64,000 bases of DNA, taken from positions 3,224,001-3,288,000 of the forward strand of contig NZ_JAUSWY010000001.1 of assembly GCF_030815585.1 (NCBI RefSeq), in the 5' to 3' direction. Shown here one piece after another: positions 1-64,000 of the stretch. Below the pieces are notes generated by a model. It saw only the letters and a program-made list of their open reading frames with translations. It did no database searches and had not been told where the DNA came from. The translations under genes were made by a program, and so were the position numbers. Position 1 is the first letter of the stretch, and each line of letters opens with the position of its first letter. Source of the stretch: Arthrobacter pascens. GTDB taxonomy: Bacteria > Actinomycetota > Actinomycetes > Actinomycetales > Micrococcaceae.

Positions 1-190
1 GCTCCAGTACCGGCCGGTCCAGGCCGAACTGTTCCCGGACCGCAGCGAGCTGTTCGGAGGTGGCCAGCGGACCCGCGTAGGACACGGCGGGATCACCGGG
101 GGCCATGCGGATGAGGATGAACACGGTGGACACCGTGAGGAACACGGTCAGCAGGCCCTGTCCCAGGCGCTTCAGGATGTAGTTCGTCAT
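1..190 (-). CDS. ABC transporter permease, oligopeptide/dipeptide type (5' part only)
   Basis: Only the first 63 codons are in the window; the gene runs off the left edge. The translation starts MTNYILKRLGQG, then a hydrophobic segment, then IRMAPGDPA and EQLAAVREQFGLDRP. This is the standard N-terminus of DppB/OppB-type permeases: one membrane span followed by the 'R..PGDP' motif. The ATG (complement of 188-190) sits 3 nt after the stop of the binding-protein gene and has a GGAGG Shine-Dalgarno located inside the end of that gene, so the two are one operon and translationally linked. It should form the inner-membrane channel for the substrate delivered by the lipoprotein encoded upstream. 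The substrate is not evident. Confidence 0.85.
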   Translation of the reverse strand, partial: MTNYILKRLGQGLLTVFLTVSTVFILIRMAPGDPAVSYAGPLATSEQLAAVREQFGLDRPVLE

Positions 191-193
191 GGC

Positions 194-1768
194 TTAGGCC
201 TCCAGCCGGACATCAACGAGCGGGTAGGAGTTGGTGGGAGCCAGATTAACGTTGGACACCCGTTCCCGGTGGGCGAGGACGGACTTGGGCACAAATGCCC
301 AGGCGCAGGGCCAGGTGTCCCAGACAGCCTGCTGCGCATCCTCCAGCAGGACCTGCCGGCGGGCTGGATCAGCTTCGGCGGACGCGGCCTGGATTTTGGC
401 GGTGACCTCGGGGACCACGTAGCCCTGGTAGGTGTCGCGGGTTGCTTCCTTCTCCGGGGTGCCGGAGTACATGCCCTGCAGCATGGTGATGGCCAGGCCG
501 GTGGGGCTGGGATAGCCGTTGCCCAGCAAGTCCCAGTCCCCCTGCTTGCCCTGGCGCCAGGCCAGGATGTTGCCGCCGGGTTCGAACTGCTGCAGCTCGG
601 CCTTCACGCCGATGGCGCCGAACATTTCCACCAGGGCCTCCATCACGGACGTGTCGGAGGCGAACTCGCCGGTTTCCCAGATGATCTTGAGGCTGAGGTC
701 CTTGACGCCCAGCTCCTCGAGGGTGGCCTTGGCCTTCTCCGGATCGTAGGTGTAGGTGCCGGTCTTGTGGTAGCCGGTGAGGCTGGACGGCGTGACGCCC
801 TCAGCCGGGGTCACGGAGTCCACCAGTACGTCGCGCACCAGCGACTCGCCGTCGATCGCCATGCTAAGTGCCTCGCGCACCCGGGGATCCGCCAGCGGGT
901 GGCCGGCGGGCTTGCGGAAGTTGAAGAAGATCTGGTTCAGGCGGAGGCTGGACGCCTCCTGGAGTTCGACGCCGGGGAGTCCGGCGAGCTGTTCGCGGGA
1001 GTCGGGCGTGATGGAGTCGATGACGTCCACCTCGCCGCTGCGCAGTGCGATGACGCGGCTGGATTCCTCAGGGAGGAACCGGACCTCCACGTTGTCCACC
1101 TCGGGGGCCGGGCCCCAGTAGTTCTTGTTTCGTTCCAGGCTGTAAGTACCGGCGCCGCGGTTGAACTTGGTAACAACGTACGGGCCGGTGCCAACGCCTT
1201 CCTGCAGTTCCTCCGGCTTATTCTGCGCGGCGGGGGTTATCAGGATCATGCTCATGAGCGAGTCCAGGATGGGGATGGGCTTGGTGGAGACCATCTTGAA
1301 CGTGCGGTCATCCACGGGAACAACCTCGGGGAATTCGGGGAAGAATCCGGCCACGAAGGACCCCTGCACCTGCTGGTACATCTTCAGCGCCGTGGCGATG
1401 TCCGCCACCTGCACCGGGCTGTTGTCCGAATAGCGGATGCCTTCGCGGAGCGTGACGGTCCACTCCGTGGGGCCGGTCATCTCGAAACGTTCGGCGAGGA
1501 CCAGCACGGGCTTGGTTTCGGGGCCGATGGCCGTGAGGCCCTGGCGGACCGCCCGCTGGACAGTTACAGCGGCGTCGAACTGGTTGAGCTTGTTGTCCAG
1601 GCTGACCAGGGACCGGTTCAGCGCCAGGGTCAGGGTGCTGGGCCCCGGCAGGCCGGTAGGGCCGGCGCAGCCGGCGAGGCTGCCTGTGCCCAGCAGAAAA
1701 CCGGCCGCGGCGCCAAACTGCAGCAGGCGGCGGCGGGAAATCTCACTTCCTTGAGGAAGAACGGTCAT
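194..1768 (-). CDS. ABC transporter substrate-binding lipoprotein (SBP_bac_5 family)
   Basis: 524-aa extracellular solute-binding protein of the peptide/nickel/opine family. The N-terminus carries a twin-arginine motif (SRRRLLQFGAAAGFLLG) followed by a lipobox LAGC, so it is probably Tat-exported and lipid-anchored. Family landmarks include YVVTKFNRGAGTYSLERN..YWG, VDNVEVRFLPEESSRV, and DPRVREALSMAIDGESLV. The open frame extends further upstream, but the ATG at 1766-1768 is chosen because GAGAGG lies just before it and the signal peptide begins there. It is followed at 3 nt by the permease gene. It diverges from the DUF1537-PdxA fusion across 187 bp containing tandem repeats, suggesting shared control; import of an acid-sugar or peptide-like compound is an inference. 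Confidence 0.9.
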   Translation of the reverse strand: MTVLPQGSEISRRRLLQFGAAAGFLLGTGSLAGCAGPTGLPGPSTLTLALNRSLVSLDNKLNQFDAAVTVQRAVRQGLTAIGPETKPVLVLAERFEMTGPTEWTVTLREGIRYSDNSPVQVADIATALKMYQQVQGSFVAGFFPEFPEVVPVDDRTFKMVSTKPIPILDSLMSMILITPAAQNKPEELQEGVGTGPYVVTKFNRGAGTYSLERNKNYWGPAPEVDNVEVRFLPEESSRVIALRSGEVDVIDSITPDSREQLAGLPGVELQEASSLRLNQIFFNFRKPAGHPLADPRVREALSMAIDGESLVRDVLVDSVTPAEGVTPSSLTGYHKTGTYTYDPEKAKATLEELGVKDLSLKIIWETGEFASDTSVMEALVEMFGAIGVKAELQQFEPGGNILAWRQGKQGDWDLLGNGYPSPTGLAITMLQGMYSGTPEKEATRDTYQGYVVPEVTAKIQAASAEADPARRQVLLEDAQQAVWDTWPCAWAFVPKSVLAHRERVSNVNLAPTNSYPLVDVRLEA

Positions 1769-1845
1769 CGTTGACCTCTCGGTTGAACGGGGACGGCCCG
1801 CCGGTTTGGCTGTGCCGAATGTTGTGTCCATCACTTTGCCACTTC

Positions 1846-1884
1846 TGCGTGAATTGCGCAAGCCTCCTAGCGTGATTCGCGCAA
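1846..1884. promoter_or_regulatory. Tandem operator-like repeats in a divergent promoter region
   Basis: Two 16-bp direct repeats, TGCGTGAATTGCGCAA (1846-1861) and AGCGTGATTCGCGCAA (1869-1884), match at 13 of 16 positions and start 23 bp apart, about two helical turns. Each contains a TGCGCAA or CGCGCAA core. They lie between the outward-facing binding-protein gene and the kinase-dehydrogenase gene. A binding site for a regulator such as the nearby DeoR protein is plausible but not shown. Confidence 0.5.
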
Positions 1885-1955
1885 TCGTGTCATGATATTG
1901 GAAAGCATCCCGCACTTCGCGGGGTCCAGCCGACTAGGACGTGGAGAGGAGCACC

Positions 1956-4322
1956 GTGGCTTCCGTTTTTGTGCAGGCCGACGATTTCTCCGGTGCCGCA
2001 GAGGTTGGCTACTGCTTTGTGCAGCATGGCCTGTCCGCGCAGGTGTTGCTGGGAACGGACGACGGCGGCGCGGCCTTGCCAAGGTTTGTCACCGACGTTG
2101 TGGTCATCGATACTCATTCGCGCGGGCTTTCTGAAGCCGCCGCGGAGGCGCTCGTGGCTGAAGCTTTCTCCAGCCCCCCAGCTTCGGCTGCGCAGGTTGC
2201 TTTTAAGAAGATCGACTCCCTGTGGCGCGGGAATGTCCGCGCAGAGGTCGCCGCGCTGACAGGCCTCGGCTTTCACACCGTGGTTGCAGGCGCACTCCCC
2301 CAGCTGCGGCGGTCGGTCCGGGACGGCCAGCCGTTTGTTGCCGGTACTCCCCTGGCTCAGACGGACCTGTGGCAGGCCGAGCTGACCGCTCCGCCCGCTG
2401 ACATCCCGTCCCTCCTCCGCTCGGAGGAACCGGCCTCGGTGCAGACTCTGGGCCTGACTGAGGTACGGTCCGGCTCGTTCCCCCAGAAGCTGGGCGGAGT
2501 GCTGGAAAGCGACCGGCCAACAGTGGTGGTGGCTGACGGCGAGACCGTCCAGGACCTGGAAGACATAGTGGATGCCCTGCGGGAGCTTGGCTTCACGGCC
2601 GGCGGCCGCCGCATCGTGCTCGTTGGTACCGGTGGAACCGCGGACGTCCTCGCGCAACGGCTCGCTTCAGAACCTGCGCGAAATGCGCAACGTGGGGCAC
2701 GAACTCAAGCAGCCAGCGCGGAACCGCAGTGGGCTGCCAGACCGGTGCTCGCCGTCGTCGGCTCTGCGTCCGGAACTGCGCAGGCCCAGCTGGCCCAGCT
2801 GGCAGCGCGCGGCTTCACGTTGGTACGGCTGCATCCGCACTACACCGGTGCCATCGGCGCCTATGAACCGCAGCTCGCCGGAGCGCGGCAGGCCTTGGCA
2901 AAAGGCACCAACGTGGCCGTCACCTTGGCCGCAGGCAAAGTGGACCCGGCCAGAGCAGCCAGCATCATCCGGGCATTGTCGCAATTCGCTGCCGAGGCGG
3001 CAAAGGGAGCAGACGCGGACCTGATCCTCACCGGCGGCGAGACGGCCCGGGAAGTCCTGGACGCCGTCGGCCTCCAACGCCTGGTGCCGCTCGCTGCCGT
3101 GCAGCACGGGGCGGTGCTCAGCCGCGCCGATGACGGAACGCTGGTGGGCACCAAGCCCGGCAGCTTCGGTGACGGTCTGGCCCTCCTACAGCTTTACGAC
3201 GAGATCCGGGAGCAACGCGGCCGGTCCGCGCAGGCTCCCGCCAACACCCTTCCCAGCAAGCCTTCCGAACGATCTGGAGCAGAAATGACAACCGTCGCAA
3301 CGAGCAAGACCGAGCAGAATGCCCTCCCCTACGTGGCCGTCACCATGGGCGACGGCGCCGGAGTGGGGCCGGAGGTGGTGGTTGCCGCCGTCCTGGATCC
3401 CAAGATCAACGCCGAGTGCCGGCCCGTGGTGGTCGGGGACGCCCTGCGGCTCCGGCAGGCCGCGGACATCCTGGGCATCCATGCGGAAATCCAGCCGGTG
3501 GCCACCGTGCAGGACGCGGTTTTCACGCCGGGACGGGTGAATGTGATCGACCTGGCGCTGCTGCCGGAGGACCTGGCGTGGGGCGAGCTCTCCCCCGTGG
3601 CTGGCCATGCCGCGTATGAGTACATCCGGGTGGCCAGCGAGCTGGCCATGGCCGGAACGGTGCAGGCCATTTGCACCGCGCCGCTGAACAAGGAGGCACT
3701 GCACGCTGCCGGGCACATCTTCCCCGGACACACCGAGCTGCTGGCGCAGCTGACCGGGACCGAGGAAGTGTCCATGATGCTCTCCACGCCCAAGATCAAG
3801 GTCATCCACGTGACCACGCACATCGGGCTGATGGACGCCATCCGGAAGATCAACCCGGACCTGGTGGAACGCACCATCCGCCGCGGCCACGAGGCCCTGA
3901 TAAGGGCGGGCATCCCGCAGCCGAAGATCGGCGTGTGCGCCATCAACCCGCACGCAGGCGAAAACGGGCTGTTCGGGCAGGGCGAGGAAGCGGAGAAAAT
4001 CGCACCCGGTGTGAAAGCGGCCCAGGCCGAGGGCATCGACGTCACGGGCCCGCTGCCGGCGGACACCCTGTTCTTCCTGGCCGGCCGCGGCGACTACGAC
4101 CTGGTGGTGGCCATGTACCACGACCAGGGGCACGGCCCCGTGAAGGTGCTGGGCATCGAGGCCGGCGTGAACATCACTGTGGGCCTGCCGGTCATCAGGA
4201 CTTCCGTGGACCACGGGACTGCCTTTGACATCGCGGGCAAGGCGATCGCCGATTCGCGCAGCATGGTGGAGGCCCTCCACCAGGCGGCCGAGATGGCCAC
4301 CCGGCCCAGCGTGGCCGTGTAG
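1956..4322 (+). CDS. Fused four-carbon acid-sugar kinase (DUF1537) and PdxA-type 4-phosphate dehydrogenase
   Basis: 788-aa two-domain protein. Residues ~1-420 are a DUF1537/OtnK-type kinase: it opens FVQADDFSGAAEVG and ends with the GGETA and KPGSFG motifs. Residues ~450-788 are a PdxA-family dehydrogenase: VTMGDGAGVGPEV, TAPLNKEAL, FPGHTELLA, INPHAGENGLFG, MYHDQGHGP, and VDHGTAFDIAG. In separate-gene systems such pairs phosphorylate D-threonate/erythronate-like acids and oxidatively decarboxylate the 4-phosphate toward dihydroxyacetone phosphate; that role is inferred here, rather than vitamin B6 synthesis. The GTG at 1956 is preferred because AGGAG precedes it; an in-frame GTG at 1941 lies inside that site. 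The first PdxA motif reads MGDGAG where MGDPAG is usual. The DeoR gene follows. Confidence 0.85.
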   Translation: MASVFVQADDFSGAAEVGYCFVQHGLSAQVLLGTDDGGAALPRFVTDVVVIDTHSRGLSEAAAEALVAEAFSSPPASAAQVAFKKIDSLWRGNVRAEVAALTGLGFHTVVAGALPQLRRSVRDGQPFVAGTPLAQTDLWQAELTAPPADIPSLLRSEEPASVQTLGLTEVRSGSFPQKLGGVLESDRPTVVVADGETVQDLEDIVDALRELGFTAGGRRIVLVGTGGTADVLAQRLASEPARNAQRGARTQAASAEPQWAARPVLAVVGSASGTAQAQLAQLAARGFTLVRLHPHYTGAIGAYEPQLAGARQALAKGTNVAVTLAAGKVDPARAASIIRALSQFAAEAAKGADADLILTGGETAREVLDAVGLQRLVPLAAVQHGAVLSRADDGTLVGTKPGSFGDGLALLQLYDEIREQRGRSAQAPANTLPSKPSERSGAEMTTVATSKTEQNALPYVAVTMGDGAGVGPEVVVAAVLDPKINAECRPVVVGDALRLRQAADILGIHAEIQPVATVQDAVFTPGRVNVIDLALLPEDLAWGELSPVAGHAAYEYIRVASELAMAGTVQAICTAPLNKEALHAAGHIFPGHTELLAQLTGTEEVSMMLSTPKIKVIHVTTHIGLMDAIRKINPDLVERTIRRGHEALIRAGIPQPKIGVCAINPHAGENGLFGQGEEAEKIAPGVKAAQAEGIDVTGPLPADTLFFLAGRGDYDLVVAMYHDQGHGPVKVLGIEAGVNITVGLPVIRTSVDHGTAFDIAGKAIADSRSMVEALHQAAEMATRPSVAV
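3276..3287 (+). promoter_or_regulatory. Internal ribosome binding site and ATG at the domain junction
   Basis: GGAG (3276-3279) is followed at 5 nt by an in-frame ATG (3285-3287) exactly where the PdxA domain begins (MTTVATSKTEQN). The upstream linker is Ala/Pro/Ser-rich. This looks like the former start codon and Shine-Dalgarno of a separate dehydrogenase gene and could still give a free 345-aa PdxA protein besides the fusion. Confidence 0.5.
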
Positions 4323-4401
4323 GCGGAGCGGGCGATGCTGCGGGCTGTTTTCCCTGGCCGGAACTAGCATGGTTACCACGCCCACGGGAAGGAAACCGGG
4401 A

Positions 4402-5178
4402 ATGCTGCAGGCAAATGCCAGGCGCGAGGAGATCTACCATCTGGCCCTCACCACCGGGCTGGCATCCGTGGAGGAGCTCTCCGCCCGTTTCGAGGTCACC
4501 GCATCCACCATTCGCCGCGACCTGGCGCTCCTGAACGGGCAGGGCCGGCTGGCCAGGACCTACGGCGGCGCCATGGCGCTGGGCGCGCACCCTGAGGCGT
4601 CACTGCGGCAGCGTACCGGCGAGGCGTTTGAGCAGAAGCATGCCATTGCCCGCTGGGCGGCTTCGGTGATCAGGCCCGGCGAGAACATCCTGCTCGACGC
4701 CGGCTCCACGGTGGGTGCGTTGGCCCACGAGCTGCGCTCGTTCGACAAGCTCTCGGTCACCACGCCGGGCATCAACACCATGCAGGAGCTGGCCGATTCG
4801 GACGGCATCGAGGTTGACTGCCTGGGCGGCCGGCTGCGGAGCCTGAGCCAAAGCTTTGTGGGCCCGCTGGCCGAGGCAGCCCTGGAGCGGATGAGCTTCG
4901 ACCGTGTGTTCCTGGGCGCCGACGCAGTGACCGCCGAGGACGGCATCTGCGAGGCGGACCATTCCCAGACCAGGCTCAAGGAGCTCATGGCCCGGCGCGG
5001 CAACCATGTATATGTCCTGGCGGACTCGTCCAAGCTGGGCCTGCGGCCGTTCCACGCGTGGGCGCGGCTGGCCCTGCCCTGGACGCTGGTGACTGACGAC
5101 GGCGCCGACGCCGGGGAGCTGGCGAAGTTCCGTGAGGCGGGGGTTGCGGTTGAGGTGGCGGCGGTTTCGCTGGACTAG
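4402..5178 (+). CDS. DeoR/GlpR-family transcriptional regulator
   Basis: 258-aa repressor-type regulator. The N-terminal winged helix-turn-helix has the DeoR signature (ARREEIYHLALTTGLASVEE, then FEVTASTIRRDL and an RTYGGA hinge). The C-terminal DeoRC sensor domain has LDAGST, VTTPGINTMQEL, GGRLR, and FLGADAV. The ATG at 4402 is chosen because GGAAGGAAA precedes it; another in-frame ATG at 4369 has no clear ribosome site. It lies 79 nt after the kinase-dehydrogenase gene on the same strand. DeoR proteins commonly sense phosphorylated sugars, so control of the neighbouring acid-sugar genes is likely. Its stop overlaps the convergent DinB-like gene by 4 nt. Confidence 0.9.
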   Translation: MLQANARREEIYHLALTTGLASVEELSARFEVTASTIRRDLALLNGQGRLARTYGGAMALGAHPEASLRQRTGEAFEQKHAIARWAASVIRPGENILLDAGSTVGALAHELRSFDKLSVTTPGINTMQELADSDGIEVDCLGGRLRSLSQSFVGPLAEAALERMSFDRVFLGADAVTAEDGICEADHSQTRLKELMARRGNHVYVLADSSKLGLRPFHAWARLALPWTLVTDDGADAGELAKFREAGVAVEVAAVSLD

Positions 5179-5930
5179 TCGAGCTCCGCCTCGATGGCGT
5201 CGAGGTCGCGGACGGCGTAGCGGTGGTGCTCCCACTCTTCCTGGAGGATCGTATGGAGGCACGAGAGTGTGGTCTCAGGGTATTCGGGGGCCCAGGGGTT
5301 CTTGTGCGTCCCGGTTAGGTCGTCCGCTGTGACGCTGGCGAGGAAGTCGCGCACCATGGCGACGCGGCCTGCCCGGACTTCGAGCACTTCCGCGTAGGAC
5401 GGTGTGACCGTCGTGAAGATCGACATATCGTGGCCGTCGGTCTCATACTCGACATTTGGTTGACCTATGGCGTGGAATGGCTGTTCGATCTCCAGGATGG
5501 CCCGGCCCAGCCACGTGTCCGTGGCCATTATCAGGTGCCGCAGTGTCTGCGCTAAGGACCACTCGCCGTCCACGGAGATGTCCACCGTGCCGGCAGGCAT
5601 CGCTGCGACGCGCTCCAGGGAGGCCGCCCACGTGCGCTCGAGCATGGCCCAGGCGCTGCGCAGGCCATCAGGATCCTGAGCGCGCCTGGTCTCGCGGCCG
5701 GGAAAACGGCGGTTGAGTTCATCCTCGACGAATGGGGTCACGTCCACACCGTTGATCCGCAGGAAGTCCTTTCCTTCGAGGAGCCACGGCGCGTCGATGT
5801 CCGCTCCGGCCACGTCGACTCCGCGCATCACAACGCCGGACAGGTCAGTCCGCACGAAGCGAGCTTTTTGCAGGTTCGCGTCGACGAACTCGGCACTCCG
5901 CAGGTCGTCGGATCCGGTGAAGGTTGCCAT
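5175..5930 (-). CDS. DinB-family protein with pentapeptide-like N-terminus
   Basis: 251 aa. The first ~45 residues contain a short pentapeptide-type stretch (SAEFVDANLQKARFVRTDLS). The rest is a DinB_2-like four-helix bundle: the run EWSLAQTLRHLIMATDTWLG carries the first metal-type histidine and LQEEWEHHRYAVRDLD carries the C-terminal pair. Such proteins resemble bacillithiol/mycothiol-dependent transferases, but the substrate is unknown. Similar pentapeptide plus DinB architectures are common in actinobacteria. It converges on the DeoR gene, sharing 4 nt at the stops. Confidence 0.75.
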   Translation of the reverse strand: MATFTGSDDLRSAEFVDANLQKARFVRTDLSGVVMRGVDVAGADIDAPWLLEGKDFLRINGVDVTPFVEDELNRRFPGRETRRAQDPDGLRSAWAMLERTWAASLERVAAMPAGTVDISVDGEWSLAQTLRHLIMATDTWLGRAILEIEQPFHAIGQPNVEYETDGHDMSIFTTVTPSYAEVLEVRAGRVAMVRDFLASVTADDLTGTHKNPWAPEYPETTLSCLHTILQEEWEHHRYAVRDLDAIEAELD

Positions 5931-6031
5931 GACGCTTAATCTCTCACACTGGATCTCGGCGCATCAAGGATCTCGGGATGGTCAGCCAAATGGCGGGCAA
6001 ATAGAACGACCGGCCAAATCGGATCGCTCGC

Positions 6032-6556
6032 CTATTCTTCTACCGGGCGGGAATAGGAGGATCCCGAGGGGGTCCGTCGCAGCAGGCCGAAGTCGATCAA
6101 GTAGCGGCGCAGCATCACTACATCGTCGGTGTAGCTCAGGAGCCGTGCATTGACCTGCTTCTCCGTGAGCTTTTCGCCCGGCCGGATTGCTTCGCTGGCA
6201 ATCCAGGCCAGGAGCTCCCGCCGTTGCGCCATGTTGGCCGGGTACCTCTCAATCCGGCCCAGGTGCATGAAACGGGCCACCCCGGTCTGCGGCAGACGCC
6301 TGGGTTGTTGGGTGAGGAGGTCCCGGAAGATGGTGCCGGAGGCTTCCAGCTCATCGCTCCCAGTCCGTTCCACCAAGCCGGCTTCAAGCAGGAACCCGAT
6401 GGCACGAGTGCGCCGTTCGCCGTGCATATGGGAAAGCACCTCGGCTGGCTTGGCCCCGAGCACTATCTGTGCGTAGGCCATCCGCGCATCCCGGTTTGCG
6501 AGGGCTGCCGCCACCCGGCGCCAGTGCGGTCCGCTGTGACCGGATGCTCCGCTCAA
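6032..6556 (-). CDS. DUF2087 domain protein
   Basis: 174 aa. The C-terminal half matches the DUF2087 pattern: FMHLGRIERYPANMAQRREL, then LTEKQVNARL, a central DDVVMLRRYLIDFGLL, and a final RTPSGSSYSR. The N-terminal ~80 residues look like a small helical, HTH-like segment (VLSHMHGERRTRAIGFLLEA). These features suggest a DNA-binding regulator, but no partner gene is evident. The start is a TTG (complement of 6554-6556); it is chosen because a near-perfect AGGAGGTGA sits about 9 nt upstream of it on the minus strand. Confidence 0.7.
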   Translation of the reverse strand: MSGASGHSGPHWRRVAAALANRDARMAYAQIVLGAKPAEVLSHMHGERRTRAIGFLLEAGLVERTGSDELEASGTIFRDLLTQQPRRLPQTGVARFMHLGRIERYPANMAQRRELLAWIASEAIRPGEKLTEKQVNARLLSYTDDVVMLRRYLIDFGLLRRTPSGSSYSRPVEE

Positions 6557-6746
6557 TGGCGTTTCACCTCCTACTGCTGCGCCGCGACGAGCCCTGGCTA
6601 CGTCGCAAAACCGGCAGCCGGAATTCCAGGATCAGCAGCCGATGGGGACAGCATATCGGACGGCCAATGGGCCTGCCCGGGCCTCTCCCGGAAGGACACC
6701 GCTGACACCTGTTGGCCGGCCGGGACACCCGGCGTAGGGTTCTCCC

Positions 6747-7532
6747 ATGGAACCGATTCGGGCCATCCTGCTTCCCGGGAGCGTGCTCCCTGCCCAGCTG
6801 GCCTATGGCGATTTGATTCAAGCCCTGGCCCCCGGCGTGGAAGCCATCGCCAAGGAGCTGGAACTCTACGAGGGCGACGAGCCCCCGCCCGGCTGGAGCC
6901 TGGACACTGAGATCGACGGCGTCCTGCGGGAGGCCGACGCCCTCGGCTGGGAGACGTTCCACCTTGTCGGATACTCCGGCGGCGGCGCAGCGGCCCTGGC
7001 CTTCGCCGCCAAACACCCCGAACGCCTGCTGAGCCTTGCGCTGCTCGAGCCCGCCTGGGCCGGAAGCTGGGACTGGAGCCCGGCCCACACGGAACTGTGG
7101 AAGAAGTACGAGGAGCTGGAAGGACTCCCTCCGGATGAGTTCATGCTGGAGTTCATGAGGCTGGGGGTGAGGCCCGACGTCGTCCTTCCGCCACCGCCCG
7201 AAGGCGCCCCGCCGCCGTGGATGGCGAAGCGGCCAGCCGGCATCAAAGCCTTCCTGCGGACCTTCAAGAGCTATGACCTGGAGAGGGAGCGGCTCGCCAA
7301 GTTCAACCGGCCGGTGTTCTTTGCCCTTGGCGGCCTAAGCAATCCGGACGAATACGGCGAGATTGCCAGCCGCCTGTCTCGGGTCTTCTTCCCGGACTTC
7401 CACCTGGAAGTGTTCCCCAAGCGCCACCACTTCGACCCGCCACACCGGATCGAGCCCCAGCGGCTGGCGGAGATGCTGCGCAGGCACTGGGCGCGGGCAG
7501 AGAGCGGGAGCGAGGCATCCGCTGGCTCCTGA
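6747..7532 (+). CDS. Alpha/beta-fold hydrolase
   Basis: 261 aa. The nucleophile elbow is GYSGGG (Gly-x-Ser-x-Gly) around residue 76, followed by AALAFAAKHPERLLSLALLE, the usual post-elbow helix and strand. A FFALGGLSNPDE strand carries a likely acid residue and FPKRHHFDPPHR supplies the catalytic histidine. Length is normal for the family. A poly-Pro cap segment (VVLPPPPEGAPPPWM) sits in the lid region. The gene stands alone between a minus-strand DUF2087 gene and a minus-strand TetR gene, so its substrate cannot be inferred. Confidence 0.8.
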   Translation: MEPIRAILLPGSVLPAQLAYGDLIQALAPGVEAIAKELELYEGDEPPPGWSLDTEIDGVLREADALGWETFHLVGYSGGGAAALAFAAKHPERLLSLALLEPAWAGSWDWSPAHTELWKKYEELEGLPPDEFMLEFMRLGVRPDVVLPPPPEGAPPPWMAKRPAGIKAFLRTFKSYDLERERLAKFNRPVFFALGGLSNPDEYGEIASRLSRVFFPDFHLEVFPKRHHFDPPHRIEPQRLAEMLRRHWARAESGSEASAGS

Positions 7533-7567
7533 CTTTGCAGTCACCAAAGAGCTGAGACGCCAGGAGA

Positions 7568-8179
7568 CTAACTGGTGGCGAGCAGTCGCGCTGCTGCGTT
7601 TCGCCCTACCGCGAAGGGCTCCGGGAAGGTACCCATTCCCATTGTCACGAGCCCGCCTTCGTACAGAAGCATCAACGAATCGGCTGTCTGGGCAGGATCA
7701 GCAATGGACGCTTGCCTGCACAGTTGCTCGAGCAGGTCCCTCAACCATTTCTTTTGGCGGATCGCTTCCGTCGCGATAGGGCTCTCCGGGTCACCTGTCT
7801 CGGCCCGCGCGTTGATCGCGCAACACCCTTTCTCGCTATTGTCGACGGCCCACCGCCCGGAGATGTCAAAAATCGCGAGGATCCGCTCGTTGCCGGTTGC
7901 GGGTACCTCCGCGAGTTCATTTTCGAGGTACTCGCGCCACCGGGCGTCCCGCCGTCGGAGGTAAGCCACCGCCAGCGCCTCTTTCGAACCGAACCGGTCG
8001 TACAGAGTCTTCTTGGTTACGCCGGCCGCCGCGGCGATCGTATCCACCCCTACCGCGTGGATTCCTTCTCGATAGAACAGCTCGGACGCGGCGCGCAGAA
8101 CCCGTTCCGCTCCTTTCGTGTACTTGGGCAGCTCATTTGTGTCCCGGGCCAGCTCTTCACGGCGATCTTCTGACATCAT
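7568..8179 (-). CDS. TetR-family transcriptional regulator
   Basis: 203 aa. N-terminal TetR HTH at residues ~25-70: VLRAASELFYREGIHAVGVD, then AAGVTKKTLYDRFGSKEAL. The remainder is a helical ligand-binding domain ending GMGTFPEPFAVGRNAAARLL. It is divergently transcribed from a DMT-family transporter, and two copies of a palindrome lie between and over the starts of the two genes. The usual logic is repression of itself and of the transporter, relieved by a transported compound. Two adjacent ATGs (8177-8179 and 8174-8176) are both possible starts. Confidence 0.88.
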   Translation of the reverse strand: MMSEDRREELARDTNELPKYTKGAERVLRAASELFYREGIHAVGVDTIAAAAGVTKKTLYDRFGSKEALAVAYLRRRDARWREYLENELAEVPATGNERILAIFDISGRWAVDNSEKGCCAINARAETGDPESPIATEAIRQKKWLRDLLEQLCRQASIADPAQTADSLMLLYEGGLVTMGMGTFPEPFAVGRNAAARLLATS

Positions 8180-8187
8180 GCATCAAC

Positions 8188-8233
8188 TATACCGTTCTGT
8201 ATACTAATGAGCATGAGTAAACAGAACGGTATA
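8188..8233. promoter_or_regulatory. Paired TetR operators overlapping a transporter promoter and start
   Basis: TATACCGTTCTGT (8188-8200) and its exact reverse complement ACAGAACGGTATA (8221-8233) form a perfect 13-bp inverted repeat. Each half is also nearly palindromic by itself (TATAC-N6-GTATA at 8188-8203; one mismatch in the second copy), so these are two operators with centres 30 bp apart. The first overlaps a -10-like TATACT (8200-8205); the second covers the first codons of the transporter. Binding would block both transcription and early elongation. Confidence 0.75.
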
Positions 8234-9292
8234 CCTCAGCGCATTGTCCTGATCGGTGCTTCCGTCGCGTTCGTTCTCAGTTGGAGTTCCGGTTTTCTTG
8301 TAGCCAAGATCGGCACCGCCGGCGCCCCGGCGCTCACGGTAGTCTTCTGGCGCTTCCTCATTGTCGTGGTGATCCTGGCGCTCGCCCTCGCCGGAACCGC
8401 CCTCCGAGTAAGCATCACCCGTCGTCGGGCGGACGGCAGCGGTTCGAAAAACCACCCCGGGAGGCCCTTCCGCGGCTCAGTCATTCCCGGCGCGGACGTG
8501 CCGTCCTGGCGCTTCATCCGCCCCCATCTCGTCATCGGCTTCTTCGCCCAATTCGGCTACGTCGTACCTATCTACCTGGCCATCGCCGCCGGCGTCTCGT
8601 CGGGGACCACCGCGCTTATCGATGCCATCCAGCCCCTTGTCGTCGCCACCCTCGTCGGCCCGCTCCTCGGGCTCCGCGTCCGGGCCCTCCAATGGCTCGG
8701 CCTCGTGTTCGGCGCCAGTGGCGTCGCCCTGATCGTGGCTTCGGACGCATCCGCCGTCGCGTCTCCGGGCCCCGCTTATCTGCTCCCGCTCGTCGCCCTC
8801 GCGAGCCTCGTCGCGGCAACATTCCTGGAGCGCCGCACCTCGGCACGCCTGGGCGTCGTTGCCACCCTGTCCACGCATGCCGCCGTCACTCTCGTGGCGG
8901 TTGCCCTGCTCGCGTTCCTCACCGGAACCCTAGCCCCGCCGGCCACGCCGGAGTTCTGGATCTCCACCCTGGTGATCGCGATCGTCCCCACCCTCATCGC
9001 CTACGGCCTGTACTGGTTCCTCCTGCGCCGGATCGGCGTCACCACGCTCAATGCCCTCCTGTTCCTGGTCGCCCCGACCACCGCCGTCGCCGGGGCTCTC
9101 CTGTTCGGGGAACCGTTCACTCCGGGCACCCTCGCCGGCCTGATCCTCGGGTCCGCCGCCGTCGCGCTGGTCCTGTGGCCCGAGCGTTCCTCGACGCAAT
9201 CCCCCTGCGCTTCCGCCGCCGATTCGGTCGACGCCGATTTCCAGACAGGCGAAGCGCCCCTTCACCAGCACCTTGACGAAGCCAGTCGCTAG
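8213..9292 (+). CDS. DMT superfamily transporter (EamA type)
   Basis: 359-aa inner-membrane protein with about ten membrane spans arranged as two EamA repeats, for example FVLSWSSGFLVAKIGTAGAP with VVFWRFLIVVVIL in the first and IVPTLIAYGLYWFLLRRIG with AGALLFGEPFT in the second. Family members export amino acids or metabolites. A polar loop of ~40 residues (residues 65-105) separates spans 2 and 3. No Shine-Dalgarno is visible. A TATACT -10 box 7 nt before the ATG at 8213 suggests a leaderless transcript starting at that codon; an in-frame ATG at 8207 would be too close to the -10. Probably repressed by the divergent TetR protein. Confidence 0.85.
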   Translation: MSKQNGIPQRIVLIGASVAFVLSWSSGFLVAKIGTAGAPALTVVFWRFLIVVVILALALAGTALRVSITRRRADGSGSKNHPGRPFRGSVIPGADVPSWRFIRPHLVIGFFAQFGYVVPIYLAIAAGVSSGTTALIDAIQPLVVATLVGPLLGLRVRALQWLGLVFGASGVALIVASDASAVASPGPAYLLPLVALASLVAATFLERRTSARLGVVATLSTHAAVTLVAVALLAFLTGTLAPPATPEFWISTLVIAIVPTLIAYGLYWFLLRRIGVTTLNALLFLVAPTTAVAGALLFGEPFTPGTLAGLILGSAAVALVLWPERSSTQSPCASAADSVDADFQTGEAPLHQHLDEASR

Positions 9293-9299
9293 CGCCCGA

Positions 9300-10541
9300 C
9301 TACCGCACCGCGTTGCCTGCGTTCACGCGGCCATGCTGCCAGTAGGTGCCAGTGCCGGTAATTTTGTCTGCTGTTGATTCGACATATGCACGGACTGACG
9401 TGTGAGTGGCGCCAGGATGCGAGCTCCAGGCGAGCGCGGCAACGCCGGCCACAATTGCTGAGGACACTGAGGTGCCATTGCCGACGTCATAACCCTGGGA
9501 GCGGTTGTTCTGCGTACCCAGGACGAAGGGGTGGTTCGGGAAGGTCGAGTAGACATTGACACCAGGCGCTGCGATATCCACCCACGCGGCGCCGTAGGTC
9601 GAGAAGGATGCTTTGGCGTCAAAGTTGTCGGTAGCGGCGACGGCAATGACGTTGGGGTATCCGCCTGGGTAAATCTTGGTCTGGTTACCGCCGTTGCCTG
9701 CTGCGGCAACGAGCACAACACCCTTACTCCAGGCGTTATTGACGGCAGTTTCGAGAGTACGTGACGCGCGCACTCCGAGGCTCATGTTGATAACCTTCGC
9801 GCCATTACTGACCGACCAGTTGATACCTTCCGCAAGGCCCGAGCTGGATCCAACCCCGCTGTCGTTCAGAACTTTGCCGTCCAGGATGTTGCACCCCCTG
9901 CACGTACCAGCCACACCGTGAGTGTTGTCGGCGGTGGCGGCAACAGTGCCGGCCATGTGGGTGCCGTGGCCATAATTGTCGTCACCGGTTTCCCCATTAG
10001 TGAAGTTGGCTCGTGCAACAACCTTGGGGTTGATGTCGTCGTTGTCGTTTGCGACTCCTGAGTCGAGAACAGCGACTTTAATGCCGCTCCCGGTGGTGAC
10101 GTTCCACGCTTCGACGGCGTCCACATCAGCGTCCACTTTGCCGCTGGCTATGGTCAGCGTTCCGGCGGTGTTAGTAAAGGACTGACCGGTATTCTGTAGC
10201 GCGTACTGGCGAGGGAAGTACTGGTCATCTGTAGCGGCAGTAACCACCTCGTCCGGCTCGGCGTACTCAACAGCCGGGTTCCGGCTTAAGGCTTCGATGA
10301 GTTGAAGTTCCTTGCCGGCAGGCACCTTAATAAGATGAGCGCCAGTGCTGCCGATTCCAGGGCCCTCGCTGAGGCCATGCTGGCGAAGTACGCCCGCTGC
10401 CGCGCGATCGTCGCCGAACTTAACGATGACTTGCCCCGTGATGTGTGACTGCTCGGGCGCTGTGTTGCCCGGGGCGGCGAACGTGAGTGCCCCAACCCCC
10501 ATAATTGCTGCGGTGAATCCGGCGATCAGGAGTTTTTTCAT
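9300..10541 (-). CDS. Secreted S8 subtilisin-family serine protease
   Basis: 413 aa. A Sec signal peptide (MKKLLIAGFTAAIMGVGALT) is followed by an I9-type propeptide (VIVKFGDDRAAAGVLRQHG to NPAVEYAEPDEV). The mature S8 domain has the catalytic Asp in VAVLDSGVANDNDD, His in YGHGTHMAGTVAA, and Ser in NGTSVSSAIVAG, with the oxyanion Asn in VAAAGNGGN. It resembles thermitase-like extracellular proteases. A Cys-x-x-Cys (TCRGCN) may form a disulfide. AGGA lies 8 nt before the ATG. It probably degrades protein outside the cell. It ends 7 nt from the convergent DMT gene. Confidence 0.92.
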   Translation of the reverse strand: MKKLLIAGFTAAIMGVGALTFAAPGNTAPEQSHITGQVIVKFGDDRAAAGVLRQHGLSEGPGIGSTGAHLIKVPAGKELQLIEALSRNPAVEYAEPDEVVTAATDDQYFPRQYALQNTGQSFTNTAGTLTIASGKVDADVDAVEAWNVTTGSGIKVAVLDSGVANDNDDINPKVVARANFTNGETGDDNYGHGTHMAGTVAATADNTHGVAGTCRGCNILDGKVLNDSGVGSSSGLAEGINWSVSNGAKVINMSLGVRASRTLETAVNNAWSKGVVLVAAAGNGGNQTKIYPGGYPNVIAVAATDNFDAKASFSTYGAAWVDIAAPGVNVYSTFPNHPFVLGTQNNRSQGYDVGNGTSVSSAIVAGVAALAWSSHPGATHTSVRAYVESTADKITGTGTYWQHGRVNAGNAVR

Positions 10542-10663
10542 AGGGCTATCCTGCGCCTGCCTGCGCCGGCCGGATAGGGGGAAAGGCCCTAAAAAGTATC
10601 GGCGAGAGACGCACCCGCGGCAAGCGCCGCCGTCGTACTTCCAGAAAAGGACAGCAGAACCCG

Positions 10664-11212
10664 TCAGGGAGCGAGCAGTCCGTCAGCCACGATCGCAAGC
10701 ATCGGTGCGAGTGACTCGGCGGGAAGCTCGCTGTTATCTGCGACTGCAGCCATGCCGCCGACAAGCCGGCTGATTTGCATTGCCTCGACCCCGGGGCGCA
10801 GGGCCGAGTCCAACCCGTCAATCAGGCGCTGATTCGCATTGACGTACGTGGTGCACTTTGCTGCGAAGGGAGACCCGGGATCGCCCAAGGCAGCGGTGAT
10901 CCGCGCGGCGGCACCCTTGTGCTCTGTCAGCATGGCCGCATAGTCGGTCAGCCAGGTCAGCAGCTTCTCCCGCGCGGGGGCATCGAGCGCCAGCGCGCTG
11001 TCGACAGCGGCGTTGACCTTCCCCGCCCACGCCTCGAGGACCGCGTCGTACAGCGACTCCTTGGTCGGGAAGTGCCGGTACAGCGTGCCGGGGCCCACCT
11101 CGGCCCCCTTGGCGACCTCATCCATCGACACGGCGTCGAAGCCTTTGGCGCGGAAGAACGAACGGGCAACCTCCACGATCCGGTCGCGGTTGCGTTGGGC
11201 GTCAGCGCGCAC
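10664..11212 (-). CDS. TetR-family regulator of the adjacent MFS exporter
   Basis: 182 aa. The HTH is RIVEVARSFFRAKGFDAVSM plus GAEVGPGTLYRHFPTKESLY; the C-terminal domain is of the SbtR type (LTEHKGAAARITAALGD). The frame stays open further upstream, but the GTG at 11210-11212 is selected because GGAAGG precedes it by 7 nt and the HTH begins at the expected distance. It is divergent from a DHA2-type drug exporter with two palindromic sites between them, so it most likely represses the exporter and itself. Confidence 0.87.
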   Translation of the reverse strand: MRADAQRNRDRIVEVARSFFRAKGFDAVSMDEVAKGAEVGPGTLYRHFPTKESLYDAVLEAWAGKVNAAVDSALALDAPAREKLLTWLTDYAAMLTEHKGAAARITAALGDPGSPFAAKCTTYVNANQRLIDGLDSALRPGVEAMQISRLVGGMAAVADNSELPAESLAPMLAIVADGLLAP

Positions 11213-11241
11213 AGAAACACCTTCCAAAACATGGTTGCCAA

Positions 11242-11283
11242 ACGGAGAGTGTCTCCGTATAGTTCTAACCGGAGCATCTCTCC
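11242..11283. promoter_or_regulatory. Two palindromic operators between tetR-type gene and MFS exporter
   Basis: Site 1 is a perfect palindrome, ACGGAGA-GTG-TCTCCGT (11242-11258). Site 2 is GGAGC-ATC-TCTCC (11271-11283), a one-mismatch version of the same core. Centres are about 27 bp apart. They sit 30-71 bp from the regulator start and 44-85 bp from the exporter start, where a repressor would overlap both promoters. Confidence 0.65.
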
Positions 11284-11326
11284 TCTTAGTGTACGTCAGC
11301 CTTCGGCTAGAACAGGACACCAGATC

Positions 11327-12736
11327 ATGACATCCACAATCGCCACACAGGCGCCCGCCGGGATCGTGCCATCCGGCCGCCGCGCCGGCAGCATCGGCCT
11401 CTGGCTGGTCATGCTTGCCCAACTCATGCTTGTCCTCGACGCGACTGTCGTGAACGTCGCGCTCCCCCACATCGCCACAGACCTCGATTTCACCCGGGCC
11501 GAGCTCAGCTGGGTCCTGAACGGCTACGCCCTTGCCTTCGGCGGCCTCCTGCTGCTCGGCGGACGGATCGGGGACGTCTTCGGCCGTCGCCGCACGTTCC
11601 TGGTGGGCGTCGCAGTCTTCACGGTCTTCTCGCTGCTCGGCGGGCTGGCCACCTCACCCCTCCTCCTCGTCATCGCACGCGCACTCCAGGGCCTCGGTGC
11701 CGCGTTCGCCGCCCCGAGCGTGCTGGCGCTCATCACGACGAGCGCGCGGGACGACGGCGCGCGGAACCGGGCACTCGCACTGTTCTCCGCCGTCGCCTCG
11801 ATGGGCGGAGCGCTCGGGCTCATCCTCGGCGGCCTGCTCACCGACCTCACGAGCTGGCGGTGGACCCTCTTCATCAACGTGCCGATCGGCGTCGTCGTCC
11901 TCCTTGCCGTGCCCCGCCTCGTCGCCGAAACTCCCCGGAGACCCGGGCGCTTCGACGTTCTTGGAGCGGTGTCCGCAACGGGCGGCGCCGTCGCCATCGT
12001 GTGGGCCCTCATCCAGGCGGGCGACGACGGCTGGTCCAGTCCCCGCACGATCGGCGGGCTCGTGGTCGGCGCAGCGCTGATCACCGTGCTCGCCTTCACC
12101 GAGCGGAGGGTGGCCCATCCCCTGCTCCGCCCGCAGCTGCTCCGCAGCCCGAGCCGGGTGGCGGCGCTGGCGGCGATGGCGGCCACCTACGGCGGGATGC
12201 TGGCGATGTTCTTCCTCATGGTCCAGTACCTCGAAAACGATCTGCACCTCACGCCGCTGCTGACGGGGCTGGCGTTCCTGCCGATGCCCCTGAGCATCTT
12301 CGCGATGTCGCGGATCGTCCCGCGACTGGTCGAGCGTTTCGGGGCCGTCCGCCTGGTCATCGTCGGCGCCGCCCTTCGTGTGGTCGCCTTCCTGCCGCTC
12401 ACGCAACTGGGTCCGGACACCCCGTTCGTGATCGTCATGGCTGCCCTGCTCTTGACGGGAATCTCGGCCGGCATGACGTTCATGCCGCTCACGACGCTCG
12501 CGCTTCGAGACGTCGAACCCGAGCACGCAGGGTCGGCCTCCGGGCTTTTCCAGACCATGCAGCAACTTGGCGGCGCCGTCGGACTGGCCATCGTGGCTTC
12601 GACTTATGCGGCCTTCGCTGTCCCAGGCGACTTCCTGACCGGCGGACGGGCCGGGTTCTGGTCGGCGACCATCCTCTCCGCCCTCGCGCTGGCAGCCGTC
12701 ATCGGGCTGGTCATCAAGCCCCGGAAGGTGGCATGA
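11327..12736 (+). CDS. MFS drug/solute exporter, DHA2 (EmrB/QacA) type
   Basis: 469-aa, ~14-span membrane protein. Diagnostic motifs: LDATVVNVALPHIATDL in span 1 (motif D1 of the DHA2 group), GGRIGDVFGRRRTFLVG (motif A), and ALQGLGAAFAAPSVLALI with GALGLILGGLLTDLTSWRW (motif C region). Such proteins export drugs, dyes or toxic metabolites by proton antiport. ATG at 11327 is chosen since it follows an AGGA and fits the family N-terminus; the longer upstream frame crosses the operators. It is divergent from, and likely controlled by, the TetR regulator. A strong hairpin follows. Confidence 0.92.
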   Translation: MTSTIATQAPAGIVPSGRRAGSIGLWLVMLAQLMLVLDATVVNVALPHIATDLDFTRAELSWVLNGYALAFGGLLLLGGRIGDVFGRRRTFLVGVAVFTVFSLLGGLATSPLLLVIARALQGLGAAFAAPSVLALITTSARDDGARNRALALFSAVASMGGALGLILGGLLTDLTSWRWTLFINVPIGVVVLLAVPRLVAETPRRPGRFDVLGAVSATGGAVAIVWALIQAGDDGWSSPRTIGGLVVGAALITVLAFTERRVAHPLLRPQLLRSPSRVAALAAMAATYGGMLAMFFLMVQYLENDLHLTPLLTGLAFLPMPLSIFAMSRIVPRLVERFGAVRLVIVGAALRVVAFLPLTQLGPDTPFVIVMAALLLTGISAGMTFMPLTTLALRDVEPEHAGSASGLFQTMQQLGGAVGLAIVASTYAAFAVPGDFLTGGRAGFWSATILSALALAAVIGLVIKPRKVA

Positions 12737-12803
12737 GGGAACAATCGATTCCTTGTGGACGTGGACGCTCCGGGCAAGGTCAAAGATGCCATTGAATCTG
12801 CTC

Positions 12804-12835
12804 CAGGACGGGCTGGAATGTTCCGGCCCGTCCTG
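12804..12835. terminator. Bidirectional hairpin terminator
   Basis: CAGGACGGGC (12804-12813) pairs with GCCCGTCCTG (12826-12835), and GGAA/TTCC continue the stem inside, giving about 15 bp with one T-G pair and a 2-nt loop. It lies between the convergent MFS and SRPBCC genes. There is no strong U-tract. Confidence 0.65.
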
Positions 12836-12840
12836 CGTCC

Positions 12841-13401
12841 TCAATCCAGGGCTGACAGGAGGCCGTTCAGGCGGAGGCGGGTCGCTCCCCGGAGGTGCGG
12901 GAGATCGTGGCTTCCGTCTCCCGAGAGTTTGACGAATACAACTTGCTCCGTCCAACGTAACTGGGTGCCGTCCTGGGCTGCGTCGAATTCGATGGTCGCG
13001 AGCGAGGCCCACCTCAAGACATCGTCGACGACCGCCTCGTAGGTGTAGACGATTCTGCGAGCAGGGACAATGTCGATGTATCTGGACTGGTAACGAAGAG
13101 ATTCTGATGGCATGTCGCTGGAGGTGAAGACGCTCGTTGCCCTGTCTCCATGCCCTACACGGAAGTCGTGACCATACGAAGCGTCGCTGCCAGGAAGCTT
13201 GAACCATCGCCGCCAAATCGCAGTATCGGCAAAAGCCTGAAACGCCTTGTGTGGCGGTGCGGCGATGTAATGGGAGATCACGAACGTTTCGTGCCGGATC
13301 CCTAAATCAGGTCCAGCCGGCTCAGCGGAAGCCGCGGGCGTCAACCCACCATCTTCGGACCCGGGCTTTAGCTCTTCTGTGCGCTCCGGATTTTCCGACA
13401 T
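12841..13401 (-). CDS. SRPBCC (AHSA1/polyketide cyclase-like) protein
   Basis: 186 aa. After a ~35-residue polar N-terminal extension the START-like fold is visible: FVISHYIAAPPHKAFQAFAD, IWRRWFKLPG, FRVGHGDRATSVF, IVYTYEAVVDD and QLRWTEQVVFVKL. This family binds small hydrophobic ligands or acts as Hsp90-activator-like proteins; the ligand is unknown. Similar proteins in actinobacteria often sit with ArsR regulators, and an ArsR gene is found about 0.6 kb upstream on the same strand with a VOC gene between, so a loose cluster is possible. Confidence 0.75.
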   Translation of the reverse strand: MSENPERTEELKPGSEDGGLTPAASAEPAGPDLGIRHETFVISHYIAAPPHKAFQAFADTAIWRRWFKLPGSDASYGHDFRVGHGDRATSVFTSSDMPSESLRYQSRYIDIVPARRIVYTYEAVVDDVLRWASLATIEFDAAQDGTQLRWTEQVVFVKLSGDGSHDLPHLRGATRLRLNGLLSALD

Positions 13402-13545
13402 GCGTATCCTCCCCTTCTCGAGTAGCCGGCAGCTCGGTGCCTTTGCTGACTGTCAAGAGACAAGGATGCGAACGTGAACATTATTCCGGCCCGCCGGTAA
13501 CTGCCGTCATGCCACGACAGACGGACTACGCAACGCCTCCATCTC

Positions 13546-13959
13546 TCAATGGGCGTCGGCGTGGTTCTCGTCCGGCTTCATTTCGATGAGCTGAATGAGG
13601 TTGCCGCACGTGTCATCAAAGACGGCCACGAAAGCGGTGCCGATGTCAGTCGGTGGCTGCGTGAACACCACGCCCTTGCTGGTCAGCCGGGCGTGCTCCG
13701 CTTCGATGTCGTCGACGGCGAATTGAGCCAGCGGGATACCGTCTTCGGCTAGGGCATCCCGATACGGCTTCACAGCTGGGTGGCCCGCCGGCTCCAGCAA
13801 CAGCTCCGGACCGTCAGGCGATTCAGGCGACACGACGGTGAGCCAGAAGTCGTCACCGAGGGGGATGTCATGGCGCTTATTGAAGCCGAGCACCTCGGTG
13901 TAGAAGGCGAGGGCTGCTCGCTGGTCGTCGACGAACAAGCTCGTCAGGGCAATTTTCAT
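13546..13959 (-). CDS. VOC-family (glyoxalase/bleomycin resistance-like) protein
   Basis: 137 aa, one VOC module: LTSLFVDDQRAALAFYTEVL, then a middle strand LTVVSPESPDGPELLLEP, IPLAQFAVDDIEAEHARL, and FDDTCGNLIQLIEM. The start is the ATG at 13957-13959, which overlaps the ArsR stop as ATGA, so it is translationally coupled to the regulator. ArsR-VOC pairs are frequent in actinobacteria; the enzyme activity cannot be fixed from sequence. A 9-residue longer start exists but would run deep into the ArsR gene. Confidence 0.85.
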   Translation of the reverse strand: MKIALTSLFVDDQRAALAFYTEVLGFNKRHDIPLGDDFWLTVVSPESPDGPELLLEPAGHPAVKPYRDALAEDGIPLAQFAVDDIEAEHARLTSKGVVFTQPPTDIGTAFVAVFDDTCGNLIQLIEMKPDENHADAH

Positions 13960-14240
13960 TGTTCCGTCCGCTTTCTGGTGGGCCATCGTCCGGTGATTTC
14001 GGCGAGGGGCTCGGGGTTGAAGTAATGGAACTTGGAGCGTCCGCGTCGCTCCGTCTCGACGAGTCCCGCCGACTCAAGCACACCAAGGTGCTGCGAGATC
14101 GCTTGGCGAGTGAGGCTGAGGCCATGGCGCATCGCGAGCACAGAACAGATCTCAAACAGGGTCTGCCCGTCGCGCGCTGACAGTTCGTCAAGGACGAGGC
14201 GCCTCGTCTCATCGTCCAGAGCTCGGAACACATCGACCAT
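13956..14240 (-). CDS. ArsR-family winged-helix regulator
   Basis: 94 aa. HTH_20-type ArsR: MVDVFRALDDETRRLVLDEL, then RQAISQHLGVLESAGLVETE and GRSKFHYFNPEPLAEI. No cysteine pair typical of metal sensing is visible, so it is more likely the metal-independent subgroup that accompanies SRPBCC or VOC genes. The ATG at 14238-14240 lies 6 nt after a TATAGT -10 element, so the mRNA is probably leaderless. Its stop overlaps the VOC start, forming a two-gene operon. Confidence 0.87.
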   Translation of the reverse strand: MVDVFRALDDETRRLVLDELSARDGQTLFEICSVLAMRHGLSLTRQAISQHLGVLESAGLVETERRGRSKFHYFNPEPLAEITGRWPTRKRTEQ

Positions 14241-14246
14241 TGGATA

Positions 14247-14276
14247 ACTATAGGCAAGTAATGGCTTGCATATCAA
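14247..14276 (-). promoter_or_regulatory. Sigma-A-type promoter for a leaderless arsR mRNA
   Basis: On the minus strand TTGATA (14271-14276) is followed by an 18-nt spacer and TATAGT (14247-14252), then 6 nt to the ATG of the ArsR gene. Placement of the likely transcription start at the A of the ATG and the lack of a Shine-Dalgarno indicate leaderless translation, which is common in actinobacteria. Confidence 0.65.
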
Positions 14277-14311
14277 GGCCCGTTATCACGGCTGCCGCTG
14301 GACCCCGAGTC

Positions 14312-14608
14312 CTAGTCCTGGTCTTCCGGGGGCTGGCCCGAGCTGTCTTGTTCTCGTACGTCATCCTCATATGCGTATGGCCATTGGCGACGCACCGCTA
14401 CTTCGTCCCAACCAGCCTGCAACCGATTGTGCGCCCGATTTGCCAGTATTTCGAGAGACCGCACAATCTCCCGAGGCGGCAGCTCGGGCCTACCTGCAAA
14501 GTATCCGAGCAGCACGTTCACAGCCGTCGCTTCCTGCGGTGTCATTCGAGCCATAAGGCAACCGTAGAGCGCGAGGTCCGGGCTTAGGAAGGAGTCGCGG
14601 TACTTCAA
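14312..14608 (-). CDS. Small hypothetical protein
   Basis: Up to 98 aa; I do not recognise it. It is charged and helical (MTPQEATAVNVLLGYFAGRP, then REIVRSLEILANRAHNRLQA) with an acidic C-terminus. The longest frame starts at a TTG (14606-14608); an internal ATG at 14552-14554 (MARMTPQE) gives 80 aa. Neither has a clear Shine-Dalgarno. The composition looks coding, and the gene lies in the same direction as its neighbours. Confidence 0.5.
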   Translation of the reverse strand: MKYRDSFLSPDLALYGCLMARMTPQEATAVNVLLGYFAGRPELPPREIVRSLEILANRAHNRLQAGWDEVAVRRQWPYAYEDDVREQDSSGQPPEDQD

Positions 14609-14661
14609 CTTTCAGGATCCAGTTCCGAATGCCGCCGTGATCGGCGGCGCGTCCTGGAATC

Positions 14662-15897
14662 CTATGGTGTCTTGGACCACGTGTCGTGCATTCCGGCTTT
14701 TCGGTTGAGGTATCGCTGTTCGGGGATGCTGTCGGTGAGCCTGGCAGCCAAGCGGTAGGCGTTCTTGGCTGCAGCAGCGTCACCAGTCAGTTCGAGGAGG
14801 TGGGCGTGTGCGGCGTGGACGCGGTGGTTGCGTTGCTGGTCAGCCCTCTCGAGCAGTGGTGCGAGGGCGGCCATCCCGGCATCTGGCCCGTGTGCCATGC
14901 CGACGGCGATGGCAAGGTTAAGGGTCACCGTGGGCGAGGGCGCGAGCTGGTTGAGCATGCGGTACAGCATGGTGATCTGCAGCCAGTCGGTGGCCTCTGC
15001 GGTAGCGGCCTCGTCATGGATCGCAGCGATGGCTGCCTGAAGCTGGAACGGACCGACTGGTCCGCCAGGAAGGGCCTGCTCGATGAGCGTAGTTCCGCGC
15101 ACGATCATGTCGCGATGCCACCGGGTCCGGTCCTGTTCGGCGAGAGGCACCAAGTCACCGTGGGGGTCGGTGCGCGCGGGTGTACGCGCGTGAGTCAGGA
15201 GCATCAGGGCGAGGAGTCCACTGGTCTCAGTGTCCTCGGGGACCGAGCGGTGCAACCGCTCCGCGAGGCGGATCGCCTCATCGGCAAGGTCGACGTCGAC
15301 GAGACCCGCACCGCTGGATGCCGTATATCCCTCATTGAAGACGAGATACAGGACGTGGCGCACCACGTGCAGCCGGTCCGGCAGTTCTGCCCAGGTCGGG
15401 GATTCGAAGTTTGCTCCTGCCGTGCGAAGAGTCGCCTTGGCTCGGCTGATGCGCTGCGCCATCGTGGCCTCGGGGACGAGGAATCCGGCGGCGATCTGCG
15501 CCGTGGACAGCCCAGCGACGGCCCGCAGGGTGAGGGCGACCTGCGAGGCGTCGCTGAGTGCGGGGTGGGCGCACAGGAGCAGCAGCTGCAGTGTGTCATC
15601 GCCACGGGCCTCAAAAGCCGAACTGTCAGCCGATGCCACGTAACGGGCATCGGCCGGGGCTCGTGTCGCGGCATCGAGCTCGCGCTGGGTGCGGGCGGCA
15701 TGGCTGCGCTGCTGATCGATGAGCTTGCGCGAGGCGACACGGATGAGCCACCCGCGGGGGTCATCCGGCACACCTTGCGCCGGCCATTGTCCGGCGGCCG
15801 CTAGCAGCGCTTCCTGAACGGCGTCCTCACAGGCTTCGAAGTCGCCGCTGCGGCGCAGCAGTGCCGCGAGGATGTGTGGCGTCTCCGAACGCCACAC
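14662..15897 (-). CDS. ECF42-group RNA polymerase sigma factor with TPR-like C-terminal extension
   Basis: 411 aa, much longer than a basic ECF sigma (~180 aa). Region 2: DFEACEDAVQEALLAA and GWLIRVASRKLIDQQR. Region 4: LRAVAGLSTAQIAAGFLVPE and ISRAKATLR. The C-terminal ~210 residues are the helical extension of this group (HVVRHVLYLVFNEGYTASSG, then repeats such as LNLAIAVGMAHGPDAGMAAL). ECF42 factors are typically encoded beside a YCII/DGPF protein, as here, and lack an anti-sigma. The GTG at 15895-15897 is used as start because the conserved N-terminus (WRSETPHILAALLRR) begins there; GAGG lies close to it. Spacing to the YCII gene is 19 nt, so they form an operon. Confidence 0.87.
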   Translation of the reverse strand: MWRSETPHILAALLRRSGDFEACEDAVQEALLAAAGQWPAQGVPDDPRGWLIRVASRKLIDQQRSHAARTQRELDAATRAPADARYVASADSSAFEARGDDTLQLLLLCAHPALSDASQVALTLRAVAGLSTAQIAAGFLVPEATMAQRISRAKATLRTAGANFESPTWAELPDRLHVVRHVLYLVFNEGYTASSGAGLVDVDLADEAIRLAERLHRSVPEDTETSGLLALMLLTHARTPARTDPHGDLVPLAEQDRTRWHRDMIVRGTTLIEQALPGGPVGPFQLQAAIAAIHDEAATAEATDWLQITMLYRMLNQLAPSPTVTLNLAIAVGMAHGPDAGMAALAPLLERADQQRNHRVHAAHAHLLELTGDAAAAKNAYRLAARLTDSIPEQRYLNRKAGMHDTWSKTP

Positions 15898-15916
15898 ATC
15901 CTCTAGCGATCGGGGC

Positions 15917-16309
15917 TCACTGATCGTTGCCCCCGGGCCACATCGCGGGACGCAGCTCGATGGTCTCGCCAGGGCCGGAGAACGCGGCCGCGACCTCCTC
16001 GGCCCGCTCTCGGGTGGCAACGTCGATCATAAAGAACCCGGCGAACTGCTCCTTGGACTCTGCGTACGGCCCGTCGGTGGCGATTGGCTTGCCCGACTGC
16101 CACCGGTACAGCCTCGACGTCGCCGGGTCGGCCAGCGCTTCGCCGCCAAGGAGTTCCCCGTTGGCTTGCAACTGCGTGAGCAGCGCGTCGAACTCGGCAT
16201 TCATCTGCTCGCGCTGCTCCTTGGGCAGCGCCTGGTTCTCGGCGACGTAGTCACCTGTTGGGTGTCCCCATGGCTGGGGGTTGGAGTGGATAAGAATGAC
16301 GAACTTCAT
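15917..16309 (-). CDS. YCII/DGPF-family partner of the ECF42 sigma factor
   Basis: 130 aa. Typical YCII-related fold with the DGPF-type motif present as TDGPYAESKEQFAGFFMIDV, and an N-terminal MKFVILIHSNPQP strand. Proteins of this family are the conserved genomic neighbours and usual targets of ECF42 sigma factors; their biochemical role is unknown. The ATG at 16307-16309 is chosen because AAAGG precedes it. The gene lies directly upstream of the sigma gene and downstream of an ECF42-like promoter. Confidence 0.88.
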   Translation of the reverse strand: MKFVILIHSNPQPWGHPTGDYVAENQALPKEQREQMNAEFDALLTQLQANGELLGGEALADPATSRLYRWQSGKPIATDGPYAESKEQFAGFFMIDVATRERAEEVAAAFSGPGETIELRPAMWPGGNDQ

Positions 16310-16355
16310 GAGCTTGCGCCTTTCTGGAACGTGGCCATACGGCCTTGACACCTAA

Positions 16356-16387
16356 GATGTCGAGGCCGAGGTCCTGAGATCGACATC
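16356..16387. promoter_or_regulatory. Symmetric ECF42-type promoter
   Basis: GATGTCGA (16356-16363) and TCGACATC (16380-16387) are perfect inverted copies. On each strand this gives TGTCGA, a 17-nt spacer, and CGAC. The reported ECF42 consensus, as I recall it, is TGTCGA at -35 and CGA(T)C at -10. The minus-strand promoter would start transcription about 40 nt before the YCII gene; the plus-strand one faces the small membrane-protein gene at 16557. Confidence 0.65.
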
Positions 16388-16556
16388 GCCGAGCCTACTT
16401 TGTCGAAACAGCGGGCAGTAGACGTCTCGTTGCAGGTCGGGCATCCCGTCAGCCGTTCCGGCTTTCTCCTGGACTGCTGCCGGTGGCATGCACAATCACT
16501 ACCAAATCCTCTAGTACCACCTGATCCAAACGAGGGCCGGATAGGTAAAATGGATC

Positions 16557-16874
16557 ATGGTGGTCTTTCCCGCAATCGGACTCCTGTTATGGATTGCCTT
16601 CCTGCTCGTTGGCTTGGTCCTGTCCGTCACCCTCTGGGTCCTGTGCAGACTAATACTCTGGCTCATGGACCTAAAGCCCCGGGTCCCCGTCCCGGCCCGG
16701 AACAAACCCCGGGTCCCCGTCCCCGTCCGGAACAAACCCCCGGTCCTTGTCCGGGCCGAACCCCAAATAGAGTCCGACATATGGCCCAAATGGACTGCTT
16801 CGCACAGGCGGTACGTGGACCGCGAGCTTTCCCTCTGGCAGGAGCAGTTCGACGCCCTGAACACCCGCAAGTAG
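16557..16874 (+). CDS. Small membrane protein with tandem Pro/Arg decapeptides
   Basis: 105 aa, not recognised. The N-terminal ~38 residues form one long or two short hydrophobic helices (PAIGLLLWIAFLLVGLVLSV and WVLCRLILWLM). The middle has repeated (P)RVPVPARNK-like decapeptides encoded by a 30-bp DNA repeat, and the C-terminus is polar (WTASHRRYVDRELSLWQEQF). It could be a membrane anchor with a basic cytoplasmic tail. The ATG at 16557 follows a weak AGG. It may be transcribed from the symmetric ECF42-like promoter upstream. Confidence 0.5.
   Translation: MVVFPAIGLLLWIAFLLVGLVLSVTLWVLCRLILWLMDLKPRVPVPARNKPRVPVPVRNKPPVLVRAEPQIESDIWPKWTASHRRYVDRELSLWQEQFDALNTRK
16677..16766 (+). repeat. 30-bp tandem repeat, about three copies
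   Basis: Units start at 16677 and 16707 (27 of 30 bases identical) and a third, degenerate unit at 16737. Each begins CCCCGGGTCCCCGTCC and ends GGAACAAA. The unit length is a multiple of three, so copy-number change keeps the reading frame of the small membrane protein and alters the number of decapeptides. Confidence 0.8.
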
Positions 16875-16979
16875 GGGCCACTGCCGGGCCTGTTCGACGA
16901 CGGCGGACTCACCTTCAGCGACGACCTCCCCGGGCGTCTCGCCATCGTAGAGTCCGGGTTCAGTCAGCGCCTTCAGCCG

Positions 16980-17042
16980 CCGGAGATCGACGACGTCTTC
17001 ATGGACGGCTGCGACGGCGACGCTGCGTCGCGCCGTCGGATC
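16980..17042 (+). pseudogene. Fragment of a phoD alkaline phosphatase gene
   Basis: These 63 bases match the window's own phoD gene at 26736-26798 at 57 positions, in the same orientation, and encode PEIDDVFMDGCDGDAASRRR where PhoD has PEIDDVSMDGWDGYAASRRR. No PhoD-like sequence is seen on either side. It is a decayed remnant of a phoD paralogue or a short copied piece. It is in frame with an upstream open stretch (from ~16875) that I cannot identify. Confidence 0.65.
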
Positions 17043-17194
17043 GTTTCGCCCGTGGGGAGCCGTATCCGCTCGTCCCATGCGGTCGGCAGGGTGTTCAAAG
17101 GGGGTTTTCAACGCTCTGCCAGAAGGCGTGTACCCGCTTGTTCCTCCACCGCTCCGGCCCACGTAATACGACTCGATGGCGGCGTCACAAATCA

Positions 17195-17690
17195 GCTCCA
17201 CCCGTTAATTTCATGTAACGCCGAGATGTCGGCCGCCATGTCCCGTCCAAAGGGGCGGCTGAGCGGAACAGCGTCCGAACAGACAACCGTGACCTTGGCT
17301 CTGAGGGCTTGGGCGGTGGAGGCGACCTCGGCACCGATAAAGCCGGCTCCCACAATGACAAGCCTGGTGCCCGGTACCAGTTGGCGGGCCAGATCCTGCG
17401 CATCCTCCAGCGTCCGCAGTGGGCGGACGTTAGCCAGGCCCGCGAGGACCGGCAGCGTCCGGCGGACGCCCCGTGGCGATGACGATGCCATCGGCCTTTA
17501 TTTCCGTGCCATCAGTGAGAGTCAGCGTCCTGGTGGCGGCATCCAGGCTGCGGGCCGCTGCTCCCAACGGCCACTCCGCACGGAGCGGATCGGTGCCTTG
17601 AGCATCCTCGGACTCTCCAGCCCCAGGTCCTGGACGGTGATCTTTGCCGCCAGGAAGTCCTGGGACAGGGGCGCCAAAGTCTGCATGGCG
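17195..17690 (-). pseudogene. Ferredoxin/rubredoxin reductase-like FAD oxidoreductase, frameshifted and truncated
   Basis: Minus-strand translation gives family pieces in different frames: APLSQDFLAA (17640-17690), then AEWPLGAAARSLDAATRTLT with DGTEIKADGIVIATG, then RRTLPVLAGLANVRPLRTLE with LVIVGAGFIGAEVASTAQAL (NAD-binding Rossmann) and PFGRDMAADISALHE. At least two frameshifts (near 17575 and 17465) separate them, the first ~40 residues with the FAD-binding motif are missing, and the C-terminal half is lost after 17200. The normal family length is ~400 aa. Such reductases pair with Rieske oxygenases, matching the Rieske remnant next door. Not functional. Confidence 0.8.
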
Positions 17691-17775
17691 CCCTTCCTTG
17701 CCCTAGCGGGCGCGGAGTGCGTATAACGCAACAACATTCTGTATCTGAGATGGCGTCACCAGACCACAGGGAGGT

Positions 17776-17811
17776 GTCAAGGGTTGATTTTATTAGCAGG
17801 GAACCCTTGAC
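17776..17811. repeat. 10-bp inverted repeat with 16-bp loop
   Basis: GTCAAGGGTT (17776-17785) and AACCCTTGAC (17802-17811) are exact inverse complements. They lie in the 228-bp gap between the oppositely oriented oxidoreductase and Rieske remnants, so this may be an old operator or a hairpin. No further signal was recognised in that gap. Confidence 0.5.
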
Positions 17812-17918
17812 AAAGCGGAGTGAGATCTTTCACTCTGTTGCGTATTGCGACTGGCGTTGATGATGACACAACCCGGCCATTCCGGCTGAGCCCGCAACAA
17901 AGAAAGAGATTTTCACAG

Positions 17919-18085
17919 ATGCACGCTGCCTGCCCACTCACCGCGTTGGCCCCCGGAGACGCCGTCCGCCTCGCTACGTCCCCACCCATCGCCGTCCTCC
18001 ACACGGAGGGACGGCGAGCTGTTCGCCCTGGACGACACCTGCACCCACCAGGATGCGTCGCTTGCCGACGGCTGGGTGGAAGGCT
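17919..18085 (+). pseudogene. Rieske [2Fe-2S] ferredoxin, N-terminal fragment
   Basis: Begins MHAACPLTALAPGDAVRLAT with PPIAVLHTE, then after a one-base insertion near 18008 continues ELFALDDTCTHQDASLADGW. That contains the first Rieske cluster ligands (C-x-H) and stops at WVEG. The second ligand pair (C-P-x-H) is missing because the sequence switches to aldehyde dehydrogenase. The junction at ~18086 marks a deletion in a former glycine betaine catabolic cluster. Confidence 0.75.
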
Positions 18086-18332
18086 GAGAGCGCGCGACGG
18101 ATCGCGTGCACAGCGCGTGGCCGGGGCGCTCCGGCAGGGCACAGCGTGGATCAACGACTACCATCCCTACGTTCCCCAGGCCGAGTGGGGCGGATTCGGC
18201 AAGTCCGGAAACGGACGTGAGCTGGGACTCCAGGGTCTTGCGGAGTACCGCGAAACCAAGCACATCTGGCAAAACATCAATCCGAAGCCCAGCCATTGGT
18301 TCGAGCCTCGACAGGCAGGAGTACAGCAATGA
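18086..18332 (+). pseudogene. Betaine aldehyde dehydrogenase, C-terminal fragment
   Basis: The last ~80 codons of a BADH-type aldehyde dehydrogenase: RAQRVAGALRQGTAWINDYH, then [20 protein letters not shown] and [17 protein letters not shown]. The catalytic Cys and cofactor regions are absent; the full family length is ~490 aa. Its stop (TGA 18330-18332) overlaps the ATG of the transporter ATPase as ATGA, so the ancestral operon coupled betaine aldehyde oxidation to betaine uptake. Confidence 0.82.
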
Positions 18333-19363
18333 ACAGTCCAGACATCTCAGTGCGCAACCTATGGAAGGTCTTTGGCCCCGGGGGCGACAAGATCCCCAAC
18401 GATCCGGAACTGTCGGCCCTCGGCTCAGCGGAACTGCTGGAACGCACCGGCTGCGTGGCGGCCGTGCGGAACCTCAGTTTTGACGTCGCCAAAGGCGAGG
18501 TTTTCGTGGTCATGGGGCTTTCCGGATCCGGGAAATCCACCTTGGTCCGCTGCCTGACCCGGCTGATCGAGCCCACCTCCGGGCAGGTACTGGTGGACGG
18601 CAAGGATGTCCTGCAGGCAGGCCTGGCGGAACTGCGGGAACTGCGCCGGCGGAAGATGTCCATGGTGTTCCAGCACTTCGGCCTCCTCCCGCACCGGACC
18701 GTGCTGGACAACGTCTCCTACGGGCTGCAGATCCGCGGTGCGGCCAAGGACGAACGCTACGCCAGGGCGCGGGAAATCATCGAGCTGGTTGGCCTGAAAG
18801 GCTACGAACAGCACTACCCGGACCAGCTCTCCGGGGGAATGCAGCAGCGCGTCGGCCTTGGCCGGGCCCTGGCCGGCGATCCGGACACCATCCTCTTCGA
18901 TGAGCCCTTCTCCGCGCTGGATCCGCTCATCCGGCGCGACATGCAGGCGGAAGTCATCCGGCTGCACAAGGAAATGGGCAAGACCATGGTGTTCGTGACC
19001 CATGACCTCTCCGAGGCCCTCAAGCTCGGAGACCGCATCCTGATCATGCGCAACGGCGAGACGGTCCAGTGCGGCACGGGAGACGACTTGGTGGGATCCC
19101 CGGCAGACAAGTACATCGAGGATTTTGTGTCCGAGGTCCCCCGCGCGGATGTCCTGACCCTGAAATGGATCACCCGGCCCGTTGCGGCCGGAACGCCGGG
19201 AGACGCGCCGGTCCTCAGTTCCCGGATGATTATCCGCGATGCCATAGCAGCGGTAATGCACTCCGCCTGCCCGGTTCTCGTCGAGGACGCCGGCAGGATC
19301 ACCGGGCAGATCGACCGCGACAGCATCCTGTCAGTGCTGCAGCCCGCGGAAGCTGCTGCATGA
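18329..19363 (+). CDS. Glycine betaine/proline ABC transporter ATP-binding protein (ProV/OpuAA type)
   Basis: 344-aa ATPase. Walker [22 protein letters not shown]-loop [20 protein letters not shown], signature [16 protein letters not shown], Walker [14 protein letters not shown], switch HDLSEA. After the ATPase core, a short CBS-like C-terminus ([20 protein letters not shown]) resembles the osmosensory tail of OpuA/ProV. The ATG at 18329 overlaps the preceding BADH remnant and its own stop overlaps the permease start (ATGA). It would energise uptake of betaine-type osmolytes or nutrients from the cytoplasmic side. Confidence 0.93.
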
Positions 19364-21396
19364 TGTCTACCCTCGTCCGTGATCGATCGTCGGTGCAGCC
19401 CGCACCCCCCGCTGTTAAGGAACCCCGCCGCCGGCCGAGCCGCCGCACCACGCTGCTGGCAGCCGCCGTCGTCGTCTGGATCCTGGGATTCCTGTTCCTG
19501 CACGGGACGTCCACCCTGGCCCTGCCCGCCTCCGAACTGACGGACCTGCACCGCTCCCTGAACCAGTTCAACGCATGGGTGGCAGCCAACCGCGCCGACA
19601 ACCCGGTCTTCCTGTACATCTTCACGCCCCTCAGGGCAGCAGTGGACAGCGTGGCCAACCTCTTCACCACCATCTTCGCCGCGAGTTCCACCGGCCTGCG
19701 CCTGCCGGAAATCGGCTGGCTCGGAACCGTGGGCCTGCTGGGCTGGATAGCCTTCGCCGTCGGAAACGCCCGGGTGGCCCTGCTGACAGTCGCCGTCTTT
19801 ACGTTCTTCGGCCTCCAGGGCCTGTTCGTCGAGGCCACGTACGCGTTCGCCCTGGTCCTCACCGCCGTGCTGCTGACCCTCCTGGTCGGGATCCCGCTCG
19901 GTGTCCTGGCCGGCATCTACGGCCGGGTTGCCAAGGTGATCACGCCGGTACTGGACTTCATGCAGACGCTGCCCACATTCGTTTACCTGGCCCCGCTGGC
20001 CCTGATCTTCCTCATCGGCCCGGCATCGGCCGTTATCGCCACGGTGATCTACGCAGCGCCGCCCGTTATCCGCCTGACGGCGCACGGCATCCGCGCCATC
20101 CCGGAGAACACCCGCGAAGCCTCCGACTCGCTGGGTACAACGGGCCTGCAACGGCTGCTCACCCTGCAGCTCCCAATGGCCCGGCGCACCATTGTCATGG
20201 GCATCAACCAAAGCACTATGGCGGCCCTGTCCATGGTCACCATCGCGGCACTGATTGCAGCCCCGGGGCTTGGGCAGGTGGTGGTCCGTGCGCTGCAATC
20301 GCTTGACGTTGGCACTGCCGTAAACGCCGGGCTCTCCATCGTCCTGCTCGCGATCGTGCTGGACCGCGTGACCACGGCTGCGAGCCGCCGGGCAGAACCC
20401 GGGGCGGCCCGGAACCGCAGGGTTTCCCGCAAGACCAGGTACCTCCTCCTCGGCGTCACGCTGGTGCTGGCACTGGCCATGGTGCAGCTCTCCCGCAGCA
20501 TGCTGTGGGCTGCGGCGTTCCCGAAAGACCTCAACATCGGCCCGGCGATCATCCAGGCCGTGAGCTCAGCCAGCCAGTGGATGCAGAACAACCTGTCCCT
20601 GTTCACGGTGTCCTTCCGGGAGGCCGTCACCACCGGAATCCTCAACCCGTTCCAGTCCCTGCTCACGGACACCCCTTTCTACATCCTCGTGGCCGTCATT
20701 GCCATCGCGGCCTACGCGCTGGGCGGCTGGAAGCTCGCGGCAATCACCACCGCGTGCCTGGGTGTGATCATCTGCCTCGGCCTCTGGAGCGACTCCATGG
20801 TCACCCTGGCCGGAACGCTGGTAGCCACAGCAGTGGTCATGGTCCTGGGCATCATCTTCGGCGTCGCAATGGGACGGTCCGAGCGGGTGGACCAGATCCT
20901 GCGGCCTATGCTGGACGCCGGCCAGACAATGCCCGCCTTTGTGTACCTGGTTCCGTTTCTGGGCCTCTTCGGCGCCACCCGCTTCACGGCGATCATTGCC
21001 GGCATCATCTACGCCGCGCCCGTGGCCATCAAGATCACCGCTGACGGCATTGCAGCGATTTCCCCGACTGTTGTCGAAGCTGCCATCTCCAGCGGCTCCA
21101 CCCCCTGGCAGGTCATCACCAAGGTCCAGCTTCCGATGGCCAGGCAAACACTGGCCCTCGCCGCCAACCAGGGCCTGATCTATGTCCTGGCCATGGTGGT
21201 GGTCGGTGCACTGGTCGGCGCAGGTGGCCTCGGGTACGACGTCGTCGCCGGCTTTGTCCAAAGTACCCTCTTCGGCAAGGGCCTCGCCGCAGGCCTTGCC
21301 ATTGTCTTCCTCGGCATCCTGCTGGACAGGATGACCCAGGCGGCCGCAGCGGCACCGCTGCGGAAAATCCCCTCAAGCAAGACCCCCGCAACATAA
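19360..21396 (+). CDS. Glycine betaine ABC transporter, double-domain permease
   Basis: 678 aa, twice the usual ProW/OpuAB size. It has two BPD_transp_1 domains in tandem. Domain 1 (~residues 140-335) carries [31 protein letters not shown] and the EAA loop [20 protein letters not shown]. Domain 2 (~480-670) carries [20 protein letters not shown] and [20 protein letters not shown]. One polypeptide thus supplies both membrane halves. The start ATG overlaps the ATPase stop. Two adjacent ATGs (19360, 19363) are possible. The binding-protein gene follows after ~105 bp. Confidence 0.92.
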
Positions 21397-21501
21397 CCGA
21401 CCTGCGAATAGGCGCGCTGCGCCAGGTCGCAGCGCAACCGCCCCGCGCTTCGGCACAGGACCCCACGCCCTCCCGCCCCCCCCAACAAGGAGACGTAACA
21501 A

Positions 21502-22479
21502 ATGAAAAAAGCTCGACTGCTGTTGAAACGAACTGTCCCGGCAGTAGCAAGTGCTGCTGCCGCTGCCCTGCTGCTGTCAGGCTGCGGCGGTGCCTCCGTG
21601 AACCAGGTGGCTGCCCCCGCCGGTGCCACGGATGCGCCCTGCGGAGCCGTTAATGTGGCGCTCAATGCCTGGGTGGGCTACACGGCGAATGCGGCCGTGT
21701 ACAGCTATGTGGCGAAGAACCAGCTTGGCTGCTCCGTGGTCCAGAAGGACCTGAATGAGCAGATCTCCTGGCAGGGTTTTGCCTCAGGCGAGGTGGACGT
21801 CATCATCGAAAACTGGGGCCATGATGACCTGGTTAAGCAGTACATCACGGACCAGAAGGTGGCCGTCGACGCCGGTCCCACCGGCAACGAAGGGCAGATC
21901 GGCTGGTACGTACCGCCATGGATGGCCGAAAAGTACCCGGACATCACGGACTCGAAGAACCTGAACAAGTACGCCTCGATGTTCGCCACGTCCGAATCGG
22001 GTGGGAAAGGCCAGCTCCTCGACGGCGATCCCGCCTTCGTCACCAACGACGAGGCCCTGGTAAAGAACCTGGGCCTGGATTACAAGGTGGTGTTCTCCGG
22101 TTCGGAGGCCGCCCTGATCCAGTCATTCCGGACGGCGGAGCAGAATAAGACACCCCTGCTGGGCTACTTCTACGAGCCGCAGTGGTTCCTGTCCGAGGTT
22201 CCACTGAAGAAGGTCTCCCTGCCGGCCTGGACGCCGGGGTGCGACTCCGACGCCGAAAAAGTGGCCTGTGACTACCCGACGTACACGCTCAACAAGATCA
22301 TCTCCAAGAAGTTCGCGGACAGCGGCTCACCCGCAGCAAAGCTGGCCAAGGGCTTCAAGTGGACCAACGAGGACCAGAACGCCGTAGCCACGGACATACA
22401 GGGCGGCATGACGCCCGAGGCCGCGGCCAAGAAGTGGGTGGACGCACACCAGGATGTCGTGACCTCCTGGCTCAAGTAA
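21502..22479 (+). CDS. Glycine betaine ABC transporter substrate-binding lipoprotein (OpuAC type)
   Basis: 325 aa. Lipoprotein signal (ALLLSGCGG lipobox) followed by an OpuAC-like domain: VNVALNAWVGYTANAAVYSY, GCSVVQKDLNEQISWQGFAS, and EVDVIIENWGHDDLVKQYI, ending EAAAKKWVDAHQDVVTSWLK. Tryptophans in NAWVGY, ENWGHDD and PQWFLSE could form an aromatic cage for a quaternary amine, as in the family. A strong AAGGAGACG Shine-Dalgarno precedes the ATG. It is the third gene of the transporter operon and ends before a strong hairpin. Confidence 0.92.
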   Translation: MKKARLLLKRTVPAVASAAAAALLLSGCGGASVNQVAAPAGATDAPCGAVNVALNAWVGYTANAAVYSYVAKNQLGCSVVQKDLNEQISWQGFASGEVDVIIENWGHDDLVKQYITDQKVAVDAGPTGNEGQIGWYVPPWMAEKYPDITDSKNLNKYASMFATSESGGKGQLLDGDPAFVTNDEALVKNLGLDYKVVFSGSEAALIQSFRTAEQNKTPLLGYFYEPQWFLSEVPLKKVSLPAWTPGCDSDAEKVACDYPTYTLNKIISKKFADSGSPAAKLAKGFKWTNEDQNAVATDIQGGMTPEAAAKKWVDAHQDVVTSWLK

Positions 22480-22518
22480 GCGAGTCCCTGCCCGGCTGGT
22501 AAACGCCGGGCCGGTATC

Positions 22519-22552
22519 GTCAGCCGCCCAGGGAGATCCCTGGGCGGCTGAC
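22519..22552. terminator. Strong hairpin terminator after betaine transporter operon
   Basis: GTCAGCCGCCCAGGGA (22519-22534) and TCCCTGGGCGGCTGAC (22537-22552) are exact inverse complements with only 2 bases between, an unusually stable 16-bp stem. It lies 40 nt after the binding-protein stop and also before the stop of the convergent hydrolase gene, so it may serve both strands. Confidence 0.8.
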
Positions 22553-22602
22553 CTGCTTGGGTGGGCTTACCAATCACCTGCCCAACCGATCGGGATAGTG
22601 GC

Positions 22603-23463
22603 TCAACCTTCGAAGAAGTCCGCCAGCGCCTCGGTTAGTATCTCCGGTGCTTCCTCAGCCATGTGGTGTCCGGAGTCGATGCCCCGTCCCTGCACGTTGG
22701 TCGCCCAGTCGCGCCAGATAACGAGCGGGTCGCCGCACAGTTGTTCGAGGTCATCGCGCAGCGACCAGAGGACCAGGAGGGGAAGGTCCAATCGGCGGCC
22801 GGCTGCACGGTCTGCTTCTTCGTGGGCCCGGTCAATGGTCAGACCGGCCCGGTAGTCCTCCAGCATGCCCCGCACCACAACAGGATCGCGGGTAGCGGCT
22901 CGCCACTCCTTGTAGTTTCCGCCACCCATCCGTCGCGGGTCGCCGTGGTACCAGCTGTCCGGGTCAGCGTTGGTCACGCGTTCGGGAGTATCCGGCTGGG
23001 CGAAGAAAAACCAGTGCCACCACTGGGTGGCGAACTCGACACTGATGCGTTCGAGGTGCTCCACTATGGGAACGCAGTCAAGCAGCGCCACCCGGGACAC
23101 CACTTCCGGATGATCCATGGCCAGCCTGAAAGCCGCGTAGCTTCCGCGATCGTGGCCCGCAACGGAGAATTTCTCAATCCCCAGGGCCTTCATGAGATTA
23201 ACGAGATCGCCCGCCATCGCTCGCTTTGAGGCGGGCGCGTGATCCAGGGTGGGTGCCGGCCCGCGAGATGCGCCATACCCGCGCAGGTCGGGGACAATCA
23301 CCCTGAAACCCTTCTCTGCCAATGCCGGCGCCACCCGGTGCCAGGTCGCACCGGTGCGGGGGTGCCCGTGCAGCAGGAGCACGGCAGGTCCCTCCCCGCT
23401 ATGCCGGGCATGGACAACCGCCCCGTCCACAGCAATGTCTTCAATGACGAAACCCTCGAACAT
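22603..23463 (-). CDS. Alpha/beta hydrolase, haloacetate dehalogenase/epoxide hydrolase type
   Basis: 286 aa. HGHPRTGATWHRVAPALAEK supplies the oxyanion region, and the nucleophile elbow is AGHDRGSYAAFRLAM with Asp, not Ser, as nucleophile, as in fluoroacetate dehalogenases and epoxide hydrolases. PVVVRGMLEDYRAGLTID is a family-typical cap segment and SGHHMAEEAPE supplies the catalytic His. It should hydrolyse a carbon-halogen bond or an epoxide; the substrate is not known. The start is taken at the ATG 23461-23463 (MFEGFVIEDI); an open frame continues upstream to 23622 without a better site. Monocistronic. Confidence 0.82.
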   Translation of the reverse strand: MFEGFVIEDIAVDGAVVHARHSGEGPAVLLLHGHPRTGATWHRVAPALAEKGFRVIVPDLRGYGASRGPAPTLDHAPASKRAMAGDLVNLMKALGIEKFSVAGHDRGSYAAFRLAMDHPEVVSRVALLDCVPIVEHLERISVEFATQWWHWFFFAQPDTPERVTNADPDSWYHGDPRRMGGGNYKEWRAATRDPVVVRGMLEDYRAGLTIDRAHEEADRAAGRRLDLPLLVLWSLRDDLEQLCGDPLVIWRDWATNVQGRGIDSGHHMAEEAPEILTEALADFFEG

Positions 23464-23698
23464 CAGTCCATCATTCAGCAGGCCGCCGTTCACCTCAAGC
23501 GGCACACTGCCGTGTGCTTGTTTGACGGGACCGGGCCGGGTAGCGAACATCCCCACCATTGAGGAGACGAAGATTTCGGTACGCTCGCATCCGACGGGTG
23601 TCCACCACCGCTGCAGAGCCATGCGATGACGAAATCAGTGGTAAATGTTGGGAGCGGCTCCGGCTGGCGCTCCAGTCAAGGCCACCAAGCATTCATGA

Positions 23699-24895
23699 TC
23701 AGGGTGTGGGCAGCACTACACCGCGGCCCTTCTGGAACGGGCTGCCTCCTGCCCGTTCCGGCCATATGTCGAAGACCGGCAGGGTCTCACCCTCACACGA
23801 TGCAGTCTCTGTGGTCAGCTGCCCCTTAACCTGCGGACGCGTATCAAGGTCCGCCGTGTAGATGAAGCCCCATTCGTTGAGAATGACCGCCTTGTTGGCC
23901 AGCGTGGTCCCAAAGTAGGAAACGTGGCCTTCCGCGTCCACCATCAGAGGCGTGACCTTCGCGGTGAACCCCGCCGGCCAGCGCAGGTAGACCTTTTCGG
24001 TGCTGTTCTCAAAGGTGAAGCAGGCCTCGGACGGGGAAACGTAGCCGCGTACCTGGCCGTCCCTGGTACCGTCCGCGGCCTGGGTGCCCCAGATGGTATT
24101 GGGCGCGGATGCAGCCCAGGAACCGCCGGGGTGGGTGGCCACCGGCACGTCCCCAACCGGCGCCACGTTGATGCGGGACTGCAGGTCTTCACCAATCTCC
24201 ACCGGCTCGTCAGTGACGGGATCCACGGTGGCCGCCGTCCTGATGTTCTGGATCTGCAGCAGCGAATGCGGCGCCTCCATCAGATGCAGCCCGCCGTCGG
24301 CGCCCTTGGCGAAGAACCCAAGGTAGGTAAAGGGCGCTTCCTCCTGGCTGTCCCGCCAATGGAGCGAGCCGTTGATCGCGCGCTCTGCTTGTGCCACGTC
24401 AAGAACGGTTTCGCCCGCGGTCAGATCGCCCTTCAGCACCTGCCGCACGTTGACGGGTTCGACGCCGAGCCCTCCCCGGAGGCTCCGGGCCGCGTTGGGC
24501 AGCGCCTCCAGGACAAGCACTTCGTCGGCCGAGACGAAGAGGCTGTGGAAAGGTCCGGCGGGAGGTGTCGGTTCCGGGGAGGTGGTGGCAGCCGGCGAGG
24601 GCGGCGAGAAGGATTCGGTGGCGGCCGGCGTTTCCACCGGGGCAGCCTGCAGGAAGCTGGCCGTGAGGACTGCTGCGGCCACGGCGGCTGCTGCCAGGAA
24701 GGCTCCGGCCGCCCGCCAGCGCTTTGCGGGAGGCCTTCTGTAACCTTCTGGGTCGCCGGCGAAGATGTGGGTCACGTCGGATTCCATGAATGCCAGGCTT
24801 CGGGACCGACTCCGTGCCAGCTCGGGCTCGGTGACATCCGCAGCGGGGTCGGCGGAGAGGATGCGCTGCTCGTCGGCAGCGGATAGGTCCTTCAT
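23699..24895 (-). CDS. Membrane-anchored putative anti-sigma factor with large extracytoplasmic domain
   Basis: 398 aa. A ~60-residue polar cytoplasmic N-terminus is followed by one membrane span (AGAFLAAAAVAAAVLTASFL), a Pro/Ser/Thr-rich linker, and a ~290-residue outside domain that I do not recognise (contains LRGGLGVEPVNVRQVLKGDL and AVILNEWGFIYTADLDTRPQ). No HxxxCxxC zinc anti-sigma motif is seen. The ATG overlaps the stop of the ECF sigma gene (ATGA), with AGGAG inside the sigma gene, so the pair is translationally coupled. That arrangement suggests it holds the sigma factor at the membrane and senses an external signal; this is inference. Confidence 0.65.
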   Translation of the reverse strand: MKDLSAADEQRILSADPAADVTEPELARSRSRSLAFMESDVTHIFAGDPEGYRRPPAKRWRAAGAFLAAAAVAAAVLTASFLQAAPVETPAATESFSPPSPAATTSPEPTPPAGPFHSLFVSADEVLVLEALPNAARSLRGGLGVEPVNVRQVLKGDLTAGETVLDVAQAERAINGSLHWRDSQEEAPFTYLGFFAKGADGGLHLMEAPHSLLQIQNIRTAATVDPVTDEPVEIGEDLQSRINVAPVGDVPVATHPGGSWAASAPNTIWGTQAADGTRDGQVRGYVSPSEACFTFENSTEKVYLRWPAGFTAKVTPLMVDAEGHVSYFGTTLANKAVILNEWGFIYTADLDTRPQVKGQLTTETASCEGETLPVFDIWPERAGGSPFQKGRGVVLPTP

Positions 24896-25416
24896 CGTAG
24901 GTACTCCTCTGACTCTCGTTCAGTCTCAAGCAGGCGGCCGAGTGCTTTGCGTGCCCGGTGGAGGCGCATCCTGATGGCTGTGGCGGTGGTGTTGAGCAGG
25001 TCGGACAGCTCACTGGAGCTGAATCCATCCCAGTACGTGAGCAGCAGGACTTCCCGCTCATCGGGCTTGAGCCGGGCCAGCGCCTCGTGGACGGAACCGT
25101 CGGCGTAGGCCTGCTCGGTTCGTTCCAGCTGGAGCGACAGCATGAGATTGGCCGATCGGGCGGCGGACCTCAGATGATTGCGCAGCACGTTCTGTGCCAC
25201 CCCGAAGAGGAACATGGCAGAGAGTTCCTCCCCATGGCCCGATTTCTCCCAGGCGATCCGAAACACTTCCGCGCACAAATCCTCGGCGGTGGAAGGGCTG
25301 TCAGCCCGGCGGCGAAAGTAGCGGTAGATGCGGTCGTGGCAGGCAGCGTGGGCAGCCATGAACCGCTTTTGTCTCTCCAGTTCCACACGCTCCCCCAGAT
25401 GCGTTTGTAAGCTCAT
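24892..25416 (-). CDS. ECF-family RNA polymerase sigma factor
   Basis: 174 aa. Region 2: HAACHDRIYRYFRRRADSPS, TAEDLCAEVFRIAW, VAQNVLRNHLRSAARSANL. Region 4: ALARLKPDEREVLLLTYWDG and SSSELSDLLNTTATAIRMRL with HRARKAL. It lacks the long C-terminal extension of the other sigma factor in the window. It is the first gene of a two-gene operon with the membrane protein downstream, the classic layout of sigma and cognate anti-sigma. The ATG at 25414-25416 starts the longest frame. Confidence 0.88.
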   Translation of the reverse strand: MSLQTHLGERVELERQKRFMAAHAACHDRIYRYFRRRADSPSTAEDLCAEVFRIAWEKSGHGEELSAMFLFGVAQNVLRNHLRSAARSANLMLSLQLERTEQAYADGSVHEALARLKPDEREVLLLTYWDGFSSSELSDLLNTTATAIRMRLHRARKALGRLLETERESEEYLR

Positions 25417-25583
25417 ACCCCGTTAATGTCCGGCAGCCCGGCAAGTGTAACGGGGATCCATGATTTCCTTGTTCCGGAGCACGTTGGGCCCTCGAAACCA
25501 GTCAACAGCTCTTGTCACGCAGTTAACCACCCATTCATGTCGTCCTCAGGACCCGTCCAATCGGCCTCCCTACGTTGGAAGCC

Positions 25584-27173
25584 ATGGACAACATCTCACG
25601 CAGATCCCTGATTTCCGCCGGCCTCGGAGCCGGACTCGTCGCCGCCTGGCCGGGTGCCGCCGTCGCCGTTTCAACAGCGGACGACGCCGGCCTCCGCACC
25701 GATCCCTTCCTGCTGGGCATCGCCTCCGGCGAGCCGTGGCCGGACGGCTTCGTGATCTGGACCCGGCTGGCGCTGGACCCGATCGCCGAGGACGGCCTGG
25801 GCGGCATGCCCACCCGCCAGGTCCCGGTGGCCTGGGAGGTGGCCGAGGACGCCGCCATGCGCACCGTAGTAGCCCGCGGCGTCGAGCAGGCCCGGATCGA
25901 GACCGCCCACTCGGTGCACGTCGAACTCAAGGGCCTCAGGCCGGGGCGCGAATACTTCTACCGGTTCCGCACCGGCCGGCACGTCAGTGCAGTGGGCCGC
26001 ACCCTCACCAGCCCAGCGCCGCACGAGACGCCGGCTGCGCTGGCCATGGCGTTCGCCAGCTGCTCCCAGTACGAGCACGGCTACTTCACCGCCTACACCC
26101 GTCTCGCCCAGGACCACCCGGACCTGGTGCTGCACCTGGGCGACTACATGTACGAGTACAAGAAGGACAGCTACGTGATCGGCGGCGGCAACCCGCGCGA
26201 CCACCAGGGTCCCGAGACTTCCAGCCTGGCCGGCTACCGGCAGCGGCACGCCCAGTACAAGTCCGACGCCGACCTGCAGGCCGCGCACGCGATCGCACCG
26301 TGGCTGGTGGTGTGGGATGACCACGAGGTGGACAACAACTGGGCGGACGAGATCCCGGAGAACCGGGACGCCGCCCAGCTGAACGACACCACCGAACGTT
26401 TCCGGCAGCGCCGGGCCGCCGCGTTCCAGGCGTACTACGAGAACATGCCGCTGCGGGCCTCGTCCGTGCCCGCCGGGTTCGACATGAAGATCTACCGCAC
26501 CATCCAGTGGGGCCAGCTGGCCAACTTCCACATGATGGACACCCGCCAGTACCGCGACGACCAGCTCGCCGGCGACGGGTGGCGCAAGAACGTAGCCGAA
26601 CGCCTGGCCGAGGACCGCACCATCACCGGCGCCGAGCAGGAGAAATGGCTGCTGGACGGCTTCAAGAACTCCACCCAGCGCTGGGACATCCTGGGCCAGC
26701 AGGTGTTCTTCGCCGAAAAGGACAGGAACCAGGCCCCGGAGATCGACGACGTCTCCATGGACGGCTGGGACGGCTACGCCGCGTCGCGCCGCCGCATCAC
26801 GCAGGGCTGGGTGGACGCGAACGTGCGCAACGCCGTCGTCCTCACCGGCGACGTGCACCGCAACTGGGCCAACGACCTCAAGGTGGACTACAAGGACCCG
26901 GCGTCCCCCGTGGTGGGATCGGAACTGGTGTGCACGTCCATCACCTCCACCGGCAACGGCTCAGGTTCCACCACCGATCCGGTGATGGCCTGGAACCCGC
27001 ACCTGAAGTTCTACAACGACAACCGCGGCTACGTGAACACGAAGATCACCAAGGACGCCCTCAGCGCGGACTTCCGCGTGCTTGATTACGTCACGACGCC
27101 GGGATCCCCCGTCAGCACGAAGGCCTCCTTCCAGCTCCAGGACGGAGTTCCGGGGCTGCAGGCGCGGGGGTAG
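25584..27173 (+). CDS. phoD: Alkaline phosphatase D (PhoD), Tat-exported
   Basis: 529 aa. Tat signal: NISRRSLISAGLGAGLVAAW. An N-terminal PhoD_N domain (FLLGIASGEPWPDGFVIWTR) precedes the metallophosphatase domain with metal ligands in FASCSQYEHGYF, HLGDYMYEY, VVWDDHEVDNNWAD and VVLTGDVHRNWANDL. PhoD enzymes use calcium and iron to cleave phosphodiesters and monoesters outside the cell during phosphate limitation. The ATG at 25584 is chosen because the Tat motif starts there; the open frame has a TTG 9 nt earlier. A 63-bp near-copy of its 3' half lies at 16980. Confidence 0.94.
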   Translation: MDNISRRSLISAGLGAGLVAAWPGAAVAVSTADDAGLRTDPFLLGIASGEPWPDGFVIWTRLALDPIAEDGLGGMPTRQVPVAWEVAEDAAMRTVVARGVEQARIETAHSVHVELKGLRPGREYFYRFRTGRHVSAVGRTLTSPAPHETPAALAMAFASCSQYEHGYFTAYTRLAQDHPDLVLHLGDYMYEYKKDSYVIGGGNPRDHQGPETSSLAGYRQRHAQYKSDADLQAAHAIAPWLVVWDDHEVDNNWADEIPENRDAAQLNDTTERFRQRRAAAFQAYYENMPLRASSVPAGFDMKIYRTIQWGQLANFHMMDTRQYRDDQLAGDGWRKNVAERLAEDRTITGAEQEKWLLDGFKNSTQRWDILGQQVFFAEKDRNQAPEIDDVSMDGWDGYAASRRRITQGWVDANVRNAVVLTGDVHRNWANDLKVDYKDPASPVVGSELVCTSITSTGNGSGSTTDPVMAWNPHLKFYNDNRGYVNTKITKDALSADFRVLDYVTTPGSPVSTKASFQLQDGVPGLQARG

Positions 27174-27194
27174 GCTCTGGCAACTGCTTCTAGC

Positions 27195-27231
27195 GGAACG
27201 TCCGGTCGGTCGCACACCGGCCGGACGTTCC
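27195..27231. terminator. Hairpin terminator between convergent genes
   Basis: GGAACGTCCGGTCGGT (27195-27210) pairs with ACCGGCCGGACGTTCC (27216-27231) through 16 pairs including one T-G, loop of 5. It lies 22 nt after the phoD stop and 70 nt from the stop of the convergent gene. Confidence 0.75.
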
Positions 27232-27300
27232 ATCGTCCGGCATGGCTTCCGCGGCGCCGCGGTGGAGGTACGGACGGCAGGCGGATGTGCTGGTGGAAAG

Positions 27301-28038
27301 CTAGGGCTGGACAACATTCACGAGTTCTGACCGGCTTCCAGTCTGCAGGTCCTCGGTCAGGACCAGCGCACCGACCTCGGGGCAGTGGTATTTATGCTCC
27401 CGGGCATTCTTTTCAAGCGGCGTCCAGTCGTAAACCTTGACGCAGTCGGTGTAGGTGCCGGATTTCGTGGTGACGGTCTCGCCGGTAGCGACGGTGTCCC
27501 GGATATCTTCTGCATGACCAACGTAGAATTCCTGCTTATAGGAATCGCCCACGCGCTGCTCGGCCTTCATCCAGATGCCGGCTTTTGCCCCGTCTTTTCC
27601 GTGGAGAAAGCTGCCGGAGTGGTTCATCAGCATCCCATTCCAGTAGTTGTTCACGTCCTCGCCGAAGTACCACACGTCACCGTTTTTGTGTTGTGCCAGG
27701 TAATCCCGGGTTTCCTCTACGAGCTGCCCGTTCTTGTATTCCTTATCCAGATAGACGGCCGTCTCAACGCCCTCTATGGTCATGGTCTCCTGCAGGATTT
27801 CGATTTCAATCCTCTCCGTGACGCGTCCTTGCTCGGTGGTCTCATAAGTCAATTTTTTGCCGACGGGGAGGGCGAAGTATTTATTGGTGATTTCGGTGGT
27901 GAAATCGGCAGGGTTGACCTGCGGATTGTATTCCGCGGCCCTACTCCTTTTGGTGTTGTCGAAGAAAAAAAGTGCCGCCCCGCCAACCACCAGCAGCACG
28001 ACGACGAGGGCAAAGAATATTTTGGTTCGTTGATTCAT
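27301..28038 (-). CDS. Membrane-anchored or secreted protein of unknown function
   Basis: 245 aa. One N-terminal hydrophobic helix (IFFALVVVLLVVGGAALFFF) acts as anchor or signal. The outside domain has conserved-looking strands: TNKYFALPVGKKLTYETTEQ, DVWYFGEDVNNYWNG, HSGSFLHGKDGAKAGIWM, and a Cys pair (YTDCVKVYDW and EHKYHCPEVGALVL) that may form a disulfide. Proteins of this look occur widely in actinobacteria and firmicutes as hypothetical lipoprotein-like domains. The ATG at 28036-28038 is chosen because GGGAAAGG precedes it closely. GC is lower than that of phoD next door. Confidence 0.7.
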   Translation of the reverse strand: MNQRTKIFFALVVVLLVVGGAALFFFDNTKRSRAAEYNPQVNPADFTTEITNKYFALPVGKKLTYETTEQGRVTERIEIEILQETMTIEGVETAVYLDKEYKNGQLVEETRDYLAQHKNGDVWYFGEDVNNYWNGMLMNHSGSFLHGKDGAKAGIWMKAEQRVGDSYKQEFYVGHAEDIRDTVATGETVTTKSGTYTDCVKVYDWTPLEKNAREHKYHCPEVGALVLTEDLQTGSRSELVNVVQP

Positions 28039-28255
28039 GACCTTTCCCACTCCTTCTGAGTAGAAATTCCTGCAGGGGGTCAGAGCGTTGCTTGCCCATG
28101 GCCATAGGAGAAAGGTAGTCCAGTCCGTCCTGAACCTGAACACCCTCCACGAACACTCTGTGGAGAGGCACAGCCCCGCAGCGTCAGTGAAGGTACGGTC
28201 TGTCCCAGCTAGCGGTGGGCGGGCGGCTTAATACTGTGACTGCCGTTTTACAGGG

Positions 28256-28453
28256 ATGTTCGACGGCGTGCTGGCGGCCGTCGCGCTTCCTGGCATACTC
28301 GCCGTCGGCCTGACCATCATCGCCGCGATCATCCAGGCCAGGGACGTGAAGCGCAAGGATCCCGTGCAGGTGCGCCAGGCGGCGAAGGGTCCTGCCCGGC
28401 ATCCCGCCTGCTCCCCTGCCGTCATACAGGCAGCTGCCCAAGCCATTGCTTAA
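28256..28453 (+). CDS. Possible small membrane protein
   Basis: 65 aa, not recognised. Residues 5-27 form a hydrophobic helix (VLAAVALPGILAVGLTIIAA), followed by a basic tail. No good Shine-Dalgarno is present (AGGG only 1 nt before the ATG), and it sits just outside the insertion sequence. It may be a relic or an artefact of high GC. Confidence 0.3.
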   Translation: MFDGVLAAVALPGILAVGLTIIAAIIQARDVKRKDPVQVRQAAKGPARHPACSPAVIQAAAQAIA

Positions 28454-28567
28454 CGGTCCGGGCGTTCGGAAGGATCTCGCGGGCCGCTTCCGTGCCCATG
28501 TCGAACTCTTCCGTGCGCAGCCAAGGAGCGAGCCCCGCCTCATGCGATGACCCCCCGAGGAATCATG

Positions 28568-29785
28568 TCAAGATGCCCGCCTGGGCTGTTTCGAAGAATC
28601 ATTTAGTTTTGCCCGGATGGCTGGCTGCTTGTCGGGGGCTCGTTTCGCGGTGCTCAAGGTGAGGAGCTCCGCGGAGAGAGCTTGGATTTGTCGTTGGATG
28701 GCGGCGGGGTTCAGGGGCCTGTTTTCGCGTTTCAGGCGGGCTTTCGTGGTCTTGCTGACGGTGCCGGTATCGGCCAGGACGCGCTGGTATGGAGTGGCTG
28801 GCGCGTCGTAGGTCTTGCTGATCTTCGCACCGGCCCTGACCTTTGACATGAGTTTTTGCTGGGCCCCGAAATGGTTGGTCAGCAGCCTCCGGAGCGCCCA
28901 GATCCGGTTAAGCAGTTCCAGCTCAGCGGCCGTGTCGCAGCGGTGATAGCCGACGGTCTGGCGGACGATGTGCCAGTTCTTCTGTTCGACGTGGGCGCCA
29001 TCGTTCTTGTTCCCGGACCGGGAGCGGGTGAAGGTGAGGTTCTCCTGTTCGCACCAGCGGAACAGCTCCCAGTTGATGAACTCCGAACCGTTGTCCGAGT
29101 CCAGGCCCAGGATGGGAAACGGGAACGCGGCGGTCGCGTCTTTGACGGCAGCGAACACCCATTTCTGCGCCTTGTTGATCACCGAACGGGTTTCCGTCCA
29201 GCCCGTCGCGATGTCAGTGATATCAAGGGTGAAGCAGAACTCACCCTGGCTGTTGCCACCCTCGTGGCCGACCAGATCAATCTCGACAAACCCGGGCACC
29301 GCGTCGTTCCACTCAGCCCAGGTCCGGATCGGAATCGAGTCCTTCAGCAGCGTTCCGGGCTTGGTATGGGACCGGCCGCGGGGCTGCAGTTTCGCCCGGT
29401 CGGCCTTGAGCCGGCGATCGATGGTCGCCGGTGCGATCCTGAGCAGCTGCGCGGCGGTCCCGGCATCAATACGGAGTTCCTTGAACCGCCGCAGGCGCGG
29501 AACCAGGTCCGGCAGCGCCGCCGCCAGAAGCCGCCCGCAAGGCGTTCCCTGAACCGCCCAGCAGAACCGCAGCGCCTCGATCACCGGTTCCCCGTAGATC
29601 GGCGCCCGGGACGCCCGGGCCCGGACGGCCTTGAGCACCAGGGCCTGCCGCAACGCCTTGCGGGCGTGGTCCCGGTGCCATCCGGTCGTTGCACACAACT
29701 CATCGAGAATCTGCTTCTTCACCGCCCGGTCCGCCCGGGCATACCGCGTGGCGATGACCTTCGTGACAGCCCTGCGTTCACTCAT
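28568..29785 (-). CDS. DDE transposase/integrase-catalytic-domain protein
   Basis: 405 aa. N-terminal HTH region (ILDELCATTGWHRDHARKAL), then an rve-type catalytic core with Asp in VPGFVEIDLVGHEGG, Asp in ILGLDSDNGSEFINWELFRW, and Glu in NKNDGAHVEQKNWHIVRQT, spaced as in retroviral-type integrases. The C-terminus is basic. The ATG at 29783-29785 (MSERRAVTKV) is preferred because GGAG precedes it by 6 nt; another ATG lies 12 nt upstream. The frame is intact, so the element may still be active. Confidence 0.88.
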   Translation of the reverse strand: MSERRAVTKVIATRYARADRAVKKQILDELCATTGWHRDHARKALRQALVLKAVRARASRAPIYGEPVIEALRFCWAVQGTPCGRLLAAALPDLVPRLRRFKELRIDAGTAAQLLRIAPATIDRRLKADRAKLQPRGRSHTKPGTLLKDSIPIRTWAEWNDAVPGFVEIDLVGHEGGNSQGEFCFTLDITDIATGWTETRSVINKAQKWVFAAVKDATAAFPFPILGLDSDNGSEFINWELFRWCEQENLTFTRSRSGNKNDGAHVEQKNWHIVRQTVGYHRCDTAAELELLNRIWALRRLLTNHFGAQQKLMSKVRAGAKISKTYDAPATPYQRVLADTGTVSKTTKARLKRENRPLNPAAIQRQIQALSAELLTLSTAKRAPDKQPAIRAKLNDSSKQPRRAS

Positions 29786-29897
29786 CGAAAGCTCCATGGC
29801 TCACAATGCCGAAGCGGCGGACACCACCCCGACGGACACGCCGCTACGCGGGCATTCTCGAATGATTCTTCGATAGCAGCTACGCGGGCATCTTTGA
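28568..29897. mobile_element. Complete ~1.33-kb insertion sequence
   Basis: A single transposase gene is bounded by imperfect terminal inverted repeats. The left end TCA-AGATGCCCGC (28568-28580) matches the inverse of the right end GCGGGCATCTTTGA (29884-29897), and matching continues inward with TCGAAGAATCATT on both sides (left 28591-28603; right, as complement, 29861-29873). The right end has a second TGCCCGCGTAGC-like motif about 33 bp further in. The transposase stop lies inside the left repeat. I could not define a clear target duplication. The IS family name is not certain. Confidence 0.75.
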
Positions 29898-30082
29898 TGA
29901 GTCAACGCGGACCCTTTTTTACGCTCTGCTCCTGTCCTAAAATTGGGATAGCCGCCTCTAAAGCGGCCCTGCTCACGGATTACCGCGAAAGGCTTTTGCA
30001 GACTTTCGCTGCTGCTCCGCACTCAACGCCACGGGCTGGGACTGGCACCTTAATAGGCCTTCTCAAGCAAAGAAGCACGCAC

Positions 30083-30580
30083 ATGTTCATTCGCAGATTC
30101 GTGGCAATTCTCATGACCACCCAGAGCTACGGCACGAGCGGCCCCGGGCAGGCGGGACCCATAGACGTCAGGCAGGCCCTCGAGGCGCAGACTCAGGCGG
30201 TTAACGCGCATGACGGCCCCGCTTTTGCCAGCTTCTATGCGGAAGACGCCGTCGTCGTCGATCCCCAGTACCCCGAGCCGCTGCGCGGCCGGGCGGCGAT
30301 TGAACAGGACGTGGCGACGTTCCTCAAGGCATTCCCAGACCTCCAATTCTCTCTGAACAATATTCTGGTCGACGATCGCTTGGTCGCCGGCGAGGGCAAA
30401 ATCGCGGGCACCAACAGCGGTCCCATCCAGCTGCCTGGGGCAGAAGAGATCCCGGCAACGGGCCGTCGGCTGGAGTTTCCCATGGCCTTCTTCAGCCGCT
30501 TCGACGAGTCCGGCAAAATCGTGGAGGAGCGCCGCTACTACGATCTCGCGAGTCAGCAGGAGCAACTTGGCCTGACGTAG
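30083..30580 (+). CDS. SnoaL-like/NTF2-fold protein (ester-cyclase type)
   Basis: 165 aa. SnoaL_2-like fold: ALEAQTQAVNAHDGPAFASF, YAEDAVVVDPQYPEPLRG, IEQDVATFLKAFPDLQFSL, VAGEGKIAGTNSGPI and FPMAFFSRFDESGKIVEERR. NTF2-fold proteins act as small isomerases, cyclases or ligand binders; the ligand is unknown. The ATG at 30083 gives a ~20-residue extension; the ATG at 30113 (MTTQSYGTSG) is an equally plausible start, and neither has a clear Shine-Dalgarno. It stands between the insertion sequence and a convergent amine oxidase gene. Confidence 0.72.
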   Translation: MFIRRFVAILMTTQSYGTSGPGQAGPIDVRQALEAQTQAVNAHDGPAFASFYAEDAVVVDPQYPEPLRGRAAIEQDVATFLKAFPDLQFSLNNILVDDRLVAGEGKIAGTNSGPIQLPGAEEIPATGRRLEFPMAFFSRFDESGKIVEERRYYDLASQQEQLGLT

Positions 30581-30612
30581 ATCGCACGTCAGGCGGCGTA
30601 TGAGAACGCTGG

Positions 30613-31962
30613 CTAGGAGAGTTTCGTGAGGATCTCGTCGGCGGCCCGGCGGCCGGAGCGGATGGCACCGTCCATGTAGCCGTTCCAGACCGTGGAGGTT
30701 TCTGCGCCCGCCCAGTGGATCCGGCCCACGGGCGCAGCGAGGGCCGGACCGTACTGGGTCCAGGCGCCCGCGCCGAGCCGCCCGCCGTAGCAGCCGCGGG
30801 TGAACTCTTCAGCGGTCCAGTCCTGCTCGACGACGTCGAACGGGTGCGCCGCCGCCGGCCCGAAGTACTTCACCAGCGCGGCGATAACCAGCTCGCGGCG
30901 CTCCGCTGCGCTCATCAAGTTCGCGGCGCGGGCGTGGGCGCCCTCGAGGAAGCCCACCAGTACCCCGCAGGAGCCATCGTCCGGGCTGTTGTCCAGGACG
31001 ATGTTGAATGCGTCATCGAGGCTGAGTACCACTCCGCTTAGTCCGTCCTCGCGCCAGAACGGAGTGTCGTAGCCGACCTGGACCTTGATCACGGCCCCGG
31101 CCGGCATCTGCTGGGTGAGCCCGTCGCGCAGCGCAGGCAGGGGCGGGACGTACCGCAGCCGGCCGGCCAGCGTCTGCGGTACGGCGACGACGACGCGCCC
31201 GGCCGTGACGCTGCCGCCTTCGTATTCGACAAGCACGCCCGTCTCATCCTGGCGAATGGTCCGGACCACGGTATTGAGCCGGACCGAGCCGCCCAGTTCG
31301 GCGGACATCCGCTCGGAGATTTGGTGGGTGCCGCCGACGACGCGGCTCTCCTGGGCACCCCCTGTTATGGTCATCAGTGCCTCAAGGCTGGTGCCGGACC
31401 TGACGTAGAAGAGGAAGTGCAGGAGTGAAAGCTCCGGAGACTCGGCGGAAAACAGGACAGGCACCACCAGGCGGAAGAAGCGCAGCGCGATGCTGTCTTC
31501 GGTGTTGGCCACCAGCCACCCGTCCAGCGTCTGCCGGTCCAGGTCTTCCGCGCCGTCAGTTTCCCACGGTGCCTCAATCGCCACCGTCGAGGCCAAGGTC
31601 TCCAGGTCCTCCCAGAGCCGGCCCACCTCCATGGCCGACTCCGGCGGAAGGCCGAAGGTCTCGTCGGCGTACCGAACCACGTTGCCGTCGAAAACGGTCA
31701 GGGCTTCGCCCTGGTCGAAGCTGGGGAAGGTCTTGAGTCCCAGTTCCTCTACGAGCCCGAGCACCGCGTCCTGTGTGGGGCCGACCCATTGGCCGCCCAT
31801 CTCCACCGGCACCCCGTTGCTGAGAAATCCTCCCAGCGTGCGCCCGGCCACCCGGCCGCGCGCCTCAAGCACGGCAACTGTCCTGCCGGCCTGAACCAGC
31901 TTGCGGGCTGCACTTAGGCCGGCCAGGCCCGCGCCCACGACGACGACATCCACATCGTGCAT
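30613..31962 (-). CDS. Flavin-containing amine oxidase (MAO family)
   Basis: 449 aa. N-terminal FAD Rossmann motif VVVVGAGLAGLSAARKLVQA with VLEARGRVAGRT; substrate-side GGQWVGPTQDAVLGLVEELG; C-terminal GRIHWAGAETSTVWNGYMDG. The segment FTRGCYGG includes the Cys that in monoamine oxidases carries covalent 8-alpha-S-cysteinyl FAD. The enzyme should oxidise an amine to aldehyde, ammonia and hydrogen peroxide, allowing use of biogenic amines as nitrogen source. The start ATG 31960-31962 (MHDVDVVVVG) is chosen because GGAGG lies ~8 nt upstream. It starts 17 nt after the end of the subtilase gene on the same strand. Confidence 0.88.
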   Translation of the reverse strand: MHDVDVVVVGAGLAGLSAARKLVQAGRTVAVLEARGRVAGRTLGGFLSNGVPVEMGGQWVGPTQDAVLGLVEELGLKTFPSFDQGEALTVFDGNVVRYADETFGLPPESAMEVGRLWEDLETLASTVAIEAPWETDGAEDLDRQTLDGWLVANTEDSIALRFFRLVVPVLFSAESPELSLLHFLFYVRSGTSLEALMTITGGAQESRVVGGTHQISERMSAELGGSVRLNTVVRTIRQDETGVLVEYEGGSVTAGRVVVAVPQTLAGRLRYVPPLPALRDGLTQQMPAGAVIKVQVGYDTPFWREDGLSGVVLSLDDAFNIVLDNSPDDGSCGVLVGFLEGAHARAANLMSAAERRELVIAALVKYFGPAAAHPFDVVEQDWTAEEFTRGCYGGRLGAGAWTQYGPALAAPVGRIHWAGAETSTVWNGYMDGAIRSGRRAADEILTKLS

Positions 31963-31978
31963 CTTGCGATCCTCCACA

Positions 31979-33823
31979 TCAGTTGAGGCGAACGTAGGAC
32001 GGCGAGCGCCAGCCGCTCCGTTTCAATCTCCTGATTGCATAGGCGACAACCACTCCACCAAGGACTAATCCGATCGTGGTTACCCAAACAGAGTTGTTCG
32101 CTGCAGCGAGCACCTTATCCTCCGCAGCATCTTCGAATGTGTCCGCAACAGGGGCAATTGTGGCACCGCTACTTGGTAATGGAGTAGAGGTAGAGTTCGC
32201 TGTCGCTGATGACGCTGCTGTTTCCGAGAATGTCGTTTCAGGGCGTTTAGTGACTTCATCCACCACCGGCTCAGGTGAAATCACTCCAGGTTCAGCCTTC
32301 GCCACTTCCTGCGCCGCATTGGCCGCAGCAGGGATATTTTGGGGCAAAGCGGCTGCAGTCTGCTGGGAGGGAGCATCAGCCCGTTCGGGAGCCGGTGGTG
32401 CGGGAGCGGCTTGTGCAGGCTCTGGAGTTGGGGCCGCAGTAGCAGGTGCGGGCGCAGCATTGGCCGTAATAACGGGAGCGGGAACTTCAACAGCAGTTAC
32501 AGGGGGAGCTTCAGCAGTAGACAGGGTAGAACCTGCTGATCCCTGCAACCCACAATGCGTGCCTACCCCGGCCCATGCATCACCAGGTTGGAGATTCGAG
32601 CAGGAGGGAGGAGCCGGATTAGGCGCGGGAATGAACAGCAACCTGTTCGGGGTTGCGCCCTTGCTGGCACTGATGACACCCGTCATCGCGCTATTTGTCA
32701 TCGATTGGTGAACTTGTGCCGGGGATAACGAAGGGTCACGGGAAAGCAGGATTGCAGCCGCACCAGAAACGTGAGGAGCAGCCATTGAAGTACCGTCCAG
32801 AGTGTTGTAGCCGGTAGGAGCGTTGCTCCAAGCAGACCTGATGGACACTCCCGGCGCTTGAATATCAACGCAAGAGCCGTAGTTAGACCAAGAAGCTTGA
32901 ACGTCGTTAATATCCGTTGCTGCAACAGTAATGGCAGACGGAACACGAGCAGGAGAAGCAGCACAGGCATCAGCGCCGGAGTTGCCGGCTGATGCGACTA
33001 CTGTCATCCCGTCGTTAGCAGCGCTTTGAACGACTTCGTCAAATGAAGCATTAGTGAAACCGCCAATACTCAGGTTTAGTACTGCCGGCTGACCAGCAAC
33101 ATGGTGCTGAACTGACCAGTCAATCCCTGCCATGATCGTTGAAGCCCAACCGCTTCCATCACACGCAAGCGCTCGGATGGGGATGACTTTAGCTTTCTTG
33201 GCAACGCCGTATGTTGTTCCGGCGGCGGTTCCAGCGACGTGCGTCCCATGACCATTACAGTCATGGATTCCATTACCATCATGGACTCCCCACCAGACAG
33301 CAGGAACTCTCCCGGAAAATTCTGTGTGGGAAACATGTAGCCCAGTGTCAACAATGTAGATATTGACCCCAGCACCTTCATCACCAATGCTGTACTGCCC
33401 GTCCCTTCCTGATCGCTGATCTACTCGGTCAAGCCCCCAAATAGACGTGGCTCCAGAGATGGAAACGGGAGTGTCAGGTTCAACTGAGGCCACGTCTTCT
33501 GATCTTTTCAGCGACTCCATTTCCTTCGGTGTCGCTACAACTACTGAAGCTTTCATTGCATGGGAAAGAGTCGCCTTAACTTCAATCCCTTGTTGCTGCA
33601 GGGACGTAGACTCCGCTTCTGCATTCACATCATTTCCATATTTTACGATGTACCTTTGCTCTCCTCCGGGTAGAGCAGAGGGCGAAGGAGAAGGAAAAGT
33701 GGCAGATGGCGGACTAGTTGCAAGATCGGCATGAGCAACAGCAGAGGCTAGAGATAGAGCCATTGAGGCAAGGAATACGGATGTCACGGCTTTAAGGAAA
33801 TACGGCGGTACGGACATCTGCAC
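31979..33823 (-). CDS. Membrane-anchored S8 subtilisin-family protease (proteinase K-like)
   Basis: 614 aa. Signal peptide (KAVTSVFLASMALSLASAVA), I9-type propeptide (YIVKYGNDVNAEAES to VASVEPDTPV), then the S8 domain with Asp in VNIYIVDTGLHVSHTEF, His in DCNGHGTHVAGTAAG, and Ser in LDGTSMAAPHVSGAAAI. A ~190-residue Ala/Pro/Thr-rich stalk ends in one membrane span (WVTTIGLVLGGVVVAYAI) and a basic tail, so the protease is displayed outside the membrane. LPSSG in the stalk is not a proper sortase motif. Start GTG at 33823 is favoured (AGGAAAG 4-5 nt upstream); the ATG at 33817 is the alternative. Base composition is clearly lower in GC than the neighbours, suggesting transfer. Confidence 0.88.
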   Translation of the reverse strand: MQMSVPPYFLKAVTSVFLASMALSLASAVAHADLATSPPSATFPSPSPSALPGGEQRYIVKYGNDVNAEAESTSLQQQGIEVKATLSHAMKASVVVATPKEMESLKRSEDVASVEPDTPVSISGATSIWGLDRVDQRSGRDGQYSIGDEGAGVNIYIVDTGLHVSHTEFSGRVPAVWWGVHDGNGIHDCNGHGTHVAGTAAGTTYGVAKKAKVIPIRALACDGSGWASTIMAGIDWSVQHHVAGQPAVLNLSIGGFTNASFDEVVQSAANDGMTVVASAGNSGADACAASPARVPSAITVAATDINDVQASWSNYGSCVDIQAPGVSIRSAWSNAPTGYNTLDGTSMAAPHVSGAAAILLSRDPSLSPAQVHQSMTNSAMTGVISASKGATPNRLLFIPAPNPAPPSCSNLQPGDAWAGVGTHCGLQGSAGSTLSTAEAPPVTAVEVPAPVITANAAPAPATAAPTPEPAQAAPAPPAPERADAPSQQTAAALPQNIPAAANAAQEVAKAEPGVISPEPVVDEVTKRPETTFSETAASSATANSTSTPLPSSGATIAPVADTFEDAAEDKVLAAANNSVWVTTIGLVLGGVVVAYAIRRLKRSGWRSPSYVRLN

Positions 33824-34114
33824 TGTTCTTTCCTACGAAGGATCCCCCTCATCGCAGGAGCAGCCATTTGTGATAACGAGCATTAATAAGAGCTGCATTA
33901 CCGAGAGCCATCCAAATGATAACGAGGAGGTTTCCAGATATTAGACCTCAGCGGACTGCTTGTCGAACTTTATTGTCCGGCACGAACATCTTGCTGCAAC
34001 CGGTGGGCGCCTTTGACACCCCTGGCATCGTCCCCAGGTCCACGACGCAGTGGATTATTGAACGATGAGAGCACGCGCATCACCAAAGATCAGCGGATGT
34101 TGCCACCACCGCCC

Positions 34115-34483
34115 TCAGCCTGCTTCAGTCCCGCGGGGCTTGACCGCAATGACAGGAATGTTTGCCTCCAGGAGGATCTGCTGAGCGGCGGAACCCAGCA
34201 GCAGTTTGCCTACCGGGCTGCGCCGCTTGACGCCTACGACGATGACCGAGGCATTCAGTTGGCTCGGAGGCGTCCAGGAGTTCGCTGACGGCATCGCGGT
34301 GTCGGACATCGGGAGTGCGGAACGTGACCGGCACCCCGTCGAGGTGGTCGCCTTCAGGGTCGAGTTGGGCGCCCTCGAGATTGAAGACCAGCAGGTTCTC
34401 TGTCCGCTTCTGGGCCTCGGCGACGGCAGCGGTGAGGGCGGCCTCACCTTCGGGGTGCCGGTGCGGGCGATGATGACGGTCAT
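34115..34483 (-). pseudogene. Universal stress protein (UspA-like) with two compensating indels
   Basis: A GGAGG ribosome site leads into [11 protein letters not shown], then family sequence jumps to the next frame ([41 protein letters not shown]) and returns to the first frame for [20 protein letters not shown] and [20 protein letters not shown]. One base is lost in a C-run at ~34452-34455 and one gained at ~34261. The outer frame is open throughout, so a 122-aa protein is still made, with ~63 wrong residues in the middle. The C-terminal ATP-binding-type motif (G-x9-G-S/A) survives. Real decay or sequencing error are both possible. Confidence 0.75.
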
Positions 34484-34596
34484 GGATTCCTCCAAATTGG
34501 GTTTTCGGGATGGTGTGGTGGTACGAACTGATCACTCTGCTGCCGGCTCGCGAGATGCTGCGGCAACTTCGACAGGCAGTGGGGCGGGAAGACCTG

Positions 34597-37191
34597 TCAG
34601 GGGACGTACTCCTGGGCGAACTCGTGGATACCGTGGCCGACCTCCACTGGCTCCGCCCCGGGCAGTTCGACGATCCCGCGGGCTCCGACGGGTACGACCA
34701 CAGTGGTGCGCAGCGCGCCGTCCTCTAGCGTCCAGTCGATGCGGGCCACTCCGTAAGGCGTCCGGTGGGTGGCTCCGGCGCTGGTCAACGTCCCGCCTGG
34801 CCGGGGGGCGAAGCGGATGCGGCGGTATGCGGTGTCCGCGGCCTCCAAGCCTGCGACCACCCGGTGCATCCAGTCAGCAACCGCGCCCAGAGCATAGTGG
34901 TTGAAGGAGGTCATGTCTCCGGGGTTAACGGTGCCATCGGCCAGCATGGAGTCCCAGCGTTCCCAGATAGTGGTCGCTCCCATGGTGATGGAGTAGAGCC
35001 ATGACGGGTAGCCGGTAGCTTGGACCATGAGATAAGCCTCGGTCAGGTGGCCGTCGCGGGTGAGGGCATCGGTGACGACGGGAGTGCCGGCGAATCCGGT
35101 GGAGATCCGCCCGCCCGCCTCGCGCACGAGCTGAGCCAGGCGGTCAGCGCCGGCCTGCCTTGACTGCATATTGGGATAGAGATCAAAGGCCGAGATCAGG
35201 GCATACGCGGTCTGGGTGTCACTGGTCGCCCGGCCCTCGTCGGTGAGGTAGCGGGTGACGAAAGCGGCCACCACCTTTTCGGCGAGGTCGGTGTATCGGG
35301 CCGCATCGTCATCCTCTCCCAGCAGGGAGGCGACCGCAGCAAGGCGGCGGGCGGAGTAGGCGAAGTATGCAGTGGCCACCAAGCCAGGCTCGGTGGTCGC
35401 CTCAAACGGGCTCTCCGGCGGAGCGGCCGGATCCAGCCAGTCGCCCAGCTGGGTCCAACCCTCGCAGAGCAGAGTCGGTCCAGCCTTGGCTGCGACCTGC
35501 TCGACGTAGGAGCGAGCACTGGGGTATTGGCGGTGTAGTAGCTGGAGGTCCCCCGTGCGCTGGTACAGGACGTCGGGAGTGAGCACCGCGACGTCGTCCC
35601 ACACTGCCACCGGATCAGGTGGCAGTTGAGCCCATCCCCCTAGGGGAATCCAGGGGACGTAGAAGGGCACGGTGCCGATCTTCTGCTGTTGTAAGGCGAG
35701 GTCTCGCAGCCAGGAAGAGAGCATGCCGGTGACATTGTAGAGAAAGGCCGCGGTAGCGGTGAACACTTGAATGTCCCCGGTCCAGCCCAACCGCTCGTCG
35801 CGCTGGGGGCAGTCGGTGGGAATATCCACGAAGTTCGAGCGCAGGGACCACAGGACGTTCTCGTGCAGGCGTTCCAGTTCCGGATCGGAGCAGCGGAACC
35901 AGCCGGTGCGTTCCATGTCGCTGTGGAGTACCCGGGAGACGACGTCACCGGGCTCCAACGCCCCCTGCCAGCCGGAGACCTCAGCGTAGCGGTATCCGTG
36001 GATCGTGAAGCGTGGCTCCCACTCCAGCTCCTTCCCGCCGAGAACTAGGACGTCAGTGGCGGCCGCCTCGCGCAAGGTTCGGGTGTAAATCTCCCCAGCT
36101 TGGAGCACCTCGGCGTGGCGCACAGTGATGACATGTCCGGCCGGGCCGGTGGCGCGCAATCGGAGACGTCCGGAGTGGTTTTGCCCGAAGTCCAACAACC
36201 ACCGTCCCTCTCCCTTGTCCTCCACGCTCACCGGAACCAACTCCTCAATGCAGCGCACTGGGGGGCCCGTTGGCGCCACGAGCACGGAGGCGACCAGCGC
36301 GGTGGTCCGCGCCGGGGTCCAGCCGTCCAGATCCCAACCGGGCCGGGACCACGCGGGGTCGTGGAGGCGGGCGTCAAACGTCTCCCCGTCGTAAAGGCTG
36401 GCGGTGAGGATGGGGCCGAAACCGGCCTGCCAATTCTTGTCACTGCAGATGGTGTGACGGATGCCGTCGGCGGTGACGGCCTCCAGCTGGACCAGAGCCG
36501 AGAGGTCGGTTCCGTAGTAGTCCCAAACCCCGCCCTCGAAACCGATCCGCCCGCGCCACCAGCCGTCGGCCAACCACACCCCGATCGCGTTCTGCCCGGC
36601 TTCAAGGAGGTTGGTAACGTCGAAGGCAGCGTAGCGCAGCCGGTGGGAGTAGCTGGTCCACCCCGGGGTGAACTCCTCGTCACCGACGCGGCGACCGTTG
36701 ATCTCCGCCTCGACCAAGCCGTGGCCGGACAGATACAGGCGGGCACTGACGAGGTCGGGAGGCAGGACAAACTCCGTGCGGACCCTGCCCGGCCGTCGCA
36801 GCGTGCCGGGTTCCTCGTCCCAAGCAGGACCGACAAGGCCGGCTACCCAGTCACCTGGCTCGAGCAGCCCAGCCTCCACCGACGCGGGCTCGCTCCACGG
36901 GCCCCACCCGTCCGGGCCCTGAACCTGGACCCGGACCGTGGCCCGCTCCCGGGAGACCAGTGGACGGGCCGGCCACGGCACCAGCACCTGGGCCTCCCCG
37001 CGCAGGACGTGCAGGCTCGTGTCCGTCTCCATTCCCGGCACCCCGAGGCTCACCTCGACGTGGGCGGCCGTCTGCACGAAGCCCTCCGGCGCCTCGCCGA
37101 GCTGCCAGGAAATCCGCGGCCGGGCTTCCTCGATACCCAAACGGGCGTTTTCATGGTGCTCGAAGCGGACGCGGGTGATGGTGGCGGACAT
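34597..37191 (-). CDS. Alpha-L-rhamnosidase, GH78
   Basis: 864 aa, full length for bacterial GH78. N-terminal Fn3-like Bac_rhamnosid region (RISWQLGEAPEGFVQTAAHV), the beta-sandwich with ARLYLSGHGLVEAEINGRRV and FTPGWTSYSHRLRY, then the (alpha/alpha)6 catalytic domain with VDIPTDCPQRDERLGWTGD (conserved acidic cluster with the general acid Glu), PSWLYSITMGATTIWERWDS and FNHYALGAVADWMHRVVAGL. It releases terminal L-rhamnose from plant or polymer glycosides. No signal peptide is seen, so it is cytoplasmic and acts on imported rhamnosides. AAAGG precedes the ATG. It is second in an operon after the MFS transporter (40-bp gap). Confidence 0.95.
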   Translation of the reverse strand: MSATITRVRFEHHENARLGIEEARPRISWQLGEAPEGFVQTAAHVEVSLGVPGMETDTSLHVLRGEAQVLVPWPARPLVSRERATVRVQVQGPDGWGPWSEPASVEAGLLEPGDWVAGLVGPAWDEEPGTLRRPGRVRTEFVLPPDLVSARLYLSGHGLVEAEINGRRVGDEEFTPGWTSYSHRLRYAAFDVTNLLEAGQNAIGVWLADGWWRGRIGFEGGVWDYYGTDLSALVQLEAVTADGIRHTICSDKNWQAGFGPILTASLYDGETFDARLHDPAWSRPGWDLDGWTPARTTALVASVLVAPTGPPVRCIEELVPVSVEDKGEGRWLLDFGQNHSGRLRLRATGPAGHVITVRHAEVLQAGEIYTRTLREAAATDVLVLGGKELEWEPRFTIHGYRYAEVSGWQGALEPGDVVSRVLHSDMERTGWFRCSDPELERLHENVLWSLRSNFVDIPTDCPQRDERLGWTGDIQVFTATAAFLYNVTGMLSSWLRDLALQQQKIGTVPFYVPWIPLGGWAQLPPDPVAVWDDVAVLTPDVLYQRTGDLQLLHRQYPSARSYVEQVAAKAGPTLLCEGWTQLGDWLDPAAPPESPFEATTEPGLVATAYFAYSARRLAAVASLLGEDDDAARYTDLAEKVVAAFVTRYLTDEGRATSDTQTAYALISAFDLYPNMQSRQAGADRLAQLVREAGGRISTGFAGTPVVTDALTRDGHLTEAYLMVQATGYPSWLYSITMGATTIWERWDSMLADGTVNPGDMTSFNHYALGAVADWMHRVVAGLEAADTAYRRIRFAPRPGGTLTSAGATHRTPYGVARIDWTLEDGALRTTVVVPVGARGIVELPGAEPVEVGHGIHEFAQEYVP

Positions 37192-37231
37192 CAGGGGCCT
37201 TTCGTGCGGAACGGTGGGAGCGGAAGAGACG

Positions 37232-38512
37232 TCAGGCGGCGGAGTCGGTCAACGATGCGGCCGTTCGCTCCCCGACGGGCAGGCCTGTGAAAACCTTGGG
37301 CACGCGCGACACCCAGAAGATGCCGATCAGGGCGGCTACGACGGTGGTGGCGATCAGGAAGTAGAACAGCACCTCCGGGCCGTACTCAATGATCGCCGGT
37401 GTGAACAGTGCCGCCACTGCAGCGACCACTCGGGTAAAGGCGATGGTGATGCCCTGTGCACTGGAGCGGTACTGGGTGGGGAACAGCTCTTGGGACCACA
37501 CCTTATACATCGGCTCCCCGCAGATTATGCCGGCGATGCCGTAGAGCACCCCGTAGGCGACCAAGGTGGGAACGGCCACCCCGAGTACCAACGGGATGGC
37601 CAAGGCCACCACGCACACCACGCTGCAGACGATGAACACCGGCATCCGGTACCGAGTGTCCACCACCCGCATCAGCGCGAAGGTGGCCAAGAAGCTGGCG
37701 GTGAAGGCGATGAAGCCGATGGTGGCGGCCGTGGAAACCGAAGCGCCGGCGACGTTGACGTAAAGATAGGTGCCGAACTGGCCGCCGGTGTTTGCGGCAA
37801 TGTTGGCCAAAGCGTAGAACAGTCCTGTTCCCACCAGCGGGCCTAGATAACGTGCCGAGAACAGTCCCCTGAGCGCGACCCGGTCGACTGTTCCCGCTAC
37901 TACGGCGGCCTGTTCCCTCGCCCAGGCCGGGGATTCCGGCAGGAACGCCCGTAGAATCAGCACCACCACGGCCAGCACAAATAGGTGCCCATAGAGGATC
38001 CGCGCACCGGTCACCCCCATGCCACCGACGAAGATGGCCAGCAGCTGGACTACCAGCACCCCGGCCATCCACAGCACGTGAGAGAAGGCCACCATCTTGC
38101 CTTGCTTGCCCCCCGGGGCGCTCTCGGCAATCATGGCAATCGACACCGGCAGGTCCGCCCCGGCCGCGAAACCTATCAGAATCACCCCTAGGTAGAGGAT
38201 CCCCACCCCGGGGGCCAGCGTCAGCAGCAGCGCACCCAAGGCGAAGAGGACCATCGTTACCGAGAACACCCGGCGCCGCCCGTACTTGTCGCCCAGCCGG
38301 CCTCCAATCAGGGCACCGACGGCGATCATCACCGTAAGTAGCGCCGAGAGCTGGCCGATCTGCCCGGGTGTAATCCCAAAGGGCTCTTGGAATAGGACCA
38401 GGGCGATGCCTGTAGTGACGATAGCTCCAGCGTCCAAATAGGACGCCATGCCAGCAACGCTGGCTATCCACCACGCCTTACGCACGGAGGGTACTGCAGT
38501 TGAAACGTTCAT
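37232..38512 (-). CDS. MFS transporter, sugar-porter type, likely rhamnoside uptake
   Basis: 426-aa, 12-span transporter. MFS motif A is present as GGRLGDKYGRRRVFSVTMVL and the half-point PESPAWAREQAAVV follows the SP-family PESPRW pattern. The MNVSTAVPSV start at 38510-38512 follows AGGGAAGAAAC; the frame is open further upstream. It is first in an operon with the cytoplasmic rhamnosidase, so import of a rhamnose-containing glycoside is likely (inference). A 14-bp LacI-type palindrome lies ~95 bp upstream. Confidence 0.9.
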   Translation of the reverse strand: MNVSTAVPSVRKAWWIASVAGMASYLDAGAIVTTGIALVLFQEPFGITPGQIGQLSALLTVMIAVGALIGGRLGDKYGRRRVFSVTMVLFALGALLLTLAPGVGILYLGVILIGFAAGADLPVSIAMIAESAPGGKQGKMVAFSHVLWMAGVLVVQLLAIFVGGMGVTGARILYGHLFVLAVVVLILRAFLPESPAWAREQAAVVAGTVDRVALRGLFSARYLGPLVGTGLFYALANIAANTGGQFGTYLYVNVAGASVSTAATIGFIAFTASFLATFALMRVVDTRYRMPVFIVCSVVCVVALAIPLVLGVAVPTLVAYGVLYGIAGIICGEPMYKVWSQELFPTQYRSSAQGITIAFTRVVAAVAALFTPAIIEYGPEVLFYFLIATTVVAALIGIFWVSRVPKVFTGLPVGERTAASLTDSAA

Positions 38513-38604
38513 TGTTTCTTCCCTTGGACGAGTCGAAGTCGTATTGGCAGCTCTGCCGGTGACGCCAGTCGCCGTGCTGCATGTCACATTAAGGCTACGG
38601 CATA

Positions 38605-38618
38605 ATGAAACGTTTCAT
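38605..38618. promoter_or_regulatory. LacI-family operator upstream of the rhamnoside operon
   Basis: ATGAAACGTTTCAT is a perfect 14-bp palindrome with the central CG typical of LacI/GalR sites. It lies 93-106 bp upstream of the MFS transporter start on the minus strand. No LacI-type gene is in the window next to it; the regulator may be encoded elsewhere. Confidence 0.7.
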
Positions 38619-38678
38619 CAACCGGATTACGAAAAAATCTAGTCGGACTCGACTTTTGTTGCAAGATTTTTCAAGGTT

Positions 38679-39023
38679 GTGTACTCCGAGGGCATCCACG
38701 TGGGCTACCGGGCCTGGCTCAAGCAGCAGGCAGGAGAAGGCCCCGCGCCCGCTCTTCCGTTCGGCTTCGGGCTGGGCTACACCACTTTCGAGCTGAGTGC
38801 ACCGCACGCACCGCAGTCGGTTCCGGCCGGCAATGACGTTGTGGTGCATGTTCCGGTGCGGAACACGGGCAGCCGTTCAGGCCGCGAAGTGGTCCAGGTG
38901 TACCTGGAACGCGTTGCATCCGCGGTAGAGCGCCCCGTCCGCTGGCTGGCGGGCTACGCCGGAACCCACCTGGCACCCGGCGGCACCGAGAGTGTAGAGG
39001 TGCGCATTCCGGCCTTTGTGTAA
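38679..39023 (+). pseudogene. C-terminal remnant of a GH3 beta-glucosidase
   Basis: The 114 codons begin abruptly with YSEGIHVGYRAWLKQQAGEG, then LPFGFGLGYTTFELS and an Fn3-like domain (VPVRNTGSRSGREVVQVYLE, then RPVRWLAGYAGTHLAPGGTE), ending VEVRIPAFV. These are GH3 C-terminal signatures; the catalytic N-terminal ~600 residues are gone and the Fn3 end is cut short. There is no promoter or ribosome site of its own. The break is at ~38676, directly beside the promoter region of the rhamnoside operon. Confidence 0.85.
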
Positions 39024-39068
39024 CAGTCTTCAATGCGGGGGGGTCTCATCAACGGATCAATCAACGGC

Positions 39069-39512
39069 TCAGGGGCGCTCTAGCAGGACCTTGAGGGTGG
39101 CTAGGGCCTTCTCGTCGTCTCGCTTGAAGATCAGCGTCAGAAGGGGTATGGCGAACCGGGCCAGCCCGGCCACTTGGAAATCCACGTTGCTGATGAGCCG
39201 ACAGGTGTTGGCACCAGTGGGCTCGATCAAATACGAGGCCACTCCGGTCATCTTGCCCGAGGGAATCTCGAAGGCGACGAAGCGGTCAGGCTCGTAGGCG
39301 ATGAAGCGGTTACGGGCGACGACCTTCATCCCTGCGAATCGCCGCGTTAATTCATGCTCCGTGCCAACGCCGATAGGACCCGGCGTGATGCGCCGTATCT
39401 CATCGATGCCGCTTTGCCATCGGGGCGCGTTCGTGTGGTCTGCGACGAAGTCGAAGACCTTTGAAGCCGGAGCCCGCAGCTCGGTGCGCGTTTCCAGTTG
39501 GAGCCTTCTCAT
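39069..39512 (-). CDS. SRPBCC-family protein
   Basis: 147 aa. START-like fold: LETRTELRAPASKVFDFVAD, NAPRWQSGIDEIRRITPGP, GVGTEHELTRRFAGMKVVAR, and a C-terminal amphipathic helix (LIFKRDDEKALATLKVLLER). Probably binds a hydrophobic small molecule; no specific role can be given. The ATG at 39510-39512 starts the family N-terminus; no strong Shine-Dalgarno is seen. It is alone on its strand between the GH3 remnant and a non-coding stretch. Confidence 0.75.
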   Translation of the reverse strand: MRRLQLETRTELRAPASKVFDFVADHTNAPRWQSGIDEIRRITPGPIGVGTEHELTRRFAGMKVVARNRFIAYEPDRFVAFEIPSGKMTGVASYLIEPTGANTCRLISNVDFQVAGLARFAIPLLTLIFKRDDEKALATLKVLLERP

Positions 39513-39854
39513 GAGGCGAGAATGAACCTCATGACGGCCGAAGTCAACGGACCAACCAGGCTCGCCGACACCCAGTAGAGATGTCTCCTATCCCGTCAGG
39601 CGTTAGTAGACACAGAGGTTACGAGACACTCGTTCGGTAGGAGGTCGGTCTGTGAGATGGCCCGCGCGATTACACAAGCGATTGAATAGACGCTCGGCTG
39701 CGTCATCAGGGACTATGCGTCGGGCGGTAGGCCATCGTTCCATCCCCTCTTCGGGAGTTGGCCGTCGCAAACAGGGCGGCCATGGCCCCCCACGAGCGGC
39801 GCGGCAAAGCCCCCGGGTGATGCACCCGGAGGCTTTGCACTTGCCTTGTGAGTG
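39513..39854. other. Intergenic stretch without a gene
   Basis: 342 bp. Apart from the hairpin at 39804-39838, I see no coding frame with family resemblance and no RNA gene. Confidence 0.5.
39804..39838. terminator. Hairpin terminator after the DUF4190-like gene
   Basis: GCAAAGCC/GGCTTTGC and CCGGGTG/CACCCGG form a 15-pair stem with one C-A mismatch and loop ATG. It lies 17 nt past the stop (39855) of the minus-strand membrane protein gene. Confidence 0.75.
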
Positions 39855-40739
39855 TTACTGAACGGCTACGAAAACTTTGTCGGCGAACATGCCCGGCCTG
39901 ACGGCGAGGACACCTTGGCCAGCCGTGGCAGTCGGCACTTCAAAAGCCTCATTGCCTGTTGCTGTGCCGTCCTTGTAGAGCGCACTCGTGGTGTCGATGG
40001 GGTCCGGTTCAGTGACGGACTTGGCAAAAGCGTTCACAGTCCTGCCGTCTGCCGTCACGTATTCGACCGACACGAAGGCAGGCATCTGCCCGTTAGGGTC
40101 ATCGCCGATGTAGGTAGCGGAGTAGTTCACGAGGATGTACTCCGACCCCTCAGCAGGCGGGTCATTGAATTGGTTGGCAGCGACAACAGCATCCGTGGCG
40201 GCGAGGGAGACCGAGTTGACCACAATACGCCAGTCGTCAGACGCAATGACCGAGCCAATCGGGTGTGGGTTCTCGCGGGTTCCGGCTTCGGCGGCCGGAA
40301 CTGCTGCTCCATCAGTGGCACCCGCGTCGCCGGACGGTGCTACGACTTTGGTGTCGCCGCTGCCGAGGGCGTTGTCGATGGACGACCCGACGACGGCAAA
40401 GAACACGACGACCCCGACAATTGTTCCAACGATTGACAGGATCAAGGCAGTGATACCCATCCCTTTGGGTTTGTCCTTTAGGAACAGTGAAACGAGAGCC
40501 AGAACGAATGCGATTGGCAGCAGTATCCAGCCAACGATGAGGGCACCGGGCATGCAGGCGAAGATGAACCCGAGCGCCGCTGTGACGAGCGCGATGAGCC
40601 CGACGACGTTCAACTGCTTCTTCGCCTTCGTCGGCTGGGGCGGGAACGTCTGCGTTGGCGCCCCATAACCCGGCTGCGCGAGAGGTGGTTGCCCAGGCTG
40701 CCCGGGTGCCGTCTGCTGGTAATCCTGTTGATGTGACAT
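39855..40739 (-). CDS. Membrane protein with DUF4190-like spans and extracellular DUF4352-like domain
   Basis: 294 aa. The N-terminus is Pro/Gln/Gly-rich (QQTAPGQPGQPPLAQPGYGA), then three membrane spans (LNVVGLIALVTAALGFIFAC, VGWILLPIAFVLALVSLFL, ITALILSIVGTIVGVVVFFA) and an outside beta-rich domain (SDDWRIVVNSVSLAATDAVV, EYILVNYSATYIGDDPNG, NEAFEVPTATAGQGVLAVRP). This layout is common in actinobacteria as cell-surface proteins of unknown role. The ATG at 40737-40739 follows GGGGGAAC. Single gene with its own terminator. Confidence 0.8.
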   Translation of the reverse strand: MSHQQDYQQTAPGQPGQPPLAQPGYGAPTQTFPPQPTKAKKQLNVVGLIALVTAALGFIFACMPGALIVGWILLPIAFVLALVSLFLKDKPKGMGITALILSIVGTIVGVVVFFAVVGSSIDNALGSGDTKVVAPSGDAGATDGAAVPAAEAGTRENPHPIGSVIASDDWRIVVNSVSLAATDAVVAANQFNDPPAEGSEYILVNYSATYIGDDPNGQMPAFVSVEYVTADGRTVNAFAKSVTEPDPIDTTSALYKDGTATGNEAFEVPTATAGQGVLAVRPGMFADKVFVAVQ

Positions 40740-41264
40740 TTTGTTCCCCCATATTTCTATTAGTGTGTTCAAATTTCGACTTCAGCCAGATTGCAAGCTG
40801 AGTTCGGTAACGTGTTGTGGCTTGTTACTGTTTGAGCCACGAACGGCTTGCAGGCCCATCTTCGAGGGAGGAGGCCTAGCGAGCGACAGGAACTGTTGGC
40901 AGGTGCTCAACTGCTTGAAGGTTACGCGGCACCGCCGGCCTCTCAGGAATCCCTTGAGAGGGACTATTTTCGGTCAAGAGTGATGCCCCCAATTTTTCGT
41001 GCAAGTTGCCTCTTTCGGCCTGCCAGTCGGTCAGGGGGCTAATCCATTAGTTCTGGCATCCGGCCGGATTGCGGACATTCACCAATGTGCCCGGTGTCGC
41101 CACAACCTCGTCGAACACGAGCCTATTTGCTTTGCGGGCCACCGCCGCTGTGCTGGGCGAATCCTCAGTCAACACTCAGGCTTTCTTGCGCTGATCCTGA
41201 GGTTTCGTGGCACTCTTAGGTTTCTTACCAAACATTTGTTCGCTGCAGTCGGATTCACAGGCTA

Positions 41265-41405
41265 TTGGAAAGCGCGACGGAAGGGCCTGACGAAGTTGAA
41301 GTGCTACCTCCGCGATACGAGGCAGTCTTGGCCTACGTGGGCATCCTGTTAGCGGCCGGGTTGTGGGGGATATGCTCGCTGGCAGCTCAACTGTTCGGCT
41401 TCTAA
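41265..41405 (+). CDS. Possible 46-aa membrane peptide
   Basis: From a TTG, the frame reads [20 protein letters not shown] and then a clean hydrophobic helix [20 protein letters not shown], ending QLFGF. The acidic head plus single span looks like a real small protein or the 3' end of one. Shine-Dalgarno is weak (AGG). Confidence 0.3.
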
Positions 41406-41590
41406 TGAGTTGGCGGTTCGCCTCCCGCGAGGCACCCAGTGGTGTGTCTCAGTTCCGCGAACAAGGTAGTGGTGCCGTTTCGTTTGTAGTCATGCGTTAT
41501 CGTTTCCGCCCGGCCCTTGGTCATCGGCAGGGACGGCTGGGTGCCGTCCAGAGCCTGGATGGAGACTTCTCGTCCATGCACAGCACGATC
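41406..41590 (-). pseudogene. IS630-family transposase remnant
   Basis: Minus-strand translation gives VLCMDEKS, then after a frameshift [20 protein letters not shown] and [16 protein letters not shown]. This is the strongly conserved catalytic block of IS630 transposases (D-E-K-S-x-I-Q-A-L-D-R-T-Q-P). Only ~60 of ~350 codons remain, with no terminal repeats. Confidence 0.78.
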
Positions 41591-41769
41591 GCCTTCTCCG
41601 GGGGTCACCAGCCCGCGCGTATTAGTCTGACCACGCCATCGCCAACGAAACCCGCGAGCCAGGACAAGTTGTTCGTGGAGTGCTTCGCCGGCTGCGTCGG
41701 CGATCTCGGGGTGAGGGCTTCTGCGATCGGCACCTGTGGACACCTGGTCAGGCGGAACTAGAATGAGCC

Positions 41770-42480
41770 ATGTCCATGACCGGCCGAGCTGTCTCTGTTG
41801 TGGTGCTGCTCGCCGTCGAGGCGGTACTGGCACTGCTGGCTGTACTGGTCCACCAGGGCTTCATGGCCGTGTACGGCGATGTCACCGATACCGCGTTCGA
41901 AGGGCTCGCCTGGGGGTTGACGGCCGGTCCCTCCGGAATGGCGCTCGGTCTGGTCGCTGTGGTTGCCGTGATCGGCCTGGTGCTCTCGCCACGGCTGTGG
42001 ATGCGGCTGACGGCCGGGGCCATCCCGGTTCTCATGCTCCTCGGGATGCTCGCTGTCACCCCTTTGGCACTGGGACAGAAGACCGAGAAGTTCGACTCCG
42101 CTCCGCAATGCGTGATGGAGGGCACGGATGAGCCCATGGCCACCGCAGACCGTGAGTCCCAGCAGGCGTTCGATTCCATCAAACACGTCGGCCTTTACAG
42201 CGGTGGTGGCATCAGTGGCGTCGGCGGCTGTGCCCGCTGGTTTGCGATCTCAGAAGACGTCGATGTGTTGCAGCACTATCGTGCAGCGCTGCCAGAGGCG
42301 GGCTGGGAAGTGGTCGAGGATGACGGGCGCCACCTGCGGGCCGAGCGTGATGGCCTGGCGTTCGAGGTGACGCCCTGCCCTGGAGGCGGTGCCGTCTGGG
42401 CCGGACGCGATACGGATCCCGCATATGGACAAGGAACGGTTATGCAGGCGGGTACTGACATTTGCGCACACCACTTCTGA
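41770..42480 (+). CDS. Membrane protein of unknown function
   Basis: 236 aa. Three hydrophobic helices in the first ~105 residues ([59 protein letters not shown]), then a soluble domain with [20 protein letters not shown] and [20 protein letters not shown]. The [12 protein letters not shown] pattern resembles small outer-domain modules of actinobacterial lipoproteins that compare two time points or ligands, but no function is known. The ATG at 41770 is followed in frame by another at 41776; no strong ribosome site. Confidence 0.65.
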
Positions 42481-42519
42481 AAACTCCAGGGTGGCGCCAA
42501 GGCCGAAGGGTGAGACCGG

Positions 42520-42789
42520 CTACCGACGCTTCTGTCCGAGACCGAGCAGCGCCATGGCAATGGACAGTGCCAGTCCTGAGGCTATCAGCGGGGTGGTCTC
42601 CCGGTCCGGGTGCCGGAACGACTCCCGCGTGCTCCGCTCCCACGAGATGCCAAAGATGGAGAGGGCGCCCAGCCACCCGACCGCCGGCGTGACCCGCGGC
42701 CGCGGCCTGGCAACCAGCAATGCGATCCCTGCCGCATTGACGGCCAGAGTACGCCATGGGGTTGCCAGCCCACTGCCAATGGTCCACAT
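42520..42789 (-). CDS. Small membrane protein, hypothetical
   Basis: 89 aa with two or three hydrophobic stretches (LAVNAAGIALLVARP, AVGWLGALSIFGISW, IASGLALSIAMALLGLG) separated by charged loops; not recognised. It converges on the previous gene with a 39-bp gap. No Shine-Dalgarno is visible. Confidence 0.45.
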   Translation of the reverse strand: MWTIGSGLATPWRTLAVNAAGIALLVARPRPRVTPAVGWLGALSIFGISWERSTRESFRHPDRETTPLIASGLALSIAMALLGLGQKRR

Positions 42790-43235
42790 ATGGCGTGGGA
42801 CTATCCCCGGCTTTCCCTGCCCAAAGGGAATGTCGTTGGGGATCCAGTCCCGGTCTTTTCGCGCCGAGTTTTTCCTCGGCGCGCCCTAGGCAACCCAGAT
42901 GTCTATGGCGAAATTGCCAGGCGGCCGGCAAAGGGTCGTGTTCCCCGACTTTCGCCCAGACGTGTTGCCTACACTTCGACCGCCACAATGGATCGAGGCA
43001 CAGAGGCTGGCTGCGAGAGCATTGGCACCGGTGTTACGTCCGCGGGTGGGCCTTCCCTCAGCAGAGCCTGATTTTCGCTGTGGTAAAAGTTGAACGCGAT
43101 GCTCCTGTGCTCGGAGCCAGCCAGACAGGGGCTAGCGTTGGTATGCCAACTTGAGCCTCACCGAGCACTGGAAGTGAGATGGGATTGCTTCGCTTTCCCC
43201 TGTGATTGACAGATTTCAAATTCTCGAACCACCAT
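42790..43235. other. Intergenic stretch without a recognised gene
   Basis: 446 bp with no supported gene. It holds the hairpin at 42860-42883 and otherwise only short unconvincing frames. Confidence 0.45.
42860..42883. terminator. Stem-loop in a gene-free stretch
   Basis: CGCGCCGAG (42860-42868) pairs with CTCGGCGCG (42875-42883), loop TTTTTC. It may be an isolated terminator left from a lost gene. Confidence 0.4.
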
Positions 43236-44081
43236 TTACTGTCTGTCCAGGATTGTATTCTGTGGCCGCTCGGGCCCAGAAGCGAACAATGCAGTGTCCC
43301 GTTGGGCGAGAACCGCCGCACCAATCATCGCGAAAAGGATGCTAGAGGGTTCAGGATGGCCCCCAACATCTTCGGCCGCATCAGATAGGAGAGCGTCAGC
43401 CACTCGAGCGGTGTGGACCGTTGAGTGCTCCTCGTTGGCCAACGTATATCGGAAGACGCCCGATTTAGAAGTCCTGTCGATAGTCACAGTGCATTCCCCC
43501 AGGCTAGTTTCCACTTCCATGGCTATTTGTGTGTCGTTCACGAGAAGACGCAAATCCCGCAAACCGACGAAGGAAGTACTGGCAAGATGAGTAGTGGCGT
43601 TCCAGGCCCGCAATAATGCGGATTGCCTGCGGAAGTCGCAATATGCCTTACGTACCTGACTGGCTTCGAGGTCCTCACCTCCGGTCTCGATTTCGGAACC
43701 CGAATAGTGAATGGGTCCGGACTCAGGGTGGCCATGGATGGAGCCATGATGAAAGCCAACGCTGGTTCTTGTCAGCGAGACTGAAAACACCCAGCCTCCT
43801 TCATTATGGATTTCTGCGTGCAAAGCTGTTGCTCGGTAAAGGTATTCATGTTTCATCAGTCCGACGATGCCCGCGTCCTCAAGGATTCCAATGCCCCAGT
43901 CAAAAAATCGTTGCTCCTGTGGGCTGACAAAGGACTCCTCGGAGTCCACAGCAAAGACGGCTGATGTCGAACCGCGCCGGGATGCAGATCTGTAGGCTGA
44001 GGGGACCCATAGGCTTGGAGGAGGCACGCACTGGCCTTCAACTGCAATACCAGTAGGGGGAAGGTTTTGCAGACTGGCCAT
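43236..44081 (-). CDS. Hypothetical protein at the Dpd island flank
   Basis: 281 aa, not recognised. Soluble, with FFDWGIGILEDAGIVGLMKH, EYLYRATALHAEIHNEGGWV, and a C-terminal FAMIGAAVLAQRDTALFASG. Composition is less GC-rich than the chromosome to the left. The ATG at 44079-44081 starts the longest frame without a clear Shine-Dalgarno. It lies 71 bp after the VUT transporter on the same strand and may be island cargo. Confidence 0.5.
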   Translation of the reverse strand: MASLQNLPPTGIAVEGQCVPPPSLWVPSAYRSASRRGSTSAVFAVDSEESFVSPQEQRFFDWGIGILEDAGIVGLMKHEYLYRATALHAEIHNEGGWVFSVSLTRTSVGFHHGSIHGHPESGPIHYSGSEIETGGEDLEASQVRKAYCDFRRQSALLRAWNATTHLASTSFVGLRDLRLLVNDTQIAMEVETSLGECTVTIDRTSKSGVFRYTLANEEHSTVHTARVADALLSDAAEDVGGHPEPSSILFAMIGAAVLAQRDTALFASGPERPQNTILDRQ

Positions 44082-44152
44082 ACGTGGATGCTATTGGAAG
44101 AGACTCCCGCAGCCTAATACTGAGCACCCACTTTGTTTGCCAGTCAGCCCAC

Positions 44153-44701
44153 TCAAGACTTTCGCCAGATCCGAGAACCGACTACTAAAGCGACAGCGGC
44201 AACTGTTACAACCATTTTTCCTACCATTTGGCCCGCCAGCGCCTCTTGAATCGGGAAGCCTGCAATAGTCAGGAAAATAATCGTGTCAACGAACGATCCG
44301 ACAAGGTTAGACGCAACGGCCGCACGGATATAGCCGCTCTTCCTGAGCGGAGTGTAAACGACGAGGTCGGCTACTTCTGAGGACAGAAATGCCACGGCAG
44401 ACGCAAGGGCAATGAACGGGTCGGCCAAGAAGAAGGACAATGCTGCACCTACAGCAATTAGACCTAGTGTCCACACCTTGCCAGCGGCGTCCTGCAGTGC
44501 GTCGCGCAGAACGAATGTCAACCCTGCGAAGTACGTTCCGGCGGTCGCCATCAAGCCAAAGCCAACGGGAACGATGCCATATCGTGAAGTCACGAAGTTA
44601 GCGGCAAGAATGCAGGCTAGCAGGCCACTTGCCGCTACGCTCGCCACTACAACGTCTCTTCTAGTGCGGGCACTAACGACGGGAAGCGCGGTCTGGGTCA
44701 T
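44153..44701 (-). CDS. VUT-family 7-deazapurine precursor transporter (YhhQ-like)
   Basis: 182-aa membrane protein with about six spans. VUT-family landmarks: VTSRYGIVPVGFGLMATAGT, FVLRDALQDAAGKVWTLGLI, AFLSSEVADLVVYTPLR, and NLVGSFVDTIIFLTIAGFPI. E. coli YhhQ imports preQ0/preQ1 for queuosine. Here it is encoded divergently from the Dpd operon, where 7-deazaguanine precursors are needed for DNA modification, so supply of preQ0 to DpdA is the likely job (inference). AGGAGAC lies 6 nt before the ATG. Confidence 0.85.
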   Translation of the reverse strand: MTQTALPVVSARTRRDVVVASVAASGLLACILAANFVTSRYGIVPVGFGLMATAGTYFAGLTFVLRDALQDAAGKVWTLGLIAVGAALSFFLADPFIALASAVAFLSSEVADLVVYTPLRKSGYIRAAVASNLVGSFVDTIIFLTIAGFPIQEALAGQMVGKMVVTVAAVALVVGSRIWRKS

Positions 44702-45042
44702 GGCTGTCTCCTATACGTGAACTGTCGCCGCCAATAGACATTACAACCACCTAGAGACACGCAGGCGGAAGTACGCTCAAAGTGTGACCAGGTCGTCCTG
44801 ACAGCGACTATTCACTGACCTGCGCGGCCGTCCTCGACAGCGAACCTTGGAGAACCGGACGGCCCACAAGACTTACGCCTTGTTCCCTTGCCTTCCGTCT
44901 CGATCAACCTCTCCGCCATGACCATCGAGACGGTCTGCCCCTTCCTACCGCTCAGGCTGGTCACGCGGCCCCGCATCATCCCGGCAAACTCGTAAGCTAT
45001 ATGTAAGCTTTCTCGAAGGGCATGATAGCAAGGGAGAAATGG
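44702..45042. promoter_or_regulatory. Divergent control region between transporter and dpd operon
   Basis: 341 bp without a gene. It holds a perfect 10-bp inverted repeat, CCGTCTCGAT (44895-44904) and ATCGAGACGG (44924-44933), and a short direct repeat GTAAGCT (44992-44998, 45003-45009) just upstream of dpdE. The promoter of the long dpd operon must lie here; these may be operator elements. I could not pick a confident -35/-10 pair. Confidence 0.45.
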
Positions 45043-48000
45043 GTGGACGCGGAAGGTCGATGTCCCCTTTGCGGTGGCCCCCTGACACTACGCACAGCCA
45101 GATACGGATCTAATGCTGGGTACGAGTTCTGGGGCTGCACGAGATACCCCAACTGCAAGGGCAGCCTGAATATAGACGGCTCGATACCCGACCGCTCGGC
45201 GAAGAAGACGGCGGCCAAGAATGCGGTTGCAGAGAACGCAAACAATCAGACCGCCGCCTCGCTCTACCCCGCAGGGGGACGGGGCAAAACGAGGAGTCTC
45301 CGTCGAGGCGACCTGCTCACCTCCGAGAACAATTCGCTCGGCCCCGGCAAACTCGTAGCCAAGGATGGAGATGACCTGGTCCTAGAGTACTTCGATACCC
45401 CTGGCCAGGCCCCAGAAGCCCGCACCCGGCTTTCCGTCCCGCGCATCGGGCTGCGGCGATTCGCTCTGAAAGCGGAAACACGGGTCTTCTGGATTTCGGC
45501 CGCAAAATGGCGTTCGGGGCGCGTTATAGAGACCACATCACACGGGGACATCTACATTCGAGCCCACGATTGGGAAGGCTACGTCCCCGAGGAAGATTTG
45601 TTTGTGAGGTGGCACCCTCCGCTCACCGACCCGGTTGGTTTCGCTGCGGGCGGCCTGCTCGAGTCACCGTTGTTGGCCGACCTCCGGCGGCCGTTCCTCC
45701 AGGCAATCCTGCGGCAACGCTCCGCCGCCCGCGGTATGAAGGGCGCACTCTCCAGTGCAATCGAACTCCACGATCACCAAGTCGAAACCGCGTGGCGGGT
45801 GCTGCAGGATCCTGTACAGCGCTACCTCCTCGCCGACGAGGTAGGCCTCGGCAAAACCATCGAGGCCGGCATCATCCTGCGTCAGTTGCTCCTCGACCAC
45901 CCAGAACTCTCAGTCCAACTCATCCTGCCGCCATTCCTAATCGGCCAATGGCAGCAAGAACTCGCCGACAAGTTCTTCCTCAACGACTTCACCCAGGCCA
46001 ACATCCGCTTCGCCCGGAACGACGAACCCAGCACCTGGGCCCCCGCCGACCTGCTGATCATCGACGAAGCCCACAATCTGGCCGCTCTCGCTGACAGCAA
46101 CCAACCTGATCTTGCCGCGCGCTACGCCAAACTGACAGAGACCGGGACCCACTCAACACGGATCCTCATGCTCTCGGCAACACCAGCGCTCAATAACGAA
46201 CCGGTGTTCCTGCAGATGCTGAAACTCCTCGACCCTGCCGTCTACGCCGACGTGTCAGTCGAAGACTTCCGCAAGCGCCTCGCCGCACGAGCCGAACTCG
46301 GGCGCATTTTCCTCGGCCTCCAACCCAAAGGCCCCGCGGTACTCCTCCGCAAGCGCCTCACTGAACTAGGCAACGAACTCCCCGGTGACACTGACGTCGA
46401 ACAACTCCTCGCCATAGCATCGGATGCTCTGGACACCAAAAACCCAGACATCCTCAAGGACGCGATCGACAGCCTCCGCACACACGTCGCCGAAATCTAC
46501 CGCGTCCACCGCCGCATGCTGCGCACCCGACGCACATCAGCCCTGCAAGCCACGTACCGCGTCACCGGCCGCAGAGCTCCAGAGGCGCTCACACTGGAAT
46601 CAGACCTGCTCACCGAGACGACTCGACTACTGGAGGCTTGGCGCCAGGAAGCCCTCGCCGCCCACGAGGAAGACCCAATTACGCTTCCGTCCCCTGCACG
46701 AGCGCTCGCCGAGGCCGTCAGCCTCTCGCTCGACCCCGAGGCGCTCGCCGGGTGGGCGTCTGCTCGTGCGGCGTCGACGCCGGGAGAGCAGACCGCGCTC
46801 GATCGCATAGTCCAGGACCTCGCGTTCACGAACCGCCGCGAAATGGTCGCCCGGCCAATCGCGGACGCCCTCTCTTATCTGGTCAAAGCGAAGGAACGCA
46901 TTGTCGTATTCTGCCCGAGCGGCGGCCTTGTGGCCGAACTCGCCAACGCACTCCGTGAGTTCCTCCCCGCCGATGCCGTCCTCGAGCACCGCGCTACTGA
47001 TATTCCGGAGCACATCGAGTCGGTGATCCGGCGGTTCGAGACCGCTCGCGATACGGCGGTCTTGATCGCAGATTCTTCAGCGGAGGAGGGCCGCAACTTC
47101 CAGTTCGCCAACCTTCTGGTCCACGTCGGAGTCCCATCCGATGCCAACCGCATGGAGCAGCGGATTGGGCGCTGTGACCGCTGGCAGATGCATGATGTTC
47201 AAGGTGAGTGGCGCTCCTTGACGGTCACCGAATCCAGCACATTTGAGACATTCGATTCCGCGTGGACCCACATCCTTAAGGACGGCTTTGGAGTCTTCGA
47301 CTCATCGATTGCAAGCCTGCAGTTCGCAGTCGAAGCCGCGACTGAAAGCGCCTGGCAGCAACTCTTCGCCGAAGGCATCAAGGCCACGGAACTGATCATC
47401 AAATCGGTCCGTTCGTCCCTCGAGGAAGAGATCGGTCGGATCCGCGAGCAGGATGCCCTTGACAGCATCGAGTCCAGCAGCGAGCGCGGCTCCGTCTATA
47501 GCCAACTGGCAGAGTTCGAGTCCAGCGAATCCGAGTTCGCAGGACTAACCCATGCTCTCCTCGCTACCGTGCCGGGCAATCTCCGGTTCAATGTTGTCGG
47601 GGACCCGGTAAACGGCGTGGGGGGTTACAAGGTCCTCTCGGGCCTTCCCGGCAAATTGCACATCCCTCTTGTCCCTGTAGAACGGTTAAAGCGCGATTTC
47701 CTCCCGATCCGTGACCTGCGCGGCACTTATCTCCGCAGCATCGCGATCAAGCATCGTGACACGCACCTCTACCGTTATGGTGATCCCTTCATCGACGCGG
47801 TCTCCGACTTCCTGTGGAACGATGACCGCGGGCGTGCCTTCGGCATGTGGCGCTGGGTCCCGGACTGGGGGTACGGCGAACGGATCGCGTACCGCTTCGA
47901 CTATGCCGTTGAGGCCCAACCCCTCGGTAACGAGACCGCACGGGCTACATTGGCGCACCGGGCGGACGGCTTGTTTCCGCCACTGATCGTTACTGTGTGG

Positions 48001-48465
48001 GTCGATGATTCCGGCCATCAGTTGACCGACTCCGACCTCCTAAAAGTTCTGCAGGAGCCATACAGGAAGCCTCAGGACAAGCCTGCCGGTGGTGACTACT
48101 CCCTCAGCCGTTCACGCATCGAGGCCGCCTACCACTACGTTCCGGCCGCTCAATGGTCCCAGGAGTGGCACGATGCGGAGATTGCTGCGGTGAGTCTCGT
48201 TCAGAGTCTTGCCGAGGTCCAGGACGCCATCGCGACGGCTCTCCAGCAGGCCCAGGCCGACTCCGCGAAGCGTGTCAAGCAACTGATGTTGCGCGCTACT
48301 CGTGCCGCGGGCAGCGAACGCGTGGCCCTCGAGCACGAGGCCACTGTCGAGGAGGCCGCAGGACTGGCTCTCACCAAGGCGATAGCAACTCCGACGCTTC
48401 GTCTCGATGGCACGGGCATCGTGATCGTCTCCGGTGAGGAACTGACCATGGACGGTGACGCATGA
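45043..48465 (+). CDS. dpdE: DpdE: SNF2-type helicase with N-terminal zinc ribbon
   Basis: 1140 aa. Residues ~7-38 form a topoisomerase-type zinc ribbon (CPLCGGPLTL and FWGCTRYPNC). The SNF2-like ATPase has LADEVGLGKTIEAGIILRQL (motif I, ~residue 270), LLIIDEAHNLAAL (DEAH, ~340), LSATPALNN, and, in the second half, IADSSAEEGRNFQ and QRIGRCDRW (motif VI). It probably translocates on or remodels DNA in the restriction arm of the Dpd system. GTG 45043 is chosen because AGGGAG lies 6 nt upstream; an in-frame ATG at 45022 has its purine run too close. First gene of the coupled operon; its stop overlaps dpdF (ATGA). Confidence 0.82.
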   Translation: MDAEGRCPLCGGPLTLRTARYGSNAGYEFWGCTRYPNCKGSLNIDGSIPDRSAKKTAAKNAVAENANNQTAASLYPAGGRGKTRSLRRGDLLTSENNSLGPGKLVAKDGDDLVLEYFDTPGQAPEARTRLSVPRIGLRRFALKAETRVFWISAAKWRSGRVIETTSHGDIYIRAHDWEGYVPEEDLFVRWHPPLTDPVGFAAGGLLESPLLADLRRPFLQAILRQRSAARGMKGALSSAIELHDHQVETAWRVLQDPVQRYLLADEVGLGKTIEAGIILRQLLLDHPELSVQLILPPFLIGQWQQELADKFFLNDFTQANIRFARNDEPSTWAPADLLIIDEAHNLAALADSNQPDLAARYAKLTETGTHSTRILMLSATPALNNEPVFLQMLKLLDPAVYADVSVEDFRKRLAARAELGRIFLGLQPKGPAVLLRKRLTELGNELPGDTDVEQLLAIASDALDTKNPDILKDAIDSLRTHVAEIYRVHRRMLRTRRTSALQATYRVTGRRAPEALTLESDLLTETTRLLEAWRQEALAAHEEDPITLPSPARALAEAVSLSLDPEALAGWASARAASTPGEQTALDRIVQDLAFTNRREMVARPIADALSYLVKAKERIVVFCPSGGLVAELANALREFLPADAVLEHRATDIPEHIESVIRRFETARDTAVLIADSSAEEGRNFQFANLLVHVGVPSDANRMEQRIGRCDRWQMHDVQGEWRSLTVTESSTFETFDSAWTHILKDGFGVFDSSIASLQFAVEAATESAWQQLFAEGIKATELIIKSVRSSLEEEIGRIREQDALDSIESSSERGSVYSQLAEFESSESEFAGLTHALLATVPGNLRFNVVGDPVNGVGGYKVLSGLPGKLHIPLVPVERLKRDFLPIRDLRGTYLRSIAIKHRDTHLYRYGDPFIDAVSDFLWNDDRGRAFGMWRWVPDWGYGERIAYRFDYAVEAQPLGNETARATLAHRADGLFPPLIVTVWVDDSGHQLTDSDLLKVLQEPYRKPQDKPAGGDYSLSRSRIEAAYHYVPAAQWSQEWHDAEIAAVSLVQSLAEVQDAIATALQQAQADSAKRVKQLMLRATRAAGSERVALEHEATVEEAAGLALTKAIATPTLRLDGTGIVIVSGEELTMDGDA

Positions 48466-51065
48466 CACTCCAATTCGAAGCCCTCCAGAATGCCCTAGAC
48501 GGGGACTTCGGAGCACTGGACAAGCTCGCGGGACCGCACCGTCGTCTCCTCGATACATGGCTTTCGGATTACCCGGGCGGGAAGATCGCCGCGGACGCTG
48601 CCGCGCTCATCTCGCAAGTGCTTCGACATGAGAGAGACGTGGCATCCATTGCAAGCCCCCGACTTCGGCTCAAACTGGACGATCGTGCAATCTCCACGGA
48701 CGTGCTCGCCCGGAGCAACGTCCACTGCACCCGTTTCGGCAAGACCGAGCACCTCGTCACGCTCACGGATACCTGGGCCCCTGAGTGGCTGCGAGGTGAT
48801 CCCCGATGGATTGACGTCGCATGCTCCAGCCCCGGGCCCTATCTCGGAGGCTCCACTGAGGAAGCATCGACCTATGCACGCCCGGACACCCCCGTGCCGA
48901 TCGATCCCGCACTCAAAGCAATCGCCCCCGGTCTCGCTCAGTACCGTTCCCGAACACAAGCCAACGCAATCCGAACCGCCACCCTCGCGAACCCTGCCTC
49001 TACTCTCCACGTAGTACTCCCCACAGGCACCGGCAAGTCCATCGTCGGCCTCGCCCCGGGCATGCTGCGCCCCGGTGGCAACACGGTCGTGGTAGTTCCC
49101 ACCATTGCGCTCGCCCTTGACCAGGAGCGCACCATCCACAAGCAGTTCCCCGGCATGAATCTTCCTGCTGAACTTGCTTACTATGGCGACCGCCCAGCAG
49201 GCGACAAGGAAGCGATCCGACAGCGTCTTCGTGAGGGCACCCAGCGGGTACTGTTCACCTCACCTGAAGCGCTGGTGAGCGGACTTACTGTGCCACTCCA
49301 TGCGATGGCCGCCACCGGCAAACTCACCAGCATTGTGATCGACGAGGCTCACTTGGTTCGTACTTGGGGTCTCGACTTCCGTCCAGAGTTCCAACTGATC
49401 GGCGCGTTGGTCAGTGAGGTCCGCGCTATCGCAGCAGCCGCAGGTCACAAGGAACCGCAGGTCACCCTGCTCACCGCAACGCTCTCCGAGGAGGGGCTCG
49501 AACTCAACGACGCCCTCTTCCGCGGATCTGACGAGTCACTCTTCATCGGTTCCACATTTCTCCGCACAGAACTCCGCTATCTCATGAGCGCAGCCCCGTC
49601 GCCTGCAGAGCGACTCAACCGCGTCGTGGAGGCGATGCATCATCTGCCGCGGCCGGCCATCGTGTACGTCAGCCGCAAAGCTGATGCCGAGGAACTCGTC
49701 CGCCAACTTCGCGGCGCCGGGTTTGCTCGCACGGAGGCGTTCCACGGTGACGTCCAGGGTCCCGAGCGCCTCCGTATCCTGAACGGATGGTCGGGGTCGC
49801 ACGGTCCTACGGAGATCGACGTTGTCGTCGGCACGAGCGCTTTCGGCCTCGGAGTCGATCAGAGTGACGTGCGGACTGTCGTTCACGCCTGCGTACCGGC
49901 ATCTGTCGACCGTTACTACCAGGAGGTCGGCCGTGCAGGGCGCGACGGGCACGCTGCCGTGGCGGTCTGGCTCACAGCCCCCGGCGATGTGAGCCTCGGA
50001 CGCCACATCGAGGGCAGCACCCTGATCGGTGACAAGAAGGCATGGCCGCGCTGGGAGACCATGCGCCTTCGATCTACAAAGGCCGAGACCGACCCGGGCC
50101 TGCTCGTCGTCGACACGAATGTTGTGCCAGAGGCCCTTCTCTACCAGTCGGGGAAGAATCGGCTCTGGAACCGCAACACACTCACGCTTATGGAGCGGGC
50201 AGGGCTCATCTCCGTCGAGCCGTCTCCCCCACCCAACGTCGTGAAAGGTGATGACGAGGACGAGTCCGACTTCGAACGTCGGCGATCGGCGGTTTGGGAG
50301 GCGTTCAGCAAGCAGGTCCGTGTACGCGTTGCGGGAGGGGTCAACCTCAATCAAGACACATTTGAGAATCGACTCGGTGAACTCCGTGGCGAGATCCGCG
50401 CCACGGAGAAGGCTTCACGAGCGCGCATCGACAGACTGCTGGCGAGGTCAGAGTGCTGGGCGAGCGTGATCGCCTCCGAATACACCCTCAGTGATGTCGG
50501 CGCGATGCACGCGACGCTCTCGGCAGCCGCAGCGTGCTCCGGGTGCCCCGCTGAAAAACACAAGCGTCGTCCGCGCTACGACGCGGCCATGCCAGTGATC
50601 GCTGACGCGGCCATGCCGTGCCTCCACAGGGAAGTCAGCAACACGCTGAAAGACCTCTCCGCTGGCGGAAATGTCGTGATCGTCACCTATCCTGGCAGCC
50701 TGCGCCTTGCACTGCCGAACCTCGTGCGTCGTTGCGTCTCACACGGCATCCGTGGACTCCTGGCGTCACCCTCATTCGCAGGCGTCTCCGCCGTGACAAC
50801 CACTGCTGCTCAGTCAGCCGACGAAGGATTTGTCATGGTAGACACCGTGAGCAGCAGAGTCCCGCAGGTTGCCTTTGCCGTACCCACGCTTATCCTGCTC
50901 GACAAGGGAGACTCCGCCGGTCTGTCCTGGATCAATCCATCGACCGGGCCTTTGCGTGTCGTCGTCTTACCTGAGGACATGAACGACCCCGTAAAGCCCG
51001 GACAAAAGATCAGGGACTATCGCACCCCAGTTTGGGACCTTAAAGAGTTCCTGAGGAGAATCTGA
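48462..51065 (+). CDS. dpdF: DpdF: RecQ-like DEAH helicase
   Basis: 867 aa. Superfamily 2 helicase core: HVVLPTGTGKSIVGLAPGML (motif I, ~187), SIVIDEAHLVRTWGLDF (motif II, ~294), VTLLTATLSEEG (III), VVVGTSAFGLGVDQSDVRTV (V), and YYQEVGRAGRDGHAAVAVWL (VI), the last being RecQ-like. Downstream, SAAAACSGCPAEKHKRRPRY may bind zinc. The C-terminal ~120 residues look like a separate alpha/beta domain (GNVVIVTYPGSLRLALPNLV). The N-terminal 150 residues are unlike RecQ. Start ATG overlaps dpdE. Likely DNA unwinding in the Dpd restriction complex. Confidence 0.82.
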   Translation: MTLQFEALQNALDGDFGALDKLAGPHRRLLDTWLSDYPGGKIAADAAALISQVLRHERDVASIASPRLRLKLDDRAISTDVLARSNVHCTRFGKTEHLVTLTDTWAPEWLRGDPRWIDVACSSPGPYLGGSTEEASTYARPDTPVPIDPALKAIAPGLAQYRSRTQANAIRTATLANPASTLHVVLPTGTGKSIVGLAPGMLRPGGNTVVVVPTIALALDQERTIHKQFPGMNLPAELAYYGDRPAGDKEAIRQRLREGTQRVLFTSPEALVSGLTVPLHAMAATGKLTSIVIDEAHLVRTWGLDFRPEFQLIGALVSEVRAIAAAAGHKEPQVTLLTATLSEEGLELNDALFRGSDESLFIGSTFLRTELRYLMSAAPSPAERLNRVVEAMHHLPRPAIVYVSRKADAEELVRQLRGAGFARTEAFHGDVQGPERLRILNGWSGSHGPTEIDVVVGTSAFGLGVDQSDVRTVVHACVPASVDRYYQEVGRAGRDGHAAVAVWLTAPGDVSLGRHIEGSTLIGDKKAWPRWETMRLRSTKAETDPGLLVVDTNVVPEALLYQSGKNRLWNRNTLTLMERAGLISVEPSPPPNVVKGDDEDESDFERRRSAVWEAFSKQVRVRVAGGVNLNQDTFENRLGELRGEIRATEKASRARIDRLLARSECWASVIASEYTLSDVGAMHATLSAAAACSGCPAEKHKRRPRYDAAMPVIADAAMPCLHREVSNTLKDLSAGGNVVIVTYPGSLRLALPNLVRRCVSHGIRGLLASPSFAGVSAVTTTAAQSADEGFVMVDTVSSRVPQVAFAVPTLILLDKGDSAGLSWINPSTGPLRVVVLPEDMNDPVKPGQKIRDYRTPVWDLKEFLRRI

Positions 51066-51983
51066 ATGGCCGTACTGAACCCCCCTCGTGTCCTTCCGGG
51101 CCTGGGCAGGGCAATCATTAACTTCCTGATCGAAAACCGCAGCAACTGGGATGAAGCAAAGCTCATCGATGCCTTCAAACCCCCAGGCGTGAACGACGAC
51201 GGAGGCGCCGAAAGCATCAAGAATACTCTCAGCGCCTTCCGCGCCATCGGCATGCTTGAGAACAACGGCCAGGGCAACACCACTGTCACCAACCGTGTCA
51301 CCATGCGTGGCTCCAGGTTTGGGCGCGATGAATTCAGGCGCCTGATGCTCAGCCATGTCCTTGACCTCAGCAGGGACGGCAACCCCTGGGCTGTGGGTGA
51401 TGAGGAGGCCAGCACCAGCGGCGCTCGCGACCTGACTCGCGCGCTGTCGTGGTTCCTTGCGCAAGACGCACTCGGCACAGCCCTCAGCTGGAATGACAAC
51501 GTCCAGAAGATGCAAGCCGATCAGTTCGGCACCACGCAAAACGACCAGTGGCCGATCGCAAACGACACCCGGTGGAACGCGTTTTCGCGCTGGGCCCCGG
51601 CGCTTGGATTGGCGGTGCCGTCGATCGCAAGCGGCAACTCAGGTTTGGTGCCGCTCCCCACGCTCGCCATCGCCGACGCCGTCGCCGAACTGCCGAATGG
51701 ACACATGCCAATCCAGGATTTCCTCGACTCCATCTGCCGGAAACTTCCCGTCCTTCCAGGTGGAGTAATCCGCAACGGACTCGTGGCACGGCTCAATGTC
51801 GATCCGGATCCCGGCGTGCAGGGCGATGCCCTCGACACCTCCATCGCCCAAGTACTTCGAATCCTCGAGGCTCGTGGGCATCTTACGCTGGACAATCTGG
51901 CCGACGCCAGTGGCGTATTCCTGTCGCGCAGCAGCCACAATCGCACTACACACGTCACACTGAAAGGCGGCAAGAAGCGATGA
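51066..51983 (+). CDS. dpdG: DpdG-like protein
   Basis: 305 aa. Starts directly after the dpdF stop, with AGGAG inside the end of dpdF. No enzymatic motif is visible. The sequence looks like winged-helix or other helical modules: LGRAIINFLIENRSNWDEAK, IKNTLSAFRAIGMLENNGQG at the start and IAQVLRILEARGHLTLDNLA at the end, suggesting a DNA- or protein-binding adaptor. It is named from its position between dpdF and dpdH and its size, which fit dpd clusters. Its stop overlaps the dpdH ATG. Confidence 0.65.
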   Translation: MAVLNPPRVLPGLGRAIINFLIENRSNWDEAKLIDAFKPPGVNDDGGAESIKNTLSAFRAIGMLENNGQGNTTVTNRVTMRGSRFGRDEFRRLMLSHVLDLSRDGNPWAVGDEEASTSGARDLTRALSWFLAQDALGTALSWNDNVQKMQADQFGTTQNDQWPIANDTRWNAFSRWAPALGLAVPSIASGNSGLVPLPTLAIADAVAELPNGHMPIQDFLDSICRKLPVLPGGVIRNGLVARLNVDPDPGVQGDALDTSIAQVLRILEARGHLTLDNLADASGVFLSRSSHNRTTHVTLKGGKKR

Positions 51984-54900
51984 GTTGGCGAGGCCCTCTT
52001 GCCCCCACCTGCTGGGAAGCAGTCGAAGCAACTAGGATCATCCCCACCGAAGCGGAGACACCCTCAGACGGCGTCTTCCTGGCTACCCACAGTTCAATCC
52101 CCCTATTCCTTCGTGATGTTGTCGTTAACGCGAAGCGCGCCAACAAAACGAACGAAGAAGCACTTCTTCAGGCTGTGGCGGAGCAACCGGCTGATCAGCC
52201 GATCCTGCCGATCATCGGCGGCTCTGGCACCGGAAAATCGCACCTCGTGCGGTGGCTGCGCGCAAAACTGCCACCGGAGGAATCACGTCGCGACATCTTC
52301 GTGCCTAAGCACCAGATGTCACTTCGTGGCATCCTCGATGAGATCCTCAAGTATGCCACGGGTGATCGCGCCAACGAGTTGCGTCACAAAGTCGCCACGG
52401 CCGCGGAGGGGTTCGCAAACGAGGAAGTAGCCAAACTACGTCTGCGTAGCGAACTTGCTCTCCTGATCGAGACGCAGAATTCGCTTACTGAAGGTTCTTC
52501 CGAAGAACAAGACCTCCGCGTCTACCTCGCATCGCGCGAGGGGCTTCCGGCACTGCTGGGAGACGATGTTTTTCGCGATGCCCTCCTCAGTGACAAGGGA
52601 CCGATCACCCGACTCGTCCGCGAAAAGCTCAACGGCAAAGGCGCAGAGGATAAGGACGAGGCGTTCGGTTTCACTGCCGATAATCTCAACATGTCAGTTG
52701 ATGACGTCAGTCGGGCCGGTGCAGCGGCCACGGATGTTGCCTCTAACCTGATAAGCGGACCCGAACTTCGTGAAGTGGCGGCCAAGATGCTCAATGAGCA
52801 ACTCGGCCCGGCGGTCAGTCAGGTTTTCGGCATCGGCGGTGCCGATCTAAAAGACCTGCTCGTGGAGGTCCGCGGTGAGTTCAAGAAGCAGGGTCTCGAA
52901 CTCCTGCTCCTCATCGAAGATTTCTCGATCTTTCAGGGTATCCAGGGCGGTCTCCTCGACGCGATCACGCTGATCCCAACCCAGAATAACGACATCTGCC
53001 CGATGCGCGTGGTCATGGCAGTTACCACAGGCTACTTCCGCAACCAGATGCCCGACACCGTCTATACCCGCGTCTACAAGGTCTTCGATCTCGACGATCC
53101 AAAGCCCCAGGTCTCCTTTGATACGCAAGCGCTAGCGGCCCGCTATCTGAATGCGATCCGTGTCGGCAGCAAAGGCCTGGAACAGGCCTACGCAAGCAAG
53201 GCGGAGACTCCCAACGCATGTGAGCAGTGCCCGGTCAACGATGCCTGCCATAAGGCATTCGGGGCGGTCGACGGTTACGGCCTCTTCCCATTCAACAAGC
53301 ACGTGCTCGATAAAGCCGTGAAGAGCAAAGTTGTCGAGGAACGCCTCAGCGTCCGTGACTTCCTGACGCGAGTCCTGCGCCCAGTGTTGTTCAAAAACCA
53401 TGATGACATCGACGCTGGAACTTTCCCGCCCATGGATTTCGACACAGAATTCCGAGCCGGAGCCATCGGCTCGCTCGACAGTGTGGAAGACGAACACCAA
53501 CTGGCAACACCAGGCAATCCCGAGATGTCCAGTCGACGGATAAACCTCGTGCGTTACTGGGGCCCCGAGGGTACCGGGCCTCGCAACCTCCTGCCCACGA
53601 TCCACGAAGCGTTCGGGATCCCCCCGATAGCAGGCTTGCCAGGCCCGGGCGTCATCGGTGTCGGGACTGCTCCTGCTCCCACTCCTGGCCTTATGCCACC
53701 AACCGCTCCGGTCCCAGCCCCGACTCCGGAGCCGCCGAAGCAGAAGAACAAACCCGGACTCGTCCAGATTCTCGATGACTGGAACGCAACAGGCCTGATG
53801 ACCCAGACTGTGCGCAACCGATTGCGCAATCTCGTCCACGGGGCAGTCACCGGGCGACTCATGTTCGATGATGGGCTTGGCGGCTCCCCCTTGTGGACGG
53901 ACGCGAAGAAGCCGTGGGATACGGCCTTCAACGCCCAGTCTTCCATTAAGATCGGCGACCAATTAGTGGCCCAGCCACTCATCACGATCGACAGGACCGA
54001 TCCCACCGCTGTCCGTGCCCTGCGAGCGCTTGTCTGGTTCGACTCAACGGGTGAGTGGAATGCCGTGGAGAAAGGTGAAGAACTCCAAATCCTGGTCGAG
54101 GAACAACTCTCGGCCTGGACGGCCGCCGTCGGCGACGCCCTCCTGCCGGATCGTGACAAGCGCGATGATACCGAACTCGCGGTGACCGCCCATGCGTTGC
54201 TCGCGGCAAGCAAGGCGTTGGGCATCCCTGAGGCGTTCAAGGACGACTCACTGAGCCGTGCCCGCGCGCTCTTTGCTCCCGTGACAGTCAACCCCTCGCT
54301 ACCCCGCCAGAAGTTGCGAGCGTGGCAGCAGCGTCTTTCCCAGGACTCCCAGCGCCTCTCGCGTGAGCAACTCCAACTGCGTGTGCTGCGCCTGGCATCC
54401 TTCACACAGGGTGCTGGTGTCCCCCAGGCCCTAGACTTGCCTCGCGTGACTCGGGCGTTGCGAGGCAAGGAGAGCGGCACTGACCTGCCGGCCGCGACCG
54501 GACTCCTCGGGGAGACCGTCAAGTGGATCAAAATGCACCAGGGCATGCTGCCCAGTTTGCGTGATGAAGCAAGCACGATGGTCCCGGACCTCAGCACTCT
54601 GGGCGGCGAACTCTCTGAAGTCATCAAGCAACTCGACAGCCTCGTCACGGAACGGGCCGCCGTCGGACAAATCCCGGCAGCGATAAACCAAAATGGCCTC
54701 ACTACGGCAGGCCAGGCGATCAGGCCAGGCGACCAGAATCGCGTCGAGGGGGCACGCTCCAAACTCGACGACTGGGATGCCCTCTCGCTTGACGATCAAG
54801 TACGTTTCCTCACCGACGACTGGGACGAAGCCGCCGCACGGGTACTGCAGTGGCACACCCTCGCCACAACCACAATTCAAGCCTTGGAAACCAAGTTCGG

Positions 54901-55015
54901 TGGCGGCGCCAACTCCGCAGCCCAACTAGAGTACGAAAAGACCCGAGCTGAACTCCTCACCACACTGCAGGAGTTGGCCGAACTGCTTGACCAAGCCGGA
55001 GAGACGAAGGAGTAG
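51980..55015 (+). CDS. dpdH: DpdH: large P-loop ATPase
   Basis: 1011 aa. Walker A IIGGSGTGKSHLVRWLRAKL (~residue 80) and a Walker B-like LELLLLIEDFSIF (~311) define an AAA/STAND-like ATPase. NACEQCPVNDACHKAFG (~413) is a probable zinc-binding knot. A Pro-rich linker (~560-600, GTAPAPTPGLMPPTAPVPAP) leads to a C-terminal helical half with no recognised fold. The ATG at 51980 overlaps the dpdG stop; the frame extends upstream inside dpdG but has no ribosome site. Probably the regulatory or loading ATPase of the Dpd restriction module. Confidence 0.78.
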   Translation: MSWRGPLAPTCWEAVEATRIIPTEAETPSDGVFLATHSSIPLFLRDVVVNAKRANKTNEEALLQAVAEQPADQPILPIIGGSGTGKSHLVRWLRAKLPPEESRRDIFVPKHQMSLRGILDEILKYATGDRANELRHKVATAAEGFANEEVAKLRLRSELALLIETQNSLTEGSSEEQDLRVYLASREGLPALLGDDVFRDALLSDKGPITRLVREKLNGKGAEDKDEAFGFTADNLNMSVDDVSRAGAAATDVASNLISGPELREVAAKMLNEQLGPAVSQVFGIGGADLKDLLVEVRGEFKKQGLELLLLIEDFSIFQGIQGGLLDAITLIPTQNNDICPMRVVMAVTTGYFRNQMPDTVYTRVYKVFDLDDPKPQVSFDTQALAARYLNAIRVGSKGLEQAYASKAETPNACEQCPVNDACHKAFGAVDGYGLFPFNKHVLDKAVKSKVVEERLSVRDFLTRVLRPVLFKNHDDIDAGTFPPMDFDTEFRAGAIGSLDSVEDEHQLATPGNPEMSSRRINLVRYWGPEGTGPRNLLPTIHEAFGIPPIAGLPGPGVIGVGTAPAPTPGLMPPTAPVPAPTPEPPKQKNKPGLVQILDDWNATGLMTQTVRNRLRNLVHGAVTGRLMFDDGLGGSPLWTDAKKPWDTAFNAQSSIKIGDQLVAQPLITIDRTDPTAVRALRALVWFDSTGEWNAVEKGEELQILVEEQLSAWTAAVGDALLPDRDKRDDTELAVTAHALLAASKALGIPEAFKDDSLSRARALFAPVTVNPSLPRQKLRAWQQRLSQDSQRLSREQLQLRVLRLASFTQGAGVPQALDLPRVTRALRGKESGTDLPAATGLLGETVKWIKMHQGMLPSLRDEASTMVPDLSTLGGELSEVIKQLDSLVTERAAVGQIPAAINQNGLTTAGQAIRPGDQNRVEGARSKLDDWDALSLDDQVRFLTDDWDEAAARVLQWHTLATTTIQALETKFGGGANSAAQLEYEKTRAELLTTLQELAELLDQAGETKE

Positions 55016-55017
55016 GC

Positions 55018-55722
55018 ATGACGTACCTCGAGAAAATCGGCAAGTTGCGTCTGAATGCTGTCGCCGCCGATGACGAAAACAAGATCAAGAGCCGCTCCGG
55101 CGAGTTCACAGCCTTGCGCGAACTCCTACAGCGTACGACCGCAAACGCTGCAAGCGTCACTGCCGGACGTGAAGAGCTCCAGACTGCCGGATACACGCAA
55201 GACGGCTACGACCAGGACCGCGCCTTGGCCCTCTCCGTAGTTAAGGACCTCATCAACACAATCGAAAGCCTGCCGATTGAGACGAAGTTCGACCTGATCA
55301 AGATTCACGGAAATAGCGTCGAGGCGCATTTCAAGAACTCTGAGAAATTCGTCACCAGCACCTGGAAGGCATACGTATCTTCCCCAACATCCGCCGATCA
55401 CGACGACCTACTGAATGCCCTCGAGCACGGTGGCATCGACGTGGAGGCGATCCGCTCCGATATCGACAACGCGGAATCAGCCCTGCTGACTCTCAAATAC
55501 CGAGTACTCCCCCAAGCAGGCGATGTTGCCAAAATGCGCCAAGCCCTCGACACTCTGAACTCCATCGGCGCACGCATCGGCGAACTCATAGACCCCGCAA
55601 TAGCCGACCTCGTCGTGCGGGCCCAAGACGGCGGCGTCCCATACTCAGAGATGACCTCTGAAGTGATTGTAGCGCTAGAGAAACTCGGCATCCTCGACCG
55701 GTTCCGGGTCGTGCTGACGTGA
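55018..55722 (+). CDS. Dpd operon protein of unknown fold (possible DpdI)
   Basis: 234 aa, all-helical by appearance (FTALRELLQRTTANAASVTA, ALALSVVKDLINTIESLPIE, MRQALDTLNSIGARIGELID). No catalytic motif is visible. It starts 2 nt after the dpdH stop and its own TGA overlaps the GTG of dpdJ, so it is locked into the operon and probably made in step with these ATPases. By gene order it could be the counterpart of dpdI, but I cannot confirm that from sequence. A coiled-coil adaptor for DpdH or DpdJ is a reasonable guess. Confidence 0.6.
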   Translation: MTYLEKIGKLRLNAVAADDENKIKSRSGEFTALRELLQRTTANAASVTAGREELQTAGYTQDGYDQDRALALSVVKDLINTIESLPIETKFDLIKIHGNSVEAHFKNSEKFVTSTWKAYVSSPTSADHDDLLNALEHGGIDVEAIRSDIDNAESALLTLKYRVLPQAGDVAKMRQALDTLNSIGARIGELIDPAIADLVVRAQDGGVPYSEMTSEVIVALEKLGILDRFRVVLT

Positions 55723-58700
55723 AAAAGACGACCGTCCTGCAGGCACTCGACGCGCTAGAGGCACTGGAGGACCCCCTCCTGTGCTGGGGTGTTGTAGATG
55801 GCGGCCTGACCGAAGAGGAACTCTTGCGAGCCCTGGACCAGGTCATCCTGGAAGCAGGTGAGTTCGGGAGCCCCGAAGACCTCGCCGAGATCCTGCTACA
55901 GCAGGGCCTCATCCTGTGCGATGACTCCATTTCCCCGCAACTATGGCGCACCCGCAATGGCGAAACCTTGCGGTTGCTGGCACGGCTACGGCAGGTCTTT
56001 CTCTCGAACAATCCTCAGGCAGCGTGGCGACACGGCGCACAACTGGTTGCGGACTACCGCTATGCCCGGCGAGCGCGCGCCTATCCAAAGCGTGACCAGA
56101 AATGGGACTCTCCTCTCACCGGCGAACCCGACCACACGACATATCGAGAAGTGCTGCGACTCCTCACTGCCAAGCCGGCCGAGCACGGTTCCGGGAATTT
56201 CGACATCGCTGGCTTCCAGGTGCGTGCCACCGCCCACATCCTCGCCTCACTACAGGCCCACACCACATCGGGCACCGTCGTGGGCGCCGGTACCGGTAGC
56301 GGCAAAACACTGGCGTTCTATATGCCTGCGCTCGCCCATATCGCCGCGATCCAGGATTCCAGCGCATGGACCCGGGCGATTGCCGTGTATCCGCGCAATG
56401 AACTGCTGCGGGACCAGTTCTCTACGGCCTTTGCGAATGCGCGTAAACTCGATTCCGTTGCCGTGGCTGTTAATGGCCGTCCGCTCACCATGGGTGTGCT
56501 CAACGGCGATACTCCCACGACGACCGCATCACTGAAGGCCAGTTACTCGACGTGGAAGAGGTCGCCACAGGGTTACCGGTGCCCGACCCTCACCTGCCCG
56601 AGCGATGGCGGCACGCTCCACTGGCCCGAGGCCGATGCCGCCGCAGGCACGGAACGCCTGGTCTGCGGCTCATGCAAGACGTCGTTTGATTCCTCCGTTG
56701 TTGTGCTGACGCGCAAGCGGATGAGCCAGTCGCCGCCGGACGTGCTTTTCACTACGACTGAGATGTTGAATCGCAACATCAGCAATTTGGAGACGCGCCA
56801 CGTGCTCGGAATAGGAGTCACGAAGAAGCCCCGTCTCCTGCTTCTTGACGAGATCCACACCTACGAGGGCACGAGCGGTGCGCAGGCCGGGATGACCATC
56901 CGCCGCTGGCACCACAGCGTGCAGGGCCCCGTGTGTTTCGTGGGCCTCTCCGCCACGCTTGCCAGTGCCGTGCGTCACTTCAGTGATCTCACTGGCGTTG
57001 ACGACGAGTTCGTCACGAGTATAGAACCCGCGCCCGAGGAAATGGAGTACGAAGGTGCCGAATATATGATCGCTGTGCGGAGCGACCCGACGAGTGGTGC
57101 TAGCGTCCTGTCCACGACCATTCAAACGTCGATGCTGCTTCCACGTATCCTCGATGCCCCCACGGCTAGAAACTCCCAGGGGGCGTTTGGTACCAAGGCC
57201 TTCGTGTTCACTGACGACCTGGACGTCACGAACCGACTCTTCTCCAATCTGCTTGATGCCGAGGGGCAGCATTACGCGGGGCAACGGGCCAGACAGGTGA
57301 AGGCTCCGCTCGCTTCGATGCGCATGCCCATTCCTGGCGATGGGGGCGGACAGCGGCGCGCCGGCCAGAGTTGGGACCTGCCGCTGGACCTTGGACACGA
57401 CTTCAAGAGCACGGGCCTGAAGGTGAGCCGTACGTCGTCCCAGGACGCGGGAGTCGATGTCGATTCGCAATTGATTATCGCGACGGCATCGCTGGAGGTG
57501 GGTTTCGATGATCCCGACGTCGGCGCCGTGCTGCAGCACAAGGCTCCGCGGGGTGTCGCTGCGTTTCTGCAGCGCAAGGGACGTGCCGGCAGAGTCCGCG
57601 GCATGCGTCCCTATACGGCCGTTGTCCTCTCTGACTATGGCAGAGACCGAGCGACATACGAAGCATGGGACGTGCTCTTTGACCCGACGCTACCCCGACT
57701 CGTCCTGCCGATCCGTAACAGTGCTGTGCTCCGCATGCAGGCCGCACTAGCCACGATGGATTGGCTTGCTGAACAGGTGCGCTCCCAGAAGCCCTCCGCG
57801 AACCTCTGGCGTGACCTCTCGAGCATCAACAACGCTGATTACGGCCAAAAACAGCGGGAGACCCAAATCGCTGCCGCCGACACGCTCACCAAGGTGCTGC
57901 GCAACCCGTCACTGCAGCACAGCCTTCGCCGATGGATCGGGGGGGCTCTCAACCTGCCCGATAAGGCCGTCGATGAGATCCTCTGGCACCCGCCTCGTGC
58001 CGTTATCCTGGCTGCAGTGCCAACGCTGGCCCGTCGCCTGCGAGCCGAGTGGGCGGTGGCAGAACCCGGCGAACTCGTCCCGGGCAAGGATGTCCTCGGG
58101 GGCAATCCTCTCCCGGATTTCTTCCCTCTGAACCTATTCAGCGACCTCGCGCTCCCGGAGAGTTACGTCTTGGTGCCACCACAGCGCCGGGATTCCACTG
58201 AACCCGAGATGCTGGCAATGGGCATGACGCAAATGCTGCGCGAATTCGCTCCGGGTCGGGTCTCCCGTCGCTTCGCTACACATGATCTCAGCCATCGGCA
58301 CTGGATCCCGGTACCGACGGACGTTCGCGATGCCGTTATCGACATCCCCACAGTCCTGACCTCATTCCGCCACGACTCGGACATCCTTGTTGACATCGAC
58401 AGGACTCCGACCATGCTCAAGTTAGTCCGACCCGACCAACTCAAACTCGAACTCGCACCGGACGAGGTCAAAGACTCCTCGAACGCATTGCTCACCTGGT
58501 CGATGCAATTCACCGTGACCGGCGCAGGTCTGGAAATACGCATCCCGACAACCGACCCCGTTGGCCACTTCGTCAAAGACGCGCGATTCTATCTTCACGC
58601 GCAGAACTCCCACGTCGAAGTGCGTCGGGCAGCGATCGAGTCCGAAGCCACCGTGATGATGAAAGGCGGCGACGACCAGCGTGTGCGCACCTGCTTCCAC

Positions 58701-60212
58701 CTCGATGGGCAACGCGTCGGTCTCGGCGCGACACACGATGTGGACGGCATGTCCGTCCACATCGAACTTCCTGCCGTTATCGACTTACCCAAGGAGATCG
58801 CCCCCGGTATCAAGAGCGCGTGGTTCCGCCACGTCGTCACGACCGACCCGCAACTCCTGGAGCAGGTCAACACGTTCCAACTGGCCTGGCTCGTCGAGAC
58901 CGTCGAAGCGATGCTGCTAACGACCGCGGTGGATAAGCAATGCACCCTCGAAGTTGCATACGCGGAGGTGCGCACGGGCTTCGCCAGTAAACTGCAAGAA
59001 ACCCTTAAAGCGATGTTCCGCAGCTCCGACATCGACGTCGAGAGTGACATCGAAGGTGACGGCACGATGACCAAACTCGGTAAGCGCCTCACCGAGTTGC
59101 TGCACGATCCTGCCATTGTGGCCCGCCTCGATTACCTCGTGGCACAAGCGTGGAAGCCCGATACCGGCGTCTACCAGGCCTGGCTGCATAATCGCGTGCT
59201 GTGCACGTTCGGTCAGGCCATGTTGTGGGCCGCCCGCGAGATCTGCCCCGAACACGACCCCGACGGCCTCTTCGTCGACATCGAACCAGGCCTCGAAGCA
59301 TCCGGGAGGCCACGCACCGACGAGGTATGGCTCACGGAGGCATCCATCGGCGGCGGCGGCTTCATCGAGGCCCTTGCCACCCGGGTCCGCCCAGATCCAC
59401 GCCGCTTCCTACGCCTCATTGCCCGCGCCCTCCAACCAGGGACAAACGAACTCGTCGACGCACACATGCACCGCCTGCTGGAGTTGATCAATGCCGAATC
59501 CCAGTGGAGCACAACCATCTCCGGCTTCCGTTCCGCAGCATCCCAGGAAGAGCGCGTAACAATCCTGGGCACCATCATCACGAAAATGCGCCAGGCCGGT
59601 GTATACGGTGCGGAGCAATCCGTCGTGTCATGCATGGCCAACCGTCTCCTTCGCCCCGGCTCAACCACCACAACCGACCAAACTCTCCAAACGCTCGTCA
59701 ACGAATGGCGCCAACAAGAAGATCGACTGGAAGTGGAGATTCCATCGCGAACTTGGGCCTATCTCATGCGCCAGCGCACCGACCTAGACGACGGCCTCAA
59801 CACCTCGGCATTGAACACGGAGCAACACCGAATCGATGCGATCCAGAGCCTACTCTGGCCACGGGGATGGCAGTTGCGCGCCAGCGAACTGGAATCGTAC
59901 AACCCCTACGCCAAAACCCTGCCGTCAGCACCCGAACTCTTCCGTTCCATGCTCACCACCTCCCAAACCACCATCGACGTGGCTACACAAGAAGCCGACC
60001 GCCACATCCGGGAACTACTCGCCCAAGACGGCTCAGCGCAACTCACAGCCAGGCCCGAACACTCCGCCGAACTTTCCGACCTTCTGGTGGGACTCACCAC
60101 CAAAGCGATCGAGACGGACTTCCTCCAGGTCTACCCACGCATTACCGAAATCAGACATCTGTCCGACGGAACAGCAACTGTCTCACTCGAACTTGCGGAG
60201 GTGGCTCTATGA
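55719..60212 (+). CDS. dpdJ: DpdJ: giant Lhr-like superfamily 2 helicase
   Basis: 1497 aa. Helicase motif I VVGAGTGSGKTLAFYMPALA (~190), motif II LLLLDEIHTYEG (~377), motif III VGLSATLASAV, and motifs V/VI IATASLEVGFDDPDVGAVL and LQRKGRAGRVRGMRPY (~617). A zinc-ribbon-like insert lies between I and II (RCPTLTCPSDGGTLHW, then LVCGSCKTSF). The ~800-residue C-terminal half is unlike characterised helicases. DEIH replaces DEAH/DEAD. Start is a GTG at 55719 overlapping the previous stop (GTGA). It is the largest gene of the island and likely the main motor acting on unmodified DNA. Confidence 0.82.
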   Translation: MKKTTVLQALDALEALEDPLLCWGVVDGGLTEEELLRALDQVILEAGEFGSPEDLAEILLQQGLILCDDSISPQLWRTRNGETLRLLARLRQVFLSNNPQAAWRHGAQLVADYRYARRARAYPKRDQKWDSPLTGEPDHTTYREVLRLLTAKPAEHGSGNFDIAGFQVRATAHILASLQAHTTSGTVVGAGTGSGKTLAFYMPALAHIAAIQDSSAWTRAIAVYPRNELLRDQFSTAFANARKLDSVAVAVNGRPLTMGVLNGDTPTTTASLKASYSTWKRSPQGYRCPTLTCPSDGGTLHWPEADAAAGTERLVCGSCKTSFDSSVVVLTRKRMSQSPPDVLFTTTEMLNRNISNLETRHVLGIGVTKKPRLLLLDEIHTYEGTSGAQAGMTIRRWHHSVQGPVCFVGLSATLASAVRHFSDLTGVDDEFVTSIEPAPEEMEYEGAEYMIAVRSDPTSGASVLSTTIQTSMLLPRILDAPTARNSQGAFGTKAFVFTDDLDVTNRLFSNLLDAEGQHYAGQRARQVKAPLASMRMPIPGDGGGQRRAGQSWDLPLDLGHDFKSTGLKVSRTSSQDAGVDVDSQLIIATASLEVGFDDPDVGAVLQHKAPRGVAAFLQRKGRAGRVRGMRPYTAVVLSDYGRDRATYEAWDVLFDPTLPRLVLPIRNSAVLRMQAALATMDWLAEQVRSQKPSANLWRDLSSINNADYGQKQRETQIAAADTLTKVLRNPSLQHSLRRWIGGALNLPDKAVDEILWHPPRAVILAAVPTLARRLRAEWAVAEPGELVPGKDVLGGNPLPDFFPLNLFSDLALPESYVLVPPQRRDSTEPEMLAMGMTQMLREFAPGRVSRRFATHDLSHRHWIPVPTDVRDAVIDIPTVLTSFRHDSDILVDIDRTPTMLKLVRPDQLKLELAPDEVKDSSNALLTWSMQFTVTGAGLEIRIPTTDPVGHFVKDARFYLHAQNSHVEVRRAAIESEATVMMKGGDDQRVRTCFHLDGQRVGLGATHDVDGMSVHIELPAVIDLPKEIAPGIKSAWFRHVVTTDPQLLEQVNTFQLAWLVETVEAMLLTTAVDKQCTLEVAYAEVRTGFASKLQETLKAMFRSSDIDVESDIEGDGTMTKLGKRLTELLHDPAIVARLDYLVAQAWKPDTGVYQAWLHNRVLCTFGQAMLWAAREICPEHDPDGLFVDIEPGLEASGRPRTDEVWLTEASIGGGGFIEALATRVRPDPRRFLRLIARALQPGTNELVDAHMHRLLELINAESQWSTTISGFRSAASQEERVTILGTIITKMRQAGVYGAEQSVVSCMANRLLRPGSTTTTDQTLQTLVNEWRQQEDRLEVEIPSRTWAYLMRQRTDLDDGLNTSALNTEQHRIDAIQSLLWPRGWQLRASELESYNPYAKTLPSAPELFRSMLTTSQTTIDVATQEADRHIRELLAQDGSAQLTARPEHSAELSDLLVGLTTKAIETDFLQVYPRITEIRHLSDGTATVSLELAEVAL

Positions 60213-60727
60213 GCACCCGACGCATCGCCACCCGAGGTGGCGGGCAGGCACGACTGGTCAACGACCTCCTTCAGACGTTGCTTGTCACCGAACTGCTGGA
60301 CCCATCCAGTGAATTGCTCATACTCTCACCGTGGATCTCCGACATCGTTGTCATTGACAACTCCGCAGGGCAGTTCAAAAGCATCCTGCCAGGCATCCCG
60401 GCCCGCCCCATCCGCTTCACCGAGGTCCTGACCGAACTAGCCCGACGTGGCACCCGGGTGCGTATCATGATCCGCAACGATGACAAGAACACCGCCGTCC
60501 GCACCCGAATCAACAGTCTGCCCGCGTCCGGCTCTCGTCCCGAGATCCTCATCCGTGACAACCTTCACGACAAAGGGTTGCTGAGCGACCGCTTCCACGT
60601 ATACGGATCAATGAACTTCACGTTCTACGGACAAGCAGTAAACGAGGAGGGCGTCACCGTGACATCAGATGCCGACGCGATCGCCCGAGCCCGCCTGGAC
60701 TACCAGAGGAGGTACCAGGTTTCGTGA
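60209..60727 (+). CDS. dpdK: DpdK: phospholipase D-like nuclease domain protein
   Basis: 172 aa. A single PLD-superfamily domain: ELLILSPWISDIVVID, LARRGTRVRIMIRN, then RDNLHDKGLLSDRFHVYGSM with the His-x-Lys of an HKD-like motif at residues 120 and 122. One motif per chain implies a homodimer, as in Nuc/BfiI-type nucleases. It is the best candidate for the DNA-cutting activity in this operon. The ATG overlaps the dpdJ stop (ATGA) and its own TGA overlaps the GTG of the next gene. Confidence 0.82.
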   Translation: MSTRRIATRGGGQARLVNDLLQTLLVTELLDPSSELLILSPWISDIVVIDNSAGQFKSILPGIPARPIRFTEVLTELARRGTRVRIMIRNDDKNTAVRTRINSLPASGSRPEILIRDNLHDKGLLSDRFHVYGSMNFTFYGQAVNEEGVTVTSDADAIARARLDYQRRYQVS

Positions 60728-62958
60728 GTGACGTCCTTGATGATTTCTTCGAAGCCGGCAACGAAATCAAGCCGGCCGCCGTGGACCCAACGATGCAAGC
60801 TCTGCTCGATCATTGGCAAGCCGCGATCAGGCGCGGCGCGGTCGGCTTCCTGCCACGCCGCGCGCAGCAGCGCACCTACTGGTACGCCTTCGCGCCTTCC
60901 CAACGACAGCGCCGCGAACTACTCGGCCTCCTCGACGCATGGGTCGGTCCAACCTACAGCGACCTCGAAAAAAACCGCGGTGAATTGGAACCATCCGATC
61001 CATTCGACGCCGCACTCGCCAGTCGTGAGGTCATGCCCTTGCGCTTTGAAGTACTGCCGCGGGTGGCTCCGCACTCGGCCCAGGCCAAAGAAGCGGTCCG
61101 TAACGCCCTGACGATACTAACCCGACTTGCGAACGAGCGCCCGCCCTCGCAGTTCGACGCCATGCGAACGACCGTGGAGATCCTCGACGACCTCGGCCAC
61201 GCCGTCGCCGCGCATGACCGGGCGCTGGCAGAAGCATGCATGGCCGAGCTCGAGCAGTCGGCAGATCTGGATGAGGCGAATCTGGCCTTCCTCAGGCTCC
61301 GCAACTACGCAGGCATGCACGATTGGGCCGCGATGTTCAAAGATCCAGCCCTGGACCATGTGCTGTCCATGCGGCGTCCGTTGGGGGTCACTCGGGTTAT
61401 CCAGTCGGGTCTCTACTACGAGCGGTTCAGGGACGTCGATCACCGGGGCGCGGAGGCCGACCTTCGAGCTGCCGCCGAGGAGTTGGAGCCTGCCCTCCGC
61501 GACCTCTACACCGGTGCCCCGCCTAACAATCGAGCAGAAGCCGTCGTCGAACTCGTCTGCAGGTTACTGACCACCCGTTCCGCGACCGATACGGCTGTTA
61601 TCGAACTCCTCGGTCTCGCACCCAATATTCAGTCGGGACTCGACGAGCAGTTCCTCCGCATTGTCGAAGCCTTCGTTCCTATGGAGAACAATCCCGACCG
61701 AGTTCCCGAGGTGCGGATCGAACAGCCGACACCCACCACGACGTCGATTGCCTCCTTGATGCTCCAAGGCGAGTATGCCGCGTGCATTGAATTGGGTGTA
61801 GCCAGCGAGCCGAGTTTGGAAGCGGGACGTGCGCTTGTTTACGCTGCGCGTCAGATGGCCAGCGCGAGTTGGGCAAACAAAGTCGTGGACTATCTCGTCG
61901 CACACGACCTCAAGGAGGCGGTCGCATCTACGACACCCATACTTCGCACGGACGTGGCTTGGCTGGAGTCTGTCCGACTTGAGTGGCCGGTTCGCGGCTG
62001 GGACGATTGGTTTGCGAGCCTCGAGGACCCCGAGTCCGCAACCCTGCGGCTGTCAAACGAGACTGTGCAGGAGTGGAAGCCTCTTAGTGCGAACAAGCTC
62101 ACGGTACTACTAACCGAGGCCTCAGATACAACACTGGGCAAACTTGGGGAATGCGGTGGCCAGTTCCTTGCTGCGCACAGTGATGTTTTCGAGTCGGAAG
62201 TTACGTTGCGACTGATTGCATCCATGGCTTTGGGGAGCAAGGCTTCGGCAGGCGTTCGTGTGCAGACACTAGCACTGATCGAGTCGCTCAGCGCTAGTAG
62301 TCCTTCCCAGGCTATCTACCAGGATGCCCTGGATTGGACCGCTGAAATAATGGAGACGAATGCCGCGGCAATCACTGTGGCGTGGATCTGTGACATCGTT
62401 CAGACGCTCACGGCGATCCCAGCGCCCGGCAGTACCGCGTCAGTGCTGTCGTTCTACTTCAAAGCGATCGAGGTCATCCGCCCATACCGGACAGCACTCG
62501 CCAACGCTGATGTCGAAGCACTGGCGATAGTTGCTGCAGAACTCGGCACCGAACTGCCGGCAGACTTCCGTGCGGCGGCAGTCGAAGCCGGCGGGATTGA
62601 TCCGACTGCTTCGTACCGATATCTGGAAGGGAAAAAAGTAGTCCTACATTCCCTGACTGAAACTGCCATTGCACGCGCCGCGCAGGTGCTAAAGCGCCTG
62701 GTGCCGAGCGTCGACGTAAGCACAAACTCCGACCACGACGGCAGCACACAACTTGCACAGATGAGCGCCAACGCTGACGTTTTCGTCGTGGTCACAGCTG
62801 CTGCAAAGCACGCGGCGACGACATTCATCGCCGGCCACCGCGGGAGCCGTCCTATAGTTTGGGTCAACTCTCGAGGATCCTCCGCAATCCTACGCGAACT
62901 TACGAAGTCCACACCCGGGTCCGGACACCGGCCCCATGTCACTGCTGGGCATGGGTAG
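60724..62958 (+). CDS. dpdD: DpdD-like protein with C-terminal DUF2325-like module
   Basis: 744 aa. The first ~620 residues are mostly helical and unrecognised (RRAQQRTYWYAFAPSQRQRR, LEPALRDLYTGAPPNNRAEA). The last ~100 residues look like a DUF2325/Rossmann-like unit: KKVVLHSLTETAIARAAQVL, ANADVFVVVTAAAKHAATTF, and RPIVWVNSRGSSAILRELT. GTG 60724 overlaps the dpdK stop, so it is the eighth and last gene of the operon. The DpdD name rests on island membership and size, not on a recognised domain. It converges on the dpdB-like gene after ~200 bp. Confidence 0.6.
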   Translation: MSDVLDDFFEAGNEIKPAAVDPTMQALLDHWQAAIRRGAVGFLPRRAQQRTYWYAFAPSQRQRRELLGLLDAWVGPTYSDLEKNRGELEPSDPFDAALASREVMPLRFEVLPRVAPHSAQAKEAVRNALTILTRLANERPPSQFDAMRTTVEILDDLGHAVAAHDRALAEACMAELEQSADLDEANLAFLRLRNYAGMHDWAAMFKDPALDHVLSMRRPLGVTRVIQSGLYYERFRDVDHRGAEADLRAAAEELEPALRDLYTGAPPNNRAEAVVELVCRLLTTRSATDTAVIELLGLAPNIQSGLDEQFLRIVEAFVPMENNPDRVPEVRIEQPTPTTTSIASLMLQGEYAACIELGVASEPSLEAGRALVYAARQMASASWANKVVDYLVAHDLKEAVASTTPILRTDVAWLESVRLEWPVRGWDDWFASLEDPESATLRLSNETVQEWKPLSANKLTVLLTEASDTTLGKLGECGGQFLAAHSDVFESEVTLRLIASMALGSKASAGVRVQTLALIESLSASSPSQAIYQDALDWTAEIMETNAAAITVAWICDIVQTLTAIPAPGSTASVLSFYFKAIEVIRPYRTALANADVEALAIVAAELGTELPADFRAAAVEAGGIDPTASYRYLEGKKVVLHSLTETAIARAAQVLKRLVPSVDVSTNSDHDGSTQLAQMSANADVFVVVTAAAKHAATTFIAGHRGSRPIVWVNSRGSSAILRELTKSTPGSGHRPHVTAGHG

Positions 62959-63162
62959 TCCCCGCTGACTTGTCCTGCTTTTGAGCCCCGCTGTCTCAGC
63001 GTCTAGACAGTCGATAGGAAACGCCGTGACGTCGCCGTCCTTACCCATCACAAATGGTTTGCGCAAATCTGTTATGCGATGGGGCTTGATAACAGCTTGC
63101 ACCCAGAGACGCACCGCCCTTAGTGGCCGGGTAGCCGATTTCGTCGGACGACTTCACCACGG

Positions 63163-64000
63163 TTATTTTAGAGCCCTGAGGAGATGGTTCGTCAGCAGCC
63201 GAACATCTGTCGGAGTGTTCTGCAAACCATTCCATCGACGCACGTTGTCGGTCGCAAATTCCCACGTTCCGCTCGTCCACGCGACATGAGGCTTGAGCTT
63301 GTAGATTGCACTTTCGAGATCCAGACCGGGGAGTTCGGCCGCCGGTACGCCCTCGGTCAGTGAATCCATAACATATCCCAAGGACTGGATGCCCGCCCCA
63401 TGGGTAAGGCGTGATTTGAGTGGCGGTAGCGCCCATGCCTCCGGAAAGACAGACTGGACGACGGTCCAGAAATAGTTGAGGTGAAGTTCAACCTGTGCGA
63501 CATCCGCTGACCCATCACTAGGATCGCGATATTGGTACAGTGCCCCCTCGTATAGGCTATTCTCGATCATTCTCAGGACACTGTTGTCCTTGATGTACCC
63601 GTCGGGAGTGGTCGGAGTAGCGATCCTTCCGCCGAATGGTGTGCCAATCTGCTTGGCTGAGGCATTAATGTGCGTCATGATCAACGCCGGGAGTTGCTTT
63701 CTCGCATATGCCGCGGGGAGGTGCCCAGCCGTGTCCGGCAGGAGTTCATGAATGAGACCCTTGGGCAGGGGTTTTGTGTTATTCACGAGGATGAATTGCG
63801 AGCGTTGTTCTGCCTCACCATGTGCGATGAAGCCAACCGCCGCCACGGGAAACTCAGCAAGGTCGGCATCACGAATTGCTGCGCTGCGTTGCTGGCCGTC
63901 GACGAGCCAGGCCGGCTTTTCGTCGTCGGGCAATGATTCGTCAACTGGGATGACGAGTTCCCCAACTGTCGAGTACGCCAAATCTCCCACCGGGGCAGTG
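63163..64000 (-). CDS. dpdB: DpdB-like DGQHR-domain protein (5' end outside window)
   Basis: The visible 279 codons remain open to the right edge, so the N-terminus is missing. A ParB/DGQHR-type core is present as KPAWLVDGQQRSAAIRDADL, with Gln where His is usual in the signature. FILVNNTKPLPKGLIHELLP follows, as in DNA-sulfur DndB and DpdB relatives. DpdB works with the transglycosylase DpdA to put preQ0 into DNA. It is transcribed toward the restriction operon; dpdA and dpdC probably lie upstream of it, beyond 64000. Confidence 0.8.
   Translation of the reverse strand, partial: TAPVGDLAYSTVGELVIPVDESLPDDEKPAWLVDGQQRSAAIRDADLAEFPVAAVGFIAHGEAEQRSQFILVNNTKPLPKGLIHELLPDTAGHLPAAYARKQLPALIMTHINASAKQIGTPFGGRIATPTTPDGYIKDNSVLRMIENSLYEGALYQYRDPSDGSADVAQVELHLNYFWTVVQSVFPEAWALPPLKSRLTHGAGIQSLGYVMDSLTEGVPAAELPGLDLESAIYKLKPHVAWTSGTWEFATDNVRRWNGLQNTPTDVRLLTNHLLRALK

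Follow-up and report, generated by a model that had tools for sequence, protein, structure and literature searches.

A predicted Dpd restriction-modification island in Arthrobacter pascens whose restriction genes appear to be exchanged as a block beside a conserved modification operon

Dpd systems of other bacteria synthesise preQ0, insert it into DNA through DpdA and DpdB, convert the inserted base through DpdC and restrict DNA through DpdD-K. DISARM and Druantia are not known to carry deazaguanine genes. These two and BRIGADE are YprA-helicase systems that share related helicases with Dpd; PLD nucleases are present in both DISARM and Dpd, and in BRIGADE, described only from halophilic archaea, a deazaguanine cluster is usually joined by two YprA helicases (PMC12458937). 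In the islands of Escherichia coli ATCC 8739 and of the Enterobacter cloacae plasmid pPOL9A, an unnamed gene, A and B are followed by the convergent series D-K-J-hypothetical-H-G-F-E. The unnamed gene before A in pPOL9A is DpdC by PADLOC, and the enterobacterial operon is written dpdCAB in a review (PMC12707154). The actinobacterial form had been called little characterised in an earlier note on this DNA. This holds in part, but a survey already counts 333 Actinomycetota dpd windows and calls Kineococcus radiotolerans validated (PMC11888242).

The window, which is the whole stretch of 64,000 nucleotides that was analysed, carries at positions 44153-64000 a vut gene, dpdE-F-G-H-x-J-K-D on the plus strand and a dpdB on the minus strand, as determined from the list of open reading frames and an NCBIfam profile search. 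Every dpd gene there except x exceeded its NCBIfam cut-off, including seven of seven restriction proteins (DpdD, E, F, G, H, J and K). The earlier note had recognised a Dpd island in this part of the window, with dpdB convergent to the restriction genes, and both points are borne out by matches far beyond chance. It is highly probable, judging from sequence comparison, that the island encodes a restriction-modification system of the Dpd type (7-deazapurine in DNA) whose restriction part is swapped as a block beside a conserved modification operon.

The restriction genes begin with dpdE (45022..48465, plus strand), which encodes a SNF2/RapA-like helicase (NCBIfam DpdE 1087 bits, cut-off 500). 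Its residues 12-51 form an N-terminal topoisomerase-type zinc ribbon (Pfam Zn_ribbon_Top1, 37.1 bits) that is absent from the E. coli DpdE. On the same strand lie dpdF (48462..51065), for a RecQ-like helicase (686 bits, cut-off 550), dpdG (51066..51983; 172 bits, cut-off 80) and dpdH (51980..55015), for a P-loop ATPase (633 bits, cut-off 450) with the Walker A motif GGSGTGKS; the listed reading frame of dpdH is over-extended, and a methionine is found at 51980. Beyond gene x, dpdJ (55719..60212) encodes a YprA/Lhr-like helicase (1731 bits, cut-off 800), dpdK (60209..60727, with a methionine at 60209) a PLD-family (HKD) nuclease containing the motif HDKGLLSD (180 bits, cut-off 100), and dpdD (60724..62958) matches its model with 524 bits (cut-off 300). 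Where they could be aligned, the enterobacterial restriction proteins are ∼27-34% identical to those of the window and DpdC is 23% identical; no alignment was found for G and I. The earlier reading of the gene order as unusual is not supported: both E. coli ATCC 8739 and the E. cloacae plasmid, the two islands used for this comparison, carry its mirror image, and the convergent layout is also the commonest in our survey (50 of 80 actinobacterial loci). Gene order is thus rejected as a novelty.

The island extends ∼6.1 kb past the right edge of the window, where the earlier note had suggested looking for dpdA and dpdC; dpdA starts ∼0.3 kb beyond the edge and dpdC lies further on. The convergent dpdB1 (63163..64266, minus strand) is cut by the edge at 64000 and scores 362 bits within the window and 495 as a whole (NCBIfam DpdB, cut-off 300). 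In window-equivalent positions, the minus strand continues with dpdA (64259-65503; NCBIfam DpdA 500 bits, cut-off 200, and 584 over the whole open frame), a second dpdB, dpdB2 (65504-66637; 384 bits, cut-off 300), and dpdC (66634-67539; PADLOC DpdC 324 bits, E 2.5e-97). The plus strand then carries queC (67636-68325; NCBIfam 214 bits), queE (68327-68962; 334 bits), queD (68959-69342; 116 bits, cut-off 89) and folE2 (69332-70126; 229 bits), each scoring above an NCBIfam cut-off. In contrast, the E. coli ATCC 8739 and pPOL9A islands have one dpdB, and ATCC 8739 has queD alone alongside. The earlier note mentions neither a second dpdB nor a preQ0 operon next to the island, and the exchange of restriction cassettes and the dpdA start problem described below likewise go beyond it.

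DpdA aligns to the DNA-guanine transglycosylase of PDB entry 7ui4 with 376 bits, and across all 16 sequences of alignment A1 neither of the two conserved aspartates varies, nor does any residue of the CxCxxC...H set. Both DpdB copies, which resemble DGQHR/ParB-like partners, contain DGQQR. NCBIfam and Pfam searches gave no match for DpdC, and against the PDB there was one chance-level match for DpdC and none for DpdB. By homology, FolE2, QueD, QueE and QueC would convert GTP to preQ0, DpdA with DpdB would exchange guanine in DNA for preQ0, DpdC would turn the inserted preQ0 into ADG, and DpdD-K would attack DNA without the mark. Since the sole QueC match of the genome is that of the island and QueA has no match in the genome, the preQ0 genes most probably supply DNA modification, despite one TGT above cut-off elsewhere in the genome, outside the island. 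The missing QueA match speaks against tRNA queuosine as their main use; given the TGT, they may have a side role there.

No in-frame ATG, GTG or TTG is present at the conserved start of dpdA, and among 85 loci examined this is the only dpdA that lacks both a standard start at that place and an upstream start. This strain may therefore lack modification, or the assembly may be in error. It is conceivable that the whole island is inactive here, the restriction genes being unused or relics, and the adjacent mREase_IV-like gene, which is split into two frames, would fit such decay. However, the other Dpd proteins that have a model match it over nearly its full length, the dpdA frame is open over 414 codons, and the closeness of the two anomalies is also compatible with a local sequencing error. 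We regard inactivity as rather unlikely.

Gene x (55018..55722, plus strand; 234 amino acids) lies between dpdH and dpdJ, and is probably a divergent dpdI. Its product (P0006) has no family match in NCBIfam, PADLOC or Pfam, and belongs to a family of 36 database proteins, itself included. Four members were scanned: P0050 alone matches NCBIfam DpdI (E 0.0072), and none of P0028, P0040, P0050 and P0059 has a DpdI match in PADLOC. In a profile comparison, P0006 scored poorly against enterobacterial DpdI (probability 7.4%, E 0.0047), and BLASTP of P0006 against the positional homologue in genome G031 was likewise weak and uninformative. Its predicted structure, from 12 sequences only, is all-helical with a mean pLDDT of 80. 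These missed models and weak comparisons would suit some other accessory protein, unrelated to DpdI, in the DpdI slot. We consider that rather improbable, as the same slot between H and J is occupied in E. coli, G031, G574 and Cellulomonas L081, and the G031 positional homologue (P0182), like P0050, matches NCBIfam DpdI (E 2.7e-4). A C-terminal stretch that looks similar by eye also speaks for dpdI. The description of the island as complete, made in the earlier note, stands for gene content and only if x is dpdI, for which the evidence is weak.

In 79 of 80 actinobacterial loci two dpdB genes flank dpdA; dpdC precedes B2 in 78 and queC is nearby in 79. In the islands surveyed, the predicted modification genes keep the constant operon order dpdC-dpdB2-dpdA-dpdB1. 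Its two DpdBs are deeply diverged, and the two clades pose a defined question beyond the reach of the single-DpdB enterobacterial model. The double dpdB is not an actinobacterial invention: two places with a DpdB2 match, counted irrespective of a flanking dpdA, occur in 9 of the 18 plasmid records with such a match, from genera which we take to be alphaproteobacterial. Extra dpdB copies are moreover already in print, 801 of them in the survey (PMC11888242).

Two islands of the same genus, G574 and G535, allow the parts to be compared. The proteins of vut, dpdB1-A-B2-C and the que operon are 59-95% identical to their counterparts there (in G574 and G535, respectively, 82 and 87% for A, 91 and 95% for B1, and 89 and 94% for B2), and the mREase_IV flank is 83-85% identical at the DNA level. 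The restriction proteins, in contrast, are about 25-36% identical. Nucleotide homology with G535 ends at 44749 and restarts at 63170, and the intervening segment (44750..63169, no strand assigned), which we call allotype R1, has no nucleotide match of at least 250 bases to the same-genus islands. R1 fills in this genome the vut-to-dpdB1 slot that in G574 and G535 holds an allotype ∼30% identical; there the cassette is also reversed relative to dpdB1. The left border is vut (44153..44701, minus strand), encoding a putative VUT/YhhQ-like preQ0 transporter that is above cut-off for Pfam Vut_1 (42.3 bits against 27.2) and below it for the NCBIfam queuosine-precursor transporter TIGR00697 (36.4 against 50.95). 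It is common to all three islands (protein identity 65% in G574, 79% in G535) and present in 22 of the 80 loci. What is new here is that same-genus genomes share borders and modification proteins while their restriction proteins differ strongly; we found no account of restriction-cassette exchange in the open-licence literature, although one may exist elsewhere.

R1, defined by identity to the window with a threshold of our choosing, is found in 9 of the 80 loci, L079 and L109, with one R1-like gene each, being counted as other; five loci have no restriction gene in the stretch covered, and the rest carry other allotypes. Where DpdE is visible, the zinc-ribbon start is present in 8 of 8 R1 proteins and 0 of 17 others. 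R1 forms one side of a branch with support 100 in the trees of DpdE (8 of 26 rows) and DpdJ (3 of 57 rows), both of which carry a warning of long branches meeting. On the tree of A, B1 and B2 (83 rows), however, R1 needs 8 changes, which do not separate gain from loss, and a single R1 clade is rejected (p-AU 5.7e-5). All these trees were quickly built, with SH-aLRT as their sole support measure. The incongruence between restriction and modification proteins points to exchange: R1 holds together in the DpdE and DpdJ trees yet is scattered on the modification tree, so whole cassettes appear to change hands beside the conserved operon.

Closely related pairs give the same picture. Terrabacter L033 and L034 have DpdA 97.7% identical and different restriction genes, and Streptomyces L051 and L053 have DpdA 95.5% and DpdE 31.4% identical. 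An old duplication, with both allotypes present next to a single modification operon in ancestral islands and one or the other later lost in each lineage, would likewise scatter the allotypes on the modification tree. This is improbable, as R1 and non-R1 cassettes lie beside operons with 95-98% identical A, B1 and B2, so that both would have to be retained until recently, and each of the three same-genus genomes has a single DpdJ above cut-off. Returning to exchange, we infer that both allotypes may read the same mark and so be interchangeable. Somewhat more tentatively, we favour a general reading in which Dpd restriction modules are interchangeable cassettes for a common mark, and R1, with its zinc-ribbon DpdE and a DpdI missed by the models, has repeatedly replaced other allotypes beside the same two-DpdB operon. 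Restriction variants would then evolve and travel independently of modification, perhaps escaping phage counter-defence. The Terrabacter and Streptomyces pairs are ready-made natural experiments: should each cassette function with either of the two operons, restriction would be directed by the mark itself rather than by contact with the matching DpdA-C.

That the cluster is instead a relative of DISARM, Druantia or BRIGADE has a negligible probability: related helicases do give secondary matches to DpdE and DpdJ, but the Dpd models lead by hundreds of bits (DpdE 1087 against DrmD 121, confirming the earlier choice of Dpd over DISARM), DpdA, B and C and the preQ0 genes are present, and this genome, actinobacterial by its named relatives, has one DpdJ above cut-off, the runner-up scoring 34 bits, in contrast to the usual two YprA helicases of BRIGADE and its placement in halophilic archaea only (PMC12458937). 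Among the matches listed, the DrmA, DrmC and DrmD models hit island proteins only as weaker relatives of DpdE, F, J and K, and no methyltransferase family matched them; the DISARM combination of DrmA, DrmB, DrmC and a DNA methyltransferase is thus not found among these matches. Base composition gave little support for exchange, GC being 0.613 in the R1 segment, 0.556-0.569 in the vut, modification and que parts and 0.632 in the mREase flank, with 0.580 and 0.600 in the restriction segments of G574 and G535.

Around the reading frames of the window, ORF and family searches confirmed the genes listed in the earlier note: a VUT protein (44153-44701), then dpdE, F, G, H, x, J, K and D in that order on the plus strand, and a dpdB, here dpdB1, on the minus strand (63163-64266, crossing the window edge; NCBIfam DpdB, 495 bits). 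All eight dpd proteins other than that of gene x exceed their NCBIfam cut-offs; the starts of DpdH (51980) and DpdK (60209) are later than the longest ORFs imply. The genome is a single contig of 4,729,875 bases, of which the window is bases 3224001-3288000, and the dpdA and dpdC sought to the right of 64000 were both found. In window-equivalent coordinates (62000 plus the position in L002, the bases beyond the window), the minus strand carries dpdA at 64259-65503 (L002:2259-3503; NCBIfam DpdA, 500 bits), dpdB2 at 65504-66637 (NCBIfam DpdB, 384 bits) and dpdC at 66634-67539 (PADLOC DpdC, 324 bits; no match in NCBIfam or Pfam families), and the plus strand carries queC, queE, queD and folE2 at 67636-70126 (214, 334, 116 and 229 bits). 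DpdA residues 2-398 align to PDB 7ui4, a DNA-guanine transglycosylase, and D92, D253, C361, C363, C366 and H388, which from TGT enzymes we take to be the catalytic and zinc-binding residues, are invariant in a 16-sequence alignment. A 281-aa ORF adjoining vut (43236-44081, minus) matched nothing in PADLOC, and in Pfam only PEP-CTERM at E 0.063.

By content and order this is an ordinary and complete Dpd island. The proposed contrast with the alphabetic cluster fails in E. coli ATCC 8739 and E. cloacae pPOL9A, because both mirror the window's order (an unnamed gene, dpdA-dpdB, then convergent D-K-J-hypothetical-H-G-F-E). The unnamed pPOL9A gene scores 470 bits to PADLOC DpdC. Passages of PMC11888242 already report complete operons in Actinomycetota dpd islands, additional copies of dpdB, and preQ0 genes and the YhhQ transporter close by. 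The novelty of the window's island is its restriction allotype.

This allotype emerges from comparison with the islands of two same-genus genomes, G574 and G535, which share the borders of the window's island. Nucleotide homology with G535 takes in vut (44156-44749), the stretch from dpdB1 to folE2 (63170-70129) and a type IV-like restriction gene (72327-75492), whereas for 44750-63169 neither G535 nor G574 has a match of at least 250 bases. In best local alignments with G574 and G535, respectively, identities are 82% and 87% for DpdA, 91% and 95% for DpdB1, 89% and 94% for DpdB2, and 59% and 76% for DpdC. The corresponding values are 31% and 30% for DpdE, 32% and 36% for DpdF, 27% and 28% for DpdG, 31% and 31% for DpdH, 35% and 35% for DpdJ, 35% and 34% for DpdK, and 28% and 28% for DpdD (one D piece, 25%), similarly low to those of the E. 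coli proteins (E 28%, J 33%, K 33%). It is thus the restriction block that has diverged, between borders that are shared. Each of the three genomes has one DpdJ over the cut-off, and the restriction block of G574 and G535 is oriented oppositely to the window's relative to dpdB1. The G535 DpdF (G535:C1:1205506-1207504) was recovered as three tblastn pieces, the best ORF covering part, and may be broken.

To place the allotype more widely, we used a scan with a DpdA alignment that confirmed 159 loci; the sample is actinobacterial because the seed was. Among the best 80 of the 159, dpdA is immediately preceded by dpdB2 in 79 and immediately followed by dpdB1 in 80, and dpdC lies upstream of dpdB2 in 78; the locus contains queC in 79 and vut in 22. 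In 50 loci the restriction genes lie to the right of dpdB1 and face it; in 17 they lie on that side but run in its direction, and in seven they lie to the left. L091 is an odd case, and no restriction genes were seen in five. The motif VDGQQR is present in 79/79 B2 and 79/80 B1 proteins, and a DpdB tree was built from 54 sequences, namely both DpdBs from each of 26 chosen islands and two single DpdBs from enterobacteria. In it, one branch sets all B1 apart from the rest (support 92) and another does so for all B2 (support 100). Two DpdB-like places per record also occurred in 9 of 18 plasmid records, presumably alphaproteobacterial (e.g. NZ_CP059450.1, NZ_CP086112.1, CP146243.1); two DpdBs are therefore not limited to Actinobacteria.

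We scored as R1, the window's allotype, any locus with at least two restriction genes at least 42% identical to the window's and scoring better with it than with G574. Nine of these best 80 loci qualified: Terrabacter L033 and L035, Kribbella L038, Nocardioides L039, Cellulomonas L081 and Streptomyces L048, L051, L061 and L067; L079 and L109, with one R1-like gene each, were counted as other, as distinct from the five loci without a visible restriction gene. A branch with support 100 sets R1 apart both in the DpdE tree, where it has 8 of the 26 rows, and in the DpdJ tree, where it has 3 of the 57 and L079 adjoins it. Each tree omits one short row, and treekit flagged that long branches come together in them. 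An N-terminal zinc ribbon was found on all eight R1 DpdE proteins visible (the window's by Pfam, seven by cysteine pattern; DpdE is not visible in L038 and L081), and none of the 17 other DpdE, among them that of E. coli, showed the pattern.

The modification tree combines A, B1 and B2 and has 83 rows; L091, E. coli and pPOL9A were excluded for want of B2. On this tree R1 is hardly clustered, since it requires 8 changes against a shuffled mean of 9.6, a value as low arising in 32 of 500 shuffles. A single R1 clade was rejected (log-likelihood 2429 lower, p-AU 5.7e-5), as were two further constraints chosen after the tree was seen: one uniting the four R1 rows from Streptomyces (128 lower, p-AU 2.5e-5), the other uniting the window's island with the two Terrabacter (757 lower, p-AU 5.7e-5). 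Terrabacter L033 and L034 are 97.7% (A), 96.5% (B1), 97.9% (B2) and 92.2% (C) identical, yet their allotypes differ; Streptomyces L051 and L053 share 95.5% (A), 97.3% (B1) and 98.1% (B2), with DpdE at 31.4%. The discordance between restriction and modification modules makes a clear case, best read as block exchange. Change counts alone carry no direction. The cassettes of G574 and G535 resemble each other (67-78%), and the modification tree places the window's island as the sister of the G535 island; most simply, then, R1 would have replaced the older cassette in this lineage. Neither restriction-cassette exchange in Dpd islands nor a zinc-ribbon DpdE allotype was found in the open-licence library searched.

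Gene x is probably a divergent DpdI. It occupies the H-J gap, the same slot as an enterobacterial protein matching NCBIfam DpdI (109 bits, cut-off 150), and its positional homologue in genome G031 matches that family at E 2.7e-4. Its own protein, P0006, has no family match; a database search returned 36 proteins including itself. Among P0006, P0040, P0050 and P0059, only P0050 matched NCBIfam DpdI (E 0.0072), and PADLOC DpdI matched none of P0028, P0040, P0050 and P0059. Profile comparison with the enterobacterial DpdI was weak; by eye the C-terminal ends are alike (T, a hydrophobic pattern, then an ILDxFxV-like stretch). The predicted structure is all-helical (pLDDT 80, pTM 0.65).

The start of dpdA is anomalous. 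Of 85 loci, 83 have ATG, GTG or TTG at the conserved position, and E. coli starts further upstream. The window's dpdA has a stop codon at this position, and its next standard start is a GTG 48 codons on; it alone of the 85 lacks a standard start both at the position and upstream of it. An ATG does overlap the dpdB2 stop, but not in the dpdA frame. The anomaly may be a sequencing error, or may reflect a silent system or unusual initiation; close relatives have intact copies.

The island's QueC is the sole match in the genome, and QueA had no match there in a search that matched 9 of 14 control genomes. Because of this, we infer that preQ0 made by the island genes goes mainly to DNA, although one TGT over the cut-off lies elsewhere (3781731). 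Among the named relatives by DpdA are Arthrobacter sp. UYEF2 (95%) and Paenarthrobacter sp. NEAU-H11 (82%), and by the gene x protein Pseudarthrobacter (58%), which places the host in the Arthrobacter group. DpdA exceeded the cut-off in 3 of 198 same-genus genomes and 2 of 396 of the phylum, this one included in both; the enterobacterial cluster matched in 159 of 5426 E. coli genomes, with at least 80% of the query covered in 58.

Near the island, a PLD-helicase-DUF3427 protein like PADLOC mREase_IV (L002:10323-13478, minus; window-equivalent 72323-75478) is, beside the dpdA anomaly, also split into two frames. In G574 and G535 the homologous DNA directly follows folE2; here a DGQHR/DndB-like protein (502 aa, below the Pfam cut-off) and an ORF of no assigned family intervene (L002:8280-10429, minus; window-equivalent 70280-72429), both absent from those genomes, and the stretch is, by this alignment, an insertion relative to them. 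Further right lie an ORF read as a putative IS3-type transposase (L002:16963-17601, minus) and a CHAT-domain protein (L002:17796-19931, plus). Within the window, a Subtilase-family protease gene (31979-33823, minus) lies where GC is low (0.46 at third positions vs 0.64-0.85 in neighbouring ORFs) and may be recently acquired; an integrase core (rve) domain protein (28568-29797, minus) is probably a transposase.
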